Source of the DNA: Lacibacter sp. H375
GTDB taxonomy: Bacteria > Bacteroidota > Bacteroidia > Chitinophagales > Chitinophagaceae
Direction of reading: 5' to 3'
Assembly (NCBI RefSeq): GCF_037892425.1
Contig: NZ_JBBKTT010000001.1
Location: 4,526,001-4,590,000, forward strand
Length of the DNA: 64,000 nucleotides
The notes below the pieces were generated by a model. That model had not been told where the DNA came from. It worked only from the letters and a program-made list of their open reading frames with translations, and made no database searches. Of this stretch, positions 1 through 64,000 are shown in pieces (positions within the stretch are counted from its first letter, which is position 1; every line of letters starts with the position of its first letter). Both the position numbers and the translations under genes were made by a program.

Positions 1-11
1 TAAAGTCGGGC

Positions 12-1850
12 TTGCTTACAGCAAAACGTCTTTTCATTTTTTTCATTTCGGTGCTGGTTTTTATTGAAACAAAGGCCCAACCAATCATTTCTTCTTTCTC
101 CCCTGTATCGGGACCGGCAGGAACAATTGTTACGATCAACGGCAATAACTTCAGTACAAACACGGCTGAAAATATTGTTTACTTTGGTTTGGTTCGTGGA
201 GCAGTAATCAGTGCAAACAGTACAAGTATACAGGCAGTTGTTCCTTTGAATGCATCGGGGCATTTGTTAACCGTTACCACTAATTCCAAAACAGCATCTG
301 CCAGTCGTCCTTTCCTGATCACTTACAATGGCAGCGGACACAGCATCAGCAAAGAAGCTTATAAAGCAGAAATAAAAATTCCCTTGTACAGGCGCAATAA
401 AGATGGACAGGGTGACTATTTCAATTTTTATAATATGCTTACTGCCGACTTTGATGCAGATGGAAAAATTGACATCGTGAGCGTTGGCGGTAATGATGAT
501 TCATTGGTTGTGGCACGAAATACAACAACAAACAGAAATTTTTCATTCGACAGCAGCTTTATAAAAACAACCACACCTGTATCAGAATTACTTTTAACCG
601 AAGACTTTAATGCAGATGGTTATGCCGATATTCTCTACTACCATTATCAAGACACAGGTATTTATATTCTTTCGAATAAAAGCAGTGCAGGACAAATTTC
701 ATTTGAAACTACCGGAAAGATCACGAAGCATAATCCCACTTTTTTTAATCAGTTTACAACCGGCGATTTTAACCAGGATGGCCTGATCGATCTTGTTTTT
801 TGGCACGTTGATTCTGCTGCCGCTTTCTTTTATAAAAACATCAGTGCAAATGGCACTATTTCATTTGCTGCAAAACAGAAATTCTTTACTTACCAGGATC
901 CGAACTTTGTAGTGTCCAGCTTTGAACCCGGCGCTTCCTCCGGTGACCTGAACAACGATGGCAAAAAAGACCTGATCATCTATCTTACTCCTGCGGTAGC
1001 CGGTGGTGGAGATTATAATGGAGAAACAATTATACTGCAAAATAAAGGTACAGCAGGGCAGCTTCTGTTTGAAAAGGCAAGCTCCTTTCGTACGAACAGA
1101 GCCCTGGTACCAATCGAAATATTTACAGCAGATATGAACGGTGACGGATACAACGACCTGTTACAAACGATCAATTTAGATTTTCATGAACTTGAAATTT
1201 ATCTTAATACCGGATCAAATCAAACCATTGGCATTAATCCAATGAGTACCAGTTATTATGGATACAGTAACCACATCAAAACCATTCCTCAACCGATTCC
1301 TTATGATCTGAATGGTGATACAAAAATTGACATCTTCCTTTCCACGCAGTATCATGACTATGATTCACTGGCCTGTTATATTTATCTTTTTGAAAATAAA
1401 AGTTCAAATGGCAGTCTTCATTTTGGTGCAGGAACAGAAATGATGAAAAACGGCGTACATGATATGTCTGTAGCTGACCTTAACAACGATAGCAAGCCGG
1501 AAATTTTTTATATCCGCCATAATTATTATAACGGCAGCGATACACTGATCATCCTGGAGAATCAACCACAGCTGACCACATCAGTAAATGAACCGGGCAG
1601 TGATGGCTTTTTATTTTCGTTTTATCCCAATCCGGCAGAGCATCAATTAGTGATTCAGTTACCGGCAGTAAACAGTCCGTCTGTTATTATAATCAGTAAC
1701 CAGTTGGGGCAGGAGGTAAAGCGTTTTCAGCTAAACAGAAACAGTTCTGCAATGCAAACTCTTGATGTGAGTAGTTTAATGCCGGGCATGTACCTGGTAA
1801 CATGGACAGATGGAAAAAGAAAACAATCCAAACAACTTTTCATTCAATAG
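12..1850 (+). CDS. Secreted IPT/TIG and FG-GAP repeat protein with T9SS sorting domain
   Basis: Probable surface or secreted protein. A hydrophobic signal segment ends near KAQ (about residue 22). An IPT/TIG immunoglobulin-like domain follows (about 25-105, core SFSPVSGPAGT). Next come several FG-GAP/VCBS calcium-binding repeats with DxNxDGxxD motifs such as DFDADGKID, DFNADGYAD and DLNNDGKKD. A C-terminal type IX secretion sorting domain starts at FYPNPAEHQ (about 540-612). The first usable codon is TTG at position 12, and the reading frame is open to the window edge, so the true start may lie a few codons outside. T9SS export across the outer membrane follows from family knowledge; the ligand is unknown. 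It is a paralogue of the truncated gene at the right edge of the window. Confidence 0.85.
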   Translation: MLTAKRLFIFFISVLVFIETKAQPIISSFSPVSGPAGTIVTINGNNFSTNTAENIVYFGLVRGAVISANSTSIQAVVPLNASGHLLTVTTNSKTASASRPFLITYNGSGHSISKEAYKAEIKIPLYRRNKDGQGDYFNFYNMLTADFDADGKIDIVSVGGNDDSLVVARNTTTNRNFSFDSSFIKTTTPVSELLLTEDFNADGYADILYYHYQDTGIYILSNKSSAGQISFETTGKITKHNPTFFNQFTTGDFNQDGLIDLVFWHVDSAAAFFYKNISANGTISFAAKQKFFTYQDPNFVVSSFEPGASSGDLNNDGKKDLIIYLTPAVAGGGDYNGETIILQNKGTAGQLLFEKASSFRTNRALVPIEIFTADMNGDGYNDLLQTINLDFHELEIYLNTGSNQTIGINPMSTSYYGYSNHIKTIPQPIPYDLNGDTKIDIFLSTQYHDYDSLACYIYLFENKSSNGSLHFGAGTEMMKNGVHDMSVADLNNDSKPEIFYIRHNYYNGSDTLIILENQPQLTTSVNEPGSDGFLFSFYPNPAEHQLVIQLPAVNSPSVIIISNQLGQEVKRFQLNRNSSAMQTLDVSSLMPGMYLVTWTDGKRKQSKQLFIQ

Positions 1851-2001
1851 CGTTTTGTACTCCCTCCTCTTATCAGACAACTTAGTGTTGTGTGTTCATT
1901 GAAGCGGGCAGACAGATTCCTCTTCAGGAACAAATCTATTTAACATTTACTTGTTTACTTTTACAGCCAATACATCATCCTTCATGAAACAACCACCGTA
2001 T

Positions 2002-3306
2002 ATGAAACGCTCTGCATTGTTTGTTCTTGTTTGCTTTGTTCTTTCGGTAACAACAAAGGCACAGGATATTGTTATCAATAAAGACACTACCATCAACAAC
2101 ACCTGGACAATTCCCAAAGGTGCAATTCTGAAATTCGGCAGTAAAGGAAAGATCAATGGCACAGGCACTATCAAAGGCGGCATTATTGATGCAGCACTTA
2201 CACAATGGATCTTTGATACCACACTCACCGTTTCACCTGAAGGAACTTATACCAATGTGTTCAGCGCAAAATGGTTTGGTGCAGGAGATGTAAAAGATAA
2301 TGCGGGAGTGTTACAAAAAGGGATCAATACAGTTTTAGCAAACAGTGGTACGCTGCGAAAGTTTTTTATTCCACGTGGTGTATATCCTTTCAGTAAATCA
2401 TTAACGGTTGCAAGTATCTATAAAGAGCAATACAGCGGTTGTACCATTCATATCTATGGTGAATCATTGTTCTGGGATAGCGGCACCGGTACAACATTAC
2501 AATACACCGCCACGGATGGTTTTGCATTGGGCCTGCAACTCAACAAAGGAAGTGAGATCAACAACCTTACTATACTCGGCATGTTTAAAGCACCTGCTGC
2601 TGTTGATTCTGTTTATTACAATATTCCCTTCGATCAATTCAATGATGCCAATGGAAAATGTACGCCGCAATATGCAGGACTGGTAATTGATTATGATGGA
2701 AGCCGCAATAACAGCGGCTCAACAGGTATTAAAGTACACGACATGAACGTTGGCAACTTCACCATCAATTATTCCATCAGTCCCAATGGAAAAACAGTGA
2801 ATGCAGATATCCTGTTGTTTGAAAATATCCGTTGCGGTAATGGCAAAGTTGGTTTTGCTACGGGGCAGGCACAGGAAAAAGGAAATGTGATTCGTGGTAT
2901 TTACAGCTGGGGCAGCATACATACATTATACGTTGCAGGTAAATACGGAAAAGCACAGGCAGGGAGTTATACCATTGATGGCGGCAATATTGCCGGACGA
3001 TGTATTCGCCTGTTTGATATTTCACAGGCGGGTTGGTACAGCACCAACATCAGTAATATTTTTGCTGAGAGCTTAGGAAGTATCGGCACCATCAATACAC
3101 AAATACCAATGAACATCAGCAACAGCACGTTTCATTTTGTATACCCAAATAAAATAGGCAGACAAACGTTGCTGAGCAGCAACAATGAAAAAGTGGCCTT
3201 TTCCAATTGCATTTTCCGTTACTATGGAAAAAACGATCCAATGAAGTTTATTGGCCGGGCAACGTTCAACAATTGTCAATTCAGCGGACCGCAGGTGAAA
3301 GAATAA
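2002..3306 (+). CDS. Secreted right-handed beta-helix (pectate-lyase-like fold) protein
   Basis: The ATG at 2002 gives a 434-aa protein with a clean signal peptide (KRSALFVLVCFVLSV, cleavage near KAQ). Earlier in-frame starts at 1951 and 1984 would put a polar stretch before it. The mature part has short glycine- and asparagine-rich strands (GKINGTGTIKGGIID, KFFIPRGVYPFSKSL) typical of pectate-lyase-like parallel beta-helix proteins. No catalytic residues of a named lyase or glycosidase family can be assigned. There is no T9SS tail and no lipobox, so it is predicted periplasmic or released. It could be a polysaccharide-active or adhesion protein. Confidence 0.7.
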   Translation: MKRSALFVLVCFVLSVTTKAQDIVINKDTTINNTWTIPKGAILKFGSKGKINGTGTIKGGIIDAALTQWIFDTTLTVSPEGTYTNVFSAKWFGAGDVKDNAGVLQKGINTVLANSGTLRKFFIPRGVYPFSKSLTVASIYKEQYSGCTIHIYGESLFWDSGTGTTLQYTATDGFALGLQLNKGSEINNLTILGMFKAPAAVDSVYYNIPFDQFNDANGKCTPQYAGLVIDYDGSRNNSGSTGIKVHDMNVGNFTINYSISPNGKTVNADILLFENIRCGNGKVGFATGQAQEKGNVIRGIYSWGSIHTLYVAGKYGKAQAGSYTIDGGNIAGRCIRLFDISQAGWYSTNISNIFAESLGSIGTINTQIPMNISNSTFHFVYPNKIGRQTLLSSNNEKVAFSNCIFRYYGKNDPMKFIGRATFNNCQFSGPQVKE

Positions 3307-3322
3307 GGTGGAGCTAACTGTT

Positions 3323-4219
3323 CTATTGCTTTAAATGATACTCATCTGTTTCAACAAAATAGCCATTGCTCATCAGTTGAATAATGTCAGCAGCAGTCCA
3401 TGTTGCATTGAAATAAAAAGTATGATCCTGGTATAAATAAATAAGAGAAGGCAATTCTTTTGTTTTACGGCTGCATTCCCAGGTTGAAAATATATTATCA
3501 GCTTTTTTTTCGATGATATATACTTGCCACCAGTTGGTTCGTTCGCCTGTTATACTGCCACGAATGTTTACAGCATAGATTCGATCATTCAATTGACGGA
3601 GTATTGCGTTTTTTCCAAGATCAAAAAACAGGGTATCAATCGATTTCATGATAAAAGTATCCTTCTCCTGCCAATAGCTTCTTCCTGTTGACATGGTACC
3701 TTCAGGATCAATATCATACATTTTTGCATGACGAAAAATATATTGATCAACTGTATCAACCGGTTGACGCAGACTATCGTAAACGATCAGCTGCTCAAAT
3801 TCATAAATTTCTCCCGGCGGATAAACAAACTCCCTTTCTGCATTAAGTTTTGGCCATGCACCTTTTGCAATTTTTTCAGTACGATTGACAATGATTGCAA
3901 AAAGATTTTCTTCAATTATCAGCGAAAGACTGTCATCAGAAGAATTGATCGGCAAACGTTCTTTTCCTTTTCTGTTCCATTGAAACGGCATTGAATTTAT
4001 TCCTGATGATGCTGTTCCGGAATCGGGAAGATTGATCATATATACACCTGTATCAGGTAAGGATTGCCAGCTACCAATTAAATGCGTTGGAAACTCATTG
4101 CCGTTTGTGCGGTCAACAGGCATGGGTTGCTCAAAATAAAACGTGGTGCAGGAACTTACCAGTACCGGCAATAGGCAAATACTCATCCACTTAATCACAT
4201 TGTTCAGGCATGTACACAT
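3323..4219 (-). CDS. Hypothetical lipoprotein
   Basis: About 298 aa if started at the ATG at 4219. An upstream in-frame start at 4249 is possible but adds residues before the signal. The signal segment ends in the lipobox LVSSC, predicting lipidation at Cys24 and anchoring in the membrane. The mature protein opens with PTHLIGSWQSL, a strand pattern seen in small lipocalin-like or META-like lipoproteins, and otherwise consists of beta-strand-rich sequence with no motif I recognise. It is convergent with the beta-helix gene, with 16 bp between stops. Function unknown. Confidence 0.7.
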   Translation of the reverse strand: MCTCLNNVIKWMSICLLPVLVSSCTTFYFEQPMPVDRTNGNEFPTHLIGSWQSLPDTGVYMINLPDSGTASSGINSMPFQWNRKGKERLPINSSDDSLSLIIEENLFAIIVNRTEKIAKGAWPKLNAEREFVYPPGEIYEFEQLIVYDSLRQPVDTVDQYIFRHAKMYDIDPEGTMSTGRSYWQEKDTFIMKSIDTLFFDLGKNAILRQLNDRIYAVNIRGSITGERTNWWQVYIIEKKADNIFSTWECSRKTKELPSLIYLYQDHTFYFNATWTAADIIQLMSNGYFVETDEYHLKQ

Positions 4220-4461
4220 TTCTACCTGTTTTGGCAGAAGATACAACACTCATTTGTTGATTTCCAATGATACTTATCATTCACCGGGTTGATCATTAAT
4301 GGCCCGCTTCGTATATTCAGGGGTAATAAGTAAGAAAACAGGTAACTGTGCCCGTTATGAAATAGAGGGCACAGTTATTGACATAGGTTACTATAGCCAT
4401 CATATGATCTGTATTGCCACAGAGGCACACAGAACTGATTATTCACATTTAAATTGATTTT

Positions 4462-4920
4462 ATGAAACAGGTACTCACGCTTACTCTTTCATTTTTGTTC
4501 ATCGGCTCATTTGCTGTTGCACAGGAAACAGATGTACGGAAAGAAAAGAAACGGATCAAACAGGAACAACGGCAGGTAAAAGACTTAAACCTCGACCGTA
4601 ACCAGGGGCAACAAATTAAGAGTATCAATAACCGTTATAAAGATGAGCATAAAGCCATCATGCAAAACGATGCACTGAGTCAACAACAACAGCAGGACCA
4701 GATCCAGGCGCTGAATAAACGACGGGTGCAGGATATTCATAATCTGATAGGTCAGGATAAAGTAAAAGACTATGACCGCATCGAGGAAAATGAAAGACAA
4801 AAAATGAAAGACAAGTCAAAGGAGGAAGAAAATAGAGTAAAAGACAAGCAGAAAGAGAAAAAGGTGAAAGAGGAAAAAGTAAAGAAAGAAAAAAAAGATA
4901 AGAAGAACGGTAAAGGATAA
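4462..4920 (+). CDS. Small secreted charged coiled-coil protein (Spy/CpxP-like composition)
   Basis: 152 aa. A signal peptide (about 1-20, ending in SFAVAQ) precedes an extremely charged helical mature chain. Residues 22-95 are KEKKRIKQEQ-type heptads with a Q-rich patch (QQQQQ near 74-78). Residues 105-152 are almost only K, E and D. The pattern LNLDRNQGQQIKSINNRYKDE and the later QIQALNKRRVQDIHNLIG resemble periplasmic Spy/CpxP helical-hairpin proteins, but the LTxxQ motif is not convincing, so this is only a likeness. It ends 8 bp before a strong bidirectional terminator. Predicted periplasmic; possibly chaperone-like or envelope stress related. Confidence 0.65.
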   Translation: MKQVLTLTLSFLFIGSFAVAQETDVRKEKKRIKQEQRQVKDLNLDRNQGQQIKSINNRYKDEHKAIMQNDALSQQQQQDQIQALNKRRVQDIHNLIGQDKVKDYDRIEENERQKMKDKSKEEENRVKDKQKEKKVKEEKVKKEKKDKKNGKG

Positions 4921-4928
4921 ACGAACAC

Positions 4929-4966
4929 AAAAGTCCGGCAGATTATCTGCCGGACTTTTGTTTTTA
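4929..4966. terminator. Bidirectional rho-independent terminator
   Basis: A perfect 10-bp inverted repeat (GTCCGGCAGA at 4933-4942, TCTGCCGGAC at 4946-4955) has A/T runs on both sides. It serves the coiled-coil protein gene from the left and the NIPSNAP gene from the right. Confidence 0.85.
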
Positions 4967-5758
4967 ATAATCTGAATATTCAGTTGGCCGGAGAAACATG
5001 ATATCAATATGCGACACGTTGTTTTTATACTCCGGCATTGCCGATAATTTTTTCCACGCAGGATCACTGCCAAAGCTTTTCCAATGCGCATCTCTGTCGG
5101 CCATGTTTTCAAAACTTGTCATATACATCAGGTTGGGCATTTTACTGCCGGCAACAACTTCTGCATAAAAAATGGCGTTGAAGTTTAAGCGTTTAAATAA
5201 ACCCACCTCATCGCCTTCATTGAACATATGCACTTTATTCTTAAAGATTTTTTCCGTTGCACTTTCGTAACTGCGCAGCTCATACACCCGTTCATTCTTT
5301 GGAGATTTTAATTGTGGCAGCTGCATTACAGGTGCTAAAGAAAAAGCATGCAGCAATATTGTTTCCATTCGTGAATAAGGAGCAGCATTGTAAACTGCAT
5401 TCAGATAAGCATCAGCTTTTGATTGATACTCTTTGTCTGATGATAATTTAACCGCCATGTCTGTAACTGCATTCAATGATTTCAGCGGGATCAACACATA
5501 CAATTTTTTTACCGCAGCTGTATCATTCGCAATTGCTTTAAATACTCCAACCGATTTGATCTTCAGTCGATGCAAGGCAGGCAACAAGGCCTGTTGCAGA
5601 TAGGTATCCAGCGACTGCTCCTGTACAGTAGTGGTATAATGATAAACAGTTAGCTGGTAAAACTCACGTGGAGGCGCTGCAACAGCTTTCTCACTTAATA
5701 ACACCAAAGACATCACAAAAAATACAATGAACAATAACCTATTTATCTTTTTTTTCAT
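4964..5758 (-). CDS. Secreted NIPSNAP-family protein
   Basis: 264 aa from the ATG at 5758 (MKKKINR). Longer in-frame readings would run into the divergent DUF4242 gene. An N-terminal signal peptide (about 1-27, ending AVAA) is followed by two ferredoxin-like NIPSNAP half-domains. The second is recognisable from VYELRSYESATEKIFKNKV and the terminal DRDAHWKSFGSDPAWKKL...FLRPTEYSDY. NIPSNAP domains are dimeric alpha-beta-barrel folds; the bacterial exported versions have no fixed reaction. It is divergent from the DUF4242 regulator with 111 bp between start codons, so that regulator might control it. Confidence 0.85.
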   Translation of the reverse strand: MKKKINRLLFIVFFVMSLVLLSEKAVAAPPREFYQLTVYHYTTTVQEQSLDTYLQQALLPALHRLKIKSVGVFKAIANDTAAVKKLYVLIPLKSLNAVTDMAVKLSSDKEYQSKADAYLNAVYNAAPYSRMETILLHAFSLAPVMQLPQLKSPKNERVYELRSYESATEKIFKNKVHMFNEGDEVGLFKRLNFNAIFYAEVVAGSKMPNLMYMTSFENMADRDAHWKSFGSDPAWKKLSAMPEYKNNVSHIDIMFLRPTEYSDY

Positions 5759-5869
5759 ATGACAATACTTGAGCCCCGAAGGTAAACAAAAGAAAGGATT
5801 GTGATCAATACCTAAGCATCTGCTTGCATTTCGTACTGTTTTGTCATACTTTACCAATAAAAATTTTCT

Positions 5870-6967
5870 ATGCCCATATACATGGATCTCCATATAGTGC
5901 CGGGAGTAACAGCTAAGGATGTTGCAGAAGCACACAAATTAGATGTGTACCTGGAAAAAGATCACAGCTGCAAATGCATGACCTATTGGGTTGATGAAGT
6001 AAGAGGTCATGTGTTCTGCCTCATCGACGCACCTACAAAAGAAACAGTAACCGAATTACATAACAAAGCTCATGGTTTAATACCGCATAAGATCATTGAA
6101 GTGCAACCAAATCTGGTTGAGTCTTTTCTTGGGAGAATAAGCGATCCGGAAGAAGCTGAGACAACACCGGAAGGATTGAAGCTAATCAACGAATCATCTT
6201 TCAGAAGTCTATTGGTTACAAAAATGACTGACCCTGTTTTGTTGCAACATCAACTTGGAAAGGAAAAGGCGAATGAACTTGTGAATCGCCTGAATAACCT
6301 GATCAGGAACCAGCTAAAAAACCATAATGGCGTAGAAACAGAACATGCAGGTGCAGATTTCATTGCATCTTTTTCATCTGCAGTAAATGCAATTAACTGT
6401 GCATTTTCACTTCAAGATGAAATGACTGCGGAAGAAATGAAATCAACAGGTTTACGCATCAGCATTCATGCAGGCGAACCTGTTGCAAAAAATGAGCATT
6501 TATTTGGAGATACTATTCAGTTGGCCGAGCGTCTTTGTTTTATTGGCAAACAAAATCAGGTGAACATTACATCTACAGTAAAAAAACTGATTGCAAAAAA
6601 CATTGCCGGCAAAGAAAATGATCTGTTCGTTTTGTCGCCGCAGGATGAGACGCTGCTCAAGCTTCTGTTTACCACACTTGAAGACAATTACCAGGATCCA
6701 GATTTTAATATGGATGAATATTGCAGTACAGTTGCTATGAGTAAATCGCAACTCTACAGGAAAACGATGGCTCTTTGTGATATGTCTCCAAATACATTAT
6801 TGAAAGAATACCGTCTTGAAAAAGCAACAGCATTAATGAAACGAAAACAACCAAGTATATCAGACATAACCTTCGATTCCGGTTTCAACAGCCCCTCCTA
6901 CTTTACAAAATGCTTCAAAAAGAAATATGGCATACTGCCAATGGCATATCTTGACCTGCTGAAATAA
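5870..6967 (+). CDS. DUF4242 - degenerate nucleotide cyclase - AraC-type three-domain regulator
   Basis: 365 aa in three parts. Residues 1-80 are a DUF4242 domain (MPIYMDLHIVPGVTAKDV, with HSCKCMTYWVDEVRG); one family member from Streptomyces is described as nickel-binding. Residues about 110-245 follow the class III adenylate/guanylate cyclase fold (LLVTKMTD, GADFIASF, LRISIHAGEP, FGDTIQLAERLC). The two metal-binding aspartates appear replaced: the usual FADI position reads VTKM, and the usual GDG reads GAD. It is therefore probably a sensor or dimerisation fold rather than an active cyclase. Residues about 265-365 are an AraC DNA-binding domain with two helix-turn-helix units (MDEYCSTVAMSKSQLYRK, ISDITFDSGFNSPSYFTKCFKKKYG). 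No signal peptide; cytoplasmic transcription factor. Likely targets are its neighbours, including the secreted DUF4242 gene downstream. Confidence 0.85.
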   Translation: MPIYMDLHIVPGVTAKDVAEAHKLDVYLEKDHSCKCMTYWVDEVRGHVFCLIDAPTKETVTELHNKAHGLIPHKIIEVQPNLVESFLGRISDPEEAETTPEGLKLINESSFRSLLVTKMTDPVLLQHQLGKEKANELVNRLNNLIRNQLKNHNGVETEHAGADFIASFSSAVNAINCAFSLQDEMTAEEMKSTGLRISIHAGEPVAKNEHLFGDTIQLAERLCFIGKQNQVNITSTVKKLIAKNIAGKENDLFVLSPQDETLLKLLFTTLEDNYQDPDFNMDEYCSTVAMSKSQLYRKTMALCDMSPNTLLKEYRLEKATALMKRKQPSISDITFDSGFNSPSYFTKCFKKKYGILPMAYLDLLK

Positions 6968-7078
6968 TAACAAAATAGTGTTTGACAGAATTTTACCATT
7001 TATTGGGTGATTTGTGATAGTAAATACGCTTTGCATGAAACTATCTTTGATTCATCTATCACCAATAAACTGTTTGTT

Positions 7079-7465
7079 ATGAAATCAATCACTAACTCCC
7101 GCTATTTTATACTTGTTGTATTATTATTCTCTGCTTTTATCGCATCAGCTCAATCAACAACAGACAACACAAATAAGAAAGAACCTGTTATGAAAACTTA
7201 TCTTATTGAAAGAGATATACCAGGTGCAGGTCAGTTAACTCCGGTTGATCTGAAAGCTATTTCACAAAAATCCTGCAGCGTATTAACAGAGATGAGACCA
7301 AAAATTAAATGGCTGCACAGTTATGTAACGGGCAATAAAATTTATTGTGTATATATGGCCGAAAACGAAACTCTGTTACGTGAACATGGAAAGAAAGGTG
7401 GTTTTCCTGTAACTAATATTACAGAAATCGAAACAACGATCAGCCCGGCAACTGCGAAAGAATAA
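7079..7465 (+). CDS. Secreted DUF4242-domain protein
   Basis: 128 aa from the ATG at 7079. The longer reading from 7007 lacks a sensible N-terminus. A signal peptide (about 1-24, ending in IASAQ) is followed by a single DUF4242 domain beginning MKTYLIERDIPGAGQLT and closing with PVTNITEIETTISP. The family is a ferredoxin-like fold; a metal-binding role has been reported for one member. It lies 111 bp after the DUF4242-cyclase-AraC gene on the same strand. The pair therefore contains a cytoplasmic and an exported copy of the same domain. Confidence 0.8.
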   Translation: MKSITNSRYFILVVLLFSAFIASAQSTTDNTNKKEPVMKTYLIERDIPGAGQLTPVDLKAISQKSCSVLTEMRPKIKWLHSYVTGNKIYCVYMAENETLLREHGKKGGFPVTNITEIETTISPATAKE

Positions 7466-7505
7466 ACAGAATCATCCAGAATATTACACGGTGTTTCGCA
7501 GATAA

Positions 7506-7661
7506 ATATTCCTGTACTACGGAACACCGTTTCTCTACTCTTTTGAAGCTAACCACCCTGCAAAAGGACACTCGCATCTTCAACTGAAATTTAAAGATCT
7601 GGCAACTCTTGAAAAGTTTGTGAAAAACAAACAAGAAGAAGCTATGCCCGCAGGTGAATAA
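7506..7661 (+). pseudogene. C-terminal gene remnant without start codon
   Basis: A 51-codon open frame with protein-like composition (YYGTPFLYSFEANHP, then GHSHLQLKFKDLATLEKFV) ends in TAA. It is preceded directly by an in-frame stop at 7503-7505, and its only ATG is eight codons before its end. It looks like the tail of a small gene whose 5' part is lost or frameshifted. The parent family is not recognised. A non-coding 5' region for the next lipoprotein gene is the alternative. Confidence 0.35.
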
Positions 7662-7714
7662 ACAATCCGATCCTCTTTAACTGTCAATCATCATTTTTTT
7701 AATAACCAAAAAAC

Positions 7715-7722
7715 AAAGGAGG
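7715..7722 (+). promoter_or_regulatory. Strong Shine-Dalgarno sequence
   Basis: AAAGGAGG lies 5 nt before the ATG at 7728. Most Bacteroidota genes, including those around it, have no such site. It fixes the start of the lipoprotein gene. Confidence 0.7.
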
Positions 7723-7727
7723 AAAAC

Positions 7728-8330
7728 ATGAACCGTCTTTTTAACCTTGCAACAACCGGGAAAAGCAAAACGCTTCTCTTATCAGTTCTATTAATTTCAA
7801 CGCTGTTTATGAACAGTTGCAGCAAAGAAGCTTCCATAAAATCGGAGACTTCTGCCACGCAATCAATCATGAATAAAACAAACATGCTTATTCCAGGTGA
7901 CATGCTCAACAATTACACTGGATTAACCGCCACCACCTTATGGGAACTTCAACAGGCCCGTGCTGCCACTGCACGTTACCGTGATATTAAGAATGCTGTA
8001 AAGGATGGCTATGTTGATATTGATGTCGTGCGACAAAACATGGGTTATCATTTTCTGAAAATGGATAACCTTGATGCAACATTTGATTTCAAAAAACCGG
8101 AAATACTGGTGTATAACAAAATGGAAAACGGCAGCATGCAACTGGTAGCAGTTGAATATGCAGTACCTATTTCTCTTTCACCAAACAATGCACCTGCGGG
8201 TTTTACCGGGGATAATGATGTATGGAAATATGATACTGATTTTAACCTGTGGCTGTTGCATGCATGGGTATGGTATCATAATCCTGAAGGTGTATTTAAT
8301 CCAACCAACTCTTTGGTGCATCTGCATTAA
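7728..8330 (+). CDS. Hypothetical lipoprotein
   Basis: 200 aa. The signal peptide has basic residues, a hydrophobic core (TLLLSVLLISTLF) and the lipobox FMNSC, so Cys31 is the predicted lipidation site. The mature domain contains TTLWELQQARAATARYRDI, a helical segment, then VVRQNMGYHFLKMDNLDATF and a Trp/His-rich C-terminus (LLHAWVWYHNPEGVFNP). The conserved-looking His and Trp residues may form a ligand site, but this is only inference and no family is assigned. It is followed by a terminator shared with the convergent fasciclin gene. The preceding Shine-Dalgarno suggests strong translation. Confidence 0.75.
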   Translation: MNRLFNLATTGKSKTLLLSVLLISTLFMNSCSKEASIKSETSATQSIMNKTNMLIPGDMLNNYTGLTATTLWELQQARAATARYRDIKNAVKDGYVDIDVVRQNMGYHFLKMDNLDATFDFKKPEILVYNKMENGSMQLVAVEYAVPISLSPNNAPAGFTGDNDVWKYDTDFNLWLLHAWVWYHNPEGVFNPTNSLVHLH

Positions 8331-8357
8331 GCTGCAACTAAAAAAAAACGGCAGTAA

Positions 8358-8391
8358 CAAAAACAGGTCGGGTAAACCCGACCTGTTTTAT
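8358..8391. terminator. Bidirectional rho-independent terminator
   Basis: A 12-bp inverted repeat (AACAGGTCGGGT at 8362-8373, ACCCGACCTGTT at 8376-8387) is flanked by A and T runs, between convergent genes. Confidence 0.85.
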
Positions 8392-8406
8392 ACATCAGCC
8401 ATGTCA

Positions 8407-8913
8407 TTACTTCGGAAGAACTACTCCATCAATCACATGCACAATACCATTCCCTGCTTTAAGATCAGTAGCAACAACAGTTGCTGTGCCACCATTCTCA
8501 TCTGTCAAAATCACTTTTCCGTTTACAAGAGAGGCTGTTAATTTACCACCGCTTACTGTAGGTAACACAGCTTTGCCGTTACCATCTGTTATGGCTTTTA
8601 CCACTGCAGCAGCGTCAATGTTTCCTGCAAATACATGGTAGGTGAGTACTTTTGTTAACGTTGCTTTGTTTTCAGGCTTTAATAATGTTGCAACTGTACC
8701 GGCAGGTAATTTATCAAACGCTGCGTTTACAGGAGCAAATACAGTGAACGGGCCTGCACTTTGTAAAGTAGCTACCAGGTCTGCTGCTTTCACAGCTGCT
8801 ACCAACGTAGTATGATTTTCAGAACCAACAGCAATATCAACTACTGTTTTTTGTGCAGATACAACTGACGTGAATGCAATTGCCATTGCTGACAACATGA
8901 GAAACTTTTTCAT
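8407..8913 (-). CDS. Secreted fasciclin (FAS1) domain protein
   Basis: 168 aa. A signal peptide (about 1-20, VVSAQ) precedes one FAS1 domain. Both conserved blocks are visible: H1, GPFTVFAPVNAAFDKLP near residues 54-70, and H2, GNGIVHVIDGVVLP at the C-terminus. A YHVFAG motif lies between them. FAS1 domains mediate adhesion in the periplasm or at the surface; bacterial single-domain versions are common in Bacteroidota. It is monocistronic, with a terminator directly downstream. Confidence 0.95.
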   Translation of the reverse strand: MKKFLMLSAMAIAFTSVVSAQKTVVDIAVGSENHTTLVAAVKAADLVATLQSAGPFTVFAPVNAAFDKLPAGTVATLLKPENKATLTKVLTYHVFAGNIDAAAVVKAITDGNGKAVLPTVSGGKLTASLVNGKVILTDENGGTATVVATDLKAGNGIVHVIDGVVLPK

Positions 8914-9035
8914 AATGATGTGTGTTTTTATGGCGATTATTACACGATCAAATGAAAAAGGTTTAGTACGATCATGAAAAAATTATGATTTAACAAAGAT
9001 GTCTAAAGAAGCTCCCGATAAATACACAAAGCTGT

Positions 9036-9072
9036 AAACAAAAGCTGCCTGAACAGCAAAATTCAGGAAGCT
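9036..9072 (-). terminator. Terminator of the aminotransferase-like gene
   Basis: On the minus strand an AGCT-x-CCTGAA / TTCAGG-x-AGCT stem overlaps the stop codon and is followed by TTTTGTTT. Confidence 0.5.
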
Positions 9073-10337
9073 GCAACTGATTTCACTGCAGCAACAAACC
9101 GTCTTACATCATCCGCTGAATTATACACCGATGGCGTTACACGCACACAACCATCTTTACCTAATGTGCGGGCCACTGTAAATATCTTATGCTGCTTAAA
9201 TAAATAATCTGCAACTTCAACTGCTGTTTTATTCTTTATGCGAAAGGATGCTATACCGCATGAAAAATCAGCAGGTACAACTACTTCAACATTCGGATGC
9301 TGCATTAATTCATTTACCCAGATACTTTTGAGATAATGCAGCCTTGCTGAAATACGTTCAATACCTAACTGCTTTTGAAATGCAAGACTTGTTGGTATGG
9401 TCATGATCACTGCAAATGGTGTTGTGCCAAAGTGCGCCAGTTTGTTAATACTTGTTTCTGCAGCACTCGTATCACCAAAGAACGCCTTCAGTTCCTTTAT
9501 GCGTTCTTTTTTCACATAAAGAATTCCGGCGCCAACAGGATTACCGATCCACTTATGCAGATTCATTCCAACAAAATCCGAATTCAATTCTTTTAAGCTG
9601 AAATTTATTTGGCCCAGTGCATGTGCGGAGTCAGTCATTACATCCACTCCCCTTTCTTTGGCCATTGCTGCAATTTTTGCAACAGGCACTATCAATCCAT
9701 TAATGTTTGAGACATGCGTGAGCAATATCACTCTTGTTTTAGGGGTAATGAGTTTACGATAGATATCAACGATCTCATCTTCGCTTCCTGGTAACAAAGG
9801 CATTTCAAACTCCTTTACACTGATCGCTCCTCTTTTCTCCAGCATTTTGAAAGTTTCGATCATGCTGAAATAATCAAGTTGATTCAGGATTACTTCATCT
9901 CCCTGTTTAAACGGATAGCCCTGTATGGCGATGTTCAAAGCTTCTGTCGCATTGCGTGTAATAATGATCTCGTCATCAGAAACTCCTAAGAATGCAGCTA
10001 CTTCTTTCTTTGCAGCAGCAGCAATTGCCGGGTAATCCTTCCGGGCAAACCTTGCAGCCTGTTTGTTTGCAACGGCAACATTTTTCTGAAAAGCTTCTAA
10101 TACTGGTTTGGGTTGAATACCATAAAAACCATTTTCAAGATTTACATGATCATCCGCTATTTCATAATATTTTTTAGCAATCTTCTTCCAGAATTTTTCA
10201 TCTGTTGCTTCGCCTTCATCAATGAAATCACTTTCATCGATCAACGCATCATTGCCGGCAGCAGCAACGGCTGGTAAACTTGCAGCAACTAATCCTGTCC
10301 CTAATGTTCGTAAAAAATATTTACGGTCTTGTTTCAT
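9063..10337 (-). CDS. Class V aminotransferase-fold PLP-dependent enzyme (isopenicillin-N-epimerase-like)
   Basis: 424 aa. The N-terminus (KDRKYFLRTLGTGLVAASLPAVAAA) resembles a Tat signal with RK instead of RR, so export is possible but uncertain. The PLP fold is clear: TRNATEALN (about 128-136) for phosphate binding, MTDSAHALG with Asp236 to the pyridine nitrogen, and the Schiff-base lysine Lys262 in NLHKWIGNP. Relatives are cysteine desulfurase-like and isopenicillin-N-epimerase-like proteins; the substrate cannot be read from sequence. It is the second gene of a two-gene operon, 13 bp after the SDR gene. Confidence 0.88.
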   Translation of the reverse strand: MKQDRKYFLRTLGTGLVAASLPAVAAAGNDALIDESDFIDEGEATDEKFWKKIAKKYYEIADDHVNLENGFYGIQPKPVLEAFQKNVAVANKQAARFARKDYPAIAAAAKKEVAAFLGVSDDEIIITRNATEALNIAIQGYPFKQGDEVILNQLDYFSMIETFKMLEKRGAISVKEFEMPLLPGSEDEIVDIYRKLITPKTRVILLTHVSNINGLIVPVAKIAAMAKERGVDVMTDSAHALGQINFSLKELNSDFVGMNLHKWIGNPVGAGILYVKKERIKELKAFFGDTSAAETSINKLAHFGTTPFAVIMTIPTSLAFQKQLGIERISARLHYLKSIWVNELMQHPNVEVVVPADFSCGIASFRIKNKTAVEVADYLFKQHKIFTVARTLGKDGCVRVTPSVYNSADDVRRFVAAVKSVAAS

Positions 10338-10350
10338 GATAAAGGTTTAC

Positions 10351-11067
10351 TTATTTCGTTGGTGGCATACTTGGTCTCACTTCAATTTTACTTGGCAATG
10401 TTCGTGGATTCATTTGAAGGATATTAATCACCAATTCACCAATGTCTTCAGGTTGTATCTTCCATGCATCTGCATCGTCAGGTGTATGATTATTAAAATA
10501 TGTAGCAACCGAACCGGGCATGATGGTGGTTACTTTAATACCATGCTTGCGCAAATCAAGCATCACTGCCTGTGTAAATCCAACCAATCCAAATTTACTT
10601 GCATTATACGCTGAAGCTTTTTCAAAAAAGTTGGTGCCTGCAAGACTTGCAATGGTAATGATGTATCCTTTTGTTTGTTTCAAGGGATCGATACCTGCTT
10701 TCACTGTATTAAACACGCCTGTCAAATTTGTATCGATCGTTTCTTTCCATAACTCTGCTGACAGATCCTCGATAGATGCAAAATGACCAACCCCTGCATT
10801 TGCAACAACCACATCCAGTTGCCCAAAATGAGCGATCGTCGCTTCCACTGCTTTCTTCTCCGACGCTAACGAACTCACATCCGATTCCAATGCTAATATC
10901 CTTGAAGGATCTGCGCTTAATGCCTCCGCTGCTTTTACTGCAGCCGGCAAAGAACGCCCGGTAATTGCCACTTTCATCCCTTTCTCCAATAACGATTTAG
11001 CAATACCATATCCAATTCCCTTTGTGCCACCAGTTATATAGGCTACTTTCCCGTCTATCACATTCAT
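10351..11067 (-). CDS. SDR-family oxidoreductase
   Basis: 238 aa, a classical short-chain dehydrogenase/reductase. The NAD(P) binding motif TGGTKGIG is at 12-19, NAG at 90-92, Asn114, and the catalytic residues Ser141, Tyr154 and Lys158 (YNASK) follow. GR at 37-38 after the second strand suggests NADP preference. No signal peptide; cytoplasmic. It is the first gene of an operon with the PLP enzyme. The substrate is unknown. Confidence 0.95.
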   Translation of the reverse strand: MNVIDGKVAYITGGTKGIGYGIAKSLLEKGMKVAITGRSLPAAVKAAEALSADPSRILALESDVSSLASEKKAVEATIAHFGQLDVVVANAGVGHFASIEDLSAELWKETIDTNLTGVFNTVKAGIDPLKQTKGYIITIASLAGTNFFEKASAYNASKFGLVGFTQAVMLDLRKHGIKVTTIMPGSVATYFNNHTPDDADAWKIQPEDIGELVINILQMNPRTLPSKIEVRPSMPPTK

Positions 11068-11191
11068 TTTTGACTAGTTTAGTTTTGCCTTGAAATTACA
11101 AAATAAAAACTCCATAAATGGGCATGCAAATTGATTCACCTGTCTTAGTGTGAGTTTCTTTACATTTACCCCTCATTTTAAATTATTACGT

Positions 11192-12436
11192 ATGAAGGCG
11201 AAACTAATTTTTTATACTACAGCATTACTCCTTACCGGTTACACAGCCGCTTGTACAGAAAAGAATACACCGAACTCAAATCGAAACAATGACGATACAA
11301 CAAAGTTGCCGCCTGTAGAAACAAAAGCTGCCAATACAAATTATAAACCTGCCTTCCCGGGACAAACCAGAATTGGCGGAGTTAAAACAACAACAGCATA
11401 TAAAGTTGAAAAGCTTGCAGAACGTATTGGACGTCCGTGGGCTATTACACCAATGCCTGATGGCCGCTTTCTTATAACAGACAAACGGGGTGGCTTCCTG
11501 CAAATTTTTGATGCCAACGGTGTATTGGTGAAAAAAATTGAAGGTCTTCCTGCTGTTGATGCAGGTGGACAAGGTGGTTTGCTTGATGTGGCACTCGATC
11601 CATCATTCAGTACAAATAACATGATCTACTGGTCGTTTTCTGAAAAATATGATATTGGTAATTTAACTGCCGTTGCTAAAGGCAAGTTGAATGAAGCAGC
11701 AGGAATGGTTGAAAATGTTACAGTGATCTTTCGTGCAACACCTGCCCTGGCTAATAATACACACCACTATGGTTCACGTATAGTGTTTGATAAAGATGGA
11801 ACCATGTTTGTAAGTTCTGGTGAGCGTTCTGCTCTTGAAGGGCGTGTCCAGGCACAAAAATTATCATCAGGTCTTGGAAAAATTTTCAAGATCACAACTG
11901 ATGGCAAACCGGCACCCGGTAATCCATTTATTAATCAAAGTGGTGTAATGCCTGAAATATATGCATATGGTAACCGTAATGTACAAAGCCTGGATCTGCA
12001 TCCTGTAACAGGCGAGTTATGGGAAGCAGAGTTTGGCCCACGTGGTGGTGATGAATTAAACATCATTAAACCAGGAAAGAACTATGGCTGGCCTGTTATC
12101 ACCTACGGTATTGAATACGGTGGTGATAAAATTGGTGATGCTATACAGCAAAAAGAAGGTATGGAACAACCTGTTTATTATTGGGATCCGGTTCTTTCTC
12201 CTGGTGGTATGACATTTTACAGGGGTAATGCTATTCCTGAATGGGAAAACAATCTTTTTATCGGAGGATTAAGCAGTTCACATATTGTGCGCCTTGTAAT
12301 AAAGGATAATAAAGTTGTTGGTGAAGAACGCTTACTGGCAGATAAAGGTGAACGTTTTCGTGATGTGGCATTCTTCAATGGTATGCTTTATGCTATCACA
12401 GATGGAGGAAGTATTTACAAGATCAGCAAACAATAA
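11192..12436 (+). CDS. PQQ-dependent sugar dehydrogenase-like lipoprotein (GSDH family)
   Basis: 414 aa from the ATG at 11192. The signal ends in the lipobox YTAAC (Cys20), so it is a lipid-anchored envelope protein. A six-bladed beta-propeller of the glucose/sorbosone dehydrogenase family follows, with GRPWAITPMPDGRFLITDK, GGQGGLLDVALDPSF, the NNTHHYGSRIVFDKDG segment carrying the usual catalytic His region, YGNRNVQSLDLHP and GPRGGDELNIIKPGKNYGWP. Family members oxidise aldose sugars with PQQ and calcium. No PQQ synthesis genes are in this window. A strong terminator follows. Confidence 0.92.
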   Translation: MKAKLIFYTTALLLTGYTAACTEKNTPNSNRNNDDTTKLPPVETKAANTNYKPAFPGQTRIGGVKTTTAYKVEKLAERIGRPWAITPMPDGRFLITDKRGGFLQIFDANGVLVKKIEGLPAVDAGGQGGLLDVALDPSFSTNNMIYWSFSEKYDIGNLTAVAKGKLNEAAGMVENVTVIFRATPALANNTHHYGSRIVFDKDGTMFVSSGERSALEGRVQAQKLSSGLGKIFKITTDGKPAPGNPFINQSGVMPEIYAYGNRNVQSLDLHPVTGELWEAEFGPRGGDELNIIKPGKNYGWPVITYGIEYGGDKIGDAIQQKEGMEQPVYYWDPVLSPGGMTFYRGNAIPEWENNLFIGGLSSSHIVRLVIKDNKVVGEERLLADKGERFRDVAFFNGMLYAITDGGSIYKISKQ

Positions 12437-12459
12437 ATCTTAAAGTTCATTCGATCAAA

Positions 12460-12495
12460 CAAAGACCCGTGCTTGAGGCACGGGTCTTTGTTTTT
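12460..12495 (+). terminator. Rho-independent terminator
   Basis: A perfect 12-bp stem (AAAGACCCGTGC at 12461-12472, GCACGGGTCTTT at 12478-12489) is followed by GTTTTT. Confidence 0.9.
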
Positions 12496-12628
12496 AATGA
12501 TGCAGAAAGAGTTTTATCAGGCACTGTTGTCGGTTTATCTTTTTCACTCACCAACAAACGGCAAATAGAGCCGCCTGTATTTTTTATCCGTCTGTTTTCT
12601 TGTTGATGGATTATTTTGATAAGAAAAC

Positions 12629-13162
12629 ATGAAAAAGTTATCCCTTATCATCGCCCTTCTTTTTTCTGTAACTGTATTGTTTGCCCAAAACAAAGTAAAC
12701 CCTGTAATTAAATCTTACGGAACAGTTTTCGAAATACCATCCGCTGATCATAAACCCGATCCGGCTACAGACTATAAGATCATTGTAGAACTTACAGAGA
12801 ATACGCCCAAAGCCGATTCACTGAATATCTATCTTGAAGCCATCGCAACACTCATTAATCTGCATGCAGCTGAAGGCGTACCACAAAAAAATATTAAACT
12901 GGTAGTTGTGCTTCGTAAAGGAGCTACCTATGCTGTGTTTGGCGATGAGCTGTATAAAAAATATTTTAAAGTTGAAAACCCCAACAGCCAACTCATTAAA
13001 GAATTAACCGATGCAGGTGTTGAGTTTTATGTTTGCGGACAAACCATGATTAAACGAAATACAAAGGAAGAAGAATTAATGCCGGGCACAAAAATTGCAA
13101 GTTCAGGTTTAACAGCTATCAGTACTTATCAGCTGAAAGGTTATACCATGATCAAGTTCTGA
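12629..13162 (+). CDS. Secreted DsrE-family protein
   Basis: 177 aa. The signal peptide (about 1-19, VLFAQ) precedes a DsrE/DsrF-like domain: DYKIIVELTENT as first strand, then the helix SLNIYLEAIATLINLHAAEGVP, KLVVVLRKGATYAVF, and the family cysteine in VEFYVCGQTM (Cys136). Cytoplasmic DsrE proteins relay sulfur through this cysteine; the exported Bacteroidota versions have no established reaction. It starts about 130 bp after the terminator of the sugar dehydrogenase gene and has no obvious operon partner. Confidence 0.85.
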   Translation: MKKLSLIIALLFSVTVLFAQNKVNPVIKSYGTVFEIPSADHKPDPATDYKIIVELTENTPKADSLNIYLEAIATLINLHAAEGVPQKNIKLVVVLRKGATYAVFGDELYKKYFKVENPNSQLIKELTDAGVEFYVCGQTMIKRNTKEEELMPGTKIASSGLTAISTYQLKGYTMIKF

Positions 13163-13217
13163 TGGGTGTAAAAATTAAAGACGGTTCTGTAACTACAGCA
13201 ACTATCTTTAGCAACGG

Positions 13218-13946
13218 ATGTTAATTGATAGCAAAACATACAACAACACAGCGCAACAGCAACTGAAGACATGGCAGCGACAGATGTTGAGTAAACCTTC
13301 TTTGCTGAACAGTTTATCAAAACGGATGCAAACAAAGATCAACACCTGGATTCCTGAAAAAATTCACCTGGCCATTACAGCAACAATTAAGCAGTTGATA
13401 CGGGGCGTGTTGTTTGGGGCCAAACATACCACTGCAGAACCTTTAGCAAATGCGAGTCTGCAGGAAAGGGAGATTGCCATCGAAAAGAAAATAGAGAACT
13501 ATAAAAAAACTGCAGCGGTTGAAGGTGGTATTGCGGGTGCTGGCGGTATACTATTAGGTTTGGCTGATTTTCCTGTGTTGATTGGCATCAAATTAAAGTT
13601 ACTCTTTGATATTGCCAGTTTGTATGGTTTTGATGTAAATGACTATAAAGAACGGGTATACCTGTTACATATTTTTGAACTGGCTTTTTCAAGTCATGCA
13701 CACCGTAAAACCGTTTATTTGAAAATGACCGACTGGGAAGCAAAGAAACAACTATTGCCAGACGATATCAATCAATTCGACTGGCGCAACTTTCAACAGG
13801 AATACAGAGACTATATTGATCTTGCAAAAATGGCACAGCTGATTCCATTGATCGGTGCACCTGTGGGATTGATCGTTAATTACCGCTTACTCAAAAAACT
13901 TGGCGAAACTGCAATGAATGCCTATCGCATGCGGCTCTTGCAATGA
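13218..13946 (+). CDS. EcsC-family protein
   Basis: 242 aa. The EcsC domain spans about residues 75-242. A glycine-rich hydrophobic segment (AAVEGGIAGAGGILLGLADFPVLIGIKLKLLFDIASLYGFD) and the C-terminal LIGAPVGLIVNYRLLKKLGETAMNAYRMR are typical. It is probably peripheral to, or embedded in, the inner membrane; its function is unknown although it is named after a Bacillus protein-secretion locus. Its stop codon and the stop of the convergent DUF418 gene abut, together forming the palindrome TGATCA with no spacer. Confidence 0.85.
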   Translation: MLIDSKTYNNTAQQQLKTWQRQMLSKPSLLNSLSKRMQTKINTWIPEKIHLAITATIKQLIRGVLFGAKHTTAEPLANASLQEREIAIEKKIENYKKTAAVEGGIAGAGGILLGLADFPVLIGIKLKLLFDIASLYGFDVNDYKERVYLLHIFELAFSSHAHRKTVYLKMTDWEAKKQLLPDDINQFDWRNFQQEYRDYIDLAKMAQLIPLIGAPVGLIVNYRLLKKLGETAMNAYRMRLLQ

Positions 13947-15332
13947 TCACAAGAAAAATTTACTCACGCTTCTTACCAACGAAAGCTTTCCAATTAACCA
14001 TCGAGGAAAATTCAACTTGATCCGCCGGTATGTAAGCGAACGCCATAACCATTCCAACGGGCCGAACTTGAAATATTTGAGCCAGAGCGGGCTGTAGATC
14101 AGTTGCAATACCCATATTGCAGCTACTACGTAATACAATTGATAGAGTTCCAGCCGGTCGTAATACCCCAACCCATATCCAAAGAAGAATAAACTGCAAA
14201 GAATGGTTTGAACAATATAATTGGTTAGTGCCATTTGTCCTACTGCCTTTAAACGGTTACAGATGGCCATTAGATAACCCGATTTAACCAATAACATTAG
14301 TGCTGAGCAGTGTGCCATTACCATGAAAATACGTTGCACAGGATATAACAGGTTCTTCCAGGGAACAGGTGTTTGTTCTAATTTCAAAAATATCGCTGAT
14401 GCTGAGGAAGTAAATTCTGCAGCATACCAAAGTTCATACAATGTTACTGGAACTGCAACTATATAGCCTATTGCCATCGTTAATCGATATTGCCGGTTTG
14501 TCCATTTACCTGTGAAGAAACCCCATGCCAACAACGCCATACCCAGCAACATCAATGCAATATTATCTCCCAATTCAACCAATAAATAACTTGTTTCAGC
14601 TTTAAATGCTTTTGGCCGGATCTCTGATGCGACTACCTGATAACTCCCTCTCATTCTTTCAGCAGTTGCCTGTGCATCTGTTTCATTGGGAAGCATTGAT
14701 TTTTCTATAGTACGCCAATTAACCATTGCCTGCTTTTGCAAAGCAGTTAATGGTTGTCCTGCTTTCTGGGCCTGCTCCGCCATTGAGAAAGCAATCCGTT
14801 TTTCTCTTGCATCACGATAAAAAAAAGTTCCTACAACAAACCAGATAATAGTAACAACCGGAACTGCCATTACCATATAACGTGGTTTCATTTTACGTAA
14901 CAGAAATACCAGCATTCCAAATAAACCATAAAAGAAAAGAATATCACCCACCCACAATAAAAGATGTGCATTGATCAGTCCAAAGAGAACGAGCCAACTC
15001 ATACGCAGATAAAATAACATTGCAACCCGTTTAGGATCGGTATTCTCTTTATTGATGCTGAATAGTAGTATGCCGGCACCGAACAACATGCAAAACAAAG
15101 CACGCATCTTTCCTTCAAATAAAATATAAACAACCGCATAGCTGAAGAAATTTGCACTACTTGTATCGGAAAATATTTGATTACCGAAATTGCCACCGGT
15201 AGCAAGACCAAATCCTACAATATTAATGAGCAAAATGCCAAGCACAGCAATACCACGAAAAAGATCAATGGATACGAGACGGCTCTCCCGATCAAGTGGT
15301 GACGGTTCGAATGAAGATAATTGCGGCTTCAT
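13947..15332 (-). CDS. DUF418 domain-containing membrane protein
   Basis: 461 aa from the ATG at 15332 (MKPQLSSFEPS). The upstream in-frame extension to 15419 is not needed. There are about ten predicted transmembrane segments. The N-terminal signature RLVSIDLFRGIAVLGILLINIVGF and the C-terminal DUF418 block (MALTNYIVQTILCSLFFFGYGLGYYDRL ... WLKYFKFGPLEWLWRSLTY) are both present. The middle contains a soluble insert with FFYRDAREKRIAF. The family belongs to the acyltransferase-3-like membrane proteins and is probably a transporter or acyl-transfer protein; the substrate is unknown. Confidence 0.93.
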   Translation of the reverse strand: MKPQLSSFEPSPLDRESRLVSIDLFRGIAVLGILLINIVGFGLATGGNFGNQIFSDTSSANFFSYAVVYILFEGKMRALFCMLFGAGILLFSINKENTDPKRVAMLFYLRMSWLVLFGLINAHLLLWVGDILFFYGLFGMLVFLLRKMKPRYMVMAVPVVTIIWFVVGTFFYRDAREKRIAFSMAEQAQKAGQPLTALQKQAMVNWRTIEKSMLPNETDAQATAERMRGSYQVVASEIRPKAFKAETSYLLVELGDNIALMLLGMALLAWGFFTGKWTNRQYRLTMAIGYIVAVPVTLYELWYAAEFTSSASAIFLKLEQTPVPWKNLLYPVQRIFMVMAHCSALMLLVKSGYLMAICNRLKAVGQMALTNYIVQTILCSLFFFGYGLGYYDRLELYQLYYVVAAIWVLQLIYSPLWLKYFKFGPLEWLWRSLTYRRIKLNFPRWLIGKLSLVRSVSKFFL

Positions 15333-15509
15333 TAACAGTTGATTGGTTGATTGTGGAGGCAGCGGGTGCAGGTAGGTTTTTATGAGGCTATAACGTAAAT
15401 GTATTTCTAATACCCACATAATGTTGCCGCAGGCAGAAGTAACTGCACGAAATAAAGAATAACACTTAGTGTGTGTTCGTGAAATGTGATTAAATAAGAA
15501 GCAGTTCTT

Positions 15510-15863
15510 CTATTGCTGTACAAAATGCCAGCATACACCGGCGAGGTCAATAATATTCACTTCCCGTCCATAAGGTTGATTGGATACTTCGCCGATTCGG
15601 ATACCATATTTCTGCGGTAATTCTTTTTCGAGTACATAAGCACGGAATGCATCTGCATTTTCCACACCAACACTCAACATGAAATTTTCAGCAAATGCTT
15701 TATCATCATACTTCTGCAAAATAAAACGGAAGCCATTGTTTTCAAACCCGGCATAATCGTCCACATCCCAGGAGAGGTTAAAACCAAGCTCGGTAAAAAA
15801 AGCTTTTGATTCACTGAATTTACTTCCCGAAGGAACAAATGGCTGGAGGGAAAGGAATTTCAT
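15510..15863 (-). CDS. VOC-family (glyoxalase/bleomycin-resistance fold) protein
   Basis: 117 aa, a single beta-alpha-beta-beta-beta unit pair of the vicinal oxygen chelate fold. It opens LQPFVPSGSKFSESKAFFTELGF and closes EVNIIDLAGVCWHFVQQ, where the normal metal-binding Glu near the end is not clear. Substrate unknown. It is divergent from the Crp/Fnr gene with about 95 bp between starts. Confidence 0.85.
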   Translation of the reverse strand: MKFLSLQPFVPSGSKFSESKAFFTELGFNLSWDVDDYAGFENNGFRFILQKYDDKAFAENFMLSVGVENADAFRAYVLEKELPQKYGIRIGEVSNQPYGREVNIIDLAGVCWHFVQQ

Positions 15864-15958
15864 GTCACAAAGTTTAACTAAAGATAATGCTTTAAGGTCT
15901 GATGACTTGTAACCGTACCGACCAATGTTCTCTCATTTCTTATTCATATTTTTAACAG

Positions 15959-16522
15959 GTGCAGCAGCTATTACAACACATCAAACTTTATGCGCCTTTA
16001 AGTACGGAAGCCGAACAGGCTTTGTATGATTGTTTTGAGCAGGTGGTTTTTTCAAAAAATCAACACCTGCTTACTGAAGGAAAAATTTGCAGGAATTTAT
16101 ATTTCCTGGAGAAAGGTGCATTACGTGGATATTATAATCTCGATGGAAAAGAGGTTACGCACTGGTTTGGCTTTGATAACGATTTTGTTACTTCTTTTCA
16201 CAGCTTTATTACGCAGGAGCCATCAGTTGAAAATCTCCAGCTGCTGGAAGGAAGTATTCTGTGGAGTATTTCAAAAGACAAGCTCACGGAACTGCTTAAC
16301 CGCTTTCATGATATTGAACGTCTGGTGCGTATTGCCTATGAGAACTATTATATCCGTTTAGAAGAACGATATGTAAACGCACAGTTTAAAACAGCAACCG
16401 AACGTTATGAACAATTGCTGAAAGATTCTCCGCATATTCTCGATCGGGTTTCGCTGGGACATATCGCTTCCTATCTCGGCATCAGCCAGGAAACGTTGAG
16501 TCGTATCCGCAGCCGTCTTTAA
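15959..16522 (+). CDS. Crp/Fnr-family transcriptional regulator
   Basis: 187 aa with a GTG start; no in-frame ATG lies near. The cyclic-nucleotide-binding-like beta-barrel (about 20-115, HLLTEGKICRNLYFLEKGALRGYY) has no cluster of four cysteines and lacks the canonical cAMP-binding arginine-serine signature, so the ligand is unknown. A dimerisation helix follows. The C-terminal winged helix reads VSLGHIASYLGISQETLSRIRSR. The recognition helix ETLSRIR has the E-xx-SR arrangement of FNR-type proteins. Directly downstream lies a perfect TTGAC-N4-GTCAA palindrome ahead of the YiaAB gene, the likely target. The second Crp/Fnr gene in this window (38436-38999) has the same recognition helix. Confidence 0.92.
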   Translation: MQQLLQHIKLYAPLSTEAEQALYDCFEQVVFSKNQHLLTEGKICRNLYFLEKGALRGYYNLDGKEVTHWFGFDNDFVTSFHSFITQEPSVENLQLLEGSILWSISKDKLTELLNRFHDIERLVRIAYENYYIRLEERYVNAQFKTATERYEQLLKDSPHILDRVSLGHIASYLGISQETLSRIRSRL

Positions 16523-16538
16523 CATTTGCTGTTTTGAA

Positions 16539-16556
16539 TTTTGACAATTGTCAAAA
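16539..16556. promoter_or_regulatory. Perfect 18-bp palindrome, candidate Crp/Fnr operator
   Basis: TTTTGACAATTGTCAAAA is a perfect palindrome with TTGAC-N4-GTCAA at its core (16541-16554). It lies 17 bp after the Crp/Fnr stop codon. Its centre is 29.5 bp upstream of a TAGTTTTA -7 box (16577-16584) of the YiaAB gene, which places it near -43, the usual position for Crp/Fnr activation. An almost identical arrangement is found at 38426-38439. Confidence 0.7.
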
Positions 16557-16576
16557 AGCTTGCGAAAGTCAACCGA

Positions 16577-16584
16577 TAGTTTTA
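16577..16584 (+). promoter_or_regulatory. Candidate Bacteroidota -7 box for the YiaAB gene
   Basis: TAGTTTTA matches TAnnTTTG at seven of eight positions. A start site about 7 nt later would leave a short leader of about 13 nt before the ATG at 16605. Confidence 0.45.
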
Positions 16585-16604
16585 CAGCAAACAACAAAAC
16601 TATC

Positions 16605-17030
16605 ATGGAACAGAAACAAACTCTAGCCCCATCTCCGGCTTTTATTGCTGCATCATGGGCGGCACTTCTCATTGGCGTCACTGCCTTCATTATTGGCTTA
16701 TGGAATGCTGATATGGAACTGAATGAAAAAGGATATTACTTCACTGTTTTATTGTTTGGATTATTTTCAGCCATCTCCGTGCAAAAAGCCGTGCGAGATC
16801 AAATTGAAGGAATACCTGTTACCAATCTTTACTACGGCATTTCGTGGTTCTGCACCATTGCTTCCATCATTTTATTAGTGGTTGGTTTATGGAATGCAGA
16901 AATGCTGCGAAGCGAAAAAGGATTTTACGGTATGAGTTTTACATTAAGTTTGTTTGCATCCATTGCCGTACAAAAAAACACAAGAGACAGTCGGTTAAGC
17001 GAAGTTTTGCAAAAGGACGATCATCAATAA
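16605..17030 (+). CDS. YiaAB two-helix domain membrane protein
   Basis: 141 aa from the ATG at 16605; the in-frame extension to 16548 would read through the promoter. It carries two tandem copies of the YiaA/YiaB module, each with two transmembrane helices: FIAASWAALLIGVTAFIIGLWNADMELNEKGYYFTVLLFGLFSAISVQKAVRD, then YYGISWFCTIASIILLVVGLWNAEMLRSEKGFYGMSFTLSLFASIAVQKNTRD. The repeated ending AxxVQKxxRD shows an internal duplication. An inner-membrane protein of unknown function. It is predicted to be activated by the adjacent Crp/Fnr protein. Confidence 0.88.
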   Translation: MEQKQTLAPSPAFIAASWAALLIGVTAFIIGLWNADMELNEKGYYFTVLLFGLFSAISVQKAVRDQIEGIPVTNLYYGISWFCTIASIILLVVGLWNAEMLRSEKGFYGMSFTLSLFASIAVQKNTRDSRLSEVLQKDDHQ

Positions 17031-17031
17031 A

Positions 17032-17063
17032 AAACAGCCCATGCTTTTTGCATGGGCTGTTTC
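17032..17063. terminator. Bidirectional rho-independent terminator
   Basis: A perfect 12-bp stem (AACAGCCCATGC at 17033-17044, GCATGGGCTGTT at 17050-17061) with A and T runs separates the convergent YiaAB and DinB genes. Confidence 0.85.
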
Positions 17064-17079
17064 AGTTCTCATTAAAAAG

Positions 17080-17571
17080 TTATTTCAGTAATAACATCTG
17101 ACCAAGATGATTGGCCATGTGACCGGTGCGGCTTATCAATACATTTAATTTGTTGCGATGAGGTTCCTTAGCAAAGTCTTCGGCCGATACTGCAGTATGC
17201 CTGTGAAGCCATTCCTCAGCCGATAATGTTTGAAAGTGCGTATTTAATTTCGCATTCACGGCTTCAAGTCGTTGCTTTAATTCGGTTACACTTGGTTTTG
17301 AAAGCCCCGACTTGTCGGGATTTTTTATGAATACCTCCTCCATCTCCGGGTATAAACGATCACTGAAACCAAGTAATGGTAATAACGCATCGCTTACTGC
17401 AATTAAATGGCCTAACAAGTAAACGCCGGTGTTTCTGCCCGGCGCAATTTCCTTAGCCATTTGTTCATCAGTAAGAGCATCGATGAGTTTGATGAGTTGT
17501 TTGTTCTGCGATTCCCATGCTTTAAGCGTCATGTCTGTAACGAGGTTCAATTGTATTGTTGCTGTGTCCAT
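17080..17571 (-). CDS. DinB-family metal-binding protein
   Basis: 163 aa from the ATG at 17571. DinB four-helix bundle: the first histidine is in VYLLGHLIAVSDALLPLLGF, and the last helix carries two more in TGHMANHLGQMLLLK, forming the usual metal triad. Family members include bacillithiol- and mycothiol-dependent transferases, but most are uncharacterised. A 14-bp palindrome CCCGACTTGTCGGG (17306-17319) sits inside the coding sequence and encodes part of the loop PDKSGLSKP. It looks like a small repeat embedded in the gene. Confidence 0.88.
   Translation of the reverse strand: MDTATIQLNLVTDMTLKAWESQNKQLIKLIDALTDEQMAKEIAPGRNTGVYLLGHLIAVSDALLPLLGFSDRLYPEMEEVFIKNPDKSGLSKPSVTELKQRLEAVNAKLNTHFQTLSAEEWLHRHTAVSAEDFAKEPHRNKLNVLISRTGHMANHLGQMLLLK
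17306..17319. repeat. CCCGAC-TT-GTCGGG palindrome inside DinB gene
   Basis: Perfect 6-bp arms. Related CCCGAY...RTCGGG palindromes occur at 39154-39170 and 45896-45919, suggesting a dispersed small palindromic family. Confidence 0.45.
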
Positions 17572-17998
17572 TCTCAATAATTTAAGTTCAAATTTAGGAA
17601 GCTTTGTACTAAAGACCAGCACAAACCAGTTTCAACGTTTTTCGCACACCCGCAAAATCTGCTTGCATTTACCGAATCAAATTTCTAAGTTTATCTATTC
17701 CCTCATTTCAACCACCCAAAATCTGTATATGTCGAACAATTTTGTTGACATGAAACAGGACAGTTCTGTTCCTTCTCAAGGTAGCACCAATCCCATTTTA
17801 GAAAGGCGGTTTTCCATCGATGTAATAAACGATATTGCTTTGCTGCGACTGAAATGTTTATAATGGTTGTCTCAGGCTTTTAGCCACAGGCCGACAGGTA
17901 TTCCCGAACTAATACCCTGATTTTACCAACAGTTTTTGGCATGGCATGATGATTGTTTAAGTCATACTGGCATTTAATTTAACCTTAAACTCCTATAT
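17572..17998. other. Gene-poor interval with a possible small ORF
   Basis: No recognised gene. A 44-codon ORF on the plus strand (17729-17863, starting MSNNFVDMKQDSSVPSQ and ending DIALLRLKCL) has plausible amino-acid usage but no known family and no clear start signal. It may be a small protein or a remnant. Confidence 0.3.
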
Positions 17999-18319
17999 AT
18001 GAAAACAAAATATTTTGACTTTGCAGCAATGCTGCTTATCGTATTGCTATTATCAGCATTTGCATTTCAAAATGGCGGCTCCATAAAAGGAAGTGTAGTA
18101 CCAATAGAGAACGCTTTCAGAGCCTTTGCTATTCTCGACAAGGATACCATCAAAAGCAATATTGTTGGGGGCAATTTTATACTTGGTGATCTTAAACCTG
18201 GCACTTATCAACTGATCATTGAAGCTATTCCGCCATACCAGCATAAGTTCCTCACCAGCATTCTTGTAAAACAGGGAGAATCTACCAATGTAGGTGAAAT
18301 TCAACTGTTGTTAAAATAA
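17999..18319 (+). CDS. Small secreted carboxypeptidase-regulatory-like domain protein
   Basis: 106 aa. The N-terminal signal or anchor helix (DFAAMLLIVLLLSAFAF, about 6-22) is followed by one beta-sandwich resembling the carboxypeptidase regulatory-like domain: GSIKGSVVPIENAFRAFAILDKDT...GGNFILGDLKPGTYQLIIEAIPPYQ...VGEIQL. The GxVxPxxx and F-x-LxxLxPGxYxLxIxA pattern is typical. It probably acts as a binding or spacer domain in the periplasm. It precedes an L,D-transpeptidase by 71 bp on the same strand, so co-transcription is possible. Confidence 0.75.
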   Translation: MKTKYFDFAAMLLIVLLLSAFAFQNGGSIKGSVVPIENAFRAFAILDKDTIKSNIVGGNFILGDLKPGTYQLIIEAIPPYQHKFLTSILVKQGESTNVGEIQLLLK

Positions 18320-18390
18320 TATAACAGGCCGTAAGTTCTTTGTGGCATAACCTTTGCCAAACAGGGATACACAATCAAATCATAACGGCA

Positions 18391-19251
18391 ATGAGCATGC
18401 GTTACACCCATATTGTTTTCATCCTGTTTGCAGCTTTTACATTTCTACAATGCGATCAGCTAACTGAAATTAAAGTTGCACCCAAGAAAAAAAGATCATG
18501 GGTTAAGCCTGAGCGACTGAGTTATCATGTTGAAAACCCAATCGACTGGTTACAAAAAAATGTAACAGCTGTACAAAAGAAGATTGTATTGGCTGTTAAC
18601 CGTACTGATAGTAGCCATCTTAAAAAAATGGATTCGATTCTTGTTCCTGATGATCTTAGTGGGGATCTTGAATTGTATCTACCCTTCCCACCGAGCGTCT
18701 CTTACTTAAATGATATTGAGAAAATAATTTTCTTCTCCTATCCTTCGCAAACATTTGGAGCGTATGAACATGGAGAACTTGTATATGCAGGCCCAACAAA
18801 TATGGGACGCAAAGCAGACCCCACTCCTACAGGTTTGTTCTATACAAACTGGAAAGCAGAAAAAACAACAAGCACATTTAACGATGAGTGGGACTTGCTG
18901 TGGAATTTTAATATTGAAAACAAACTGGGTGTAGGTTTTCATCAATACGAGTTACCAGGCTATCCTGCTTCACATTCCTGTTTGCGTTTATTAGAAACCG
19001 ATGCTAAGTTGTTGTATGAATGGGCTGACCAATGGATCCTCAACAAAAAAGAAGAACTGCTTGCAAAGGGAACTCCGGTTATTGTATTTGGCAATTATCC
19101 CTTTGATGGAACAAAACCATGGTTACAATTAATCAGCGACCCACGTGCACTGGATGTAAGAGACGAAACTATTCAACAGGTAACAGCTCCTTTTATAAAT
19201 GACATTAAGAAACAACAGGAAAAAAGAGTAAAAGTTATTTCCAATTTATGA
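18391..19251 (+). CDS. L,D-transpeptidase (YkuD fold) lipoprotein
   Basis: 286 aa from the ATG at 18391. The signal ends in FTFLQC, so Cys21 is the probable lipidation site. The YkuD catalytic region is at about 115-225: YPSQTFGAYEHGELVYAG, MGRKADPTPTGLFYTNWK, then FHQYELPGYPASHSCLRLL. His184, His195 and Cys197 fit the catalytic motif, but the usual SHGC is SHSC. Family members make 3-3 peptidoglycan cross-links or attach proteins to peptidoglycan. A lytic transglycosylase gene follows 480 bp later, and a second L,D-transpeptidase lies at 24474. Confidence 0.88.
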   Translation: MSMRYTHIVFILFAAFTFLQCDQLTEIKVAPKKKRSWVKPERLSYHVENPIDWLQKNVTAVQKKIVLAVNRTDSSHLKKMDSILVPDDLSGDLELYLPFPPSVSYLNDIEKIIFFSYPSQTFGAYEHGELVYAGPTNMGRKADPTPTGLFYTNWKAEKTTSTFNDEWDLLWNFNIENKLGVGFHQYELPGYPASHSCLRLLETDAKLLYEWADQWILNKKEELLAKGTPVIVFGNYPFDGTKPWLQLISDPRALDVRDETIQQVTAPFINDIKKQQEKRVKVISNL

Positions 19252-19730
19252 TCTCTATTTCAATTGGGTTTTTACGAACCAATAAACATGATGTTGTTTA
19301 AAAAAATACTTCTATTGAGATTTCTACTTCAATACGTTCCCACCGTCAGATAAAATAAATACCTGTTGTATCGTTGCACAAAAAACACAAACATAGTGTA
19401 TTAGCTCTTTCAAAATAATAGTGATCACGCATGTTTACTCATATTCGTAAAACTCCCTGACATTATTGCTGTGGAAAACTTAGCACTGTGTTTGTCAGCG
19501 CATTAAGCTGTCAGCGTAGTTTTACTAACCCTGTTTACTATGATTCGCCGAAAATGCATTCTACTTTTGTTCTCGCATCGCTTACAATGATGCATGCAGT
19601 TACAACCGTACTTTAAATAACCCGTAACCCGATTACTGTTTTGTAACTGCAGTTCCCTCCAATACTTTATCGAAAAACTGTTTTTTAGAAATCCATTTCC
19701 CATGAGCATTTCTTTACTAAAAACAGTACA
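19252..19730. other. Intergenic region upstream of lytic transglycosylase gene
   Basis: No coding pattern. An exact -7 type box TACTTTTG (19562-19569, plus strand) could give a transcript with a leader of about 155 nt for the transglycosylase gene; no clear -33 partner was found. No stable long hairpin was seen. Confidence 0.35.
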
Positions 19731-20609
19731 ATGAAAACGACTCTATGGAAACAGGCAGGTTTATCCATCATCTTATTACCTCTGTGTAATACCATGTATG
19801 CAAAATCGCCACAACAGAAACATGAATCTTTATTATCGCATTTGTATGCAACAAATGCTGTATTACACGATTCTTTGATCGCTAAAACATCTGCAACAAA
19901 AAACCTTATCGTCCCAACGATTCAGTTGCAGTCTTCCGTTCGTGGTTTTGTTGATCAGTATCTTGAAGAACACGCTGAGATGCTGGATAATATTAAAGAA
20001 AGAAACAGTGGTACATTTAAAACTTTACAGAAGATATTAGTGAAGCGTGGTATTCCCGCTGAGTTAATGTACCTCGCTGTAGTTGAATCAAAATTAAAAA
20101 ATAGTGCTACCTCAGGTGTTGGTGCTGTTGGTGTTTGGCAACTAATGCCTGTTACCGCAAGATATCTTGGCCTGCGTGTGGAAGGTAAAACAGATGAACG
20201 CAGGTATCTCTATAAAAGTTCTGCGGCTGCTGCAGACTACCTTGTAGAATTATACAAGCAGTTTGATGATTGGTTATTGGTTGTAGCTGCTTATAACTGC
20301 GGATCAGGAAATGTTTACAAAGCCATCAAACAATCGGGCAGTCGTGAGTTCTGGAAACTGCAACGTTTTTTACCAACTGAAACAAGAAATCATGTAAAGC
20401 GTTTTATTGCTACCCATTATTATTATGAAGGTGAAGGCAGTTTAGCTACACTTACCAAAACTGAACGCAACAATTATCTTGCATCACTAATTAATATTGA
20501 AGAAGAAAGCAATGAATCAGATAGTATACCTCCATCGTCTACTCAACCTTTGAATTGGGTAATGATTGCGCAGCTTGAAGGAGAATTAACTTTTGTTCTG
20601 AGAAAATAA
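19731..20609 (+). CDS. Lytic transglycosylase (SLT/MltD-like)
   Basis: 292 aa with a signal peptide (about 1-24, ending MYAKS). The SLT catalytic domain covers about 100-235: IPAELMYLAVVESKLKNSATSGVGAVGVWQLMPVTARYLGL contains the catalytic Glu119 and the GVWQLMP substrate-binding motif, and VVAAYNCGSGNV the conserved AYN block. There are no LysM repeats, unlike MltD; the C-terminus is a short polar tail. It cleaves glycan strands of peptidoglycan in the periplasm. It stands with two L,D-transpeptidases within 7 kb. Confidence 0.93.
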   Translation: MKTTLWKQAGLSIILLPLCNTMYAKSPQQKHESLLSHLYATNAVLHDSLIAKTSATKNLIVPTIQLQSSVRGFVDQYLEEHAEMLDNIKERNSGTFKTLQKILVKRGIPAELMYLAVVESKLKNSATSGVGAVGVWQLMPVTARYLGLRVEGKTDERRYLYKSSAAAADYLVELYKQFDDWLLVVAAYNCGSGNVYKAIKQSGSREFWKLQRFLPTETRNHVKRFIATHYYYEGEGSLATLTKTERNNYLASLINIEEESNESDSIPPSSTQPLNWVMIAQLEGELTFVLRK

Positions 20610-20631
20610 AACCTTCGAAACGTTCTATTCT

Positions 20632-20669
20632 GAAAGAGTGGTTGCGGTAATGCAACTGCTCTTTTTTTT
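20632..20669 (+). terminator. Rho-independent terminator
   Basis: A stem AAAGAGTGGTTGC / GCAACTGCTCTTT with two G-T wobbles is followed by a run of T, 23 bp after the transglycosylase stop. Confidence 0.75.
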
Positions 20670-20741
20670 GGGGCTACACGAGGACTCAAATATTTAATTC
20701 AAGTACTATTTACTTAATAACCCTACCCACCCTGTCGCTAA

Positions 20742-21422
20742 TTATACTCTCTTCATAAAATAGAAATTCATTGTTCGGGAAACTTTAAATCCCAAACGTT
20801 CATAAACAGCAATAGCCCTGTCGTTGTCATCACGTACATGCAGGAATGGCTGTTGGGCATTGTTTAAAATAATCTGTAGTTGTTGCTTCATTAATACAGA
20901 TGCATAACCTTTACCCAAATGGTCAGGATGTGTACATACTGCACTAAGTTCAGTATAGTTTCCAACGTGCAGACGTTGGCCTGTCATAGCTACTAATTTA
21001 CCATGAACGAAAATTCCGTGGTAAGAACCAAAACTGATTGTTCTTTTTCCAAAGGGACCGGGCTTGGTGAGCTTCACGAGGTCGATCATTTCATCCACAT
21101 GCTGTTCAGTTAACGGAACAACATTGGAGAACTCACCAACAATACTTTGGGTGCCTACATAAACAAACTGCAATCCTTTGATCTCGTGTTGCAGTTGCCA
21201 GCCTTTCGGCTCCTTTATGCGGGAAGGAATAGCATACAATATTCTGCGGCCTTGTGGAAGCAGATCATAAAGTTCTGCAAAACCATATTTATTATCTTCA
21301 GCAAAGCCAGCAAATGGCGATACTTCTTCATCAAAGTATTTCACTTGCTCATTACCAAAACTTAAATGTCTGTCGCCGGTGAGCAAGGCGTTGTAAACGG
21401 GGTTTTCTAAAAAATGATTCAC
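20742..21422 (-). CDS. GNAT-family N-acetyltransferase
   Basis: 226 aa. The GNAT fold occupies the C-terminal half: GTQSIVGEF, VHGKLVAMTGQRLHVGNYTELSAVCTHPDHLGKGYASVLMKQQL (acetyl-CoA-binding loop HLGKGYA), and DRAIAVYERLGFKVSRTMNFYFMKRV. The N-terminal half (DLLPQGRRILYAIPS) fits the FR47/YncA-like subgroup. The substrate is unknown. Cytoplasmic. Gene orientation is opposite to the transglycosylase, separated by its terminator. Confidence 0.9.
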   Translation of the reverse strand: MNHFLENPVYNALLTGDRHLSFGNEQVKYFDEEVSPFAGFAEDNKYGFAELYDLLPQGRRILYAIPSRIKEPKGWQLQHEIKGLQFVYVGTQSIVGEFSNVVPLTEQHVDEMIDLVKLTKPGPFGKRTISFGSYHGIFVHGKLVAMTGQRLHVGNYTELSAVCTHPDHLGKGYASVLMKQQLQIILNNAQQPFLHVRDDNDRAIAVYERLGFKVSRTMNFYFMKRV

Positions 21423-21477
21423 CTTGCAAAAATACCTGTTTTGAAAACCCGTTGTGCTCCCACGATGTGGTCATTTG

Positions 21478-22461
21478 TTATTGCTGTTCTTTGCTTGTTT
21501 TCGGTTGTTGCTTCGGTGCAGGTTGTTTCGTTTTGGGTGTTTCTTTTTGTATGCGGATGATCTTACGAATAATCTCTGCCACTGGGGCGCCTATTCCCAA
21601 ACGTTGCGCATTTGAGTTTGCAGGAGCAGCCATCCTGTTTACCGGATCGAACAACAAGTAATTCCCATCTTTCATCCCGGATGAATCAAGCGTGCCGGCC
21701 GGAACATACAATTGTATTTTCACCTGCTGGTAACCGTTAGGGAAATAACGAAGATAATAGCCACCCTCCTGTTTGTACCATTGTTCCTTTTTATAATCTG
21801 CACGATGTACAACCGATTTTTCACGCAGTACAGCAACACGTTCAAATGCCTCATAAGTGTTGCTTCCTGTTTCAAACAACTGCTTCATGTTGATATGCGC
21901 TCCTGTAAATTTTGTTTCGGGCAATGCCTTCGCTACCGTCTTTACTACACCCATTACACCGCCCTTTAATTCAAATATCTGTTTTCGTGTGAGCAATTCC
22001 TGTGCTGTTAATTGCACAGGCCATGACAGCTTATTATAGTCAGACCCGCTTACGACTGACCATAACAGGAGTTGAATATTTTTTTGATTGAGATGTGGCT
22101 TTTGTAATGAAGTACGTAACACTGTCTGCACAATATCCTTTCGATAAGTTTGCAGAGGAGTTTGTAAATATGCATCTCTATCTGAGGGATCGGGAGTGCC
22201 GGGCTGCAGACAATAACTTTTATAAACTGCTTCATAATAACCTTCTGCCAGTACGATCTCGCCTTCTTCGGTTTGTTGCAAATCGGTTAATGGCTGCGGT
22301 TGAACACCAACAAGCAGTGTATCAATTAACAAAGATGTTGACGTTGCAGCTTTTGCAACTGGCACTTGTTTACGATTACTGCTGAGATGATCTTGTGAAA
22401 CGGATGCGCAGGCTGTTAAAAATAAAAACAACCATACATGTTTGAGTAGAGTTTTAGGCAT
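21478..22461 (-). CDS. Hypothetical lipoprotein
   Basis: 327 aa from the ATG at 22461. The signal ends in FLTAC (Cys18). The mature chain contains IVLAEGYYEAVYKSYCLQPGTPDPSDRDAYLQTPL, then a helical region with QNIQLLLWSVVSGSDYNKLSWPVQLTAQELLT, a segment resembling envelope proteins that bind or process ligands. It ends in a proline/lysine/glutamine-rich tail (TPKTKQPAPKQQPKTSKEQQ). I do not recognise the family. It precedes the GNAT gene on the same strand with a 55-bp gap, so they may be co-transcribed. Confidence 0.72.
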   Translation of the reverse strand: MPKTLLKHVWLFLFLTACASVSQDHLSSNRKQVPVAKAATSTSLLIDTLLVGVQPQPLTDLQQTEEGEIVLAEGYYEAVYKSYCLQPGTPDPSDRDAYLQTPLQTYRKDIVQTVLRTSLQKPHLNQKNIQLLLWSVVSGSDYNKLSWPVQLTAQELLTRKQIFELKGGVMGVVKTVAKALPETKFTGAHINMKQLFETGSNTYEAFERVAVLREKSVVHRADYKKEQWYKQEGGYYLRYFPNGYQQVKIQLYVPAGTLDSSGMKDGNYLLFDPVNRMAAPANSNAQRLGIGAPVAEIIRKIIRIQKETPKTKQPAPKQQPKTSKEQQ

Positions 22462-22670
22462 ACGGTACGATTTAGATGAGTGTTGATGAAGGAACGATTT
22501 CCAGATCAACTATAAATGCAACAACAAAATAGAAAACGATTCTCAGATTTGAAAGTTGTGCCAGGCAAAACATTGTTAAGATTGGAAAGGTCGAAGGCAA
22601 CAGAAAAATGACCGGTACCTGTAGCACTATTAACAGCTAAATGCTACTTTCGCAGTCTTAAAAAAATATA

Positions 22671-23117
22671 ATGAGCGAAATAAAATTAACAACCGGCGAA
22701 ATACATACAGCCAAAGGCATCATGAAATTTGAATTATATGATGATGATGCACCTATTGCAGCAGGCAATTTTAAAAAACTCGTAAGCGAAGGATTTTATA
22801 ACGGATTGAAATTTCACCGGGTAATTCCAGACTTTATGATCCAGGGCGGATGCCCAGACGGAACAGGTGCTGGCGGGCCAGGATATACTATTCCCTGCGA
22901 GTTAACAGGCAGCAAGCAAATTCACGACCGTGGTGTTATGTCGATGGCACACCGTGGACGAAATACCGGTGGCAGCCAGTTTTTCATTTGTCATAACCGC
23001 AACGGTGTAAAACATCTTGATCGTAATCATACCTGCTTTGGACGCATTACTGAAGGAGTAGAAATTATTGATGAAATTCGTGCCGGTGATGTAATGCAGA
23101 AAGTAATACTTACTTAA
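22671..23117 (+). CDS. Cyclophilin-type peptidyl-prolyl cis-trans isomerase
   Basis: 148 aa, a compact single-domain cyclophilin without signal peptide. Active-site blocks are visible: FHRVIPDFMIQGGCPDGTGAGGPGY, SMAHRGRNTGGSQFFICH and NHTCFGRITEGVEIIDEI. It catalyses proline isomerisation in cytoplasmic protein folding. It is a monocistronic gene with its own terminator. Confidence 0.95.
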   Translation: MSEIKLTTGEIHTAKGIMKFELYDDDAPIAAGNFKKLVSEGFYNGLKFHRVIPDFMIQGGCPDGTGAGGPGYTIPCELTGSKQIHDRGVMSMAHRGRNTGGSQFFICHNRNGVKHLDRNHTCFGRITEGVEIIDEIRAGDVMQKVILT

Positions 23118-23138
23118 TTCTTCAACTCCTCTGTATTC

Positions 23139-23173
23139 TAAAGTCTCCGGTATTTTACCGGAGACTTTTTTAT
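23139..23173. terminator. Rho-independent terminator
   Basis: A 12-bp stem (AAGTCTCCGGTA / TACCGGAGACTT, from 23141) is followed by TTTTTTA. It lies between convergent cyclophilin and oxidoreductase genes. Confidence 0.85.
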
Positions 23174-23194
23174 TTACAGAAGAGTTGTCGTTAG

Positions 23195-24160
23195 CTATTT
23201 CGTTATCTCGCCTATCCAACGCATGATCTCTGCACCTTCTTCAGCTGAGCAAGGATTGGATGCACGACCCGAAAAATAGTTCACTACTTCAGCGATCATT
23301 GGTTGCTGTACATGTTGCAACCGATCAAAATCGAAAACAGTGGTTTGGCCATTACTCTCCAGTGTAATACTGTTGCCGGTAAAAAAACTAAAACGCAATG
23401 AACCGTTGCTGCCAATGATTTCACATACATCATTTGGTTCAGCAGTTGTGAAACACCAAGACCCTGTAAATACAATTCCGTTTGTAAAATGAACAATACC
23501 TGTAACCAGATCCGGGGCTTTATAAAAATCTCCCTGGTTAGTGGCAAGACCAGTAACAGTTGATGCGCTTCCGAATAAATAAAAAAGAATATCTAATTGG
23601 TGAGGAGCAAGATCATGAAAGAGTCCGCCGCCTGAAACAGCCGGATCAAAACGCCAAACATATTTTTCATCGCTTAATTGAGCAGCAGTTGGTGGTTGTT
23701 GATCTAATTGTAAACGCACCAATCGTACGTCACCAATTACTTTTTGTTGGAGTAATGATCTTAGTTGTTGAATCAGGGGCCATTGTCTGCGATAATGTGC
23801 AACCGTTAATTTTACATTCGCAGCATCAGCTGCCTGCGCCATATTTTGTGCAGCGGCATAATTTACCGTCATTGGTTTTTCTACATACACAGGTTTGCCT
23901 GCTTTTATAGCCGCCAGTGCATATGCTTCGTGTGAAGATGGAGGTGTGGCAATATAAACAGCATTTACTTCGGGATCATGTATCAGTTCATCAGCATCAG
24001 TATACCACTTTGGTACGTTATGCCGCTTAGCATAGTCTTCTGCTTTTGCTGCATTGCGACGCATCACAGCTACAAGCTTTGAGCCGGGCACTTTATTAAA
24101 TGCAGGCCCGCTTTTTACTTCGGTTACATCGCCGCAACCGATAATACCCCAGTTGATCAT
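23195..24160 (-). CDS. Gfo/Idh/MocA-family oxidoreductase
   Basis: 321 aa. The N-terminal Rossmann motif is GIIGCGDVTEVKSGPAF, followed by YIATPPSSHEAYALAAIKAGKPVYVEKPMTVNYAAA, where the EKP motif marks the NAD(P) site. The C-terminal alpha/beta domain (about 125-320) contains GGGLFHDLAPHQLDILFYLFG with the HxxH-type substrate-site histidine. Such enzymes oxidise or reduce sugars and inositols or biliverdin; no substrate can be assigned. No signal peptide. The gene stands alone on the minus strand. Confidence 0.93.
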   Translation of the reverse strand: MINWGIIGCGDVTEVKSGPAFNKVPGSKLVAVMRRNAAKAEDYAKRHNVPKWYTDADELIHDPEVNAVYIATPPSSHEAYALAAIKAGKPVYVEKPMTVNYAAAQNMAQAADAANVKLTVAHYRRQWPLIQQLRSLLQQKVIGDVRLVRLQLDQQPPTAAQLSDEKYVWRFDPAVSGGGLFHDLAPHQLDILFYLFGSASTVTGLATNQGDFYKAPDLVTGIVHFTNGIVFTGSWCFTTAEPNDVCEIIGSNGSLRFSFFTGNSITLESNGQTTVFDFDRLQHVQQPMIAEVVNYFSGRASNPCSAEEGAEIMRWIGEITK

Positions 24161-24473
24161 AAATACTTTGTTCGTTTAATCCAAATAAAAAAGGGAAGGT
24201 ATTGTATTCTTCAAATCTTCTTTGACTTTATCGTTTCTTTTATTACAAGCTCATTAACTAATTAAATTCATTTTAAAGGCAGCATATAACGCTATCAGCT
24301 TACCTCTAACCAAAAAACCGACTGATGAAACAGGTTGGGCAAAAAACTCCCCGCTTTTGCCAACCGTTCATATGCGGGGCATTGACAGTTGGTGGGAAAC
24401 CCATTTACACTTATCCAATCTCCCTCCTCTACCTTCTTTATTGGAGGGGCATAGCTTTTGTATAAAGAAAACT
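24161..24473. other. Intergenic region with two hairpins
   Basis: No gene is visible. Two GC-rich inverted repeats lie close together: CCCCGC ... GCGGGG at about 24350-24379, and CTCCC/GGAGGGG at about 24420-24450 directly upstream of the L,D-transpeptidase. They could be a terminator remnant or 5' leader structures. Confidence 0.35.
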
Positions 24474-26093
24474 ATGAAAAAAATCATGTTGTTTATTGCA
24501 GCGTGCAACCTGTTATTGAGTTGCAGCAACTCCTCTTCACCCGAAGAAAGGGAAGAGCAAGAAAAGAAAAATGTAACAAAGAGAGATCTTACTATAACCG
24601 CTGCCAATTCATACAGCACACTTTTTATGGATAGCGTTGTAGTAGAAAAATTTATTACTGACCAGAAAGTGGCCGACAGTTTGGCCCGCCGCATGAGAAG
24701 TTTTTACAATGCCCGCAATTACCAGTTTGCATGGTTTAGTGAAGATGGACTAACTGAACAGGCCCGTGGGTTCTGGAATTTGCATGAATATGTTACAAGC
24801 TATGATGGCGATACTTCGTTGAACCATAAAGGTCTACAAAAAACAATGGACAGATTAACAGCAGCAGAAGAGCTTTCGGTGTCAGCTTCCAAAACCTTTA
24901 TTAATACAGAACTGTTGCTCACAAAACATTTCATTCAGTACATGCTCAATAATTATGAGAAGGGATATGTAAAGAGAAAAGAAATGGAACGGTTTATTCC
25001 GGCCCGTAAACAAAGTGCCGTGTACCTTGCAGATTCACTCATTAATAAAAAGCATAAAGACGATAAATATTTTGAAGATGTAAATGCATCTTACCGAGGT
25101 TTAAAAATGCATTTAAAAACCTATCATGATATTGTAAAAAACGGAGGATGGCCTGTCGTGAGTTTTTCAAAGGGTATGTATAAAAAAGGAGTTGCTTCAC
25201 CAGCTGTTGCAACACTCAAAAAAAGATTATCAATATCAGGTGATATGCCCGGAACAGATACAACACTGAACTTTAACGACACACTTGAAACAGGTATCAA
25301 GAATTTCCAGCTACGTCATGGTTTTACTCCCGATGGAATTGTAACCGAAGCATTGGTGAAAGAAATGAATATATCAGCCGTTACACGTTTACAGCAGGTA
25401 TTGATGAATATGGATCGTATGCGCTGGCTGGCTGCAGAACCAAAGGGCCAACTGATCGTTGTAAATATTCCTGAATTTGTTTTGCATATGTATGAAGGAG
25501 GTAAGAAAGTATTTGACATGGTTGTAGTGGTAGGAAAAGAAGGACATAATACCATGATGTTTAATGGCGATTTGAACCAGGTAGTGTTTAGTCCTCACTG
25601 GAATGTTCCGCCAAGCATTGTAAAAAATGAAATATTACCTGCGATGAATGAGAACAGCAATTATCTTGAATCGCAGAATATGGAGATCGTAAACAATGAT
25701 GGTGAACTACCCGAGATCCGTCAACGACCCGGCGGCGAAAATGCATTGGGGAAAGTAAAGTTCCTGTTCCCTAACAGTTTCAATATTTATTTTCATGATA
25801 CTCCTTCAAAAAGTTTGTTTGAAAAAGACAAACGAGCCTTTAGCCATGGATGTATTCGTTTGAAAGAACCCGAGAAAATGGCGAACTATATTTTGCGCAA
25901 TCAACCTGAATGGACTCCGGAAAAAATCTCCGAAGCCATGAATGCCGGTGTAGAAAAATTTGTGAAAGTAAAAGATCCCATACCGGTGATCATAACGTAT
26001 TATACTGCCTGGGCCGGTGAAAACGGCAAGCTTAATTTCAGGGAAGATATTTATGCCCACGACAGCAAACTGGCGAGAAAAATGTTTAATTGA
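24474..26093 (+). CDS. L,D-transpeptidase (YcbB/LdtD-like) lipoprotein
   Basis: 539 aa from the ATG at 24474; the longer reading would run through hairpin DNA. The lipobox is LLLSC (Cys17). Domains in order: an N-terminal scaffold domain (about 60-230), a peptidoglycan-binding helical domain (GVASPAVATLKKRLSISGD...FQLRHGFTPDGIVTEALVKEMN, about 240-310), and a YkuD catalytic domain (about 340-500) with SHGCIRL, His458 and Cys460. It closely follows the LdtD/YcbB architecture that forms 3-3 cross-links in peptidoglycan. Lipid anchoring makes it a periplasmic envelope enzyme. It is unrelated in architecture to the smaller L,D-transpeptidase at 18391. Confidence 0.93.
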   Translation: MKKIMLFIAACNLLLSCSNSSSPEEREEQEKKNVTKRDLTITAANSYSTLFMDSVVVEKFITDQKVADSLARRMRSFYNARNYQFAWFSEDGLTEQARGFWNLHEYVTSYDGDTSLNHKGLQKTMDRLTAAEELSVSASKTFINTELLLTKHFIQYMLNNYEKGYVKRKEMERFIPARKQSAVYLADSLINKKHKDDKYFEDVNASYRGLKMHLKTYHDIVKNGGWPVVSFSKGMYKKGVASPAVATLKKRLSISGDMPGTDTTLNFNDTLETGIKNFQLRHGFTPDGIVTEALVKEMNISAVTRLQQVLMNMDRMRWLAAEPKGQLIVVNIPEFVLHMYEGGKKVFDMVVVVGKEGHNTMMFNGDLNQVVFSPHWNVPPSIVKNEILPAMNENSNYLESQNMEIVNNDGELPEIRQRPGGENALGKVKFLFPNSFNIYFHDTPSKSLFEKDKRAFSHGCIRLKEPEKMANYILRNQPEWTPEKISEAMNAGVEKFVKVKDPIPVIITYYTAWAGENGKLNFREDIYAHDSKLARKMFN

Positions 26094-26156
26094 TTTTTGA
26101 ATAGACCGTGGCCCTTGTTGTGTGGTTTCACCATGAAGGGATTTTTTTCTGAAGCA

Positions 26157-26279
26157 ATGAATAAAGAAAGAGCAGTTGTGTTTTCACCATTGCTCTTTCT
26201 TTTCCTTTGGTGGACATGCCGAGCTCAGACAAGCATCCCTATTCCCCATACGTCAACAACGCATGTTGACTCGCTGTGA
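26157..26279 (+). pseudogene. Possible orphan signal-peptide fragment
   Basis: A 40-codon ORF reads like an isolated Bacteroidota signal peptide (MNKERAVVFSPLLFLFLWW, then CRAQ) followed by only 16 residues. It overlaps the 3' end of the convergent acyl-CoA-dehydrogenase-like gene. It may be the start of a lost secreted protein or simple chance. Confidence 0.2.
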
Positions 26280-27312
26280 AAATATCTCTGAACACACGGT
26301 TGAGTTCAGACTGTTGTGATGTGGCCGCCAATCCGCAATACGGATAAACAACTGCTGCATGGCCTCTGCAAAGCTTTACCAACTGCCTGCTTACATTACT
26401 GATCTGCTTTGTAGTTTTTTGTGAGAGCCTTTTTCTCGTCAGCAATTCATTCCACGATTGTTCTACGTTATTATAAAATGTAAGACTCAGTTTGCTGATC
26501 TCCTGCTTTGCTGTTTGTACTGCTTCATCTGCTGTTTTAAATTGAAGGCTGTTCAATTTCTTTTGCTTGAGTGCAACTGTTGCTTCATCCAGCAAATGAT
26601 TCATCATACCCAATGTATTTACAGCAAGTGTTGTTTCTGCAAAAGGCATAAACGGATAACTGTACACAGGATGTTCCAGTGTTACATGTGCATGATCGAT
26701 AACAAAACTCCGCTCCTCTTTTACTTTCAACTTCTTTACACTAAAACTTCGGCTTGCTGTTGCTTTTAACCCCATTGCCTGCCAGTCGTTGTAAATTGTT
26801 ACTTCACTTTTCTTAAAATAAAATGAACGGATCAATGCGGTACCATCTTCCTGTAAAACCGGTTTTCCATTTTTTTCAATCACGCAGTTCGCTGTGAAGT
26901 GTGTTAAATGTGGTGCACCTGTTGCATACTTCCATCGACCCGTTACTGTATATCCATCTTTTGTTTTCGTGGCAATACCTGTTGCAGCTCCACTTCCACC
27001 CAGGCAAACATTCATTGCATGAAACAGTTTACCTGTTTTTTTCTGCTCCATAAATCCTGCAAAGAAATTAGCACCGGCGCAAAGTGTAACTGTCCAGCCA
27101 AGGCTGCCATCAATGTAAGCAAGTTGTTCTTCCAGCTTTAATGCATCGGGTAAACTCATTGCAAGTCCACCCTGTTGTTTTGGAATAAATAACTTGAACC
27201 ATTTCTTTTTGTAAATGATGTTTAACAACGCTGGCGTTAACTGTGCCTTTTGTTCTGAGATAGCACAAAGACGTTTTAATTCAGCAATCTCTTTTTTATT
27301 CAACTGCAACAT
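26239..27312 (-). CDS. Acyl-CoA-dehydrogenase-like flavoprotein
   Basis: 357 aa from the ATG at 27312, overlapping the end of the PnuT-like gene by 17 bp. Acyl-CoA dehydrogenase fold: an N-terminal helical domain with LFIPKQQGGLAMSLPDALKLEEQLAYIDGSLGWTV, a middle beta domain with GGSGAATGIATKTKDGYTVTGRWKYATGAPHLTHF and WQAMGLKATASRSFSV, and a C-terminal helical bundle. The catalytic Glu of true dehydrogenases cannot be placed, so it may belong to the group of flavin monooxygenases or desaturases of this fold. Its position behind a TPP riboswitch suggests a role linked to thiamine or its precursors, which is inference. Confidence 0.82.
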   Translation of the reverse strand: MLQLNKKEIAELKRLCAISEQKAQLTPALLNIIYKKKWFKLFIPKQQGGLAMSLPDALKLEEQLAYIDGSLGWTVTLCAGANFFAGFMEQKKTGKLFHAMNVCLGGSGAATGIATKTKDGYTVTGRWKYATGAPHLTHFTANCVIEKNGKPVLQEDGTALIRSFYFKKSEVTIYNDWQAMGLKATASRSFSVKKLKVKEERSFVIDHAHVTLEHPVYSYPFMPFAETTLAVNTLGMMNHLLDEATVALKQKKLNSLQFKTADEAVQTAKQEISKLSLTFYNNVEQSWNELLTRKRLSQKTTKQISNVSRQLVKLCRGHAAVVYPYCGLAATSQQSELNRVFRDIFTASQHALLTYGE

Positions 27313-27919
27313 TTGTTTTTTGTTTGAGGTTTTTATTCCAATCGAAATAACCAAGTATGGCAATTACAAATAAGAACAAAGTAAGTGCAGCATACAACGG
27401 AAGTTCTTTGTAAAGCAACAACGGAACGGCAAACGCATTACTGATGTTGAGCAATATCCAGTTCTCTATTTTTCGCTTCGCTAATAACCACATGCCAGCC
27501 CATGCTGTGGCGCTCACCCATGCATCAGCAAGCGGCACTGTAGAATCGGTAAAGTTTACAAGCACGGTGTATAGTAACACGAATGCCGTAACAACAATCG
27601 CCAGTGTTATTGTCCAATCACGTTTTGTACTGCGACTGATAGCTGGTGCTGTATGATGTTTTCGATTTACCCAAAACCACCAGCCATACACACTCATGAT
27701 GAAGTAGTAAAGATTCAATGCACTTTCGGCATACAAGCCTGCATTAAAAAAGATGTAAGTGGAAATAACAACGGCAACAATACCGCAGGGATAGAGTGCA
27801 ATTTTATTTGCTCTTGCCAACAGCACTTCGGCAACACCAAAACCCACTCCAATCCATTCGAGCAAGGGAACTGCTTTCAGTTGCACTGCAAATGCTTCTG
27901 CCCATTCGTGAAGATTCAT
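27296..27919 (-). CDS. pnuT: PnuC-family transporter, predicted thiamine transporter PnuT
   Basis: 207 aa with about seven transmembrane helices. PnuC features are visible: LEWIGVGFGVAEVLLARANKIALYPCGIVAVVIS at the N-terminus, the LYADSALQ-like LYAESALNLYYFIMSVYGWWFWVNR, and W-x-x-x-N near LLAKRKIENWILLNISNAFAVPLLLYK. PnuC proteins carry nicotinamide riboside; members under TPP riboswitch control are known as PnuT and move thiamine by facilitated diffusion. The riboswitch directly upstream (27962-28061) is the basis for calling this PnuT. Confidence 0.88.
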   Translation of the reverse strand: MNLHEWAEAFAVQLKAVPLLEWIGVGFGVAEVLLARANKIALYPCGIVAVVISTYIFFNAGLYAESALNLYYFIMSVYGWWFWVNRKHHTAPAISRSTKRDWTITLAIVVTAFVLLYTVLVNFTDSTVPLADAWVSATAWAGMWLLAKRKIENWILLNISNAFAVPLLLYKELPLYAALTLFLFVIAILGYFDWNKNLKQKTNVAVE

Positions 27920-27961
27920 AACTGATTGTCTTATTCACTCAGGGGCATGCACATGCAACTT

Positions 27962-28061
27962 GCTTTTTCCCTACGCCGGCATTACCCGGATCAGGTTATA
28001 GAAACCGAAGTTTCTTTGTGGGTATGATCTCAGCCCTTGTTAGTGTGGCACCCCATGAGTG
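27962..28061 (-). promoter_or_regulatory. TPP riboswitch (THI element)
   Basis: On the minus strand the conserved aptamer reads GGGGTGCC (28054-28047), GGGCTGAGATCATACCC, AACCTGATCCGGGTAATG and CCGGCGTAGGGAA (ending near 27967). These are the conserved P2/J3-2 and P4/J2-4 blocks of the thiamine pyrophosphate aptamer. It lies about 45 nt before the PnuT start codon. A segment just upstream of that start (27936-27945) can pair with the aptamer 5' flank (28051-28061). Confidence 0.95.
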
Positions 28062-28398
28062 GCGCAAAGATAGGGATAGCAAAGTACAAGAGGCAAGGCC
28101 AAGAAAATCCAAAACCCAATATCTAAAGTCCAAGCTTAAGAAAAACCAAGTAACTGGAAACAAATCATCCTATGTGTTGCAGTATGATTAATAGATGAGG
28201 TGTGCTTTGCCGCTCAATAGAACGTCATCCCGATTTTGGAAGTCTCTGTTGGTTATCCGGGCAGCGCCTTATACGTCCATAGCTATTTCAGGACGAGACC
28301 ATGTTGGAGAAAGTATATACGAAATTCCAATTATAAAAAGAAAGAGAGATATTAACTCAAGGTTTCATACCTTTTGTTTTAACCTAAAATACTATCTT
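28062..28398. other. Intergenic region between riboswitch and PD40 gene
   Basis: It holds the promoter side of the riboswitch transcript, a short low-complexity stretch (AAAATCCAAAACCCAATATC around 28107-28126, similar to the one beside pyrB), and the leader of the PD40 gene. An open frame extends from 28195 into the PD40 gene but has no protein-like N-terminus. Confidence 0.4.
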
Positions 28399-30213
28399 AT
28401 GACAAAGGTTCATTTGCTACTTTCGGGTGTGTTAATTCTTTGTATATCACTCCGGCCTTTTCATGGAGATTATCATACTGTCAATTCGGGGAACAACAAG
28501 TCTGAACCAATGTATCAACTGGCTTTTGCCAGTTTTGGTCCGTTGAACGATGATATTTTTATTGCGGATGCAAATGGAAATCATGCGAGGCCGCTACTCC
28601 CCGATCCGGCGAATGATTATAATGCTTCTTTTTCGCATGATGGCAAATGGATAGTATTTACTTCAGAACGAAATGGCTCAGCAGATATTTATCGTGTACA
28701 TGCCGATGGATCAGGATTGGAACAATTAACTGATGATCCTTCCTTTGATGACCAGGCTGTTTTTTCACCCGATGGAAAAAAAATTGCATTTGTTTCGAGT
28801 AGAAACGGACAAGCTGATATTTATATATTCGAGATAGCAACAAAGAAATTAACGAATATCACTAACCATCCTGCCGGCGATTTTCGTCCTGCATGGTCTC
28901 CTGACGGGGAATGGATTGCATTCTCTACAGACCGTGATTCCAAAAGGCCCATGCCGGTATTCACTTTATGGCATTCTACTGAGATTTATACCATTCGTAT
29001 TGATGGCTCAAACATAAAAAGAAGGACGCAACTGGATTCATATGCCGGCAGCCCTTGCTGGTCGTTTGATGGTAAACAAATAGTATTTTATGAAGCGGCT
29101 TTACAACAAGTGCGGAATATGAATACTGTTATGAAAACAAATGCAACAACACAGCTTTCTGTCATTAATGTTTCCGACAATACAAAGCAAACCATTACAA
29201 AAGATACGGGCGAAAAGATTTACCCGAGATGGTTTGCCGATGGCACCATAGCTTATGTAACCTGGGGCGAAACTCCCGGTATCGTATTTACAAATGGTAA
29301 AGCAAGATTGAATGGTAATTTTGAAAACCCTTCGTGGTCATCTGATGGCCAACAGATGCTTTTTCATCGTGAAGTAAATGCCGGCTGGCCGCCATATTAT
29401 AAGTTGTTTAGCCGTGATCCGCAATTTCAATTGATTCGCTCCGGTGTGTTTCCCAGCTACTCACCTTCGGGCACCTATCTTATCTGCAATGATAAAACCG
29501 CCGGTATTCATCATAACCAGATCATGCGTATGAATGCAGACGGCACTAACCGCTCTATCTTGTTTGGCGATTCAATAAAAAGTGCGTTAGCACCTGTATG
29601 GTCTCCACAAGAAGATAAAATTGCTTTTGGCTTTGGCCGTTTTTTCCAAAGTCTGCAGGGGCCGGCTATTGGTGATATAGCGATTATTGATAGTGATGGA
29701 AGTCATTTAGAAGTCCTAACTGACGGGAAGGGTAATTATGGTTTTCCATCATGGTCACCCGATGGGAAAAAAATTGTTTACCGTGGAGCAACCGATAGCA
29801 TCAAGGGCTTGTTTATTGTTGATGTGGAAACAAAAAAAATTACAAGACTTACAACCAACAGCCACGATAATTTCCCAGGCTGGTCGCCAAATGGCGACCT
29901 GATAGCATTTACCGGTAAACGGGATGGCAACTATGATATTTATACCATTAAGCCCGATGGAAGCGCTTTAAAAAGGTTGACCACAGATCCTGGAAATGAA
30001 GCTCACAGTATTTGGTCGCCCGATGGCAAATGGATTGCTTTCAGCAGCGGCAGAACCGGTTTCAAAGATGAATCTGCATTGCATCCTTATAATCCCCAAC
30101 CATACGGTGAAATATGTGTGATGCGTGCCGATGGTTCGGATGTTCGGGTATTAACCGATAACCAGTATGAAGAAGCAACACCTGCCTGGATGTCTTTGAA
30201 AAAAAGGAAATAA
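28399..30213 (+). CDS. Exported PD40/TolB-like beta-propeller protein
   Basis: 604 aa from the ATG at 28399. A signal peptide (about 1-24) is followed by at least ten WD40-like PD40 repeats of the form FSxDGKWIVFxSxRxGxxDIY: for example FSHDGKWIVFTSERNGSADIY, FSPDGKKIAFVSSRNGQADIY, WSPDGEWIAFSTDRDS, WSPNGDLIAFTGKRDGNYDIY and WSPDGKWIAFSSGRTG. The repeats fold into one or two propellers, as in TolB and DPP6-type proteins. No peptidase or kinase domain is attached. Probably a periplasmic binding protein; partner unknown. Confidence 0.88.
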   Translation: MTKVHLLLSGVLILCISLRPFHGDYHTVNSGNNKSEPMYQLAFASFGPLNDDIFIADANGNHARPLLPDPANDYNASFSHDGKWIVFTSERNGSADIYRVHADGSGLEQLTDDPSFDDQAVFSPDGKKIAFVSSRNGQADIYIFEIATKKLTNITNHPAGDFRPAWSPDGEWIAFSTDRDSKRPMPVFTLWHSTEIYTIRIDGSNIKRRTQLDSYAGSPCWSFDGKQIVFYEAALQQVRNMNTVMKTNATTQLSVINVSDNTKQTITKDTGEKIYPRWFADGTIAYVTWGETPGIVFTNGKARLNGNFENPSWSSDGQQMLFHREVNAGWPPYYKLFSRDPQFQLIRSGVFPSYSPSGTYLICNDKTAGIHHNQIMRMNADGTNRSILFGDSIKSALAPVWSPQEDKIAFGFGRFFQSLQGPAIGDIAIIDSDGSHLEVLTDGKGNYGFPSWSPDGKKIVYRGATDSIKGLFIVDVETKKITRLTTNSHDNFPGWSPNGDLIAFTGKRDGNYDIYTIKPDGSALKRLTTDPGNEAHSIWSPDGKWIAFSSGRTGFKDESALHPYNPQPYGEICVMRADGSDVRVLTDNQYEEATPAWMSLKKRK

Positions 30214-30312
30214 CAAAAGCATTGTATTTGATAGATTGTATTAGCAGGTAAAGACAGGAACATTGGTTTAAGCTGCAATTATATCAAACCAAGTATGCCT
30301 TCAGCAAACAAT

Positions 30313-32151
30313 CTACTTTTTAATATTCTTAATAATTGTTTCTATTGTAGCCACATCATTATCAAATCCTCCATGTGAAGTGCTTTTTGAATACAGACCC
30401 GGACTGTGATACGATTTGATTGTTGCACGTTGGTAGTTACTTTCCTTTTCAAAATATTTCTGCATGCCTAAGATGGGCGTTTTTCTGCCGGGCTCAAACG
30501 AGTTGGAAACAAGATAGAGCAACGATTTGGAATAGATGGAGCAATTATCTTTCAGTTCAACATCATCACTCAAATGATACTGATAATAGTTGTTTATTTT
30601 TTTATTCTGAATGGCCTTGAGAATAGTGGTATCAAACAATTCATTGGTGACGGCAGGTGCCATAAACTGAACTGTTTTGAAACTCCAGCCGAGGCTTATT
30701 AATTTCTCCACCAAATGACTGTGCACAATACTGCCTGCCGAGTGGCCGATAAGATGAATATTGACATGACTCTTTAATTCGCTCTTGGCTGATGTTGCAT
30801 ATTTATACAATAACTGACCACCGCTGTTTTTTTCATAACTGATGGCCTTTGCATTTTCCTTCATCTCCTTCCATACCTTACTGCCAATAGGCGCTGCCAA
30901 CCGTTCAAGCCGTTCATCTTTCCAATTAACGATCCAGTCAACAATGCCACCCGTCATACGTGGTTCCTTACCCAGCAAGGTATCTTCCAACATACTTTTA
31001 ACTGTACTTAAAATATCAGTCTCCCACATCAGCATAATGGGAAATATCTGCGCATCATATAATTTTTTACACCAAACAGCATAGCTATCGGCTGCCGACT
31101 TTTCACCCACCAAACCACCGTGTGCATAAATAGCAACATCCATCGGTTTGTTTTTTAATCCCCATCGTTCTCTTGCAATGCCTGCATGTTGTGTTACCAA
31201 TGCTTCAATATCCAATTCGGTTGTGCGGTATTCGCCGGAGTTACTCAACCGGCCATTGTTTTCCATATCAATAATAAACGGATCGAGTTCTCTTTTCTTC
31301 AGTATTGGATCAGCTGCAATGGCCACTTTGTTTTTTTTATCTAACCTGAGTGTGGCCGAATTGGCAATGGCCAAATGAAGATCGGTGGTAACACCCATTT
31401 GCGCTACCCAGCAATCCATTGCATTCACCTGCCAGTCTTCATACGTTAATACGGCAAGACCGTTTGTTCCCCATTCCTTGCCCCATGAATTCTGAATGAT
31501 AAAACCTGTTTGATTATAGCCAATGATCACAAACGCATGACCTCCATCCGTCTCTTTTACTTTTGTATTGGGAATTTCTAAGTACTTGTGATGTGTTGAT
31601 TTTTTTGGAACGTCCCAGCCTGCATGACAAACAGCGCTTGCATACAAAATACCAAGATCATTAATGGCACAATGCATGTCTTCAATACTTTTCGGCTCTA
31701 CCCTGTAGTAAGCACCTAACGGATAGTTTACTGAATTGAGCCACCAATCGCCTTCCTCACCTTTAATATCAGGCTTGGGCATTTGCAGTGTTTTCCAGAA
31801 CCGGTTTTCGCAGGCACCATGTTTATGCCAGCCTTTAATGGCACCTCTTAAACTGGAACCTTCATCTTTTATATAGCCCGGAAATTCATCGTAACGACGG
31901 GCCATTGAATACAGCATGAAAGGTGATGCGGTAAAGCCTTGATTATTGACGGGATCAATTTTACGTGCGAGATAATTTACAACTGTGGCCAATGCAAAGC
32001 CGGTGCAGGCGCTGGTTTCTTTTTGGTGCAGTATGGGAAGTTTTGTTTCCTGGATGAACGCTTTGCGGGGAGCTGTTGTAACGGCGGGTTGATACATTCT
32101 GTCCCTGATATCAATTTTATCAGGCACAACATTGTTTTTCCTGTTTTTCAT
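30313..32151 (-). CDS. Papain-like (C1A) cysteine protease fused to an alpha/beta-hydrolase domain
   Basis: 612 aa, no signal peptide (MKNRKNNVVPDKIDIRD). Residues about 35-255 are a C1 peptidase: Gln43 and Cys49 in HQKETSACTGFA, His205 in GGHAFVIIGYN, and Asn221 in QNSWGKEWG form the complete papain set. Residues about 335-612 are an alpha/beta-hydrolase-like domain: AHGGLVGEKSA (oxyanion strand), the nucleophile elbow GHSAGS with Ser471, and a C-terminal HGGFDND supplying a possible His. This combination of protease and lipase/esterase is uncommon. It may be an effector or a self-processing enzyme. No immunity gene, secretion signal or VgrG/PAAR marker lies beside it. Confidence 0.85.
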   Translation of the reverse strand: MKNRKNNVVPDKIDIRDRMYQPAVTTAPRKAFIQETKLPILHQKETSACTGFALATVVNYLARKIDPVNNQGFTASPFMLYSMARRYDEFPGYIKDEGSSLRGAIKGWHKHGACENRFWKTLQMPKPDIKGEEGDWWLNSVNYPLGAYYRVEPKSIEDMHCAINDLGILYASAVCHAGWDVPKKSTHHKYLEIPNTKVKETDGGHAFVIIGYNQTGFIIQNSWGKEWGTNGLAVLTYEDWQVNAMDCWVAQMGVTTDLHLAIANSATLRLDKKNKVAIAADPILKKRELDPFIIDMENNGRLSNSGEYRTTELDIEALVTQHAGIARERWGLKNKPMDVAIYAHGGLVGEKSAADSYAVWCKKLYDAQIFPIMLMWETDILSTVKSMLEDTLLGKEPRMTGGIVDWIVNWKDERLERLAAPIGSKVWKEMKENAKAISYEKNSGGQLLYKYATSAKSELKSHVNIHLIGHSAGSIVHSHLVEKLISLGWSFKTVQFMAPAVTNELFDTTILKAIQNKKINNYYQYHLSDDVELKDNCSIYSKSLLYLVSNSFEPGRKTPILGMQKYFEKESNYQRATIKSYHSPGLYSKSTSHGGFDNDVATIETIIKNIKK

Positions 32152-32590
32152 ATGCAGTGTTTGGGAACAATGTAAAAATTATAGTGGAATTGTGCAATGG
32201 TGAAAACACGGTGAAAATATTTTCACCCGTTTTGCTTTAATGACAATGCAAGTGGCGTTGCTGATAACAAGCAACGGTGGCGGACATTCGAATTATTATT
32301 GAGCATGAAAGACCGGCTGAGGCTGAAGCCACATGCATAATATTGGCACTTAGTTGGCTTGCACTTCCCTGTTGATGGTGCGGTGGCCTGAATATTTTTT
32401 TGTGAATTGGTATTATTCCCCTTTGTAATTGTCTATAGTATGTACAATAATCTGTTTCGGGCGCTATGATATTGAACTATGTTGACGGATGACTTTTTCA
32501 GGAAGAATAATAACTAAAGCTGCAATTAAGTAAAGTTGAACACGGGCTTAAAATAAATTTAATACTATGGTAAGAAAACTGAAAGGAATA
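32152..32590. other. Intergenic region upstream of GH10 xylanase gene
   Basis: No gene-like frame. It is A/T-rich and contains the promoters of two divergent genes (protease fusion to the left, xylanase to the right). I see no strong palindrome or riboswitch-like motif. Confidence 0.4.
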
Positions 32591-34210
32591 ATGAAACAAA
32601 TGTTTTTAGCATTCGTGTGTTTTTTAATATTAATCTGTTCATGTAAGAAAAAACCAGCCGGAAATACGGGTGGAGGAACGACTCCTCCAACTGCTGAATC
32701 TGCGCCATTAAAATCAGTTGCCACTTTTCCTATTGGTGCTGCAGGCAGTAATTTCTCTTTTATGAATACCGCACTTTCATCGGCCATACTAAAAAGGGAT
32801 TTTAATGCAATTACTTTTGAAAATGAAATGAAGAACAATGCAATCGTCAATTCTTCAGGCGCCTATAATTTTACTACCGCTGATGCCATGGTAGCTGCTG
32901 CACAGGCGGCTAATTTACAGGTACACGGGCATGTGCTGGCATGGCATGCACAAACACAAGGTGCTTATTACAGGAGTATCTTATCGGCAGCAACGCCGGG
33001 CACAGTGAACCTATTGCAAAATCCCGGTTTCGAAAATGGCGATGCAACAAGTTTTACCGCATACACAGTTTTGAACTCAGGTAATCCTGCGGGTACAGCA
33101 ACTATAACCGTTGGTGCAGGTGCGTCGGAAGTGCGAACAGGTACACGTTCATTAAAAGTTGTAAACCCCACCGCTTATGGTAACGAACATTGGCGGGTGC
33201 AGGTAGCTTCTGATGCTGTTACACTTGAATTGGGTAAACAATACCAAATAAGTTATTGGGTAAAGGCGTTAACTGTAAATGGTTCTATCCGTTTATCAAC
33301 ACAACCCTCTCCTTTATACCAGGCCGATCAAACAATTGGTACCAACTGGCAGCAGGTTACATGGCTTATTACCGCCAATACCGCACAAACACGTATCGTG
33401 TTTGATTTAGGAAACAGCAGCAATACGTACTTCATAGATGATGTAAGTGTTAATGAAATGATTGGTGGCGGCAGTTCGGGCACTAATTATGCAAAGGTTG
33501 ATAGTTTGCTTAAAACAACGATCTATACAATTGCCGGTCATTTTAAAGGAAAGGTCAGAGGCTGGGATGTAATTAATGAAATGTTTGCTGATGGTCCGGC
33601 GGGTGCAATACGAAATAATACCAATACCGCTAATGCAACCAACAATGATGTGTTTGTGTGGAGTGAATACCTGGGCAGAGATTTTGGAGTAAAAGCATTT
33701 AAGTATGCAGCAGAAGCAGATCCGCAAGCCAAACTTTTTATTAATGATTACAATCTTGAGTTCTCCACTGCCAAGCTCGATTCGCTCATTGCATACGTTA
33801 ATGAAATAAGAACAAGAGGTGCCAAGGTTGATGGTATCGGCACGCAAATGCATGTAAGCATCAACACCAGTAAAACACAAATCGATAATCACTTTATTAA
33901 GCTTGCTGCAACGGGGTTACTGGTGCATATATCAGAACTTGATATTGGTGTAAATACCAATAACGCAACCAGTGTTGTTTTTTCTGCCGACCTCGAAAAT
34001 GCACAAGCCGATATGTACAACTATATTGTAACTTCTTATATGCGGTATGTGCCGAAAGCGCAACGCTATGGAGTAACCATTTGGGGTACACTCGACAACC
34101 AAAGCTGGCGCTACAAAAGCGGTGCAGATTATCCGTTGCTTTACACAGCAACAGGTGTAAAAAAACGGGCCTACGAATTTGTGTTGCGGGCATTACAATC
34201 GGGTTTGTAA
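32591..34210 (+). CDS. GH10 endo-1,4-beta-xylanase lipoprotein with inserted carbohydrate-binding module
   Basis: 539 aa from the ATG at 32591 (an earlier ATG at 32567 is possible). A lipobox-type cysteine lies in LILICSC, followed by a Gly/Thr/Pro linker. The GH10 barrel starts with FPIGAAGSN and FNAITFENEMKNNAI, then HVLAWHAQTQ. It is interrupted at about 139-290 by a CBM4/9-like beta-sandwich (NLLQNPGFENGDATSF...YFIDDVSVNEM). The barrel then resumes with the acid/base Glu330 in WDVINEMF and the nucleophile Glu449 in HISELDIG. CBM-in-barrel GH10 enzymes are known in gut and rumen Bacteroidota. It cleaves xylan at the cell surface. Confidence 0.94.
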   Translation: MKQMFLAFVCFLILICSCKKKPAGNTGGGTTPPTAESAPLKSVATFPIGAAGSNFSFMNTALSSAILKRDFNAITFENEMKNNAIVNSSGAYNFTTADAMVAAAQAANLQVHGHVLAWHAQTQGAYYRSILSAATPGTVNLLQNPGFENGDATSFTAYTVLNSGNPAGTATITVGAGASEVRTGTRSLKVVNPTAYGNEHWRVQVASDAVTLELGKQYQISYWVKALTVNGSIRLSTQPSPLYQADQTIGTNWQQVTWLITANTAQTRIVFDLGNSSNTYFIDDVSVNEMIGGGSSGTNYAKVDSLLKTTIYTIAGHFKGKVRGWDVINEMFADGPAGAIRNNTNTANATNNDVFVWSEYLGRDFGVKAFKYAAEADPQAKLFINDYNLEFSTAKLDSLIAYVNEIRTRGAKVDGIGTQMHVSINTSKTQIDNHFIKLAATGLLVHISELDIGVNTNNATSVVFSADLENAQADMYNYIVTSYMRYVPKAQRYGVTIWGTLDNQSWRYKSGADYPLLYTATGVKKRAYEFVLRALQSGL

Positions 34211-34401
34211 ACAACTTTCAGGCAGGTTCTTTTAAAACTTTCTACCAGGTTATTATACCAATACATGTATTGGTTAATCGCTGATGTTTGTTTTGCTGCC
34301 CAACAAATTTTTCATCCCTAGGTTACGAGGGAAATGTTGTGCATGTGTAAAAGGCAGGCTACCCTGTCGTGTTTATACGCCTGATACGCTTTATGTACGC
34401 T

Positions 34402-36102
34402 TTATCTACGGAGTATCGTGGGAGTATCCTGGCTTATGTATCGACCTCTCAGCTTCACAAACTTCACCAGCTTTATACGATCGCTGTTTAAATGCAATTC
34501 AATATTCCCGGTTCCTGTTTTTACCAGGTTGATGGAATAATTATTCATCAACAGTTTATCAGGCGTTACCAAAACAGCAGTGCTGCTGTCTTTCCCTGCT
34601 AAAACGACCGCATAGTTTCTGCCGGATGTGCCGGTGATTTCAAGTAAAGTATTTGTTTCATTGTTGCGGTAAGTGCCGTTCAATGCAGCGTAGTTAAACC
34701 TGTTCCAGTTAGCGGTGGCACGGACAAGCGTGTAAGGCGCATGTGTTGTGTAGTAAGCAGTAACCTGCATTTCCCCTTTTGCATTCTTCACAAATTCCTG
34801 CTTAAATGCAGGATCGTTCTTTTGATGAAATACATTATGCGATTCACGTTCCAGTTCTATATCGTTGCGTCCGTTGCGTTTTAAATACAACTTACCGTTG
34901 CGTATTTCAAATTCAAAAGCAAAATCATTACCGGTGAGGTATATGCCGGTCAACTCCTTTTCATCCACATAACTGCCAGCCCTTGCAGGTGCCGTTAACC
35001 AGGATTGTGTTTCGGTATTCAACTTAAAAAACAAATCGGCCATTTGACGTGTCTGCATTGCAGGAATTGATTTACCGGTATTGGTTAAGGTGATCATGGC
35101 TACCTTCTTTTCCGGGAAACGAAGTACAGTTGCTTTCCATGCACCTGTTGCGCCTTCATGAAATGTGTATGCAAGACCTTTGTAGTTTCCAAATTCAAGA
35201 CCATACCCATAATTTGTTACAGCAGACTGTTCAACCAGCTGCTGGCTTTTCTGAATGGTTGCGGTACTTACAGGTGTAACTACTTTGCCCTGCACAATTC
35301 TTTCCCATTGCAGCTGATCGTTGAGCGTGGAGAACAAATTACCATCGCCACATACATTCCATATCCAGTTGTAAGTTGTCCATGTATTAAAGTTGAAATA
35401 GGCCCTGGCAACGGGCCCACGGATGTTGTTGTAATTGTCTTCAAAGGAAGTGGCATACATACCCAGCATACGAAACAGATTGTTCGTGTAGGTTGTAAAG
35501 GACTGACCCGATAATTTTTCAACCAGCAATGCCAGTAAAATATAATTACTGTTGCTGTAGAGGTATTTGCTGCCGGGAGCAAAATTCAGTTCTTCCTGTT
35601 TCGTAAGCAATGCCAGTACATCGTTGTTGTTAAACGATTGCTTCCACCATGTAAAACCTTGCAACGACCACAGATCGTACACATCCCGTATGCCACTGCT
35701 GTGCGTTAACAAATGCCTGATGGATATCTTTTCTTTTATGCGGGGAAAAAGCTTTGGGAAGAATGTACGGATATCATCAGAGAGCTTCAGTTTACCTGCA
35801 TCCATTAACGTGAGAATGGCCAGTGCCGTAAACTGTTTTCCATTGGAAGCGATATTGAATCGTGTGTCGGCTGTGATCAACGAACTGTCGGCAAAGTCGG
35901 CAATGCCCGCCCATTTTTGATAAACCACTTCGCCGTTTTGTATGATGGCAGTGGCGATGCCCGGTGCATCAGACGGCACATCCTGTGTGGCAACCGAATC
36001 GAGTTTTTGCAGCAGTACCGGAGATAAAGGTGTAACTGTTTGTGCAAACAGGACCTGCAATGGAAGAAGAATAAAATAACTGATAAACGGAACTGATTTC
36101 AT
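34402..36102 (-). CDS. Secreted serine beta-lactamase-like hydrolase (class C / DD-peptidase fold)
   Basis: 566 aa from the ATG at 36102. A signal peptide (about 1-20, VLFAQ) precedes a beta-lactamase-related catalytic domain. Ser86 and Lys89 form the SxxK motif (ASNGKQ), and Tyr182-Ser183-Asn184 the YxN motif (LYSNSNY). An HEGATG segment (third motif HxG) follows. A C-terminal beta-rich extension (about 370-566, FEFEIRNGKLYLKRNG) is typical of Bacteroidota family members. The substrate may be a peptide, ester or beta-lactam; resistance cannot be inferred. It lies downstream of the membrane AraC gene on the same strand with a gap of about 70 bp. Confidence 0.9.
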   Translation of the reverse strand: MKSVPFISYFILLPLQVLFAQTVTPLSPVLLQKLDSVATQDVPSDAPGIATAIIQNGEVVYQKWAGIADFADSSLITADTRFNIASNGKQFTALAILTLMDAGKLKLSDDIRTFFPKLFPRIKEKISIRHLLTHSSGIRDVYDLWSLQGFTWWKQSFNNNDVLALLTKQEELNFAPGSKYLYSNSNYILLALLVEKLSGQSFTTYTNNLFRMLGMYATSFEDNYNNIRGPVARAYFNFNTWTTYNWIWNVCGDGNLFSTLNDQLQWERIVQGKVVTPVSTATIQKSQQLVEQSAVTNYGYGLEFGNYKGLAYTFHEGATGAWKATVLRFPEKKVAMITLTNTGKSIPAMQTRQMADLFFKLNTETQSWLTAPARAGSYVDEKELTGIYLTGNDFAFEFEIRNGKLYLKRNGRNDIELERESHNVFHQKNDPAFKQEFVKNAKGEMQVTAYYTTHAPYTLVRATANWNRFNYAALNGTYRNNETNTLLEITGTSGRNYAVVLAGKDSSTAVLVTPDKLLMNNYSINLVKTGTGNIELHLNSDRIKLVKFVKLRGRYISQDTPTILRR

Positions 36103-36173
36103 GCGATGCAAATTTGTGCAATGGTCGGTTGCGGCCGTTGAAAAAACGGTTCATATCCTGATTTGACACCAGC

Positions 36174-37361
36174 TTACCAGCTGTTTTTTTGAATATAAGC
36201 ATTGGGCGACAAACCTGTATGCCGTTTGAATGCCCGGTTAAAGGTTGATTTTGAATTGAACCCACAATCGTACGCAATGGCGAGCAGTGTTTGTAAACTA
36301 TGCTCGCCTTCCTGTAGTTTGGCGATCACTGCTTTCACCCGATGCTGGTTGATGTAGTCGTTAAAATTTACAGCAAAGCCCCGGTTGATGATCTGTGATA
36401 CTTTTTTTGGTGCGATGCTTAGCGGCTGTGCAATATCAGCGACAGACAGCTCCGGGTTTTCGTATAACTTTTTATCGAGCACCAGTTGTTCAATCCTGCT
36501 TTTCCAGTTGTCGATGTCGGGCAGTTCTGTTTTTACTTCCGCATCTTGTTGGGGTTCATGTTCAGCCGTGTCAACATTTTCCACTGCATCATTTGCTGAA
36601 GAAGCCCCCGGTTCGTTAAAGGAAGTAACTGAGCGGACGGTATTGACATAGCCACTGATGGATATGTAATAAAACAGCAATGAGAACGATAAATAGTACC
36701 AGAATTTGCGACCGAACTCATCCCACTCCGGGTTGATGATAAAGAACAAAGCCCTTAGTATCAACAACAACAGGAAGGCGAGCAAAAAACGTTGCGCCCA
36801 TATAAAGGTTAAGGAATCGGCATAGCTTACAGTATTGTAGGTAATCTGTTTGTAGGTTCGGTAGTTGCGTAAACTCAAGAGCAGGTACACAAGCAGGGAA
36901 CCAAAACCTGCGGCCTGGTACCAAAAGGCAAAATCTTTATCCCTTTGGTCTGCATAAAAATAATATTCACCAAGTACCAGCTGATCGGTTACCACAACCA
37001 CACAACTGTACAGGAGATACAACGCAGCAGGCAAAAAATGAAGCAGTTGTTTGCGGGTAAACACAAAGGAACGGTCGAACAGGCTGCGGCAATAAAAGTA
37101 TAACAGCGGCGGCAGTACCAGCAGTTGTTGAAACGGTATATAAAATAAAATATTCCGGTACGGCTGTTGGCTGTACCAGCCGGCATAGCCCAGCATAAAG
37201 GGTGAAATATACAGTACGCACAGCAGGGTGAATGCACTGAGCCAGAGAGCGGGTTTGTTATTGGTTTGTTTGCCTTTGATGAAGAGCAGCACAGCGAACA
37301 CGAGCCCGTGAAAAAAGAACATCAATAAAAAAGAGCTCTTTAAGCTGAAATCAAAAAGCAT
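36174..37361 (-). CDS. Membrane-anchored AraC-family regulator
   Basis: 395 aa. Seven predicted transmembrane helices occupy about residues 8-245 (for example FLLMFFFHGLVFAVLLF, ALWLSAFTLLCVLYISPFML, FLLAFLLLLILRALFF). A cytoplasmic linker rich in Glu and Asp follows. The C-terminus is an AraC helix-turn-helix domain (about 285-395): NPELSVADIAQPLSIAPKKVSQIIN and LLAIAYDCGFNSKSTFNRAFKRHTGLSPNAYIQ. Such 7TM-AraC proteins sense an envelope or membrane signal and control neighbouring genes, so the beta-lactamase-like gene 70 bp downstream is a likely target or partner. Confidence 0.92.
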   Translation of the reverse strand: MLFDFSLKSSFLLMFFFHGLVFAVLLFIKGKQTNNKPALWLSAFTLLCVLYISPFMLGYAGWYSQQPYRNILFYIPFQQLLVLPPLLYFYCRSLFDRSFVFTRKQLLHFLPAALYLLYSCVVVVTDQLVLGEYYFYADQRDKDFAFWYQAAGFGSLLVYLLLSLRNYRTYKQITYNTVSYADSLTFIWAQRFLLAFLLLLILRALFFIINPEWDEFGRKFWYYLSFSLLFYYISISGYVNTVRSVTSFNEPGASSANDAVENVDTAEHEPQQDAEVKTELPDIDNWKSRIEQLVLDKKLYENPELSVADIAQPLSIAPKKVSQIINRGFAVNFNDYINQHRVKAVIAKLQEGEHSLQTLLAIAYDCGFNSKSTFNRAFKRHTGLSPNAYIQKNSW

Positions 37362-37561
37362 GTACCTGAGAAATTTCTTTGCAGAAAAGATAACAAGTTT
37401 ACAGGGAGATTGTTGCGTTGATGAAAAGAACTGTTGTGGAATGTGGCATTACCGATAATTGAAACAGATGAAAAACTGCATAAGGATGTACAAGAGCACA
37501 AAATAATTACCATTTCCCTTGTTGTATGTTTTCTGTAACAAGGCGGTACTTGGGTTTACGT

Positions 37562-38362
37562 TTATACAGCCAATTCTGTTTCAACCCCACTTTCGATCCA
37601 TAAAAATTTTTCGTTCAAGCCTGATACTCTGATTTCTTTTTTCAACGACTCAACAGATTGCTTAAAATGCCACCACCCTTTGTAATGAATTGGAATTACT
37701 AAAGCAGGATTTAAAAGTTTAGTAGTTTGAATCGCTTCTTCTCCATTCATGGTAACTCTTAAATTCCTTTTTAAATATGGAAATGCCCCTGCTCCTAAGT
37801 GCAAGATAGCAATGCCTACTTTTTTCTTTTTTTCTAATTCATAAATTCCTTCAAAGAGCACCGTATCGCCAGAAATATAAATACAACCATTTTCCTGTCC
37901 TTGCCATTCAATTGTGAAACCCAACACCTTGCCCATCACTTTATTTAACCGTTTGATATTTGTATGTTGAGCAGGTATAGCCGTTATTTTTAGTTGTTTT
38001 ATCTTTTCCGTTTCAACAGAATATTCCTGCCAATCGTCAAGACCGATTGTGTTGTCATTTTTTAACCGTCGTTGAGCATCTTTTGTGGAAAGCACCAATG
38101 GAACTGTTTGAATATAAGCTCTGCCATTTTTATCCAGATTGTCGCTGTGATGATCGTGACTTAATAACACCAAATCAACTTTCCCGATCTCTTCAACAGA
38201 CAAAGCAGGATCAATATACTTTTTTGAAAATGCCAACGGGCGGCTCACATATTGCGGAAGCAATCCATCTTTTTTATCTAACGTAGGATCCGTTAAAATT
38301 TTAAATCCATTGATATTAATTAAAACACAGGCAGTGTCGATATGTGTAATTGTAATGCGCAT
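37562..38362 (-). CDS. MBL-fold metallo-hydrolase (UlaG-like)
   Basis: 266 aa, cytoplasmic. The metal motif is SHDHHSDNLD (His69, His71, His72, Asp74). Further ligands follow in IPAQHTN, YISGDTVLFEG and VIPIHYKGWWHF. This matches the UlaG-like metal-dependent hydrolase group; the substrate is unknown. It lies 73 bp downstream of the second Crp/Fnr gene on the same strand. An exact TAAGTTTG -7 box (38403-38396) and a TTGAC-N4-GTCAA palindrome (38426-38439) lie in the gap, so it is the likely target of that regulator. Confidence 0.9.
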   Translation of the reverse strand: MRITITHIDTACVLININGFKILTDPTLDKKDGLLPQYVSRPLAFSKKYIDPALSVEEIGKVDLVLLSHDHHSDNLDKNGRAYIQTVPLVLSTKDAQRRLKNDNTIGLDDWQEYSVETEKIKQLKITAIPAQHTNIKRLNKVMGKVLGFTIEWQGQENGCIYISGDTVLFEGIYELEKKKKVGIAILHLGAGAFPYLKRNLRVTMNGEEAIQTTKLLNPALVIPIHYKGWWHFKQSVESLKKEIRVSGLNEKFLWIESGVETELAV

Positions 38363-38395
38363 TTGTATTTCATTTTACTTTTTAAAATAAGAATA

Positions 38396-38403
38396 CAAAC
38401 TTA
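38396..38403 (-). promoter_or_regulatory. Bacteroidota -7 box of the MBL-fold gene
   Basis: On the minus strand TAAGTTTG is an exact TAnnTTTG match. A start site about 7 nt later gives a leader near 27 nt to the ATG at 38362. Confidence 0.6.
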
Positions 38404-38425
38404 TGCTGCTCAACTGTGAGAGAAA

Positions 38426-38439
38426 TTGACTTTGGTCAA
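38426..38439. promoter_or_regulatory. TTGAC-N4-GTCAA palindrome, candidate Crp/Fnr operator
   Basis: TTGACTTTGGTCAA overlaps the stop codon of the second Crp/Fnr gene. Its centre (38432.5) is 29.5 bp upstream of the -7 box of the MBL-fold gene, the same spacing as for the palindrome at 16539. Confidence 0.65.
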
Positions 38440-38999
38440 GAAATACGTTTCCTGATTCTGCTTAACGTTTCGGGTACAACACCAATATAGGATGCAAGAT
38501 ATTTCAATGGAATCTGTTGAATATATTTTGGCTGTTCGGCCAGCAATTTTTCATATCGTTCCCGGGGTGTTTTTGTCAACAGATTTAATTCCCGTTTTAC
38601 TTTCTTTTCCAATAAATATTCAGTGGAGATTTGACCAAGCTTTTTGGCCGTTTCACATTTATGATAAAGATTCTGTAAATCTTCATACGATATAGAATAC
38701 AACTCACAATCCGTTAAAGCCTGGACATATACTTCTGTTTTCGTTCGGCTGTAAAATGAATCATAAGCGCAGTAAAATGAATTTTTGAACGCAAAATCAA
38801 ACGTAATTTCTTTGTCTTTTACAGCTGCATAATACCGGATAGTACCCGTATCAATAAACGACAGATAGTTCTCTAATTGACCTTTCGACAAAATCAATTC
38901 ATCCGCAGCAAATGTTCGTGTTTTAATACAACTTAAAAATGCAGACAGGTCATTTTCTTTAAACCCTTTCGTTGTAAAATATGTAATTAATGATTTCAC
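38436..38999 (-). CDS. Crp/Fnr-family transcriptional regulator
   Basis: 187 aa, the same length as the Crp/Fnr protein at 15959. The effector barrel (about 20-115, DELILSKGQLENYLSFIDTGTIRYYAAV) lacks clear cAMP or Fe-S ligands. The C-terminal winged helix reads IPLKYLASYIGVVPETLSRIRKR, and its recognition helix string ETLSRIR is identical to that of the other regulator. Together with the matched palindromes this implies the same or overlapping DNA specificity. It ends within the candidate operator of the MBL-fold gene. Confidence 0.92.
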   Translation of the reverse strand: MKSLITYFTTKGFKENDLSAFLSCIKTRTFAADELILSKGQLENYLSFIDTGTIRYYAAVKDKEITFDFAFKNSFYCAYDSFYSRTKTEVYVQALTDCELYSISYEDLQNLYHKCETAKKLGQISTEYLLEKKVKRELNLLTKTPRERYEKLLAEQPKYIQQIPLKYLASYIGVVPETLSRIRKRIS

Positions 39000-39153
39000 T
39001 TCTACTTATTGATATGTTGCTGCATAACACTCTCCACTAAATTAAAGGCCACTCTTTATACTACCAAATTTTGCGGGTGGTTACATATCTGGTAACGTCA
39101 GTAACCGGTTCAGGCGCAAGTGTTCAGCAAGATCACTTGTGGCATTTAGTGCA

Positions 39154-39170
39154 GCCCGATTGTATCGGGC
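39154..39170. repeat. GCCCGAT-TGT-ATCGGGC palindrome
   Basis: Perfect 7-bp arms in the intergenic region. It is related to the palindromes at 17306 and 45896. Confidence 0.4.
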
Positions 39171-39268
39171 ATTTGAAATGCTGATGCTGAATGATGTTTA
39201 AATAGCTTAGCACAAAACAGGAGTTGCAACCGCCGGCAGCCCATCACTGAATGACACTAGTTTACAGA

Positions 39269-39943
39269 TCAATTTAGTGCCGGCTCCTTTGCTTTTATTT
39301 TCCTTGCTCCCGAAGCAGGTCTTTTCCTCTCTTTGTAAAAAATCAGAATCACTTCCGTAATAAAATATATACTTGCCAGGAACAGCATTGCCATCAGTAT
39401 ATAATTCTTAATGAGCAAGCGCTTATTCGATAAAATGGAGGCCGGTGTCCATACATTCGCAATATTATTGATACCTGCTTTTTCATAAATACCCCCGGCA
39501 TTATCAATAAGTTCCTGATCGGTTGGAATTCTTCCATTGTCTTTTATGAACCTTTGCAGAAATTCGGCAGCACTTTGCTGTAATCCTTTGTCTGTTCCCT
39601 TAATGAAATTTGTTTTAACAGTATCTATATCTGTGTATTCAAATGTTGCATCGCCATATATCCCATCGTACCGAAAAAAACTAAATACAAGACCCACAAA
39701 CAAAATAACTGCAATCAGCTTCAGGATCATTTTTATATAAGCTTTCTTCGATACTCTCAGCAATAAATTAATGAGCAGTATCAATACGAGACCAAGTAAA
39801 CCTGCGATCGACATATAACGCAAGCTTAATTCCTTTATACCGATAAAGCTTGTTAAAGCACCTCCAAAAAGGCCAAAGATGGCGGTAACAATCAACGCCT
39901 GTGCATTGATAAATTTAATAGCGGCTCCATTTTCAGTTGACAT
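39269..39943 (-). CDS. Hypothetical membrane protein with soluble loop
   Basis: 224 aa with four predicted transmembrane helices: two pairs near residues 14-60 and 72-92, and one at 178-200 (YILMAMLFLASIYFITEVILIFY). Between them lies a soluble domain of about 80 residues (TDIDTVKTNFIKGTDKGLQQSAAEFLQRFIKDNGRIPTDQELIDNAGG). No family is recognised. It is 12 bp downstream of a secreted unknown protein on the same strand, so the two form an operon and may act together. Confidence 0.75.
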   Translation of the reverse strand: MSTENGAAIKFINAQALIVTAIFGLFGGALTSFIGIKELSLRYMSIAGLLGLVLILLINLLLRVSKKAYIKMILKLIAVILFVGLVFSFFRYDGIYGDATFEYTDIDTVKTNFIKGTDKGLQQSAAEFLQRFIKDNGRIPTDQELIDNAGGIYEKAGINNIANVWTPASILSNKRLLIKNYILMAMLFLASIYFITEVILIFYKERKRPASGARKIKAKEPALN

Positions 39944-39955
39944 GCTGAATTATTT

Positions 39956-41203
39956 TTAGCGTGGCATAAATGCAGTACACTCTTCATTGTCTGGAAAAAA
40001 AATGATCCGAAACTTCCTGCTGTTTCCTGTGCCGGGGTTTGACTGTACCTGTTCAAAAAGTTCTTTTGAAATACAGCGGAAATAGATCCTGTTCGATTCC
40101 CTGTCCCGGAAACGGAAAACATAATTTGAAGGAATGATGTTGGCGCCGTTTGCAGATACAAGCCCGTTTTGCTCAGTGAAGCCGTCGCATTTTCCTGTCT
40201 TGCATTTGTATTGTGCCTGTACAGCCGTTTCATACGAAAAAAAGTACCGCACATCAATATCGACTTCCTTTGCGATATTGCCGTTTGTGGTAACTGTTTT
40301 TGCATAGATAGCGCATATCTTGCTCTTGATATCTGCTTCTCCGATAAAACCTGTTATGTAATGAGCAGTTGAATAAAAAAGCTCTTCGTTTTCAACCGTC
40401 TCAGTAGGCCCACTGTCAGCTACCATTAAACTTCGTTGCTTGGATTGTTTCCCGATTGGATAAACACTGCTCATTTTAAGCGAATGATAGTTCATGTTAT
40501 CTCTTACTGCCTGCACAATCCTTTGCTGTAACTGGCTAATGCTTCCGCTCCTGTTTACATCTGCCAGCACCTGGTTTAAAATAGCAACCTGGTTGGTAAG
40601 GAAAACGGTAATACCCATTGGCATCCGTTTTGATCTTATTGATGCCAGCTCTGATTGTATTTCACTGATGGTATTGACAAGCCTGTTCCTTGCATCTGAT
40701 CGTACTCTTCCATTTGTAAATTGTGAAGAGGCCGCATCCAGTTCATTCAGCTTTATCAGAAATGTCTTTGAAGCAATTGAATTGTATTTGTCGGATCGTT
40801 TACTTTCCTTTTTCAAACGTTTTCGATCCGTTTTTTTTAAACGTTTAAAAGCAGGCATCTTCAGCTCGGCATAATAATTAATTTCTTCCAGGTTCCTGAT
40901 GTTGGGATTCAATGCTTTTATAAACCTGATGGCATCATCATTGGGAAGTACACGCCGGTCGACAAGGTATTTGCTGACATAGGCATTTGTTTCCATGGGG
41001 TGTTGACGGTAATAATTGTTCAGGCTGTCTTTTCTCTTCTTCTCATCCTGGATATTTTTCGCCAGCGACTCCAGAAAGGATGAACCTGCTTTTTTTGTGG
41101 TATCCTTTGGACGGTTCGTACTCTGGCGCCTGTTTGATGTGTCTTGTGCATACTGAACATTTGCGAGCAGCAGCAGCGTAAAGATGCAAACGAAAACTTT
41201 CAT
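39956..41203 (-). CDS. Hypothetical secreted protein with a LysM-like segment
   Basis: 415 aa with a signal peptide (about 1-19, VQYAQ). The region 88-115 (PNDDAIRFIKALNPNIRNLEEINYYAELKMPAF) resembles a LysM peptidoglycan-binding motif, an impression rather than a confident call. A basic helix follows (KRLKKTDRKRLKKESKRSDKY), then a C-terminal half rich in strands with CKTGKC and SYETAVQAQY. No enzyme motif is visible. It is the first gene of a two-gene operon with the membrane protein at 39269. Confidence 0.7.
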   Translation of the reverse strand: MKVFVCIFTLLLLANVQYAQDTSNRRQSTNRPKDTTKKAGSSFLESLAKNIQDEKKRKDSLNNYYRQHPMETNAYVSKYLVDRRVLPNDDAIRFIKALNPNIRNLEEINYYAELKMPAFKRLKKTDRKRLKKESKRSDKYNSIASKTFLIKLNELDAASSQFTNGRVRSDARNRLVNTISEIQSELASIRSKRMPMGITVFLTNQVAILNQVLADVNRSGSISQLQQRIVQAVRDNMNYHSLKMSSVYPIGKQSKQRSLMVADSGPTETVENEELFYSTAHYITGFIGEADIKSKICAIYAKTVTTNGNIAKEVDIDVRYFFSYETAVQAQYKCKTGKCDGFTEQNGLVSANGANIIPSNYVFRFRDRESNRIYFRCISKELFEQVQSNPGTGNSRKFRIIFFPDNEECTAFMPR

Positions 41204-41423
41204 GACGGCTTTTTTAAATGTGAAGTAGGGAGCCGGTCAAAAGATTTATTCCACGAGGTTTGAATTAACAGGGAAAACCAACCTGCTATAACAGGTTGCC
41301 ATCTTAAAAATAATAAATAACTGAAAAAAAACATAGGTGAAAACACGGTTCAAAAACCCTGTCTTTACCTCTGTTAGGGCCTTTCACTGAATGATGCAAG
41401 CATAGGGCAATTGCCTGAGTAAA

Positions 41424-41490
41424 GCTTCTTGTGCCTTGCCGAACAACTGATCAATAAGTTTATGCAGAATAATATTCAGGCACAAGAAGC
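41424..41490. repeat. 13-bp perfect inverted repeat
   Basis: GCTTCTTGTGCCT (41424-41436) and AGGCACAAGAAGC (41478-41490) are exact complements with a 41-bp loop. The repeat overlaps the start of the 41447 direct-repeat copy. Confidence 0.6.
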
Positions 41491-41543
41491 CAAAACCCAA
41501 AGGTGCGCCTCATTCTTGCATCAGCATTACTATACTTGGACCA
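41447..41543. repeat. Degenerate direct repeat, copy 1
   Basis: Shares with copy 2 the start TGATCAAyArGTTTATGCAG, the middle TATTCAGGCA and GAAGCCAA, and the end CTCATTCTTGC followed by TTACTATACTTGGACC. It is about 24 bp shorter in the centre. Confidence 0.6.
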
Positions 41544-41597
41544 GATGAGGTGCATATATTATCAGTGGAACGAAATAAAGATGGTTGAACATCTTGC

Positions 41598-41630
41598 AAA
41601 AGCTCCGCAGGTTCCTGCGGTGCTTTTGTA
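41598..41630. terminator. Terminator-like hairpin
   Basis: AAAAGCTCCGCAGG (41598-41611) pairs with CCTGCGGTGCTTTT (41614-41627) with one T-T mismatch. It lies between the two repeat copies, not next to a known gene end. Confidence 0.45.
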
Positions 41631-41647
41631 TTTTAATGGCTGCAGCA

Positions 41648-41768
41648 TTGATCAACAGGTTTATGCAGTGTGCTATTCAGGCATTACTTGTAACGCTTTG
41701 CGGGAAGAAGCCAATACACAAAACCTGCGACTCATTCTTGCGCCAACGTTACTATACTTGGACCGGAC
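41648..41768. repeat. Degenerate direct repeat, copy 2
   Basis: The longer copy of the element at 41447, ending with the same ACTATACTTGGACC string. It lies about 115 bp before the NACHT-type gene. Confidence 0.6.
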
Positions 41769-41883
41769 GGGGGGAAGAGGCAAATATTAGGACATAATGC
41801 CAAGAATAATAAATTTAGCGGCCATTTCAGTTATATTTAATCTCAAATCAAAAGACCGCAACTAAAGCTAAAATAAGCACTAA

Positions 41884-43836
41884 ATGGTAAAGGACTTTTT
41901 AGAGTTATTTAAAGTATATGCCAAAATTATTGGACTAGAGGAAGACCAGACAAATAGAATCGTATTCCTGCTCCTACTAATAATAGTATTAATGGGAGTT
42001 GTAAGCACAATATATGTTACGCTAAAAAGAATAGTTTCATATTATTGGAATAGAAGAAACAACAAAGACTTACACCCCTTCTTCTCTTATACAGATGTAA
42101 AAAAAGCAACAAAGTTTTACATTTCCACCAAGTATCAAAATATATCGCCTTCTGAAGACGAAGAACCAACCAGACGTTACATTGCCTCTGCTAAAGACAA
42201 ATTGATGCCTCTTTTTTTAAAAAAAGTTTTCCCTTATGGCAAAACTGACAATAAATACTATTTGTTACTTGCTGACTCCGGAATGGGAAAAACAACTTTC
42301 TTAATAAATCTATATATCGAATATAAAAATAGATTCCGTTGGCTGTTTTCAAAAAAAGCATTTGACATAAAGTTGATACCAATATGGCATCATGATGCCA
42401 CCAAATACATTGAAAAAGTGAAAGACCCTGAAAATACAATTCTCTTACTTGACGCTTTTGATGAGTCTACGGCCGCACAAAAAAACTATTTCCTTACACT
42501 AAAAAATATTCTCTTAAAAGTATCATCTTTTAGGTTGATTATAATCACATGTCGAACTCAGTTCTTTCCCTCACAAAAAGAAGAACCACACGAAACAGGA
42601 TACTTTACTGCTGGCGAGAAAGGCGAATATTATTTTCAAAAATTATACATTTCGCCATTTGATGATAAGGATGTGAATAAATATCTAAAAAACCGTTTCC
42701 CTTATATCTGGCAACGGAATAAATACCTTAAAGCCAAAGACATTGCACGAAGATGCCCTAACTTGCTTATCAGACCTATGCTTCTTAACCATATAGAAGA
42801 GATTATGGAAGATAAGATTGAGTTTGAGTTCACATTTCAAATATATGATGCACTTATTAGTAGTTGGATTAGAAGAGAATCTAAAAAAACTGGCATTAAA
42901 GAAAAATATAAATCTGAGAAAAATTTCATCCGTCTTCTTATAGATTTTTCGGAAAAATTCTCCATTAATCTGTATCAGAAAAGTAATGAAAGAGATGGCT
43001 ATTATTTGCCACAATCTGAAAATTTTGCGGAAGGAGAATTAAGATTAGAAGAGTTCGATGATACTTCAAATTCTCAGATGGAAGATATTGACAAAAAAAG
43101 CAAATCACTATTAACAAGAAATGCGAACGGAGATTATCGATTTTCGCATAAATCTATACTTGAATACTTTTTAGCTAAGGCCATTTTTGATAAGCATTTA
43201 TCCTACCATGAATTCAATTTTACTGCAATGGACATGGTTAAGCTATTTCATAAAGAAATGCTTATTCATAAACTTAGCGGCATGCAAGGCAATATTGCAT
43301 ACCATAAAACATATCTGACAAAACAGCAGCAAACAAATTTAGAAAGCTTAAACATTAAAAGAATTACAGATGTTAAAACACTTACAGTCAAAGATGTTGG
43401 AAGTATTCAACTAGAGCAGTTTTCTATTTTCAATAAATTAGAGAAACTACTATTACTTGATGAAGTGATAATGAAAGATGTTTATCAAATTTACGTTAGG
43501 TCGCACTTATACTTTTTGCATTTAAATGAGCAGATAGAGCAGCAAATTCTTCCAAAAGGCCGTAAAGAAATTTGGGAAAATAGTTTTAATATTTTAGAAG
43601 AAAATCAATTAATTGCCCTTAAGCGTCATCTACAACATTTTGGCTTGAATAAAACTAAGAAACTATTAAAAGAGTTAAACATCACAATTACTGATGAAAT
43701 GAAGAACACATACAACTTAAATGAATCCAAAATACTGGAGAACGTAGATATAACTAAATTAAAAAAGGCAAATAAATTTATAGAGGAAGCATACAACTTA
43801 ATGGAAAGGCTTCCCAATACTGAAATTATTTTCTGA
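41884..43836 (+). CDS. Membrane-anchored NACHT/STAND NTPase
   Basis: 650 aa. One transmembrane helix (about 26-46, IVFLLLLIIVLMGVVSTIYV) precedes a NACHT-type NTPase. The Walker A motif is DSGMGKTT (131-138), the Walker B region ILLLDAFDES (186-195), followed by the sensor strand FRLIIITCRTQFF. The winged-helix end FSHKSILEYFLAKAI is at about 420-434. The C-terminal part (about 470-650) has one LRR-like stretch (TLTVKDVGSIQLEQFSIFNKLEKLLLL) and a helical tail, with no nuclease or other known effector. STAND NTPases switch on when they bind a trigger; bacterial NACHT proteins are a known anti-phage class. The gene is clearly more A/T-rich than its neighbours and is bordered by repeats, which fits horizontal acquisition. 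Confidence 0.85.
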   Translation: MVKDFLELFKVYAKIIGLEEDQTNRIVFLLLLIIVLMGVVSTIYVTLKRIVSYYWNRRNNKDLHPFFSYTDVKKATKFYISTKYQNISPSEDEEPTRRYIASAKDKLMPLFLKKVFPYGKTDNKYYLLLADSGMGKTTFLINLYIEYKNRFRWLFSKKAFDIKLIPIWHHDATKYIEKVKDPENTILLLDAFDESTAAQKNYFLTLKNILLKVSSFRLIIITCRTQFFPSQKEEPHETGYFTAGEKGEYYFQKLYISPFDDKDVNKYLKNRFPYIWQRNKYLKAKDIARRCPNLLIRPMLLNHIEEIMEDKIEFEFTFQIYDALISSWIRRESKKTGIKEKYKSEKNFIRLLIDFSEKFSINLYQKSNERDGYYLPQSENFAEGELRLEEFDDTSNSQMEDIDKKSKSLLTRNANGDYRFSHKSILEYFLAKAIFDKHLSYHEFNFTAMDMVKLFHKEMLIHKLSGMQGNIAYHKTYLTKQQQTNLESLNIKRITDVKTLTVKDVGSIQLEQFSIFNKLEKLLLLDEVIMKDVYQIYVRSHLYFLHLNEQIEQQILPKGRKEIWENSFNILEENQLIALKRHLQHFGLNKTKKLLKELNITITDEMKNTYNLNESKILENVDITKLKKANKFIEEAYNLMERLPNTEIIF

Positions 43837-44084
43837 CACTTATTGACACTTCACCAACTATTTACCCCATTTCAAATGCTGCATAGATTCCCAACCATAC
43901 AAGAGTGCGACGCAACAACAGCTTAATAGAAGCACTTGCTTCCGCTACAAAAACATTTGTATTTGGGTTTGGCAACGGAGTTTCTTCGTTGCGGCTTGGT
44001 TGAGATGAGTTCATGAATTCGGCAGGTCCCTCCTGCGTCGGGAGGACCTATGTTGGGCAGACAGCAATATTGAGCAGTTGAATA
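43837..44084. other. Intergenic segment after NACHT gene
   Basis: No gene. It contains a GC-rich hairpin near 44025-44050 (AGGTCC-C-TCC / GGAGGACCT with one bulge) close to the end of hutU. The base composition changes here from A/T-rich to that of the hut genes. Confidence 0.35.
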
Positions 44085-45860
44085 TTACTTCAACCGCTCT
44101 CTAAAATCAAGATCGTTTTCTTTTAGTGTTTCTTTCGCTATGTCGTAGCCAGCATCCGCATGTCGTATCACTCCCATTCCCGGATCGTTGCGGAGTACAC
44201 GTTTCAATCGTTGTTCAGCATCATCGGTACCATCGGCCACAATCACCATACCGGCGTGGATGCTGTAACCCATACCTACGCCACCACCATGATGCAGGCT
44301 TACCCAACTGGCGCCGCCTGCGGTGTTTACGAGTGCGTTTAGGATGGGCCAATCGGCCACGGCATCGCTGCCATCGAGCATGCTTTCGGTTTCACGGTTG
44401 GGGCTGGCTACAGAGCCGGTATCGAGATGATCACGACCAATAACAATGGGCGCTTTTACTTTGCCGGTGCGTACGAGTTCGTTAAAGGCGAGTCCTGCTT
44501 TCTCCCGTTCGCCCTGGCCGAGCCAGCAGATGCGTGCCGGTAATCCCTGGAAAGCAATTTTTTCCTGCGCCATCTTCATCCATCGCAACATGCCCTTGTT
44601 ATGGGGGAACATGTTCATGATGAGTTCGTCGGTTACGGCAATATCATTTGCATCGCCACTGAGTGCTGCCCAACGGAAGGGACCTTTGCCTTCGCAAAAG
44701 AGCGGACGGATGTAAGCGGGGACGAAGCCGGGGAAAGCAAAGCATCTTCCGATTGGAAATTCGTGAATGGTGAGTGGTGAATGGTGAGTGCGCTCCGTAG
44801 CGGAAGCTTTTTCACTATTGACCATTGACAATTGACCATTGACTATTTTGTCTTCCTGTTCTTTCGCTCTTGCACGAATATTATTTCCATAATCAAACGT
44901 AATAGCTCCCTGGTCCATGAGTTGCAACATGAGTTGCACATGGAGGTACATGCTTTCGTAACTGAGTTGCAGGTAACGTTCGGGATTGGTTGTACGCAGT
45001 TCGTTTGCTTCGGCGTTGCTGAGTGTATGTGGTATGTAACCAATGAGCGGATCGTGTGCACTTGTTTGATCGGTGAGTGTATCAGGAATAATATCACGTG
45101 AGATCAAATGATCGAGCAGGTGAATGGCATTGCATACCACACCAATGCTGCGGGCAATGCCTTCCTTACGGTAATGCACAGCCGCATTAATGGCTTCGTC
45201 GATGCTGGTATATTTTTCGTCGAGGTATTTTGTTTCGATGCGTTTATCGATGCGCCACTCTTCCACTTCGGCAATGAGTGCCACACCTTCGTTCATGGTT
45301 ATTGCTAAAGGTTGTGCGCCACCCATGCCGCCGAGTCCGGCAGTAACGTTCAATGTTCCTTTCAATGTTCCGCCGAAATGTTTATCGGCAATGGCCGCAT
45401 ATGTTTCATAGGTGCCTTGCACAATGCCTTGTGAGCCGATGTAGATCCAGGAGCCGGCGGTCATTTGTCCGTACATCATGAGTCCTTTTTTCTCCAGCTC
45501 ATCAAAGTGTTTCCAGTTGGCCCAGTTGGGTACTAACTGACTGTTGCTGATGAGTACACGTGGTGCATCTTTGTGTGTTTTTAGTATGCCGACGGGTTTA
45601 CCACTTTGGATGAGTAGTGATTCATCGTTCTCCAATACTTTTAATGCAGCAATGATATTATCGAGTGCTTCGAAGTTGCGGGCTGCTTTGCCTCGGCCAC
45701 CGTAGACGATGAGATCGTCGGAGCGTTCGGCTACATCGGGGTTGAGGTTGTTGAGGAGCATGCGCAAAGCGGCTTCTTGAATCCAGCCTTTGCAACTTAG
45801 CTGTGAGCCAGTTGGAGTTTTATACTTAACAGTGTCGTAGTGTTGTGTTGTTGTTGACAT
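44085..45860 (-). CDS. hutU: Urocanate hydratase with an unusual internal insertion
   Basis: 591 aa, against about 550-560 in typical HutU. It converts urocanate to imidazolone propionate in histidine degradation, using tightly bound NAD+. Signature blocks are [10 protein letters not shown], the NAD-binding [10 protein letters not shown] (about 176-183), [35 protein letters not shown], and [12 protein letters not shown] with the active-site Cys. Residues about 337-370 (including [19 protein letters not shown]) are absent from usual HutU. They are encoded by small tandem repeats and a hairpin (44751-44852), inserted in frame just before the [11 protein letters not shown] block. hutH lies upstream on the same strand. 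Confidence 0.95.
44751..44852 (-). repeat. In-frame repeat insertion within hutU
   Basis: On the plus strand: two 14-bp direct repeats GTGAATGGTGAGTG (44763-44776 and 44777-44790), a small CGCT/AGCG hairpin (44791-44802), and two ATTGACCATTGAC repeats (44817-44829 and 44831-44843). This composition is unlike the surrounding coding DNA and matches short repeats common between Bacteroidota genes. Confidence 0.75.
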
Positions 45861-45878
45861 AGCAATCTTTTTAATTTC

Positions 45879-45980
45879 TTTCTGTTCTTTTTGCTCCCGA
45901 AGATGCTTCGCTCATCGGGACAGGTTGTCCAAAAAGAACCAAAAAAGACCCCGAAAACCAATGTACAGCCTGGTTTTCGG
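45879..45980. repeat. Modular repeat element A (downstream of hutH)
   Basis: Begins TTTCTGTTCTTTTTG, has a TCCCGA...TCGGGA inverted repeat (45895-45920), then AAAAAGAACCAAAAAAG, and ends with a perfect 10-bp hairpin (CCGAAAACCA 45951-45960, TGGTTTTCGG 45971-45980). Element B at 47841 has the same order of parts. Confidence 0.6.
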
Positions 45981-46006
45981 TTTACGCTTTGATGTGGCGT
46001 TGTTAC

Positions 46007-46082
46007 TACTGTGGTGAATTACTTTTTATTTTCTACTGTACACTTTCTGTGTAACAGTAGAATTTATTTTATGCTGCTTGTT
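46007..46082. repeat. Hut-spacer direct repeat, copy 1
   Basis: Starts TACTGTGGTGAATTAC, contains a CTACTGT-ACAC / GTGT-ACAGTAG stem, and ends with ATGCTGCTTG. It is repeated nearly exactly at 46123. Confidence 0.75.
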
Positions 46083-46122
46083 ATTCCAAATTCCCAATTA
46101 CTAATTCCTCTATACTTTCTTC

Positions 46123-46198
46123 TACTGTGGTGAATTACTTTTATTTCTCTACTGTACACTTTCTGTGCAGCAGTATGATTAATGGTATGCTGCCTGTT
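46123..46198. repeat. Hut-spacer direct repeat, copy 2
   Basis: The same 76-bp unit as at 46007, with a few changes (GTGCAGCAGTA in the second stem arm). It lies about 45 bp from the hutH stop codon. Confidence 0.75.
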
Positions 46199-46243
46199 TT
46201 ACTATCTTCTATCTTCTATCTCCTATCTTCTACCTTCTATCAA

Positions 46244-47731
46244 CTACCGGCTAATGAACTCCACTGCTTTCATCATATCCTCATGCAACACACGGTCTTT
46301 ATCAACAAAGCTTACTTGCTTTCTGAACGCACTCATCACCTCTTCCACTTTTGCTGAACTCTTTAATGGTCTGCGGAAATCCAATGCTTGTGCTGCACTG
46401 AGCAGTTCTATCGCCAATACTTTTTCTACATTCTTCATTACACGATAGGCTTTGGTGGCTGCATTGGCACCCATGCTTACATGATCTTCCTGGTTGTTGC
46501 TCGATGAAATGCTGTCAACACTTGCCGGTGTGCAGAGTTGTTTGTTTTCACTTACAATGCCAGCGGCTGTGTATTGCGGAATCATAAAGCCACTGTTGAG
46601 TCCGGCTTCTTTTACAAGGAACATTGGCAGGTTACGTTGTCCACTGATGAGTTGATAGGTTCTTCGTTCGCTAATGTTAGCAAGTTCACTCATAGCGATT
46701 GCATAATAATCCAATGCTAACGCCAACGGCTGACCGTGAAAGTTACCACCGCTTACAATGAGATCTTCTTCTGGAAATACATTGGGATTATCAGTAACTG
46801 AATTGATCTCTGTTAAGAATACATTCTTTACATGTGCAATGGCATCTTTGGTTGCTCCATGCACTTGTGGTATACAACGGAAACTATAAGGATCCTGTAC
46901 CTGTTGTTTTTTCTGCTGACCAATTTCACTTCCGCTCAAAATGTTTCTTAATTGTTGAGCCGTGTGTATTTGTCCGCTGTGTGGACGGATGGTTTGAATT
47001 TTTTCGTGAAAGGGTTGATCGATACAATCAAATGCATCAAACGAAATAGCAGCAATGAGATCGGCCCATTGCATTAATCGTTCGGCTTGCACTAAACAGT
47101 ACATGCCATAGGCACTCATGAATTGTGTACCGTTGATGAGCGCCAACCCTTCTTTGCTTTTTAAAGCGATCGGTTGCCAGTTGAGTTTGTTGAGTACTTC
47201 CTGTGCCTTGTGTCTTGTTCCTTCATAGTTCACTTCTCCCATACCAATTAATGGCAAACTCAAATGACTGAGTGGTGCCAGGTCGCCACTAGCGCCCAAT
47301 GATCCTTGCTGATAAATGACTGGCAGCACATTGTTGTTGTGCATGTCCATTAACCGCTTCACTGTATCAACCTGCACGGCGCTGTATCCATAGCTAAGCG
47401 ATTTTATTTTTAAGGCGAGCATGAGCTTTACAATTTCCTCCGGCACTTCTTCGCCCATACCACATGCATGGCTCATCAACAGATTATTCTGCAGTTGCTC
47501 TAACTGATCATCGGCAATGATCACGTTTTGCAGAAAACCAAAACCGGTGTTGATGCCGTAGAACGGCGTATCGCTTTCAGCTACTTTTTTATCGAGGTAT
47601 TGCCGGCATGTTTCGATCTTATGGTGTGCACGAAAGGTGATGGAGACAAATTGCTTGAACTGCAGGTAATTCTTCACTTCATCGAAGGTGAGTTGCTGTT
47701 CGTCGAGGGGGAGATAGTTGTATTCGGTCAT
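46244..47731 (-). CDS. hutH: Histidine ammonia-lyase
   Basis: 495 aa, the normal length. It removes ammonia from histidine to give urocanate, the substrate of HutU encoded downstream. The MIO prosthetic group forms from Ala147-Ser148-Gly149 in GSLGASGDLAPLSHL. Other family blocks are YGINTGFG with catalytic Tyr58, the GGNFHGQPLALALD segment, and SSNNQEDHVSMGANAA. No signal peptide. hutH is upstream of hutU on the same strand, but 383 bp of repeat-rich DNA separate them, so separate transcripts are possible. hutI and hutG are not in the window. Confidence 0.96.
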   Translation of the reverse strand: MTEYNYLPLDEQQLTFDEVKNYLQFKQFVSITFRAHHKIETCRQYLDKKVAESDTPFYGINTGFGFLQNVIIADDQLEQLQNNLLMSHACGMGEEVPEEIVKLMLALKIKSLSYGYSAVQVDTVKRLMDMHNNNVLPVIYQQGSLGASGDLAPLSHLSLPLIGMGEVNYEGTRHKAQEVLNKLNWQPIALKSKEGLALINGTQFMSAYGMYCLVQAERLMQWADLIAAISFDAFDCIDQPFHEKIQTIRPHSGQIHTAQQLRNILSGSEIGQQKKQQVQDPYSFRCIPQVHGATKDAIAHVKNVFLTEINSVTDNPNVFPEEDLIVSGGNFHGQPLALALDYYAIAMSELANISERRTYQLISGQRNLPMFLVKEAGLNSGFMIPQYTAAGIVSENKQLCTPASVDSISSSNNQEDHVSMGANAATKAYRVMKNVEKVLAIELLSAAQALDFRRPLKSSAKVEEVMSAFRKQVSFVDKDRVLHEDMMKAVEFISR

Positions 47732-48061
47732 AGTTTTTGCAATCGGGACGAATGTAGGAAATTATGGAGAGAATGCGAACTGCTGTTAGCTGAAACCCCG
47801 TTGGCGGCTGGAAGCCCCGACGGCGGTTGTACCGCAACTCTTTCTGTTCTTTTGTCTTGACACAAAAGAACCAAAAAGTCAAGACGGAACATATTACCCC
47901 CATGTTCCGTCGAACGCCTTGATTAAGCTTGGGTACTACTGTTATGAATTACAGTTGTAGTTAAATCAACATCCTATGTTTATCACTCTGTTTTTATAGG
48001 CATGATTTATGCAAAACTTTACTCGCTTTTGAAAAATGGTTAATACTTACATTTGAAAAAT
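47732..48061. other. Intergenic region upstream of hutH and YCF48-like gene
   Basis: A divergent promoter region without a gene. It contains modular repeat element B (47841-47909) and no recognised HutC-type operator. Confidence 0.4.
47841..47909. repeat. Modular repeat element B (upstream of hutH)
   Basis: TTTCTGTTCTTTTG, then a GTCTTGAC...GTCAAGAC inverted repeat (47854-47861 and 47878-47885) framing AAAAGAACCAAAAA, then a perfect 8-bp hairpin CGGAACAT...ATGTTCCG (47885-47892 and 47902-47909). Confidence 0.65.
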
Positions 48062-49057
48062 ATGAAACAGCTTTCACTTTGCTTACTCTTTGCAGCGTTT
48101 GGTTTTCAGTTATCTGCTCAAACTATTCAATTACTTGACAGTGGTAAAACAAATTCCATTCGTGGGTTGAGTGTGGTGAATGATAATATTGTTTGGGCGA
48201 GTGGAGCAAATGGGATGGTTGGTCGTTCGATTGATGGTGGTGCAACATTCAAATGGACGAAAGTTGATGGCTTTGCAAAAACTGATTTCAGGGATATCGA
48301 AGCATTTGATGCCAATACTGCGATCATCATGGGTATTGATACGCCAGCTGTGATCTTGAAAACAATTGATGGCGGCATCAACTGGAAGATCGTTTTTAAA
48401 GATAACCGTCCGGGTATGTTTTTAGATGCGATGGAATTCTTTAATGAAAAGAGTGGTGTGGTATTAGGCGACCCTATCAATGGAAAAATATTTATGGCCG
48501 TAACAGTTGATGGTGGTACTACGTGGCGGCCAATGCCGGAAAGTCTTTCCCCTGCTGCTGAGAAGGGCGAAGCAATGTTTGCAAGTAGTGGCACTAATGT
48601 GCGTACGGTTGGCAAACAGGAATTATTGTTTATTACAGGTGGTACTTATTCACGCATCTTTATTCGTAACGATAAAATTGTATTGCCGATCATACAGGGA
48701 AAAGAAACAACCGGTGCTAATTCATTAGCAGTATGGGATAAAAAAACATTTGCCATTGTTGGTGGCGATTTTAATCATGCAACATCAAGCGAAAAGAATT
48801 GTGTGCTCAGTAAAAATGGTGGTAAAACTTTTTTAACACCCACTACCCCACCATTTGGTTACAGAAGTTGTGTGGAGTATTTATCGAAATCAAAATTGAT
48901 CACATGCGGTATCACCGGCGTTGATGTAAGTGAAGATGGTGGCATGAACTGGCGCAACATTTCTGCTGAAGGTTTTCATGTGGTGCGTAAAGCAAAGAAA
49001 GGAAAGGCTGTTTATTTAGCCGGTGGAAAAGGAAGAGTGGCGAAGTTGGTTTGGTGA
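48062..49057 (+). CDS. Secreted YCF48/BNR-type beta-propeller protein
   Basis: 331 aa from the ATG at 48062 (a TTG nine bases earlier is less likely). A signal peptide (about 1-20, LSAQ) precedes repeats of the Ycf48/BNR/sortilin type: LLDSGKTNSIRGLSVVNDNIVWASGANGMVGRSIDGGATF, ILKTIDGGINWKIVF, AVTVDGGTTWRPM and VSEDGGMNWRNISAEGFHVVRKAKKG. The SxDGGxxW Asp-box signature appears four times. Predicted seven-bladed propeller in the periplasm. Plant and cyanobacterial relatives assist photosystem II assembly, which cannot apply here; the role is unknown. Confidence 0.87.
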   Translation: MKQLSLCLLFAAFGFQLSAQTIQLLDSGKTNSIRGLSVVNDNIVWASGANGMVGRSIDGGATFKWTKVDGFAKTDFRDIEAFDANTAIIMGIDTPAVILKTIDGGINWKIVFKDNRPGMFLDAMEFFNEKSGVVLGDPINGKIFMAVTVDGGTTWRPMPESLSPAAEKGEAMFASSGTNVRTVGKQELLFITGGTYSRIFIRNDKIVLPIIQGKETTGANSLAVWDKKTFAIVGGDFNHATSSEKNCVLSKNGGKTFLTPTTPPFGYRSCVEYLSKSKLITCGITGVDVSEDGGMNWRNISAEGFHVVRKAKKGKAVYLAGGKGRVAKLVW

Positions 49058-49197
49058 TGAGTATTGCTGTCATCCCGAGGCACGAGGGATGACAGGTAAC
49101 ATCAGCAAAATTATCTGACAACAATCATCGCTTCTTTTGATGGCTGACATTGGGTTTTGAAAAAAGGGCTTCTACCTTCACTTTCAAATTACAACCT

Positions 49198-49608
49198 ATG
49201 CATATTCAATTGCACGATAACATTACACTCAAAGAAATAAAAAACGTTTTTTCTGATCACTATCCCTACCTGAAACTGGAGTTTTATTCAAAACCACATC
49301 TCTTGTATGAATCATCAGACGAGCGTGATGTGTTGCCTGATGAAAAGATGTTGAAAGAGATCAAGGAAATTCATATTGACGGCATCATCGATATTCAACC
49401 AACGGAAAAAGTAGCTGATCTTGAATTCGATTTTCAACGACGTTTCGGATTACCGGTGCAGGTGCTGCGACTGGAACATGGACTATGGTGCCAAACAACG
49501 GGTATGGATGCTTTTACATTGAAAGATGTAAACCAGTTCAGCAAAAATGATTCTGATGACGACCTGGTGGAAGATTATGACGAAGGATTTGAAGAATTAA
49601 AGGCCTGA
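49198..49608 (+). CDS. Conserved hypothetical protein (acidic C-terminus)
   Basis: 136 aa from the ATG at 49198. It starts MHIQLHDNITLKEIKNVFSDHYPYLKLEFY. The middle holds DGIIDIQPTEKVADLEFDFQRRFGLPVQVLRLEHGLWCQTTGMDAFTLKDVN, which reads like a small alpha/beta domain. It ends in an Asp/Glu-rich tail (DSDDDLVEDYDEGFEELKA). No signal peptide; cytoplasmic. I know of similar unnamed Bacteroidota proteins but no function. The gene stands alone between YCF48-like and DUF486 genes. Confidence 0.75.
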   Translation: MHIQLHDNITLKEIKNVFSDHYPYLKLEFYSKPHLLYESSDERDVLPDEKMLKEIKEIHIDGIIDIQPTEKVADLEFDFQRRFGLPVQVLRLEHGLWCQTTGMDAFTLKDVNQFSKNDSDDDLVEDYDEGFEELKA

Positions 49609-49675
49609 TAATTTGCCTGTTTATTATAGCTGCTTCCAATGTTTTTAAACCAGGAATGTTGTTTGTGCAACCTGT

Positions 49676-50008
49676 TTATTTTTTAAACATGAAATAAACT
49701 GCACCCAAGAGAAAAAGAAAACTTACAATATATTTCCAGTGAAAGGGTTCCTTTAAATACACAACTGCAAACACGCCAAACACAACCAGTGTAATTACTT
49801 CCTGTATCATTTTCAACTCAAATGCATTCACTCCGCTTTGGTAACCGATGCGGTTGGCAGGCACCATCAAACAATATTCAAAAAAAGCAATGCCCCAGCT
49901 GATGAGTACTACTTTCCACAACGGTACGTTTTGATGACGCAGATGTCCGTACCACGCAATGGTCATGAAAATATTTGAGAAGAGCAATAACAGGATTGCA
50001 CGGATCAT
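49676..50008 (-). CDS. DUF486 small membrane protein
   Basis: 110 aa with four transmembrane helices, the size and layout of the DUF486/SMR-like family: IRAILLLLFSNIFMTIAWYGHL, WKVVLISWGIAFFEYCLMVPANRIGYQSG, FELKMIQEVITLVVFGVFAVVYLKEP and YIVSFLFLLGAVYFMF. The WGIAFFEYCxxVPANRIGY signature is characteristic. Possibly a small-molecule exporter of the drug/metabolite group. Starts 5 bp after the pyrB stop, so it is translationally linked to pyrB. Confidence 0.93.
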   Translation of the reverse strand: MIRAILLLLFSNIFMTIAWYGHLRHQNVPLWKVVLISWGIAFFEYCLMVPANRIGYQSGVNAFELKMIQEVITLVVFGVFAVVYLKEPFHWKYIVSFLFLLGAVYFMFKK

Positions 50009-50013
50009 TGCAG

Positions 50014-50946
50014 TTAATTTTCTGAACGTTTGCCGGCTAATAAATACAAGGCAGCCATGCGCACCGCTACTCCATTCTCTACCTGTTGAAGAATGATGGA
50101 TTGTTTACTATCGGCTACATCACTGTCCAATTCCACACCACGATTGATAGGACCCGGATGCATGATCACAATTTCTTTATTTAATGAATCGAGTAGTTTA
50201 CGGTTGATCCCATATGCAAGATTGTATTCCCTTAAAGAAGAAAACAGTGGTTGATTTTGTCGTTCGAGTTGAATACGCAATACATTCGCCACATCGCACC
50301 ACTTCAATGTTTCTTCAATGTTGTACGATACATTTACACCAAACGATTGCTGTAAATATTTTGGAATAAGTGTGGGCGGACCAGCCACTGTAACTTCAGC
50401 ACCCATCTTCTTCAATAAATAAATATTACTGAGCGCCACACGACTGTGCATGATATCACCAAGGATAGCGATCTTCTTTCCTTCAAGTGTCCCTAATTTT
50501 TCTCTGATTGAAAATGCATCGAGCAATGCCTGTGTTGGATGTTCATTAATTCCATCGCCTGCATTTACAATTGCTGCCGGAATATGCTTGGCTAAGAAGT
50601 GAGGAGCACCACTTGCACTATGTCGCATTACCACCAGGTCAACTTTCATGCTCAGGATATTGTTCACCGTATCGAGCAGGGTTTCGCCTTTTGCAGCTGA
50701 GGAACCTGATGCGGTGAAGTTGATGGTATCGGCACTAAGTCTTTTTTCCGCAAGTTCAAACGAAATACGTGTACGGGTGGAGTTCTCATAAAAAAGGTTC
50801 ACAATGGTTACATCACGCAACGATGGAACTTTTTTAATGGGTCTTTGTAAAACTTCTTTGAATTGGGCGGCCGTATCAAGGATCAATTGAATATCCTGTG
50901 CCGTGAGATCTTTAATGCCGAGCAGATGACGAGTGGATAGTTGCAT
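50014..50946 (-). CDS. pyrB: Aspartate carbamoyltransferase catalytic subunit
   Basis: 310 aa. It condenses carbamoyl phosphate and aspartate, the first committed step of pyrimidine synthesis. The carbamoyl-phosphate motif is NSTRTRISFE, followed by the aspartate-loop residues SAAKGETLLDT, the conserved VMRHSASGAPHFLA, NAGDGINEHPTQALLD, and MHPGPINRGVE. pyrR lies upstream on the same strand but is separated by an S23-type insertion. In many bacteria pyrR and pyrB are adjacent. No regulatory subunit gene (pyrI) is seen here. Confidence 0.96.
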   Translation of the reverse strand: MQLSTRHLLGIKDLTAQDIQLILDTAAQFKEVLQRPIKKVPSLRDVTIVNLFYENSTRTRISFELAEKRLSADTINFTASGSSAAKGETLLDTVNNILSMKVDLVVMRHSASGAPHFLAKHIPAAIVNAGDGINEHPTQALLDAFSIREKLGTLEGKKIAILGDIMHSRVALSNIYLLKKMGAEVTVAGPPTLIPKYLQQSFGVNVSYNIEETLKWCDVANVLRIQLERQNQPLFSSLREYNLAYGINRKLLDSLNKEIVIMHPGPINRGVELDSDVADSKQSIILQQVENGVAVRMAALYLLAGKRSEN

Positions 50947-50993
50947 TAAAAAGCAAAGCTAAGGTTCCAAGAGGAAACCCCAAAATCCAAATA

Positions 50994-51523
50994 CCAAAAC
51001 ACAAATTCCAAAAATCCAATGGCCAAATTCCAAGGCAGTTTAAATACCCGGATTAAATGAAACATGTTATTTATCGCCTAGTTTTATGAGTATGGCTGAA
51101 AATATTTTACGGAGTTGATCTGCCTCATCAATTAACCTTGTCCGTTCCGGTTCCAACTCTGTCTTTTTGCTTTCGATATGTAATAACCTTAGCCACCGGA
51201 TTGACTCTTTCGCCTCTTTTCTTGAGATTTTTATCCGCATCCGTAAATCTGCCTGACCAAGATTTTCATTGGCTTCAATATAATTGGCTCCGACTGATCC
51301 GCTGGATCGAATGACCTGTTTGATGTCTTCCAGATTGATAACATCCCAAGTGAGCTTTCTGCAAAAGACTCTTACATCATTTGCAAAACGAAAGGTTCTT
51401 TCTTCCAGTTCAGCAGACATAAGCAGGTGTTTCTTATGGTTAAAAAATCATTACTCTGAAATACGGACCTGAATTTTCAATTTGAAACCTGTCTTTCTTT
51501 GGATTCTGGAATTTGTTTTTTGG
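50994..51523. mobile_element. Inverted-repeat-bounded element carrying an S23-type ORF between pyrR and pyrB
   Basis: The ends form imperfect terminal inverted repeats of about 25 bp: plus-strand CCAAAACACAAATTCC at 50994 and, on the minus strand, CCAAAAAACAAATTCC from 51523, both continuing into a few A/C-rich bases ending ATCCAA. The single ORF inside encodes a four-helix-bundle protein of the 23S rRNA intervening-sequence family. The whole unit is about 530 bp and splits a gene pair that belongs together. Confidence 0.55.
51067..51420 (-). CDS. Four-helix-bundle protein (S23 / 23S rRNA intervening-sequence family)
   Basis: 117 aa, the usual size. Family blocks are RTFRFANDVRVFCRKL at the N-terminus, QVIRSSGSVGANYIEANENLG, RIKISRKEAKESIRWLRLLHIE and EADQLRKIFSAILIKL. 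Proteins of this family occur within intervening sequences of 23S rRNA, as stand-alone genes in Bacteroidota, and related to accessory proteins of diversity-generating retroelements. No reverse transcriptase is nearby. Here it is the cargo of an inverted-repeat-bounded insertion between pyrR and pyrB. Confidence 0.93.
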   Translation of the reverse strand: MSAELEERTFRFANDVRVFCRKLTWDVINLEDIKQVIRSSGSVGANYIEANENLGQADLRMRIKISRKEAKESIRWLRLLHIESKKTELEPERTRLIDEADQLRKIFSAILIKLGDK

Positions 51524-51530
51524 TTTTTTT

Positions 51531-52067
51531 TCACAGTAACACAACTTCCGGCTTCTCCCAATCCACTGTTACTTTCTGGCTCAGAATAGAATCGATGGCC
51601 TTTCCTGTATAATCGGGCTGTATGGGTAACTGGCGGTTGAACCTGCGATCGACCAATACCAGCAGCTCCACTTTTGCAGGGCGGCCAAAATCGACCAGGG
51701 CATCCATGGCTGCACGGATGGTACGGCCGGTGTAGAGCACATCATCGATGAGGATCACATTTTTATTTTCAATATTGAAGTTGATGGTGGTTTGATTAGC
51801 TATATGCAGTTCTTTGTGCACATCATCACGATAAAAAGTAATATCTAATTTGCCGTATTGTAATTTCTCATCGGGATAAATGCTTTGAATGATCTGCACG
51901 ATGCGATCGGCAAGGTAAATGCCTCTTGGCTGCAGACCAACAAATACTGCATCGTTAAACGGATGATGGTTCTCAATTAACTGGTGACTGAGACGCTGTA
52001 TGGTGAGTTGTAACTGTTCGTTTGATAAGATGGTCTTCACTGCTGAAATTTTGATAAAAATAAACAC
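51531..52067 (-). CDS. pyrR: Bifunctional pyr regulator / uracil phosphoribosyltransferase PyrR
   Basis: 178 aa from the ATG at 52067. An alternative GTG at 52040 gives a form that matches the usual N-terminus better (KTILSNEQ). PRTase fold with the PRPP-binding loop VILIDDVLYTGRTIRAAMDAL (about 108-128) and the uracil-site region VGLQPRGIYLADRI, plus VLVDRRFNRQLPIQPDYTGK. Members either bind pyr mRNA to attenuate transcription or make UMP from uracil. I see no clear PyrR-binding loop in the pyrB leader. Its start lies 30 bp from that of the divergent DUF2459 gene. Confidence 0.94.
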   Translation of the reverse strand: MFIFIKISAVKTILSNEQLQLTIQRLSHQLIENHHPFNDAVFVGLQPRGIYLADRIVQIIQSIYPDEKLQYGKLDITFYRDDVHKELHIANQTTINFNIENKNVILIDDVLYTGRTIRAAMDALVDFGRPAKVELLVLVDRRFNRQLPIQPDYTGKAIDSILSQKVTVDWEKPEVVLL

Positions 52068-52096
52068 TTCGTGGTAAAATACTTAAATTGGTTTTG

Positions 52097-52795
52097 ATGC
52101 AATTGCTGAAACGCTTTGCCCGGCTTCTCCTGTTTACAGTACAGCTACTTGCTGATCTGCTGGTGCTGTATGGCTGCTTTGTGCTGATCGGATGTTTCTG
52201 GCCGAGAAATAAAGATGAGATCAAACACAGCAATGGTATTCCCCTCCTTATTCATGGCGATGGATTTCATACTGAATTGTATTTACCTGTTGAAGATTCC
52301 CTGCATATCATTAACTGGATGGATTGGTTTGATGATGATACGATGCGCAATAAACATTCAGATCGCAGGCTTATCAGCTTTGCATGGGCTGATGAGGACT
52401 GGATGACGGAAGTTGCGCAAGACAGATCACACCGCTTCTCTACCATTGCTGAAATTATTGCGAAGCCCGGCAACAGCAGTGTGATGCATATACAATGGCG
52501 TGATACGGTATGGCCGCTGAAACTACCGGTTACGGTGAAGCGCTTTTTGTCTGTTGAACAGTATTTGCAACTGATCAGCTATATCCAATCTGGATTTAGA
52601 ATTGAAAACAGGAAACCAGTTATACAATCTTACCGGGGATTTTATGGTTACGATTATTTTTATCGATCAACATTCAACTATCATCTTTTTGCCACCTGTA
52701 ATCAATGGACGAGCAATGCACTGAATGCATGCGGTATACGTACTGCCACTTTTGCTCCAATGGGTTGGAGCTTGTTCTATCAATTAAAAAAATAA
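52097..52795 (+). CDS. DUF2459 / TIGR02117-family membrane-associated protein
   Basis: 232 aa from the ATG at 52097. One N-terminal transmembrane segment (about 7-35, LLLFTVQLLADLLVLYGCFVLIG) anchors a periplasmic domain. Family blocks are IPLLIHGDGFHTELYLPVED, LISFAWADEDWM, VKRFLSVEQYLQLISYI and FATCNQWTSNALNACGIRTATFAPMGWSLF. The conserved His of HGxHTxLxLP and the Cys/Asn/Trp set of TCNxWT hint at an enzymatic, possibly cysteine-type (NlpC-like) hydrolase, but no activity is established. It is divergent from pyrR. Confidence 0.9.
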   Translation: MQLLKRFARLLLFTVQLLADLLVLYGCFVLIGCFWPRNKDEIKHSNGIPLLIHGDGFHTELYLPVEDSLHIINWMDWFDDDTMRNKHSDRRLISFAWADEDWMTEVAQDRSHRFSTIAEIIAKPGNSSVMHIQWRDTVWPLKLPVTVKRFLSVEQYLQLISYIQSGFRIENRKPVIQSYRGFYGYDYFYRSTFNYHLFATCNQWTSNALNACGIRTATFAPMGWSLFYQLKK

Positions 52796-52840
52796 GCTGC
52801 ATGCACAAGTGCATACAGCTCTTCGTTCTTCATGGGTCGA

Positions 52841-53416
52841 TTAATACTTATGTCTGAAGACATAAAATAAACCCACCTGGAACCCTCTGTTATATAAGTT
52901 TGTTCCGTCGTTTTCATTGATGCGGGTGATACCATGGTTATAACGACCATCAATACCAAGGCCCGATTCACCAACATAACTTGCACCAATTGTCCAGCCG
53001 AATTCTGCAGTTTTGAACGATTCTTTTACATCTGTTTTTGAATCGCCTTGTTTAACACTTGCTGTTGCCAACAGACCCAACTGTGGTCCTGTTTGAATTC
53101 TGAAGCCTTTATCAAACATGTACTGTAGTTGCAAAGGCACATTTACATAGTTAAGTCTCACTTTTGCATCATTGCTTGTTTGAGCGCCTTGTGCTGAGTA
53201 CATGATCTCTGGTTGCAATGCCCATGATTTACTCAAGTGAATATGTGCAAGACCGCCTGCATTAAATCCAACTTTCGTTTCGTAATTAACATCAGGAGAA
53301 CTTGCAAGATTTGTAATGTTTAACCCTCCTTTCAATCCGAAATGCACATCGCTCTTATGCTGTGCCTGTGCAAAGCCTGCTAATAATAATGCTCCTGAAA
53401 TGAATAATAGTTTCAT
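52841..53416 (-). CDS. PorT-family outer-membrane beta-barrel protein
   Basis: 191 aa. A signal peptide (about 1-18, FAQAQ) is followed by an eight-stranded barrel with alternating hydrophobic strands: HFGLKGGLNITNL, WALQPEIMYSAQG, VNVPLQLQYMFDKGFRIQTGPQLGLL, TIGASYVGESGLGIDGRYNHGI and the terminal aromatic strand FQVGLFYVFRHKY. It matches the PorT-like/OMP_b-brl_2 group. Outer-membrane location is inferred from the fold. Function unknown; PorT proper belongs to T9SS, but this protein is shorter and may be unrelated in role. Confidence 0.88.
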   Translation of the reverse strand: MKLLFISGALLLAGFAQAQHKSDVHFGLKGGLNITNLASSPDVNYETKVGFNAGGLAHIHLSKSWALQPEIMYSAQGAQTSNDAKVRLNYVNVPLQLQYMFDKGFRIQTGPQLGLLATASVKQGDSKTDVKESFKTAEFGWTIGASYVGESGLGIDGRYNHGITRINENDGTNLYNRGFQVGLFYVFRHKY

Positions 53417-53895
53417 CTGATTATTTTTTTAAAGTGTTATTGCCAGATGTTATTCGCCGAAAAATATTTCATTCATGATTTTTATAAGAATGAACATTTT
53501 TTCAACTCATATCATTGTAAATGATTTTAATTAAACAATCCCGTGCACGGAGACAACCCATCACTTTAAAAAACCGTGCCAAAACAACTCCCCAACAAAA
53601 AGATTTAGCCTTAAGTAATTATTATCAAATGAATTAGGCTAAAAAAAATGAATGTTGATTTGGCTGGAATTACCACAGTAAAAGCATTTGAATTGGCGGT
53701 TTAATACATCCTTTATTCGCCAGATTTTGTTACTCAGTTTTACATAAGTAAAAAATACTAATCTCATAACCTTGCATGTAAATGCTTTGATTTCTTATAA
53801 ACAGTTATTATTTTTAATTACCAATAGTTCTTACTTTATCGATTGCAGATTGATTTTTTCTGTGCCTTATAATTTTTAACCCAAAATTTAAAACA
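53417..53895. other. Divergent intergenic region between two beta-barrel genes
   Basis: About 480 bp of A/T-rich sequence with no ORF. It must contain promoters in both directions. A TAACCTTG box at about 53768 (plus strand) resembles a -7 element but lacks a clear -33 partner. Confidence 0.35.
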
Positions 53896-54444
53896 ATGAA
53901 AAAATCAGTTCTCGCAGCATGTATGCTGCTTCTCTTTGCCAACATCACCAATTCACAAATCACGAAAGGAAACCTGCTTCTGGGTGGTTCAACTTCATTT
54001 TCTTCTGACAAATGGGGAGAATCAAAAAGTACATCATTCAGCTTTGCACCCAACATCGGTTACTTTTTTGTCAACAACTTTGCTGGAGGCCTTAGAATTC
54101 AAATCGATTCTTACAAAGAAGATGGCGAAGATGATGCCTATGTGATAACCAGTTTCGCACCATTTGTGAGGTATTATTTTATCCCGGCGTCAAAAGAACA
54201 AAAAGTAAATGTATTTGCTGATGCCGCATATGGCTTTGGATCAGAAGGAAGTGGCGACAACAAAAGCAATGTGAATGGATATTCATTCATGGCCGGCCCC
54301 GCCATTTTTCTAAACCCTCACACTGCACTTGAATTTACGCTCGGGTATTCTTCTATGAAATTTGAAGACGACCCTGACCGGTATAATACATTCAAAATAA
54401 ACATTGGTTTCCAGATTCATTTAAACACAGGTAAAAAACAATAA
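53896..54444 (+). CDS. Outer-membrane beta-barrel protein
   Basis: 182 aa. A signal peptide (about 1-20, TNSQ) precedes an eight-stranded OMP_b-brl type barrel: GNLLLGGSTSFSS, STSFSFAPNIGYFFVNNFAGGLRIQIDSY, FAPFVRYYFIP, VNVFADAAYGFGSEG, FMAGPAIFLNPHTALEFTLGYSSMKFE and the last strand FKINIGFQIHLNTGKKQ. No binding or enzymatic motif. A strong bidirectional terminator lies 2 bp after the stop. Confidence 0.85.
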   Translation: MKKSVLAACMLLLFANITNSQITKGNLLLGGSTSFSSDKWGESKSTSFSFAPNIGYFFVNNFAGGLRIQIDSYKEDGEDDAYVITSFAPFVRYYFIPASKEQKVNVFADAAYGFGSEGSGDNKSNVNGYSFMAGPAIFLNPHTALEFTLGYSSMKFEDDPDRYNTFKINIGFQIHLNTGKKQ

Positions 54445-54445
54445 A

Positions 54446-54486
54446 AAACAAAGAGGCCGGATTAAATCCGGCCTCTTTGTTTTTAT
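54446..54486. terminator. Bidirectional rho-independent terminator
   Basis: A perfect 15-bp stem (ACAAAGAGGCCGGAT at 54448-54462, ATCCGGCCTCTTTGT at 54466-54480) is followed by TTTTT on one side and A runs on the other. It serves the barrel gene and pruA. Confidence 0.9.
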
Positions 54487-56114
54487 TCTTCACCCAAAAA
54501 CGGATAACGATAATCTGTTGGCGGGTTAAATGTTTCTTTAATTGTTCTTGCACTCAACCAACGATACAGATTTAAAATACTTCCTGCCTTATCATTGGTG
54601 CCACTTGCTCTTGCGCCACCAAATGGCTGCTGACCAACCACTGCACCTGTAGGTTTATCGTTGATATAAAAATTACCTGCACAATTACGAAGTTTTGCTG
54701 TAGCCAATTCAACTGCATCACGATCCTGTGAAATCACCGCTCCTGTTAATGCATAAGGTGAAGTTGTATCAACAAGTTCTAATGCTTTTTCAAAACTGTT
54801 TGCAGGGTATACGTACACCGTTAGCACCGGTCCGAAGATCTCTTCGCACATGGTCACGTATTTCGGATTTTTTGCTTCGATCACTGTTGGTTGTACAAAG
54901 TAACCTTCTTTTTTATCGCATTTACCCCCTACCCATATTTCTGCCTTCTCATCTTTCTTTGCATTGTCGATGTAGCGTTTGATATTATCAAAACTCTTTT
55001 CATCGATCACCGCATTAATAAAGTTGGAGAAGTTCTCTACTGTTCCCATTTTGAAACTCTTCACCCCGGCAATCAGTTTCTTCTTCACTTCTTCAGCAAT
55101 GTTGCTAGGAATATAAGCTCTTGATGCGGCTGAACATTTTTGTCCCTGGTATTCAAATGCACCACGCAACAATGCTGTTACTACCACATCCGGATCTGCA
55201 CTCTTATGTGCCAATACAAAATCCTTTCCACCAGTTTCACCAACAATACGTGGATAGCTGCGGTACATACCCATGTTCTTTCCAATGGTTTCCCACATGT
55301 TGTTGAACACACCTGTTGAACCCGTGAAATGTACACCTGCAAAATCTTTGTGATTGAAACATACTTTACCAACTGTTGGGCCATCAACATAAATTAAATT
55401 GATCACACCATCAGGCAATCCTGCTTCTTTCAACACACGCATGATCATTTGCGCACTGTACACTTCTGTGTTAGCAGGTTTCCACACAACAACGTTACCA
55501 CACATGGCAGCACTTGTTGGCAGGTTACCTGCAATAGCCGTAAAGTTGAACGGTGTTACTGCCAACACGAAACCTTCAAGCGGACGATATTCCATACGGT
55601 TATGCATACCTGCACCACTGATGGGTTGCTGACGATAAATATCACTTAAGAAATGAACATTGAAACGGAGGAAGTCGATAATCTCACATGCACTGTCGAT
55701 CTCTGCCTGGTACACATTCTTACTTTGTCCCAGCATGGTTGTGCCATTCATGTAGGGACGATACTTTGTGGCGATAAGATCAGCAGCACGGAGGAAAATA
55801 TTTGCACGGCTTTCCCAACTCATGTTGGCCCAGCTTTCTTTCGCTGCTAATGCAGCATCAATTGCCTGCAGCACATGCTTCTCTTCACCTTCATGAAAAT
55901 AACCGAGCACATGCTTGTGTTCATGCGGCGGACGCATGGCATGTTTTTTATTGGTACGTACTTCTTTGTTACCGATGTACATAGGCACATCGATCTCTGT
56001 ACTTTTTAATTCAGCTAATACTTCTTTTAACCGTTTCTTTTCTGCTGAACCGGGAGCGTAGTTTAATACCGGTTCATTCACCGGTAAAGGATAGTTGAAA
56101 TAACCGAGATTCAT
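54483..56114 (-). CDS. pruA: L-glutamate gamma-semialdehyde dehydrogenase (1-pyrroline-5-carboxylate dehydrogenase)
   Basis: 543 aa, the length of the stand-alone P5CDH type. It oxidises glutamate semialdehyde to glutamate with NAD+, the last step of proline and ornithine breakdown. Motifs: AVTPFNFTAIAGNLP and WKPAN at the NAD site, FTGSTGVF, Glu293 in VGETGGKDF, catalytic Cys327 in EYQGQKCSAASR, and KPTGAVVGQQPFGGARASGTNDK in the C-terminus. No proline dehydrogenase gene is in this window. Together with hutHU it points to amino-acid catabolism to glutamate. Confidence 0.96.
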   Translation of the reverse strand: MNLGYFNYPLPVNEPVLNYAPGSAEKKRLKEVLAELKSTEIDVPMYIGNKEVRTNKKHAMRPPHEHKHVLGYFHEGEEKHVLQAIDAALAAKESWANMSWESRANIFLRAADLIATKYRPYMNGTTMLGQSKNVYQAEIDSACEIIDFLRFNVHFLSDIYRQQPISGAGMHNRMEYRPLEGFVLAVTPFNFTAIAGNLPTSAAMCGNVVVWKPANTEVYSAQMIMRVLKEAGLPDGVINLIYVDGPTVGKVCFNHKDFAGVHFTGSTGVFNNMWETIGKNMGMYRSYPRIVGETGGKDFVLAHKSADPDVVVTALLRGAFEYQGQKCSAASRAYIPSNIAEEVKKKLIAGVKSFKMGTVENFSNFINAVIDEKSFDNIKRYIDNAKKDEKAEIWVGGKCDKKEGYFVQPTVIEAKNPKYVTMCEEIFGPVLTVYVYPANSFEKALELVDTTSPYALTGAVISQDRDAVELATAKLRNCAGNFYINDKPTGAVVGQQPFGGARASGTNDKAGSILNLYRWLSARTIKETFNPPTDYRYPFLGEE

Positions 56115-56248
56115 AATGTAGTTTTTTCCTTATTGCTTTTTACGATAGAAGAGTATGATTACTTACTGTTAAACGTAAGAACAGGTCTTCTTTTAATGGC
56201 CTGCAAGGTACAAACTATCGCTCATATGTTTTGTGCTCCCGTTTGCGC

Positions 56249-56278
56249 AAAAAAAGCCCCGCTTTTTGGGCGGGGCAT
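56249..56278 (-). terminator. Terminator of prfB
   Basis: On the minus strand GCCCCGC and GCGGGGC form a 7-bp G/C stem followed by TTTTTTT, directly after the prfB stop. Confidence 0.85.
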
Positions 56279-56298
56279 TATAATAAACTTATCCGTTG

Positions 56299-57394
56299 TT
56301 ACTTCGCTTCTGCTTCTTTCTCACTCATCAGGTAAGCTTTGATAAAGCCATCGAGTTCTCCATCCATCACAGGGCCAACATTGCCTACTTCATAATCAGT
56401 ACGGTGATCTTTGATCATCTTGTAAGGATGGAATACATAGCTGCGTATCTGGCTGCCCCACTCGATCTTTTTCTTCTTTGCATTGGTGGCATCCTTCAAC
56501 TCATTCCGTTTTTGCAATTCCATTTCATACAACCGGCTCTTCAACATCTGCATGGCCAGTTCACGGTTACCAAGCTGGCTTCTATCCTGCTGACAAACCA
56601 CCACAATACCTGTTGGGATATGCGTTAACTGTACTTTCGTTTCTACTTTGTTTACGTTTTGTCCACCGGCACCACCACTTCGTGATGTTTCCATTTTTAC
56701 ATCAGCCGGATTGATCTCAATGGTAATTGTATCATCCACTAACGGGTAAACATACACGCTTACAAAAGAAGTATGTCGTCTTGCATTACTATCAAAAGGT
56801 GAAATACGCACCAAACGATGCACACCGCTTTCAGCTTTCAGAAAACCATATGCAAAAGGACCATCAAACTGGTAGGTACAGGTCTTAATACCGGCACCAT
56901 CACCATCCTGCCAATCCATTTCGGTTACTTTCCAGCCTTGCTTCTCACCATACATGCGATACATACGTGCAAGCATTTCGGCCCAATCCTGGCTTTCCGT
57001 TCCACCGGCACCTGAGTTGATCTGTAAAACTGCTGGTAACTCGTCTTCAGGCTGATTGAGCGTACTCTTAAATTCAGCATCTTCAATTGCATTCACTGCT
57101 TTATCGTATGCTTCCTTTGTTTCTTCTTCTGTAGCATCACCTGCTTTCCAGAATTCAAACAGCACAGCAAAGTCTTCAACGGCAGAATTGGTATCCTCAT
57201 AGAGTTTTACCCAATACTCGTTGTTCTTTGTCTCCTTTAAAATTTCGGTTGCCCGCTTATTATCGTCCCAGAAACCGGGACTTAGAGAGAGTTGCTTGTC
57301 TTCTGCGATTTTATATAGTCGGTTCTCGACGTCAAAGAAACCTCCTCAGGACAAGTATGCGTTCCCTTATATCGTTTAATTTTTCTAATGTCAT
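56299..57394 (-). CDS. prfB: Peptide chain release factor 2, with programmed +1 frameshift
   Basis: Frame 1 begins at the ATG at 57394 ([20 protein letters not shown]) and stops at a TGA (57334-57332). Translation resumes one base later in the +1 frame ([15 protein letters not shown]) and runs to 56299, giving about 364 aa, the normal RF2 length. The slip site is CTT TGA C, preceded three bases earlier by AGGAGG (57346-57341), exactly as in the Escherichia coli prfB signal. RF2 motifs are present: SPF in [15 protein letters not shown] for recognising UAA/UGA, and GGQ in [11 protein letters not shown] for peptide release. The autoregulation of RF2 by its own level is known for this mechanism. 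Confidence 0.96.
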
Positions 57395-57649
57395 AACGGG
57401 TGCAAATGTAAGGAGATTACTATTAACGACCGCATTAACAATAACCGAAACCAAAGCAATTGCAATCCCTTTAGCCATTTCGCTTATTCAACATTACAAC
57501 TTCCTTGAAGGATTACTACTTTCCAACTGTAAGTATAAAATGAAAAATATATAAATAGAAACTTGCCCGGGTAAAAAAAACAATGTATTTTCTTTAAATC
57601 AACTGAGTTCGATTTTGCGCTATCAATGAAGAAATAAAAAATTAATGCT

Positions 57650-58486
57650 ATGCTTAAAAAAACACTGACTATTAATGGAACCAAACTTTGCTACCTTGAA
57701 AAAAATGAAAGCAAATCAAGCGTTCTTTTCTTTATTCATGGCAATTCATCATCCTCTTATATATGGGATAAACAGCTTCAAAGCCCTTTGTTTAACAATC
57801 ATCATATGATCGCTATTGACTTACCCGGTCATGGTGATTCCGATGTATATGCAGATTACAATCCAATTGATTTAGCAAAAATACTGGCAAAAGCAATCGG
57901 CGAATTGACAGCAACAAAACCGTATATCTTGATTGGATTTTCTTATGGAGCAAATCTGATAGCCGAAGTGCTAACCTACAGATTACAACCAGTTGGTATG
58001 GTCTTTTCTGGAGCCTGCATTGTGGGTGGTAATTTTGACCCTTTAAAGATACTTCTTGATATTCCTGCTAATATATACCTGCAGGAACAAGTAAGTTCTG
58101 AAACTGCCAGGCTTTTTTTTGATAAACATCTCGCAACATCAGAGCAAATTGATAAAGAGCAATATTTGACTGACTTTTTCAGAACCCAAACAGGTGTTCG
58201 ACAATCAATAATTGAAAGTGCTGTTAACGGAAACTACACAGATGAATTTTTATCCTTAGCCTCGCAAAAAACTCAGTTACTGTTTTTGTTTGGCACCAAA
58301 GACAAATTGGTAGATATCAATTACCTTGATAATGCTGCTTTACCTTTTTGGCGTAAAACTGTTGTTAAAATTGAAGGCGCCGGTCACTTTATACAAACAG
58401 ACATGCCGGAGTCATTTAATCAAATACTATCAGAATATGCTTCCGAACAGTTTAAAGCAACCCATTCTTCAACCCAAAATGAATGA
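57650..58486 (+). CDS. Alpha/beta hydrolase
   Basis: 278 aa without a signal peptide. The oxyanion strand is FFIHGNSSSSYIWDKQL, the nucleophile Ser lies in LIGFSYGANLIAE, a catalytic Asp candidate is in FLFGTKDKLVD, and the His in GAGHFIQTDMPESF. It is a typical cytoplasmic esterase/lactonase/haloalkane-like family with many substrates; none can be assigned. Its 3' end overlaps the convergent PAS-LuxR gene by 35 bp. Confidence 0.93.
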   Translation: MLKKTLTINGTKLCYLEKNESKSSVLFFIHGNSSSSYIWDKQLQSPLFNNHHMIAIDLPGHGDSDVYADYNPIDLAKILAKAIGELTATKPYILIGFSYGANLIAEVLTYRLQPVGMVFSGACIVGGNFDPLKILLDIPANIYLQEQVSSETARLFFDKHLATSEQIDKEQYLTDFFRTQTGVRQSIIESAVNGNYTDEFLSLASQKTQLLFLFGTKDKLVDINYLDNAALPFWRKTVVKIEGAGHFIQTDMPESFNQILSEYASEQFKATHSSTQNE

Positions 58487-59246
58487 GGCTGGTAACGTTA
58501 TTTGTAAATGTTTTTTGAAGCATATTTTTCCGATGATTAATGACCGTATTTACGCTGATATGAAGTTCCGCTGCAATTTCTTTACTGCTTTGTCCGTTAT
58601 GCAACATTTGTAATATTTCCATTTCTCTTTTACTTAATAGATTATTTTCTTTTTGGGGGTAATAGACCGCTTTATAAACAGGCTCTTTTGATAAAACAGA
58701 AAACCCCCTATTAATCCGTTCAATCGTATGAATCATGCTGGTTTCTTCTTTAAAATGTGTAATATCAATAATGAATCCAACAGATGCTAACGGCTTTCCT
58801 TCCGTAGGGTGCAAGAAATAAGTTCCCCTTTGCAGCACTGTAAGCCATTGTCCTGATTTTATTTTTACCCGGTAATTATAGGAACACGAAAAATTCAGGC
58901 GATCTGTATGCGGTTGTTTTTGCAGAAACCTGATGGTTTCAGGAAATATAAGCCGGTTAAAAATGCTGTAATCATCTGGATGAATTAACGAGTTGTAAAA
59001 TGAATGTCCCGCATCTGCAATGTATTCTCTTGTGAAACCGAACAATAATTCACAAGAAGGATCGAGATATAAATATTTCCCCTGTGTATAGTCACCAGCA
59101 TAAAAAATAGGTGCCTGAGCGTTCAGAGATGAAGCTTTAAAACCCATGTTTTGTAAAAGGAAATCAGAAGTAGGTTTTGGAAAACTGTCGAAGTTTTTGG
59201 CTACCTCAAAGAGTTCCTGGAATGAATTAGGTATAAGTGCTTTCAT
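58452..59246 (-). CDS. PAS-LuxR family transcriptional regulator
   Basis: 264 aa from the ATG at 59246. A PAS-like fold spans about residues 45-170: DYTQGKYLYLDPSCELLFGFTREYIADAGHSFYNSLIHPDDYSIF, then YNYRVKIKSGQWLTVLQRGTYF. A LuxR-type helix-turn-helix follows (about 205-264): LSKREMEILQMLHNGQSSKEIAAELHISVNTVINHRKNMLQKT. There is no receiver domain, so it senses a small ligand or redox state directly. The nearby alpha/beta hydrolase is convergent and overlaps it, so co-regulation by antisense transcription is possible. Confidence 0.9.
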   Translation of the reverse strand: MKALIPNSFQELFEVAKNFDSFPKPTSDFLLQNMGFKASSLNAQAPIFYAGDYTQGKYLYLDPSCELLFGFTREYIADAGHSFYNSLIHPDDYSIFNRLIFPETIRFLQKQPHTDRLNFSCSYNYRVKIKSGQWLTVLQRGTYFLHPTEGKPLASVGFIIDITHFKEETSMIHTIERINRGFSVLSKEPVYKAVYYPQKENNLLSKREMEILQMLHNGQSSKEIAAELHISVNTVINHRKNMLQKTFTNNVTSLIHFGLKNGLL

Positions 59247-59385
59247 GTTTGATAAATTAAGAAAAATAGTCAAAAATGGCTATTGCAGCAAGCTGAAAAT
59301 AGAGAGAATTTTGTTTTCAAACAACAATATGCAATTGCAGTAATAGCATAATCTCATTGTTTCATCAGACATACAAAAAATAATC

Positions 59386-62016
59386 ATGAGTAAAAGATTC
59401 AACATCTTCTCATTGTGTACATGGTTAGTGGCCTGTTTTGTTATATGTGTATGGAATTATGACTTAAATAAAACAGCGATTGCAAAAACAATAATGCCTC
59501 CTCCAGGTGGTAAATTCGAGCATGAAGATAGTTTCCGTATCATGCGGGAAAAATATTGGGCCGCTTTGCATACAACAGCGCCAGGTACTAATTGGAAAGA
59601 AATTGAAAATAAAAACCGTGAACAGATTATAAAAAAACAAGACGAAAGGCGTTCCGAAGTATTCAGACCTTCACAGATACAGTCAGAAGTATTTGCCAAT
59701 GGCAAAATAACGGGTACCTGGTACGAAAGAGGAAGTAATAATCTTTCCGGGAGATTTACTGAATTGGTTTATGATAAAGAAGAAGACATGTTATATGGTA
59801 TTTCCGCCGGACGTGATTTTTGGAAGGGAAAACCGGATGGCAGTAACTGGCAGGTGTTAAATGAACGTGTACCGCTTCACGGTTATGGCGAAATACTTAC
59901 ACTTTTTAAAACAGCAACTGTTAAGCGGTTTCTGACTGTATCTCCAACAACAAATCGCCCTATTTACAGTAGCAACAATGGCAGCTCATGGTCTGGTTCG
60001 GCCTTTAACAGCGCCTGGTCGGGATATGTAGACAAATTGATTATGGTTGACAATTCCGCACAAACTATTTTCATGACTGCCGGTTACATCTTTGGCCCCC
60101 AGTATTTGTTTTATTCAAACGACGGTGGGATTAATTTCAACAAAGTAAACCTTACTGCAGATTTTATTGCAGGTCAAACTTATTTATCCATAGCAAAAGC
60201 TCCGGCAGTAAACGAAGTTTTTTTGTTTGATGCCAATAAAGCTTCATACAGTGTTAATGAAACAGGTGTGCTAACAAAACGAGGCAATATCACAGGGTTG
60301 CCAGCTTCAACAAACGTCACTACTACAACATTTACTACCAGGAACTACGAATTTCGTATTAGCCGAGATGCTACCAGTAATCTTGTATTCTATGCATTGA
60401 TCGATAAGCGTAAGCTATATAAATCTGCAGATGGATTAACCTGGCAGGCGATTAGTAATTTACCAACCGAAAGCGGATGTTTTAAGGTGTTTAATGTGGC
60501 CCCACACAATCCTAATTGGCTTGTTTACGGAGAAGTGGATCAGTTTTACAGCATCAATGGCGGAGTTTCATGGGTTCGTTGTAATAGTTGGGGGGAGTAT
60601 TATTCGAACCCAAATAAGTTCCATGCCGATATTATGACTTTTCAATATTTCCAGCATGCAAACGGCGAATGGTTTTGTATCAGCAGTAACGACGGAGGCG
60701 TTTACAGAAGCATAGATAATTTTGCTACAAATACGAACATTGCCTTATCAGGTTTAAACATCAGCCAGTACTACGATATTGGAACAGACCCAGTAGATCC
60801 AAAATATTTATGGGCTGGCTCTCAAGACCAGGGATATCAATATTCTTCAAATACTGCAACTACACAAACAATTCCTTTTACCCAAGTTGTTTCAGGCGAC
60901 TATACAGAAATCGATTTTAGTCCGGATACAAAAGATGTTTTAACCCAGTATGTCGGCGGCAATCTTTATTATGTTCGTAATGCAAGGGGTGCGTATTCGG
61001 GAACATCCTTTTATCAAATACCCGGAGCAGATAAAGGAAATTATGCGTGGAGAATTCCTGTGTCGGCAATCAAAGAAAGTCCGGACAACGCATTTTGGGT
61101 CGGTGGCGGCAATATGAATAATGCTCCGGGTTCTTTTCTGATTAGGGTGGCGAGGAATGCATCGAATACAACCTTTACCTATACTCAGTTGAATTATGAT
61201 TTTAAAGCAAATTCAAGAAATGGCAACTCTCCTCTTACGTCATGCGAAGTATCGTTCGTTGATACCAATTATCTTTTTGCTGCAACAGGCGACGGATCTT
61301 TTTTTTATAGTACTAACAGAGGTATGAATTGGAATAAAACCATTTCGTTTAATGGACCAACTCCTCCATTTTTATACCCATCCAGTATATTAGTTTCAAA
61401 ACTGGATAAGAACAAAGTATGTTTTGCCGGGAGTGGTTATTCTAATCCTGCCTTTTGGAGATCAACAAATCACGGCCAATCATTTACATCTGCAATAACA
61501 GGCCTCCCTGCCACCACTATTTATGATTTAGCTTATAATGCTGATGAAACAATGATTTTTGCTGCTACAGAAGCCGGGCCATATGTATTTATAACAGAAG
61601 AAAATAAATGGCACTCATTGTTAGGAGCTTACTGTCCGCTTTCAGCAAATTATACCTGTGTTGAATTTGTTCCCGCACTTAATACCGTTCGATATGGTAC
61701 TTACGGAAGAGGCATCTGGGATTTTAAAATTGAAAGCATCATTACTCCAGTAAGTAATCTTTCCTTATCACTAAGCCTCATTAAAGTTTATCCTAACCCC
61801 GCGGGACCAGTTTGTTATGTGAAGAACGATTTTAATCATGCGGTTCAATTATCCATCATTGGTATTAATGGTTCAGTTCTTAAAACAATTCCAGTACCTG
61901 CAAAGCAAAACAACATGCAGGTTAAGCTCAATGAATTTGCAAAAGGATATTACCTGTTCAGATTTAGTTATAAGAATAAGTTGCTGGCAACAGTTCCTGT
62001 TGAAAAGAATCATTAA
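59386..62016 (+). CDS. Large secreted BNR/sortilin-type propeller protein with T9SS sorting domain
   Basis: 876 aa. The N-terminal hydrophobic segment (FSLCTWLVACFVICVW, about 8-24) is a probable signal or anchor. Residues about 110-780 form repeated Asp-box propeller blades (LFYSNDGGINFNKV, KSADGLTWQAIS, YSINGGVSWVRC, SSNDGGVYRSID, YSTNRGMNWNKT, RSTNHGQSFTSA), resembling sortilin/glycosyl-hydrolase-74-like proteins; no catalytic residues can be assigned. The last about 75 residues are a type A T9SS sorting domain (LIKVYPNPAGPVCYV ... GYYLFRFSYKNKLLATVPV). Predicted to be exported to the surface or medium. Confidence 0.88.
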   Translation: MSKRFNIFSLCTWLVACFVICVWNYDLNKTAIAKTIMPPPGGKFEHEDSFRIMREKYWAALHTTAPGTNWKEIENKNREQIIKKQDERRSEVFRPSQIQSEVFANGKITGTWYERGSNNLSGRFTELVYDKEEDMLYGISAGRDFWKGKPDGSNWQVLNERVPLHGYGEILTLFKTATVKRFLTVSPTTNRPIYSSNNGSSWSGSAFNSAWSGYVDKLIMVDNSAQTIFMTAGYIFGPQYLFYSNDGGINFNKVNLTADFIAGQTYLSIAKAPAVNEVFLFDANKASYSVNETGVLTKRGNITGLPASTNVTTTTFTTRNYEFRISRDATSNLVFYALIDKRKLYKSADGLTWQAISNLPTESGCFKVFNVAPHNPNWLVYGEVDQFYSINGGVSWVRCNSWGEYYSNPNKFHADIMTFQYFQHANGEWFCISSNDGGVYRSIDNFATNTNIALSGLNISQYYDIGTDPVDPKYLWAGSQDQGYQYSSNTATTQTIPFTQVVSGDYTEIDFSPDTKDVLTQYVGGNLYYVRNARGAYSGTSFYQIPGADKGNYAWRIPVSAIKESPDNAFWVGGGNMNNAPGSFLIRVARNASNTTFTYTQLNYDFKANSRNGNSPLTSCEVSFVDTNYLFAATGDGSFFYSTNRGMNWNKTISFNGPTPPFLYPSSILVSKLDKNKVCFAGSGYSNPAFWRSTNHGQSFTSAITGLPATTIYDLAYNADETMIFAATEAGPYVFITEENKWHSLLGAYCPLSANYTCVEFVPALNTVRYGTYGRGIWDFKIESIITPVSNLSLSLSLIKVYPNPAGPVCYVKNDFNHAVQLSIIGINGSVLKTIPVPAKQNNMQVKLNEFAKGYYLFRFSYKNKLLATVPVEKNH

Positions 62017-62333
62017 GGCTAATACTTTTTCTTTATTGATTGTTCGAGTTTGATGTTTGAGTAAAAGAGTAAAATGTAAATAGCACAAAAACTAAATAGT
62101 CAGGTCGAAATTCATTGTAATCAATGCCAAAAAAACACGCAAAGAACAAGTAAAATCAAATACCGTATTTTTCCCGTTGCGAATGATATGGCAACTCGGT
62201 AGTTTTATTTATCCATCCCTCTGAAGAAATTCCCTACTCAAATAATGAAGCAAGAAAAAACATTGTCTATAGCGATGGTGGAAACGTATTGTCTAAACCA
62301 ATCATAAATTTTAAACCAATTAAAACTAATGTT
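62017..62333. other. Intergenic region with candidate promoter
   Basis: No gene. A TTG (62177-62179), 20 nt spacing and TAGTTTTA (62200-62207) fit the Bacteroidota promoter pattern TTG-N19/20-TAnnTTTG and could drive the small secreted-protein gene starting at 62334. Confidence 0.4.
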
Positions 62334-62762
62334 ATGCGAAAGAACATCCTGCCAATCATCATTTTGACTGTTATACTGACGAGCTCATTTTTAGCTAATT
62401 CAGAAACAAACAAAACAGTTGAAAATACATCACATACCGATACGTTGAATTGGATTGGTTTATTGGAAACAGGAACTGAATGTGAAATTTACTATACACT
62501 TACTCAATGTGGGGAAGACAAAAAACTACTTTTAAAATATTATAACGAAATGCCATTAAATCAAAAAATACGGTTTAAAGTAACGGTTAAATATCTGGGA
62601 TATGCAGTGACAGAAGAAAAAACAAAAAATGTAGCACCCAATCAAACTATATCAGCTGAATGCAGTTCCTCAGACTCCACTCTTTTTATTAAACTCTTAC
62701 CGCCAAATTGGGACTTTAATAAGACGACTGTGACAGCTGAACTGATGGAAGCAACTAATTAA
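62334..62762 (+). CDS. Small secreted hypothetical protein
   Basis: 142 aa from the ATG at 62334 (an earlier TTG at 62289 is less likely). A signal peptide (about 1-22, ending SSFLANS) precedes an acidic domain with two cysteines in ECEIYYTLTQCGEDKKLLLKYYN and one in SAECSSSDS. No family is recognised. It stands 20 bp before the IPT/FG-GAP gene on the same strand, so they are probably co-transcribed. Confidence 0.7.
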   Translation: MRKNILPIIILTVILTSSFLANSETNKTVENTSHTDTLNWIGLLETGTECEIYYTLTQCGEDKKLLLKYYNEMPLNQKIRFKVTVKYLGYAVTEEKTKNVAPNQTISAECSSSDSTLFIKLLPPNWDFNKTTVTAELMEATN

Positions 62763-62782
62763 CTATTACTAAATCTACTGTT

Positions 62783-64000
62783 ATGAGACCCCTTTTCACA
62801 ATCTTCTACATATTGCTATTACCATTTTATATTTCTGCACAATGTGTGGCCCCTGTTGTTACTAGTTTTTCACCAGTCTCTGCGTCCACCGGCATGACTG
62901 TCACAATAAATGGTAACAATTTCAATACTACCCCCGGTAATAATATTATTTATTTTGGAGCATCAAAAGCAACCGCAGTAACAGCAAGCGCAACTCAGCT
63001 GACTGTTGTAGTTCCTTTAGGGGCTACATTTAATTATATATCTGTTACTGATGCATTATGTAAATTAACAGGATACTCAACACAATTCTTCAATCCTATA
63101 AGTGTTTGTCCGGCCACATTCAGCCCATCGACTGTTGATACAAGGGTCGATTACAATTCACCCAGTCCTTCATATGGGCCATATGGTATCTGGTTTGGTG
63201 ATTTTGACCTGGATGGTAAAACTGATGTCCTGTACCCAACAGGACTTCAAAACGCATTAGCTTTAGTTATTGCACGAAATCAAAGTGTTCCAGGTGTAGT
63301 TGATCTTTCTTCAGCAATAACCATTTCATCGGGGGCCGGCACACAAGAAGCAAGAAATTGTACTGTATCAGATATTGATGGTGATGGCAAACTGGATATT
63401 GTTTTTGCTGTAAATTCGACAAACCAAATTCGGATACTTCGAAACACGTCATCTGGACCAGGAAATTTTTCATTTGCAGCACCCATTAGTTTCAATGTAA
63501 ATGCTTCACCTTATCAGGTGGCGGCAAATGATATTGACCAAGATGGCAAACCTGATATTGCCGTTGGCCATTTCAGCAGCACTTTAGCAGCAGTTTTTAG
63601 AAACACTTCTACCCCCGGGGTTATTTCCTTTGCCTCTAAACAAGATTTCAATATGGGAGGTGGATATTCGGTCGCCCTTTCGGATCTTGACGGAGATAAT
63701 AAAATAGATCTTATAATGGGAGGAAGTGGATTAAGAGTTTGTCGTAATACTTCCACATCAGGTTTGATAAATTTTGCAGCAGTCGTAACATTTGCAGGTA
63801 ATGGAGGATATAGAATTGCAGTTGGTGACTTAAATGCTGATGGAAAAAATGAAGTAGTTTTTGCAGATGCCAATGTTGGAATTTTTCGCAACACAAGTGT
63901 TATAGGAACTTTTGCTTTTGTTTATTCAAATATAAATACTGGTTCAATAGGCTATCATCGGGTTGCTATCAGTGATCTAAATGCTGATGGAAAACCAGAT
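62783..64000 (+). CDS. Secreted IPT/TIG and FG-GAP repeat protein, truncated by window end
   Basis: The first 406 codons of an open frame that runs off the window. A signal peptide (FTIFYILLLPFYISAQ, about 5-20) is followed by an IPT/TIG domain (VVTSFSPVSASTGMTVTI). At least five FG-GAP/VCBS repeats follow, with calcium loops such as DFDLDGKTDVLYP, DIDGDGKLDIVF, DIDQDGKPDIAVG, DLDGDNKIDLIMG, DLNADGKNEVVF and DLNADGKPD. It is a close paralogue of the gene at 12-1850 and probably also ends in a T9SS sorting domain outside the window. Confidence 0.88.
   Translation, partial: MRPLFTIFYILLLPFYISAQCVAPVVTSFSPVSASTGMTVTINGNNFNTTPGNNIIYFGASKATAVTASATQLTVVVPLGATFNYISVTDALCKLTGYSTQFFNPISVCPATFSPSTVDTRVDYNSPSPSYGPYGIWFGDFDLDGKTDVLYPTGLQNALALVIARNQSVPGVVDLSSAITISSGAGTQEARNCTVSDIDGDGKLDIVFAVNSTNQIRILRNTSSGPGNFSFAAPISFNVNASPYQVAANDIDQDGKPDIAVGHFSSTLAAVFRNTSTPGVISFASKQDFNMGGGYSVALSDLDGDNKIDLIMGGSGLRVCRNTSTSGLINFAAVVTFAGNGGYRIAVGDLNADGKNEVVFADANVGIFRNTSVIGTFAFVYSNINTGSIGYHRVAISDLNADGKPD

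Follow-up and report, generated by a model that had tools for sequence, protein, structure and literature searches.

Two small Crp/Fnr-type regulators in a 64-kb window (the whole stretch of DNA analysed here) appear from their sequence context to act locally, each switching on its downstream neighbour from a class II operator behind its own gene; we put the probability of this reading at about 0.83. In the mechanism we propose, a short Crp/Fnr-family activator would be made from a reading frame that stops just past the recognition helix, and its dimer would bind a palindrome at or just behind the stop codon of its own gene. With the palindrome centred at -41.5 of the co-oriented neighbour, the bound dimer would overlap the -33 region and, on a sensed signal, would assist RNA polymerase at a TAnnTTTG promoter (class II activation), activating rather than repressing one main target per regulator. 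The pair belongs to a large Bacteroidota family; many of its members are built likewise, and their half-sites show a tendency to change with the helix.

Regulators, predicted operators and promoters in the window

The anatomy of the two loci can be read directly and is as follows.

15959..16522, plus strand: regulator 1, small Crp/Fnr-type protein, 187 aa, GTG start, ending in recognition helix SQETLSRIRSRL
16541..16554, no strand: predicted operator 1, TTGACAATTGTCAA, centre 25 bases past the regulator 1 stop, conserved behind homologues
16577..16584, plus strand: -7 box TAGTTTTA, starting 29.5 bp from the centre of operator 1
16605..17030, plus strand: YiaAB-family membrane protein, predicted target, 141 aa (Pfam PF05360, NCBIfam YiaA)
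37562..38362, minus strand: metallo-beta-lactamase (MBL)-fold hydrolase, predicted target, 266 aa (Pfam PF13483, 62.9 bits)
38403-38396, minus strand: -7 box TAAGTTTG, starting 29.5 bp from the centre of operator 2
38426..38439, no strand (read on the minus strand): predicted operator 2, TTGACCAAAGTCAA, from its sequence
38436..38999, minus strand: regulator 2, small Crp/Fnr-type protein, 187 aa, GTG start, ending in helix VPETLSRIRKRIS

Regulators 1 and 2 match the Pfam family cNMP_binding (PF00027, cut-off 27.5) at 42.9 and 40.4 bits, respectively, and so have the N-terminal domain of the Crp/Fnr superfamily; neither gave a Pfam match for a C-terminal HTH domain or a match to phage protein families. 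The HTH score of the paralogue L011 (L001:2521-3099) is 22.2 bits, below the Pfam cut-off of 27, and in alignments of the family profile with PDB 3dn7 and FNR-type chains the match runs through the helix. Both proteins end after the helix, which presumably leaves no space for the usual wing. A first-pass annotation of this DNA had claimed the string ETLSRIR for both, and ETLSR is indeed read in the two helices; its palindromes at 16541-16554 and 38426-38439, both 29.5 bp from a -7 box, are exact to the base, and the YiaAB and MBL-fold genes that it named next to them match PF05360 and PF13483. The PF05360 and YiaA matches were scored on a longer in-frame ORF (16548-17030), and the ATG at 16605 is the likely YiaAB start. 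At the second locus the TGA stop of regulator 2 (38438-38436) sits within the left half-site, TTGAC, of operator 2.

The -7 box of Bacteroidota spans -12 to -5, according to the portion of PMC9723704 used here, and because of this placement and the 29.5-bp gap the operator centres fall at -41.5, the class II position, at both loci relative to predicted transcription starts at 16589 (YiaAB gene) and 38391 (MBL-fold gene). The centre had earlier been put near -43; the class II placing stands, and the value becomes -41.5 from the predicted start. It is unlikely that the neighbouring regulator, bound to the palindrome, acts on the next gene as a repressor, or as both repressor and activator. A dimer at -41.5 would also cover the -33 region, making a block of polymerase sterically possible, and the conservation and covariation described below would be explained by binding alone, but the spacing from the -7 box is fixed, as contact with polymerase demands, whereas repressor sites tolerate many positions.

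Occurrence, conservation and spacing behind regulator genes

Exact TTGAC-N4-GTCAA is present only twice in the window, where 0.05 are expected, and two were found in none of 100 shuffles. The motif is infrequent genome-wide (6 sites, with 18 for the reversed control pattern), and three of the six adjoin the 3' end of small Crp/Fnr genes with ETLSRIR. In 14 genomes of the same genus, 19 of 43 perfect sites lie no more than 120 bp beyond the 3' end of such genes, the distance being taken from where the profile match ends (92 small Crp/Fnr matches, E up to 3e-25), where 0.009 are expected. The third TTGAC module of the window's genome (L011/L052) has a different, tandem layout; a -7 box at TGCCTTTT was rejected there, since the region continues with more degenerate sites at 22-23 bp intervals, and to judge by sequence the box is probably TAGCTTTG, further down. 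Cross-talk is possible, as TTGAC is common to three regulators of this one genome. Behind three regulator genes of this genome (L009, L017 and L020) no clear palindrome was found. A second motif, TTAAAC-N2-GTTTAA, has three perfect sites in the genome, one of them behind a regulator; its genome-wide use was set aside (35 places at no more than one mismatch vs 30 for the reversed control), the pattern being too AT-rich to tell.

Conservation is seen directly behind homologues of regulator 1. Eighty were fetched and 77 parsed (L326, L332 and L363 were dropped, no gene being parsed); a perfect TTGAY-N4-RTCAA is kept in 72 of the 77, TTT[GA] lies exactly 33 bases from the palindrome centre in 63, and the next gene is labelled YiaAB in 64. 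In the window copy and in each of the 10 homologues ranked next (62-88% identical), the site has at most two mismatches and TAnnTTT[GA] lies at exactly 29.5 bp. For the module of regulator 2 the set includes one close orthologue (L059, 91%). Loss of the palindrome from orthologous loci, which the first-pass annotation had named as evidence against its proposal, was not seen, and the shared regulator-target module it proposed is supported by this conservation, except that the module is wider than was claimed and not tied to TTGAC. In L331 the YiaAB gene lies 184 bases after the regulator and the first letters of a TTGAC are seen past the stretch scanned, so this miss may be an artefact. In L381 and L383 the TTGAC palindrome is retained although the nearest long frame lies on the opposite strand. 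Upstream of the regulators, their own half-sites occur within two mismatches in 19 of 92 regions (about 15.6 expected), which is no clear enrichment; autoregulation is thus unsupported, consistent with the earlier proposal of a downstream target rather than divergent autoregulation.

The fixed spacing extends beyond these homologues. Among loci with a perfect 5-4-5 palindrome, 22 of 44 in the genus set and 18 of 51 in the wider set have TTTG at an offset of exactly 33 bases from the centre, other offsets occurring in 0-3 loci each, except for 7 at offset 57 (wider set). A later-fetched set of 100 loci with other half-sites, uninspected before its test yet including relatives of earlier loci, has TTTG at 33 bases (24 loci) or 34 bases (12 loci) from the most symmetric centre, 36 loci together, compared with 5 and 3 of 1000 shuffles; the next highest offset is 56, with 6 loci.

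Whether an accepted site is present also depends on a co-oriented neighbour. Among the matches listed, 139 of 296 genes passed the site criterion, which partly relies on the promoter box: 130 of 236 with a co-oriented neighbour (the other 106 failed), 2 of 26 where the neighbour is convergent and 6 of 28 unclear, while 6 loci were too short. The stop codon lies wholly within the left half-site in 27 of 93 non-redundant pairs. Since these loci are the best matches listed to an 11-protein profile, with some regions hand-picked (mostly in listed order), the set leans to proteins like those of the window's genome. Genes were kept at E below 1e-25 with profile coverage to position 178 or beyond, and ORFs over 330 aa and near-duplicates were left out. 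The target scan comprised 88 targets from the 93 pairs (5 pairs have no ORF of 60 aa), and 25 of the 61 target families are among those listed.

These counts bear on two other explanations. The palindromes do sit 3' of the regulator gene, and another site in the genome (C1:586814) lies in a longer inverted repeat that resembles a terminator hairpin, as would suit hairpins that end regulator transcription. This we reject as exceedingly improbable because the RNA folds weakly (-7.2 kcal/mol, z -0.63, at one palindrome and -5.7 kcal/mol, z -0.48, at the other) and accepted sites before convergent genes are few; moreover, neither palindrome is followed by a long T run, and the exact distance to the next promoter would be left unexplained. 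Chance palindromes in AT-rich intergenic DNA are a natural suspicion, given that a perfect 5-4-5 repeat turns up in 16.8% of shuffles, behind 22.7% of other genes and in 25.5% of regions upstream of regulators, but the counts for the window, the genus, the later-fetched set (36 of 100 vs 8 of 1000 shuffles) and the homologues refute them, and their probability is practically nil.

Recognition helices and half-sites

That the half-sites behind these genes covary with the recognition helix is a direct observation of a tendency, modest once relatedness is controlled for. In the main sample of 58 pairs under 70% identity, proteins with Thr at the CRP-182-like position have G at base 3 of the half-site in 11 of 11 cases, against 12 of 47 for the remainder (p 6e-6). 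Where Phe or Tyr occupies that position, base 3 is G in 7 of 12 cases if Arg or Lys is at the 185-like position and in 0 of 15 otherwise (p 9e-4), and base 5 is A in 19 of 26, as against 1 of 31 for the others (p 2e-8). L114 and L201 (EF[LM]SK) have TTGAA, and their EYLSE relatives, 42-54% identical in the rest of the protein, have TTAAA; PQSLSR proteins have TTAAC or TTCAC. Within the Ser class, Glu and other residues at the 181-like position do not differ significantly (p 0.52).

Relatedness among the pairs inflates this covariation. In the 52 pairs whose sequences outside the helix are less than 45% identical, the main z values drop to 4.4-5.4, and the 185-like residue does not track base 3 (z 0.2); a pairwise covariation test gave a weak gradient. 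Bases 3-5 are predicted from the helix with a score of 0.70 vs 0.61 from the nearest relative (p 0.02, 48 of 58 scored), a modest gain. Several Crp/Fnr families bind sites of the TTGAC/TTGAT type, as described in the part of PMC1274295 used here, and the window's genome has 19 cNMP_binding genes, so that the palindromes could be operators of a regulator other than the adjoining protein. We consider this very unlikely, since the half-sites track the adjoining protein's own helix, and of the three proteins whose CRP-180-like residue is Arg, two (L079 and L184, not L074) have TGTGA-type half-sites (3 of 6 half-sites overall).

Relation to known regulators and significance

E. coli FNR has an E-x-x-S-R helix and a TTGA-type half-site, the class II sites of CRP and FNR are centred at -41.5, and class II activation was worked out at sigma-70 promoters. 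The same pairing (ETLSR with the TTGAT-like TTGAC, TTGAY in homologues) and the same centre are found here; the E. coli proteins, however, are global and act at sigma-70 promoters, whereas here the site follows the gene of the regulator, at a promoter of the TAnnTTTG type. FNR proper has an N-terminal cysteine cluster for its iron-sulphur centre. Regulators 1 and 2 have no cysteine in their first 20 residues and no CxxC, and we do not class them as FNR because this cluster is absent. Among solved structures the A1 profile is matched best (E 5.3e-64 over 187 positions) by PDB 3dn7, 'Cyclic nucleotide binding regulatory protein'; this 194-aa chain has the helix PEYLSEIRKK and, like the regulators here, ends soon after it. 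We know of no operator or target for 3dn7, and a literature search found no paper on it.

The TTGAC motif, part of the recognition code and single-target neighbours are already known for HcpR, as far as the parts of Rodionov et al. (2005, PMC1274295) used here extend: the HcpR1 consensus of these Crp/Fnr-type regulators is wyTTGACnnnnGTCAArw, CRP positions 180 and 181 co-evolve with the motif, HcpR2 of most Bacteroides is predicted to control only hcp, often co-localised with it, and in Thermoanaerobacter tengcongensis crp2 lies ahead of hcp, with a CRP-like site. Those parts describe hcp, frdX and norB as targets of HcpR1/HcpR2 and Crp2 and no rule of a stop-codon operator at fixed class II spacing; here the proteins are others, and covariation is strongest at the 182- and 185-like positions. 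The window regulators share TTGAC-N4-GTCAA with HcpR, and hcp and frdX are absent among their neighbours; as these are YiaAB and MBL-fold genes, we do not class the two regulators as HcpR. NssR of Campylobacter, quoted in the same parts as TTAACnnnnGTTAA with no mention of a site behind its own gene, has Gln at the 181-like position, as in the PQSLSR proteins. A literal term search covering few subscription journals found no earlier description of a stop-adjacent operator at fixed class II spacing.

The window pair is one case of a larger pattern, in which many small Bacteroidota Crp/Fnr genes precede what appears to be their own site, and targets and sites could often be read from the sequence behind the gene. 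On evenly balanced odds, the 3' ends of these genes may be compact specificity cassettes, in which helix codons, stop, operator and class II promoter evolve linked within about 100 bp. If so, protein and operator would stay matched through duplication, transfer and change of target, which could explain the ten or more paralogues of some genomes, and the family would be a natural protein-operator library for reading the Crp/Fnr recognition code. Many naturally matched helix-operator pairs would allow testing of which residues set which bases, and the family would provide a class II system at a TAnnTTTG promoter, unlike the sigma-70 promoters.

Two predicted regulator-operator modules and their short-protein family

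15959-16522 (+), small Crp/Fnr gene (regulator 1)
16541-16554, predicted operator of regulator 1; next gene YiaAB
38426-38439, predicted operator of regulator 2; next gene encodes an MBL-fold hydrolase (the MBL module)
38436-38999 (-), small Crp/Fnr gene (regulator 2)

The first-pass annotation had described two Crp/Fnr genes, each ending next to a TTGAC-N4-GTCAA palindrome centred 29.5 bp before the -7 box of the following gene. The sequence contains both palindromes, two 187-residue proteins with ETLSRIR recognition helices, and both boxes at the claimed distance. The window has two copies of the palindrome, with 0.05 expected; the whole genome of 5.08 Mb has six, and 18 copies of a reversed control pattern. 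Three of the six sites lie directly behind small ETLSRIR Crp/Fnr genes (the two in the window and one at C1:522100); two more (L003 and L004) are within long coding frames, and another, at C1:586814, sits within a longer hairpin-like repeat.

The stop codon of regulator 2 lies entirely within the left half-site of its own predicted operator (38426-38439). This is so in 27 of 93 regulator-operator pairs, and the palindrome centre is exactly 3 bases past the stop in 25 of the 93.

The genome has 19 PF00027 matches. Eleven are in short proteins of 187-202 aa, whose chains stop at the recognition helix or shortly beyond it. Beyond the three TTGAC cases, some of these short regulators have different palindromes directly past the stop codon (table); no clear palindrome was seen behind the stop codons of L009, L017 and L020 in the same genome.

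Recognition helices of short regulators and the palindromes behind their stop codons
ETLSRVR: TTGATCAGAATCAA
YLSELR: TTAAACCAGTTTAA
NFSKLL: TTGGTTTTTACCAA
FLSKVS: TTAAACTTGGTTAA (imperfect)
SLSRLR: TTAACTTAAGTGAA (imperfect)

Pfam places the genes next to the short regulators in the YCII, isochorismatase, CMD, DinB_2, YiaAB, MBL and F420-oxidoreductase-like families; one further neighbour is glyoxalase-like with a score under the cut-off, and the neighbour of regulator L018 has no Pfam match. A full-size Crp/Fnr gene (L016, C1:994756 region), encoding 217 aa with an SREVISR helix, is likewise followed by a palindrome, GTGATTTGTATCAC, directly past its stop codon, with TTTG exactly 33 bases from the centre; the short family may not be the only one built this way. 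In the C1:522100 region (L011 and L052), the stretch between an ETLSRIR regulator and an F420-oxidoreductase-like gene contains three site-like sequences in tandem, spaced 22-23 bp, and close relatives have similar sequence.

Conservation and spacing in relatives

If the modules are real, the palindromes should be conserved in orthologous loci, and for regulator 1 they are: the copy in the window and the 10 homologues ranked after it (62-88%) all have a site with no more than 2 mismatches, followed at 29.5 bp by a TAnnTTT[GA] box. The intervening 22 bases diverge widely. A perfect TTGAY-N4-RTCAA follows the gene in 72 of 77 parsed named homologues; 63 have TTT[GA] 33 bases from the centre, and 64 have YiaAB as the next gene. 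Ten of the 13 without YiaAB retain the site, eight of these with another co-oriented frame behind it and two (L381, L383) even though the opposite strand carries the nearest long frame; the site is missing from L348, L349 (both with a long opposite-strand frame) and L380. The MBL module is likewise conserved in one close orthologue (L059, 91%), which has an identical palindrome, TAGGTTTG at equal distance and the MBL gene next.

Three of the eight with another co-oriented frame, homologues from MAGs titled Paludibacter (L384, L387, L389), keep TTGAC-N4-GTCAA and share a gene of about 190 aa instead of YiaAB, a possible exchange of target with the operator retained. In a MAG titled Chlorobiota (L388) the site and a TTTG at 33 bases lie behind a regulator 1 homologue, so this layout may not be limited to Bacteroidota. 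Perfect TTGAC-N4-GTCAA sequences flank one regulator gene on both sides (G006:C80:1505 and 2271), one centred about 60 bp beyond the 3' end of the profile match and the other about 145 bp ahead of its 5' end; this is the sole 5' case among 43 sites.

A profile (A1) built from eleven short Crp/Fnr proteins was searched against overlapping sets of 14 same-genus, 60 family, 99 order, 149 class and 247 phylum genomes, of which 14 (E limit 1e-3), 52 (1e-30), 53 (1e-45), 75 (1e-45) and 119 (1e-40), respectively, had a match; filtering left 296 genes with flanks among the best matches listed. Of 106 genes in the wider set, 52 have a perfect 5-4-5 inverted repeat within -10 to +90 of the stop codon; the rate is 25.5% upstream of the regulators, 22.7% downstream of 172 other genes and 16.8% for shuffled sequence. 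Enrichment is strongest at spacers of 2, 4 and 6. Among 100 later-fetched loci, 42 have such a repeat, compared with 18 of 97 upstream regions and 20.5% of shuffles.

Most sharply defined is the centre-to-TTTG distance, which is 33 bases in 22 of 44 perfect-repeat loci of the genus set and 18 of 51 of the wider set. In the later loci, with the most symmetric point taken as centre (a minimum of 4 of 5 pairs), 36 of 100 have TTTG 33 or 34 bases away, versus 8 of 1000 shuffles. A smaller second peak at 55-57 bases may stem from loci with tandem sites such as the C1:522100 module, where, as we read the sequence, degenerate sites succeed one another at 22-23 bp, the last of them close to the class II position. 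A site was accepted for 130 of the 236 genes whose neighbour is co-oriented, 2 of 26 whose neighbour is convergent and 6 of 28 with an unclear arrangement (6 loci were too short), a comparison that favours the co-oriented class because acceptance partly relies on the TTTG box. Work on Flavobacterium psychrophilum locates the -7 box, TAnnTTTG, between -12 and -5 (PMC9723704), which would set the usual palindrome centre at -41.5.

Covariation of helix and half-site

In 93 pairs of less than 70% identity, mutual information strongly links the CRP-182-like residue with half-site base 3 (z 11.0) and base 5 (z 14.0), as it does the 185-like residue with base 5 (z 11.2); helix positions hx6, hx9 and hx11 reach at most 2.2, and some signal is also present at hx1, hx2, hx3, hx4 and hx10. 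The numbering against CRP/FNR is drawn from the motif and from known structures. Among 52 pairs whose identity beyond the helix is below 45%, these leading z values drop to 4.4, 5.4 and 5.0, and the link of the 185-like residue with base 3 is gone (z 0.2). With relatedness controlled for, the covariation persists and is modest in size. T at base -8 is found in 13 of 18 half-sites with Gln at the 180-like position versus 7 of 128 with Pro; the two window sites differ there (TTTTGAC versus TCTTGAC).

The HcpR/Crp2 work (PMC1274295) already contains the TTGAC-N4-GTCAA motif, predicted cases of a single target or of a regulator gene preceding its target, and covariation at positions 180/181; in the family studied here covariation is strongest at the 182- and 185-like positions. 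Within the literature searched, to which our claim of novelty is limited, we found no description of a stop-adjacent operator at fixed class II spacing, of the spread of this layout over the phylum, or of the 182/185 covariation.

Proposed action and targets

A dimer bound to a palindrome at -41.5 would probably contact polymerase at the promoter of the next gene. Two profile positions early in the cNMP-binding domain often carry cysteine, position 45 in 195 of the 296 genes and position 55 in 157, a possible redox link in some members; regulator 1 has the former and regulator 2 has neither. The 88 scanned target genes include, among the families listed, 12 matches to CMD, 6 to YceI and 6 to pirin, and such targets would fit a role in stress or detoxification.
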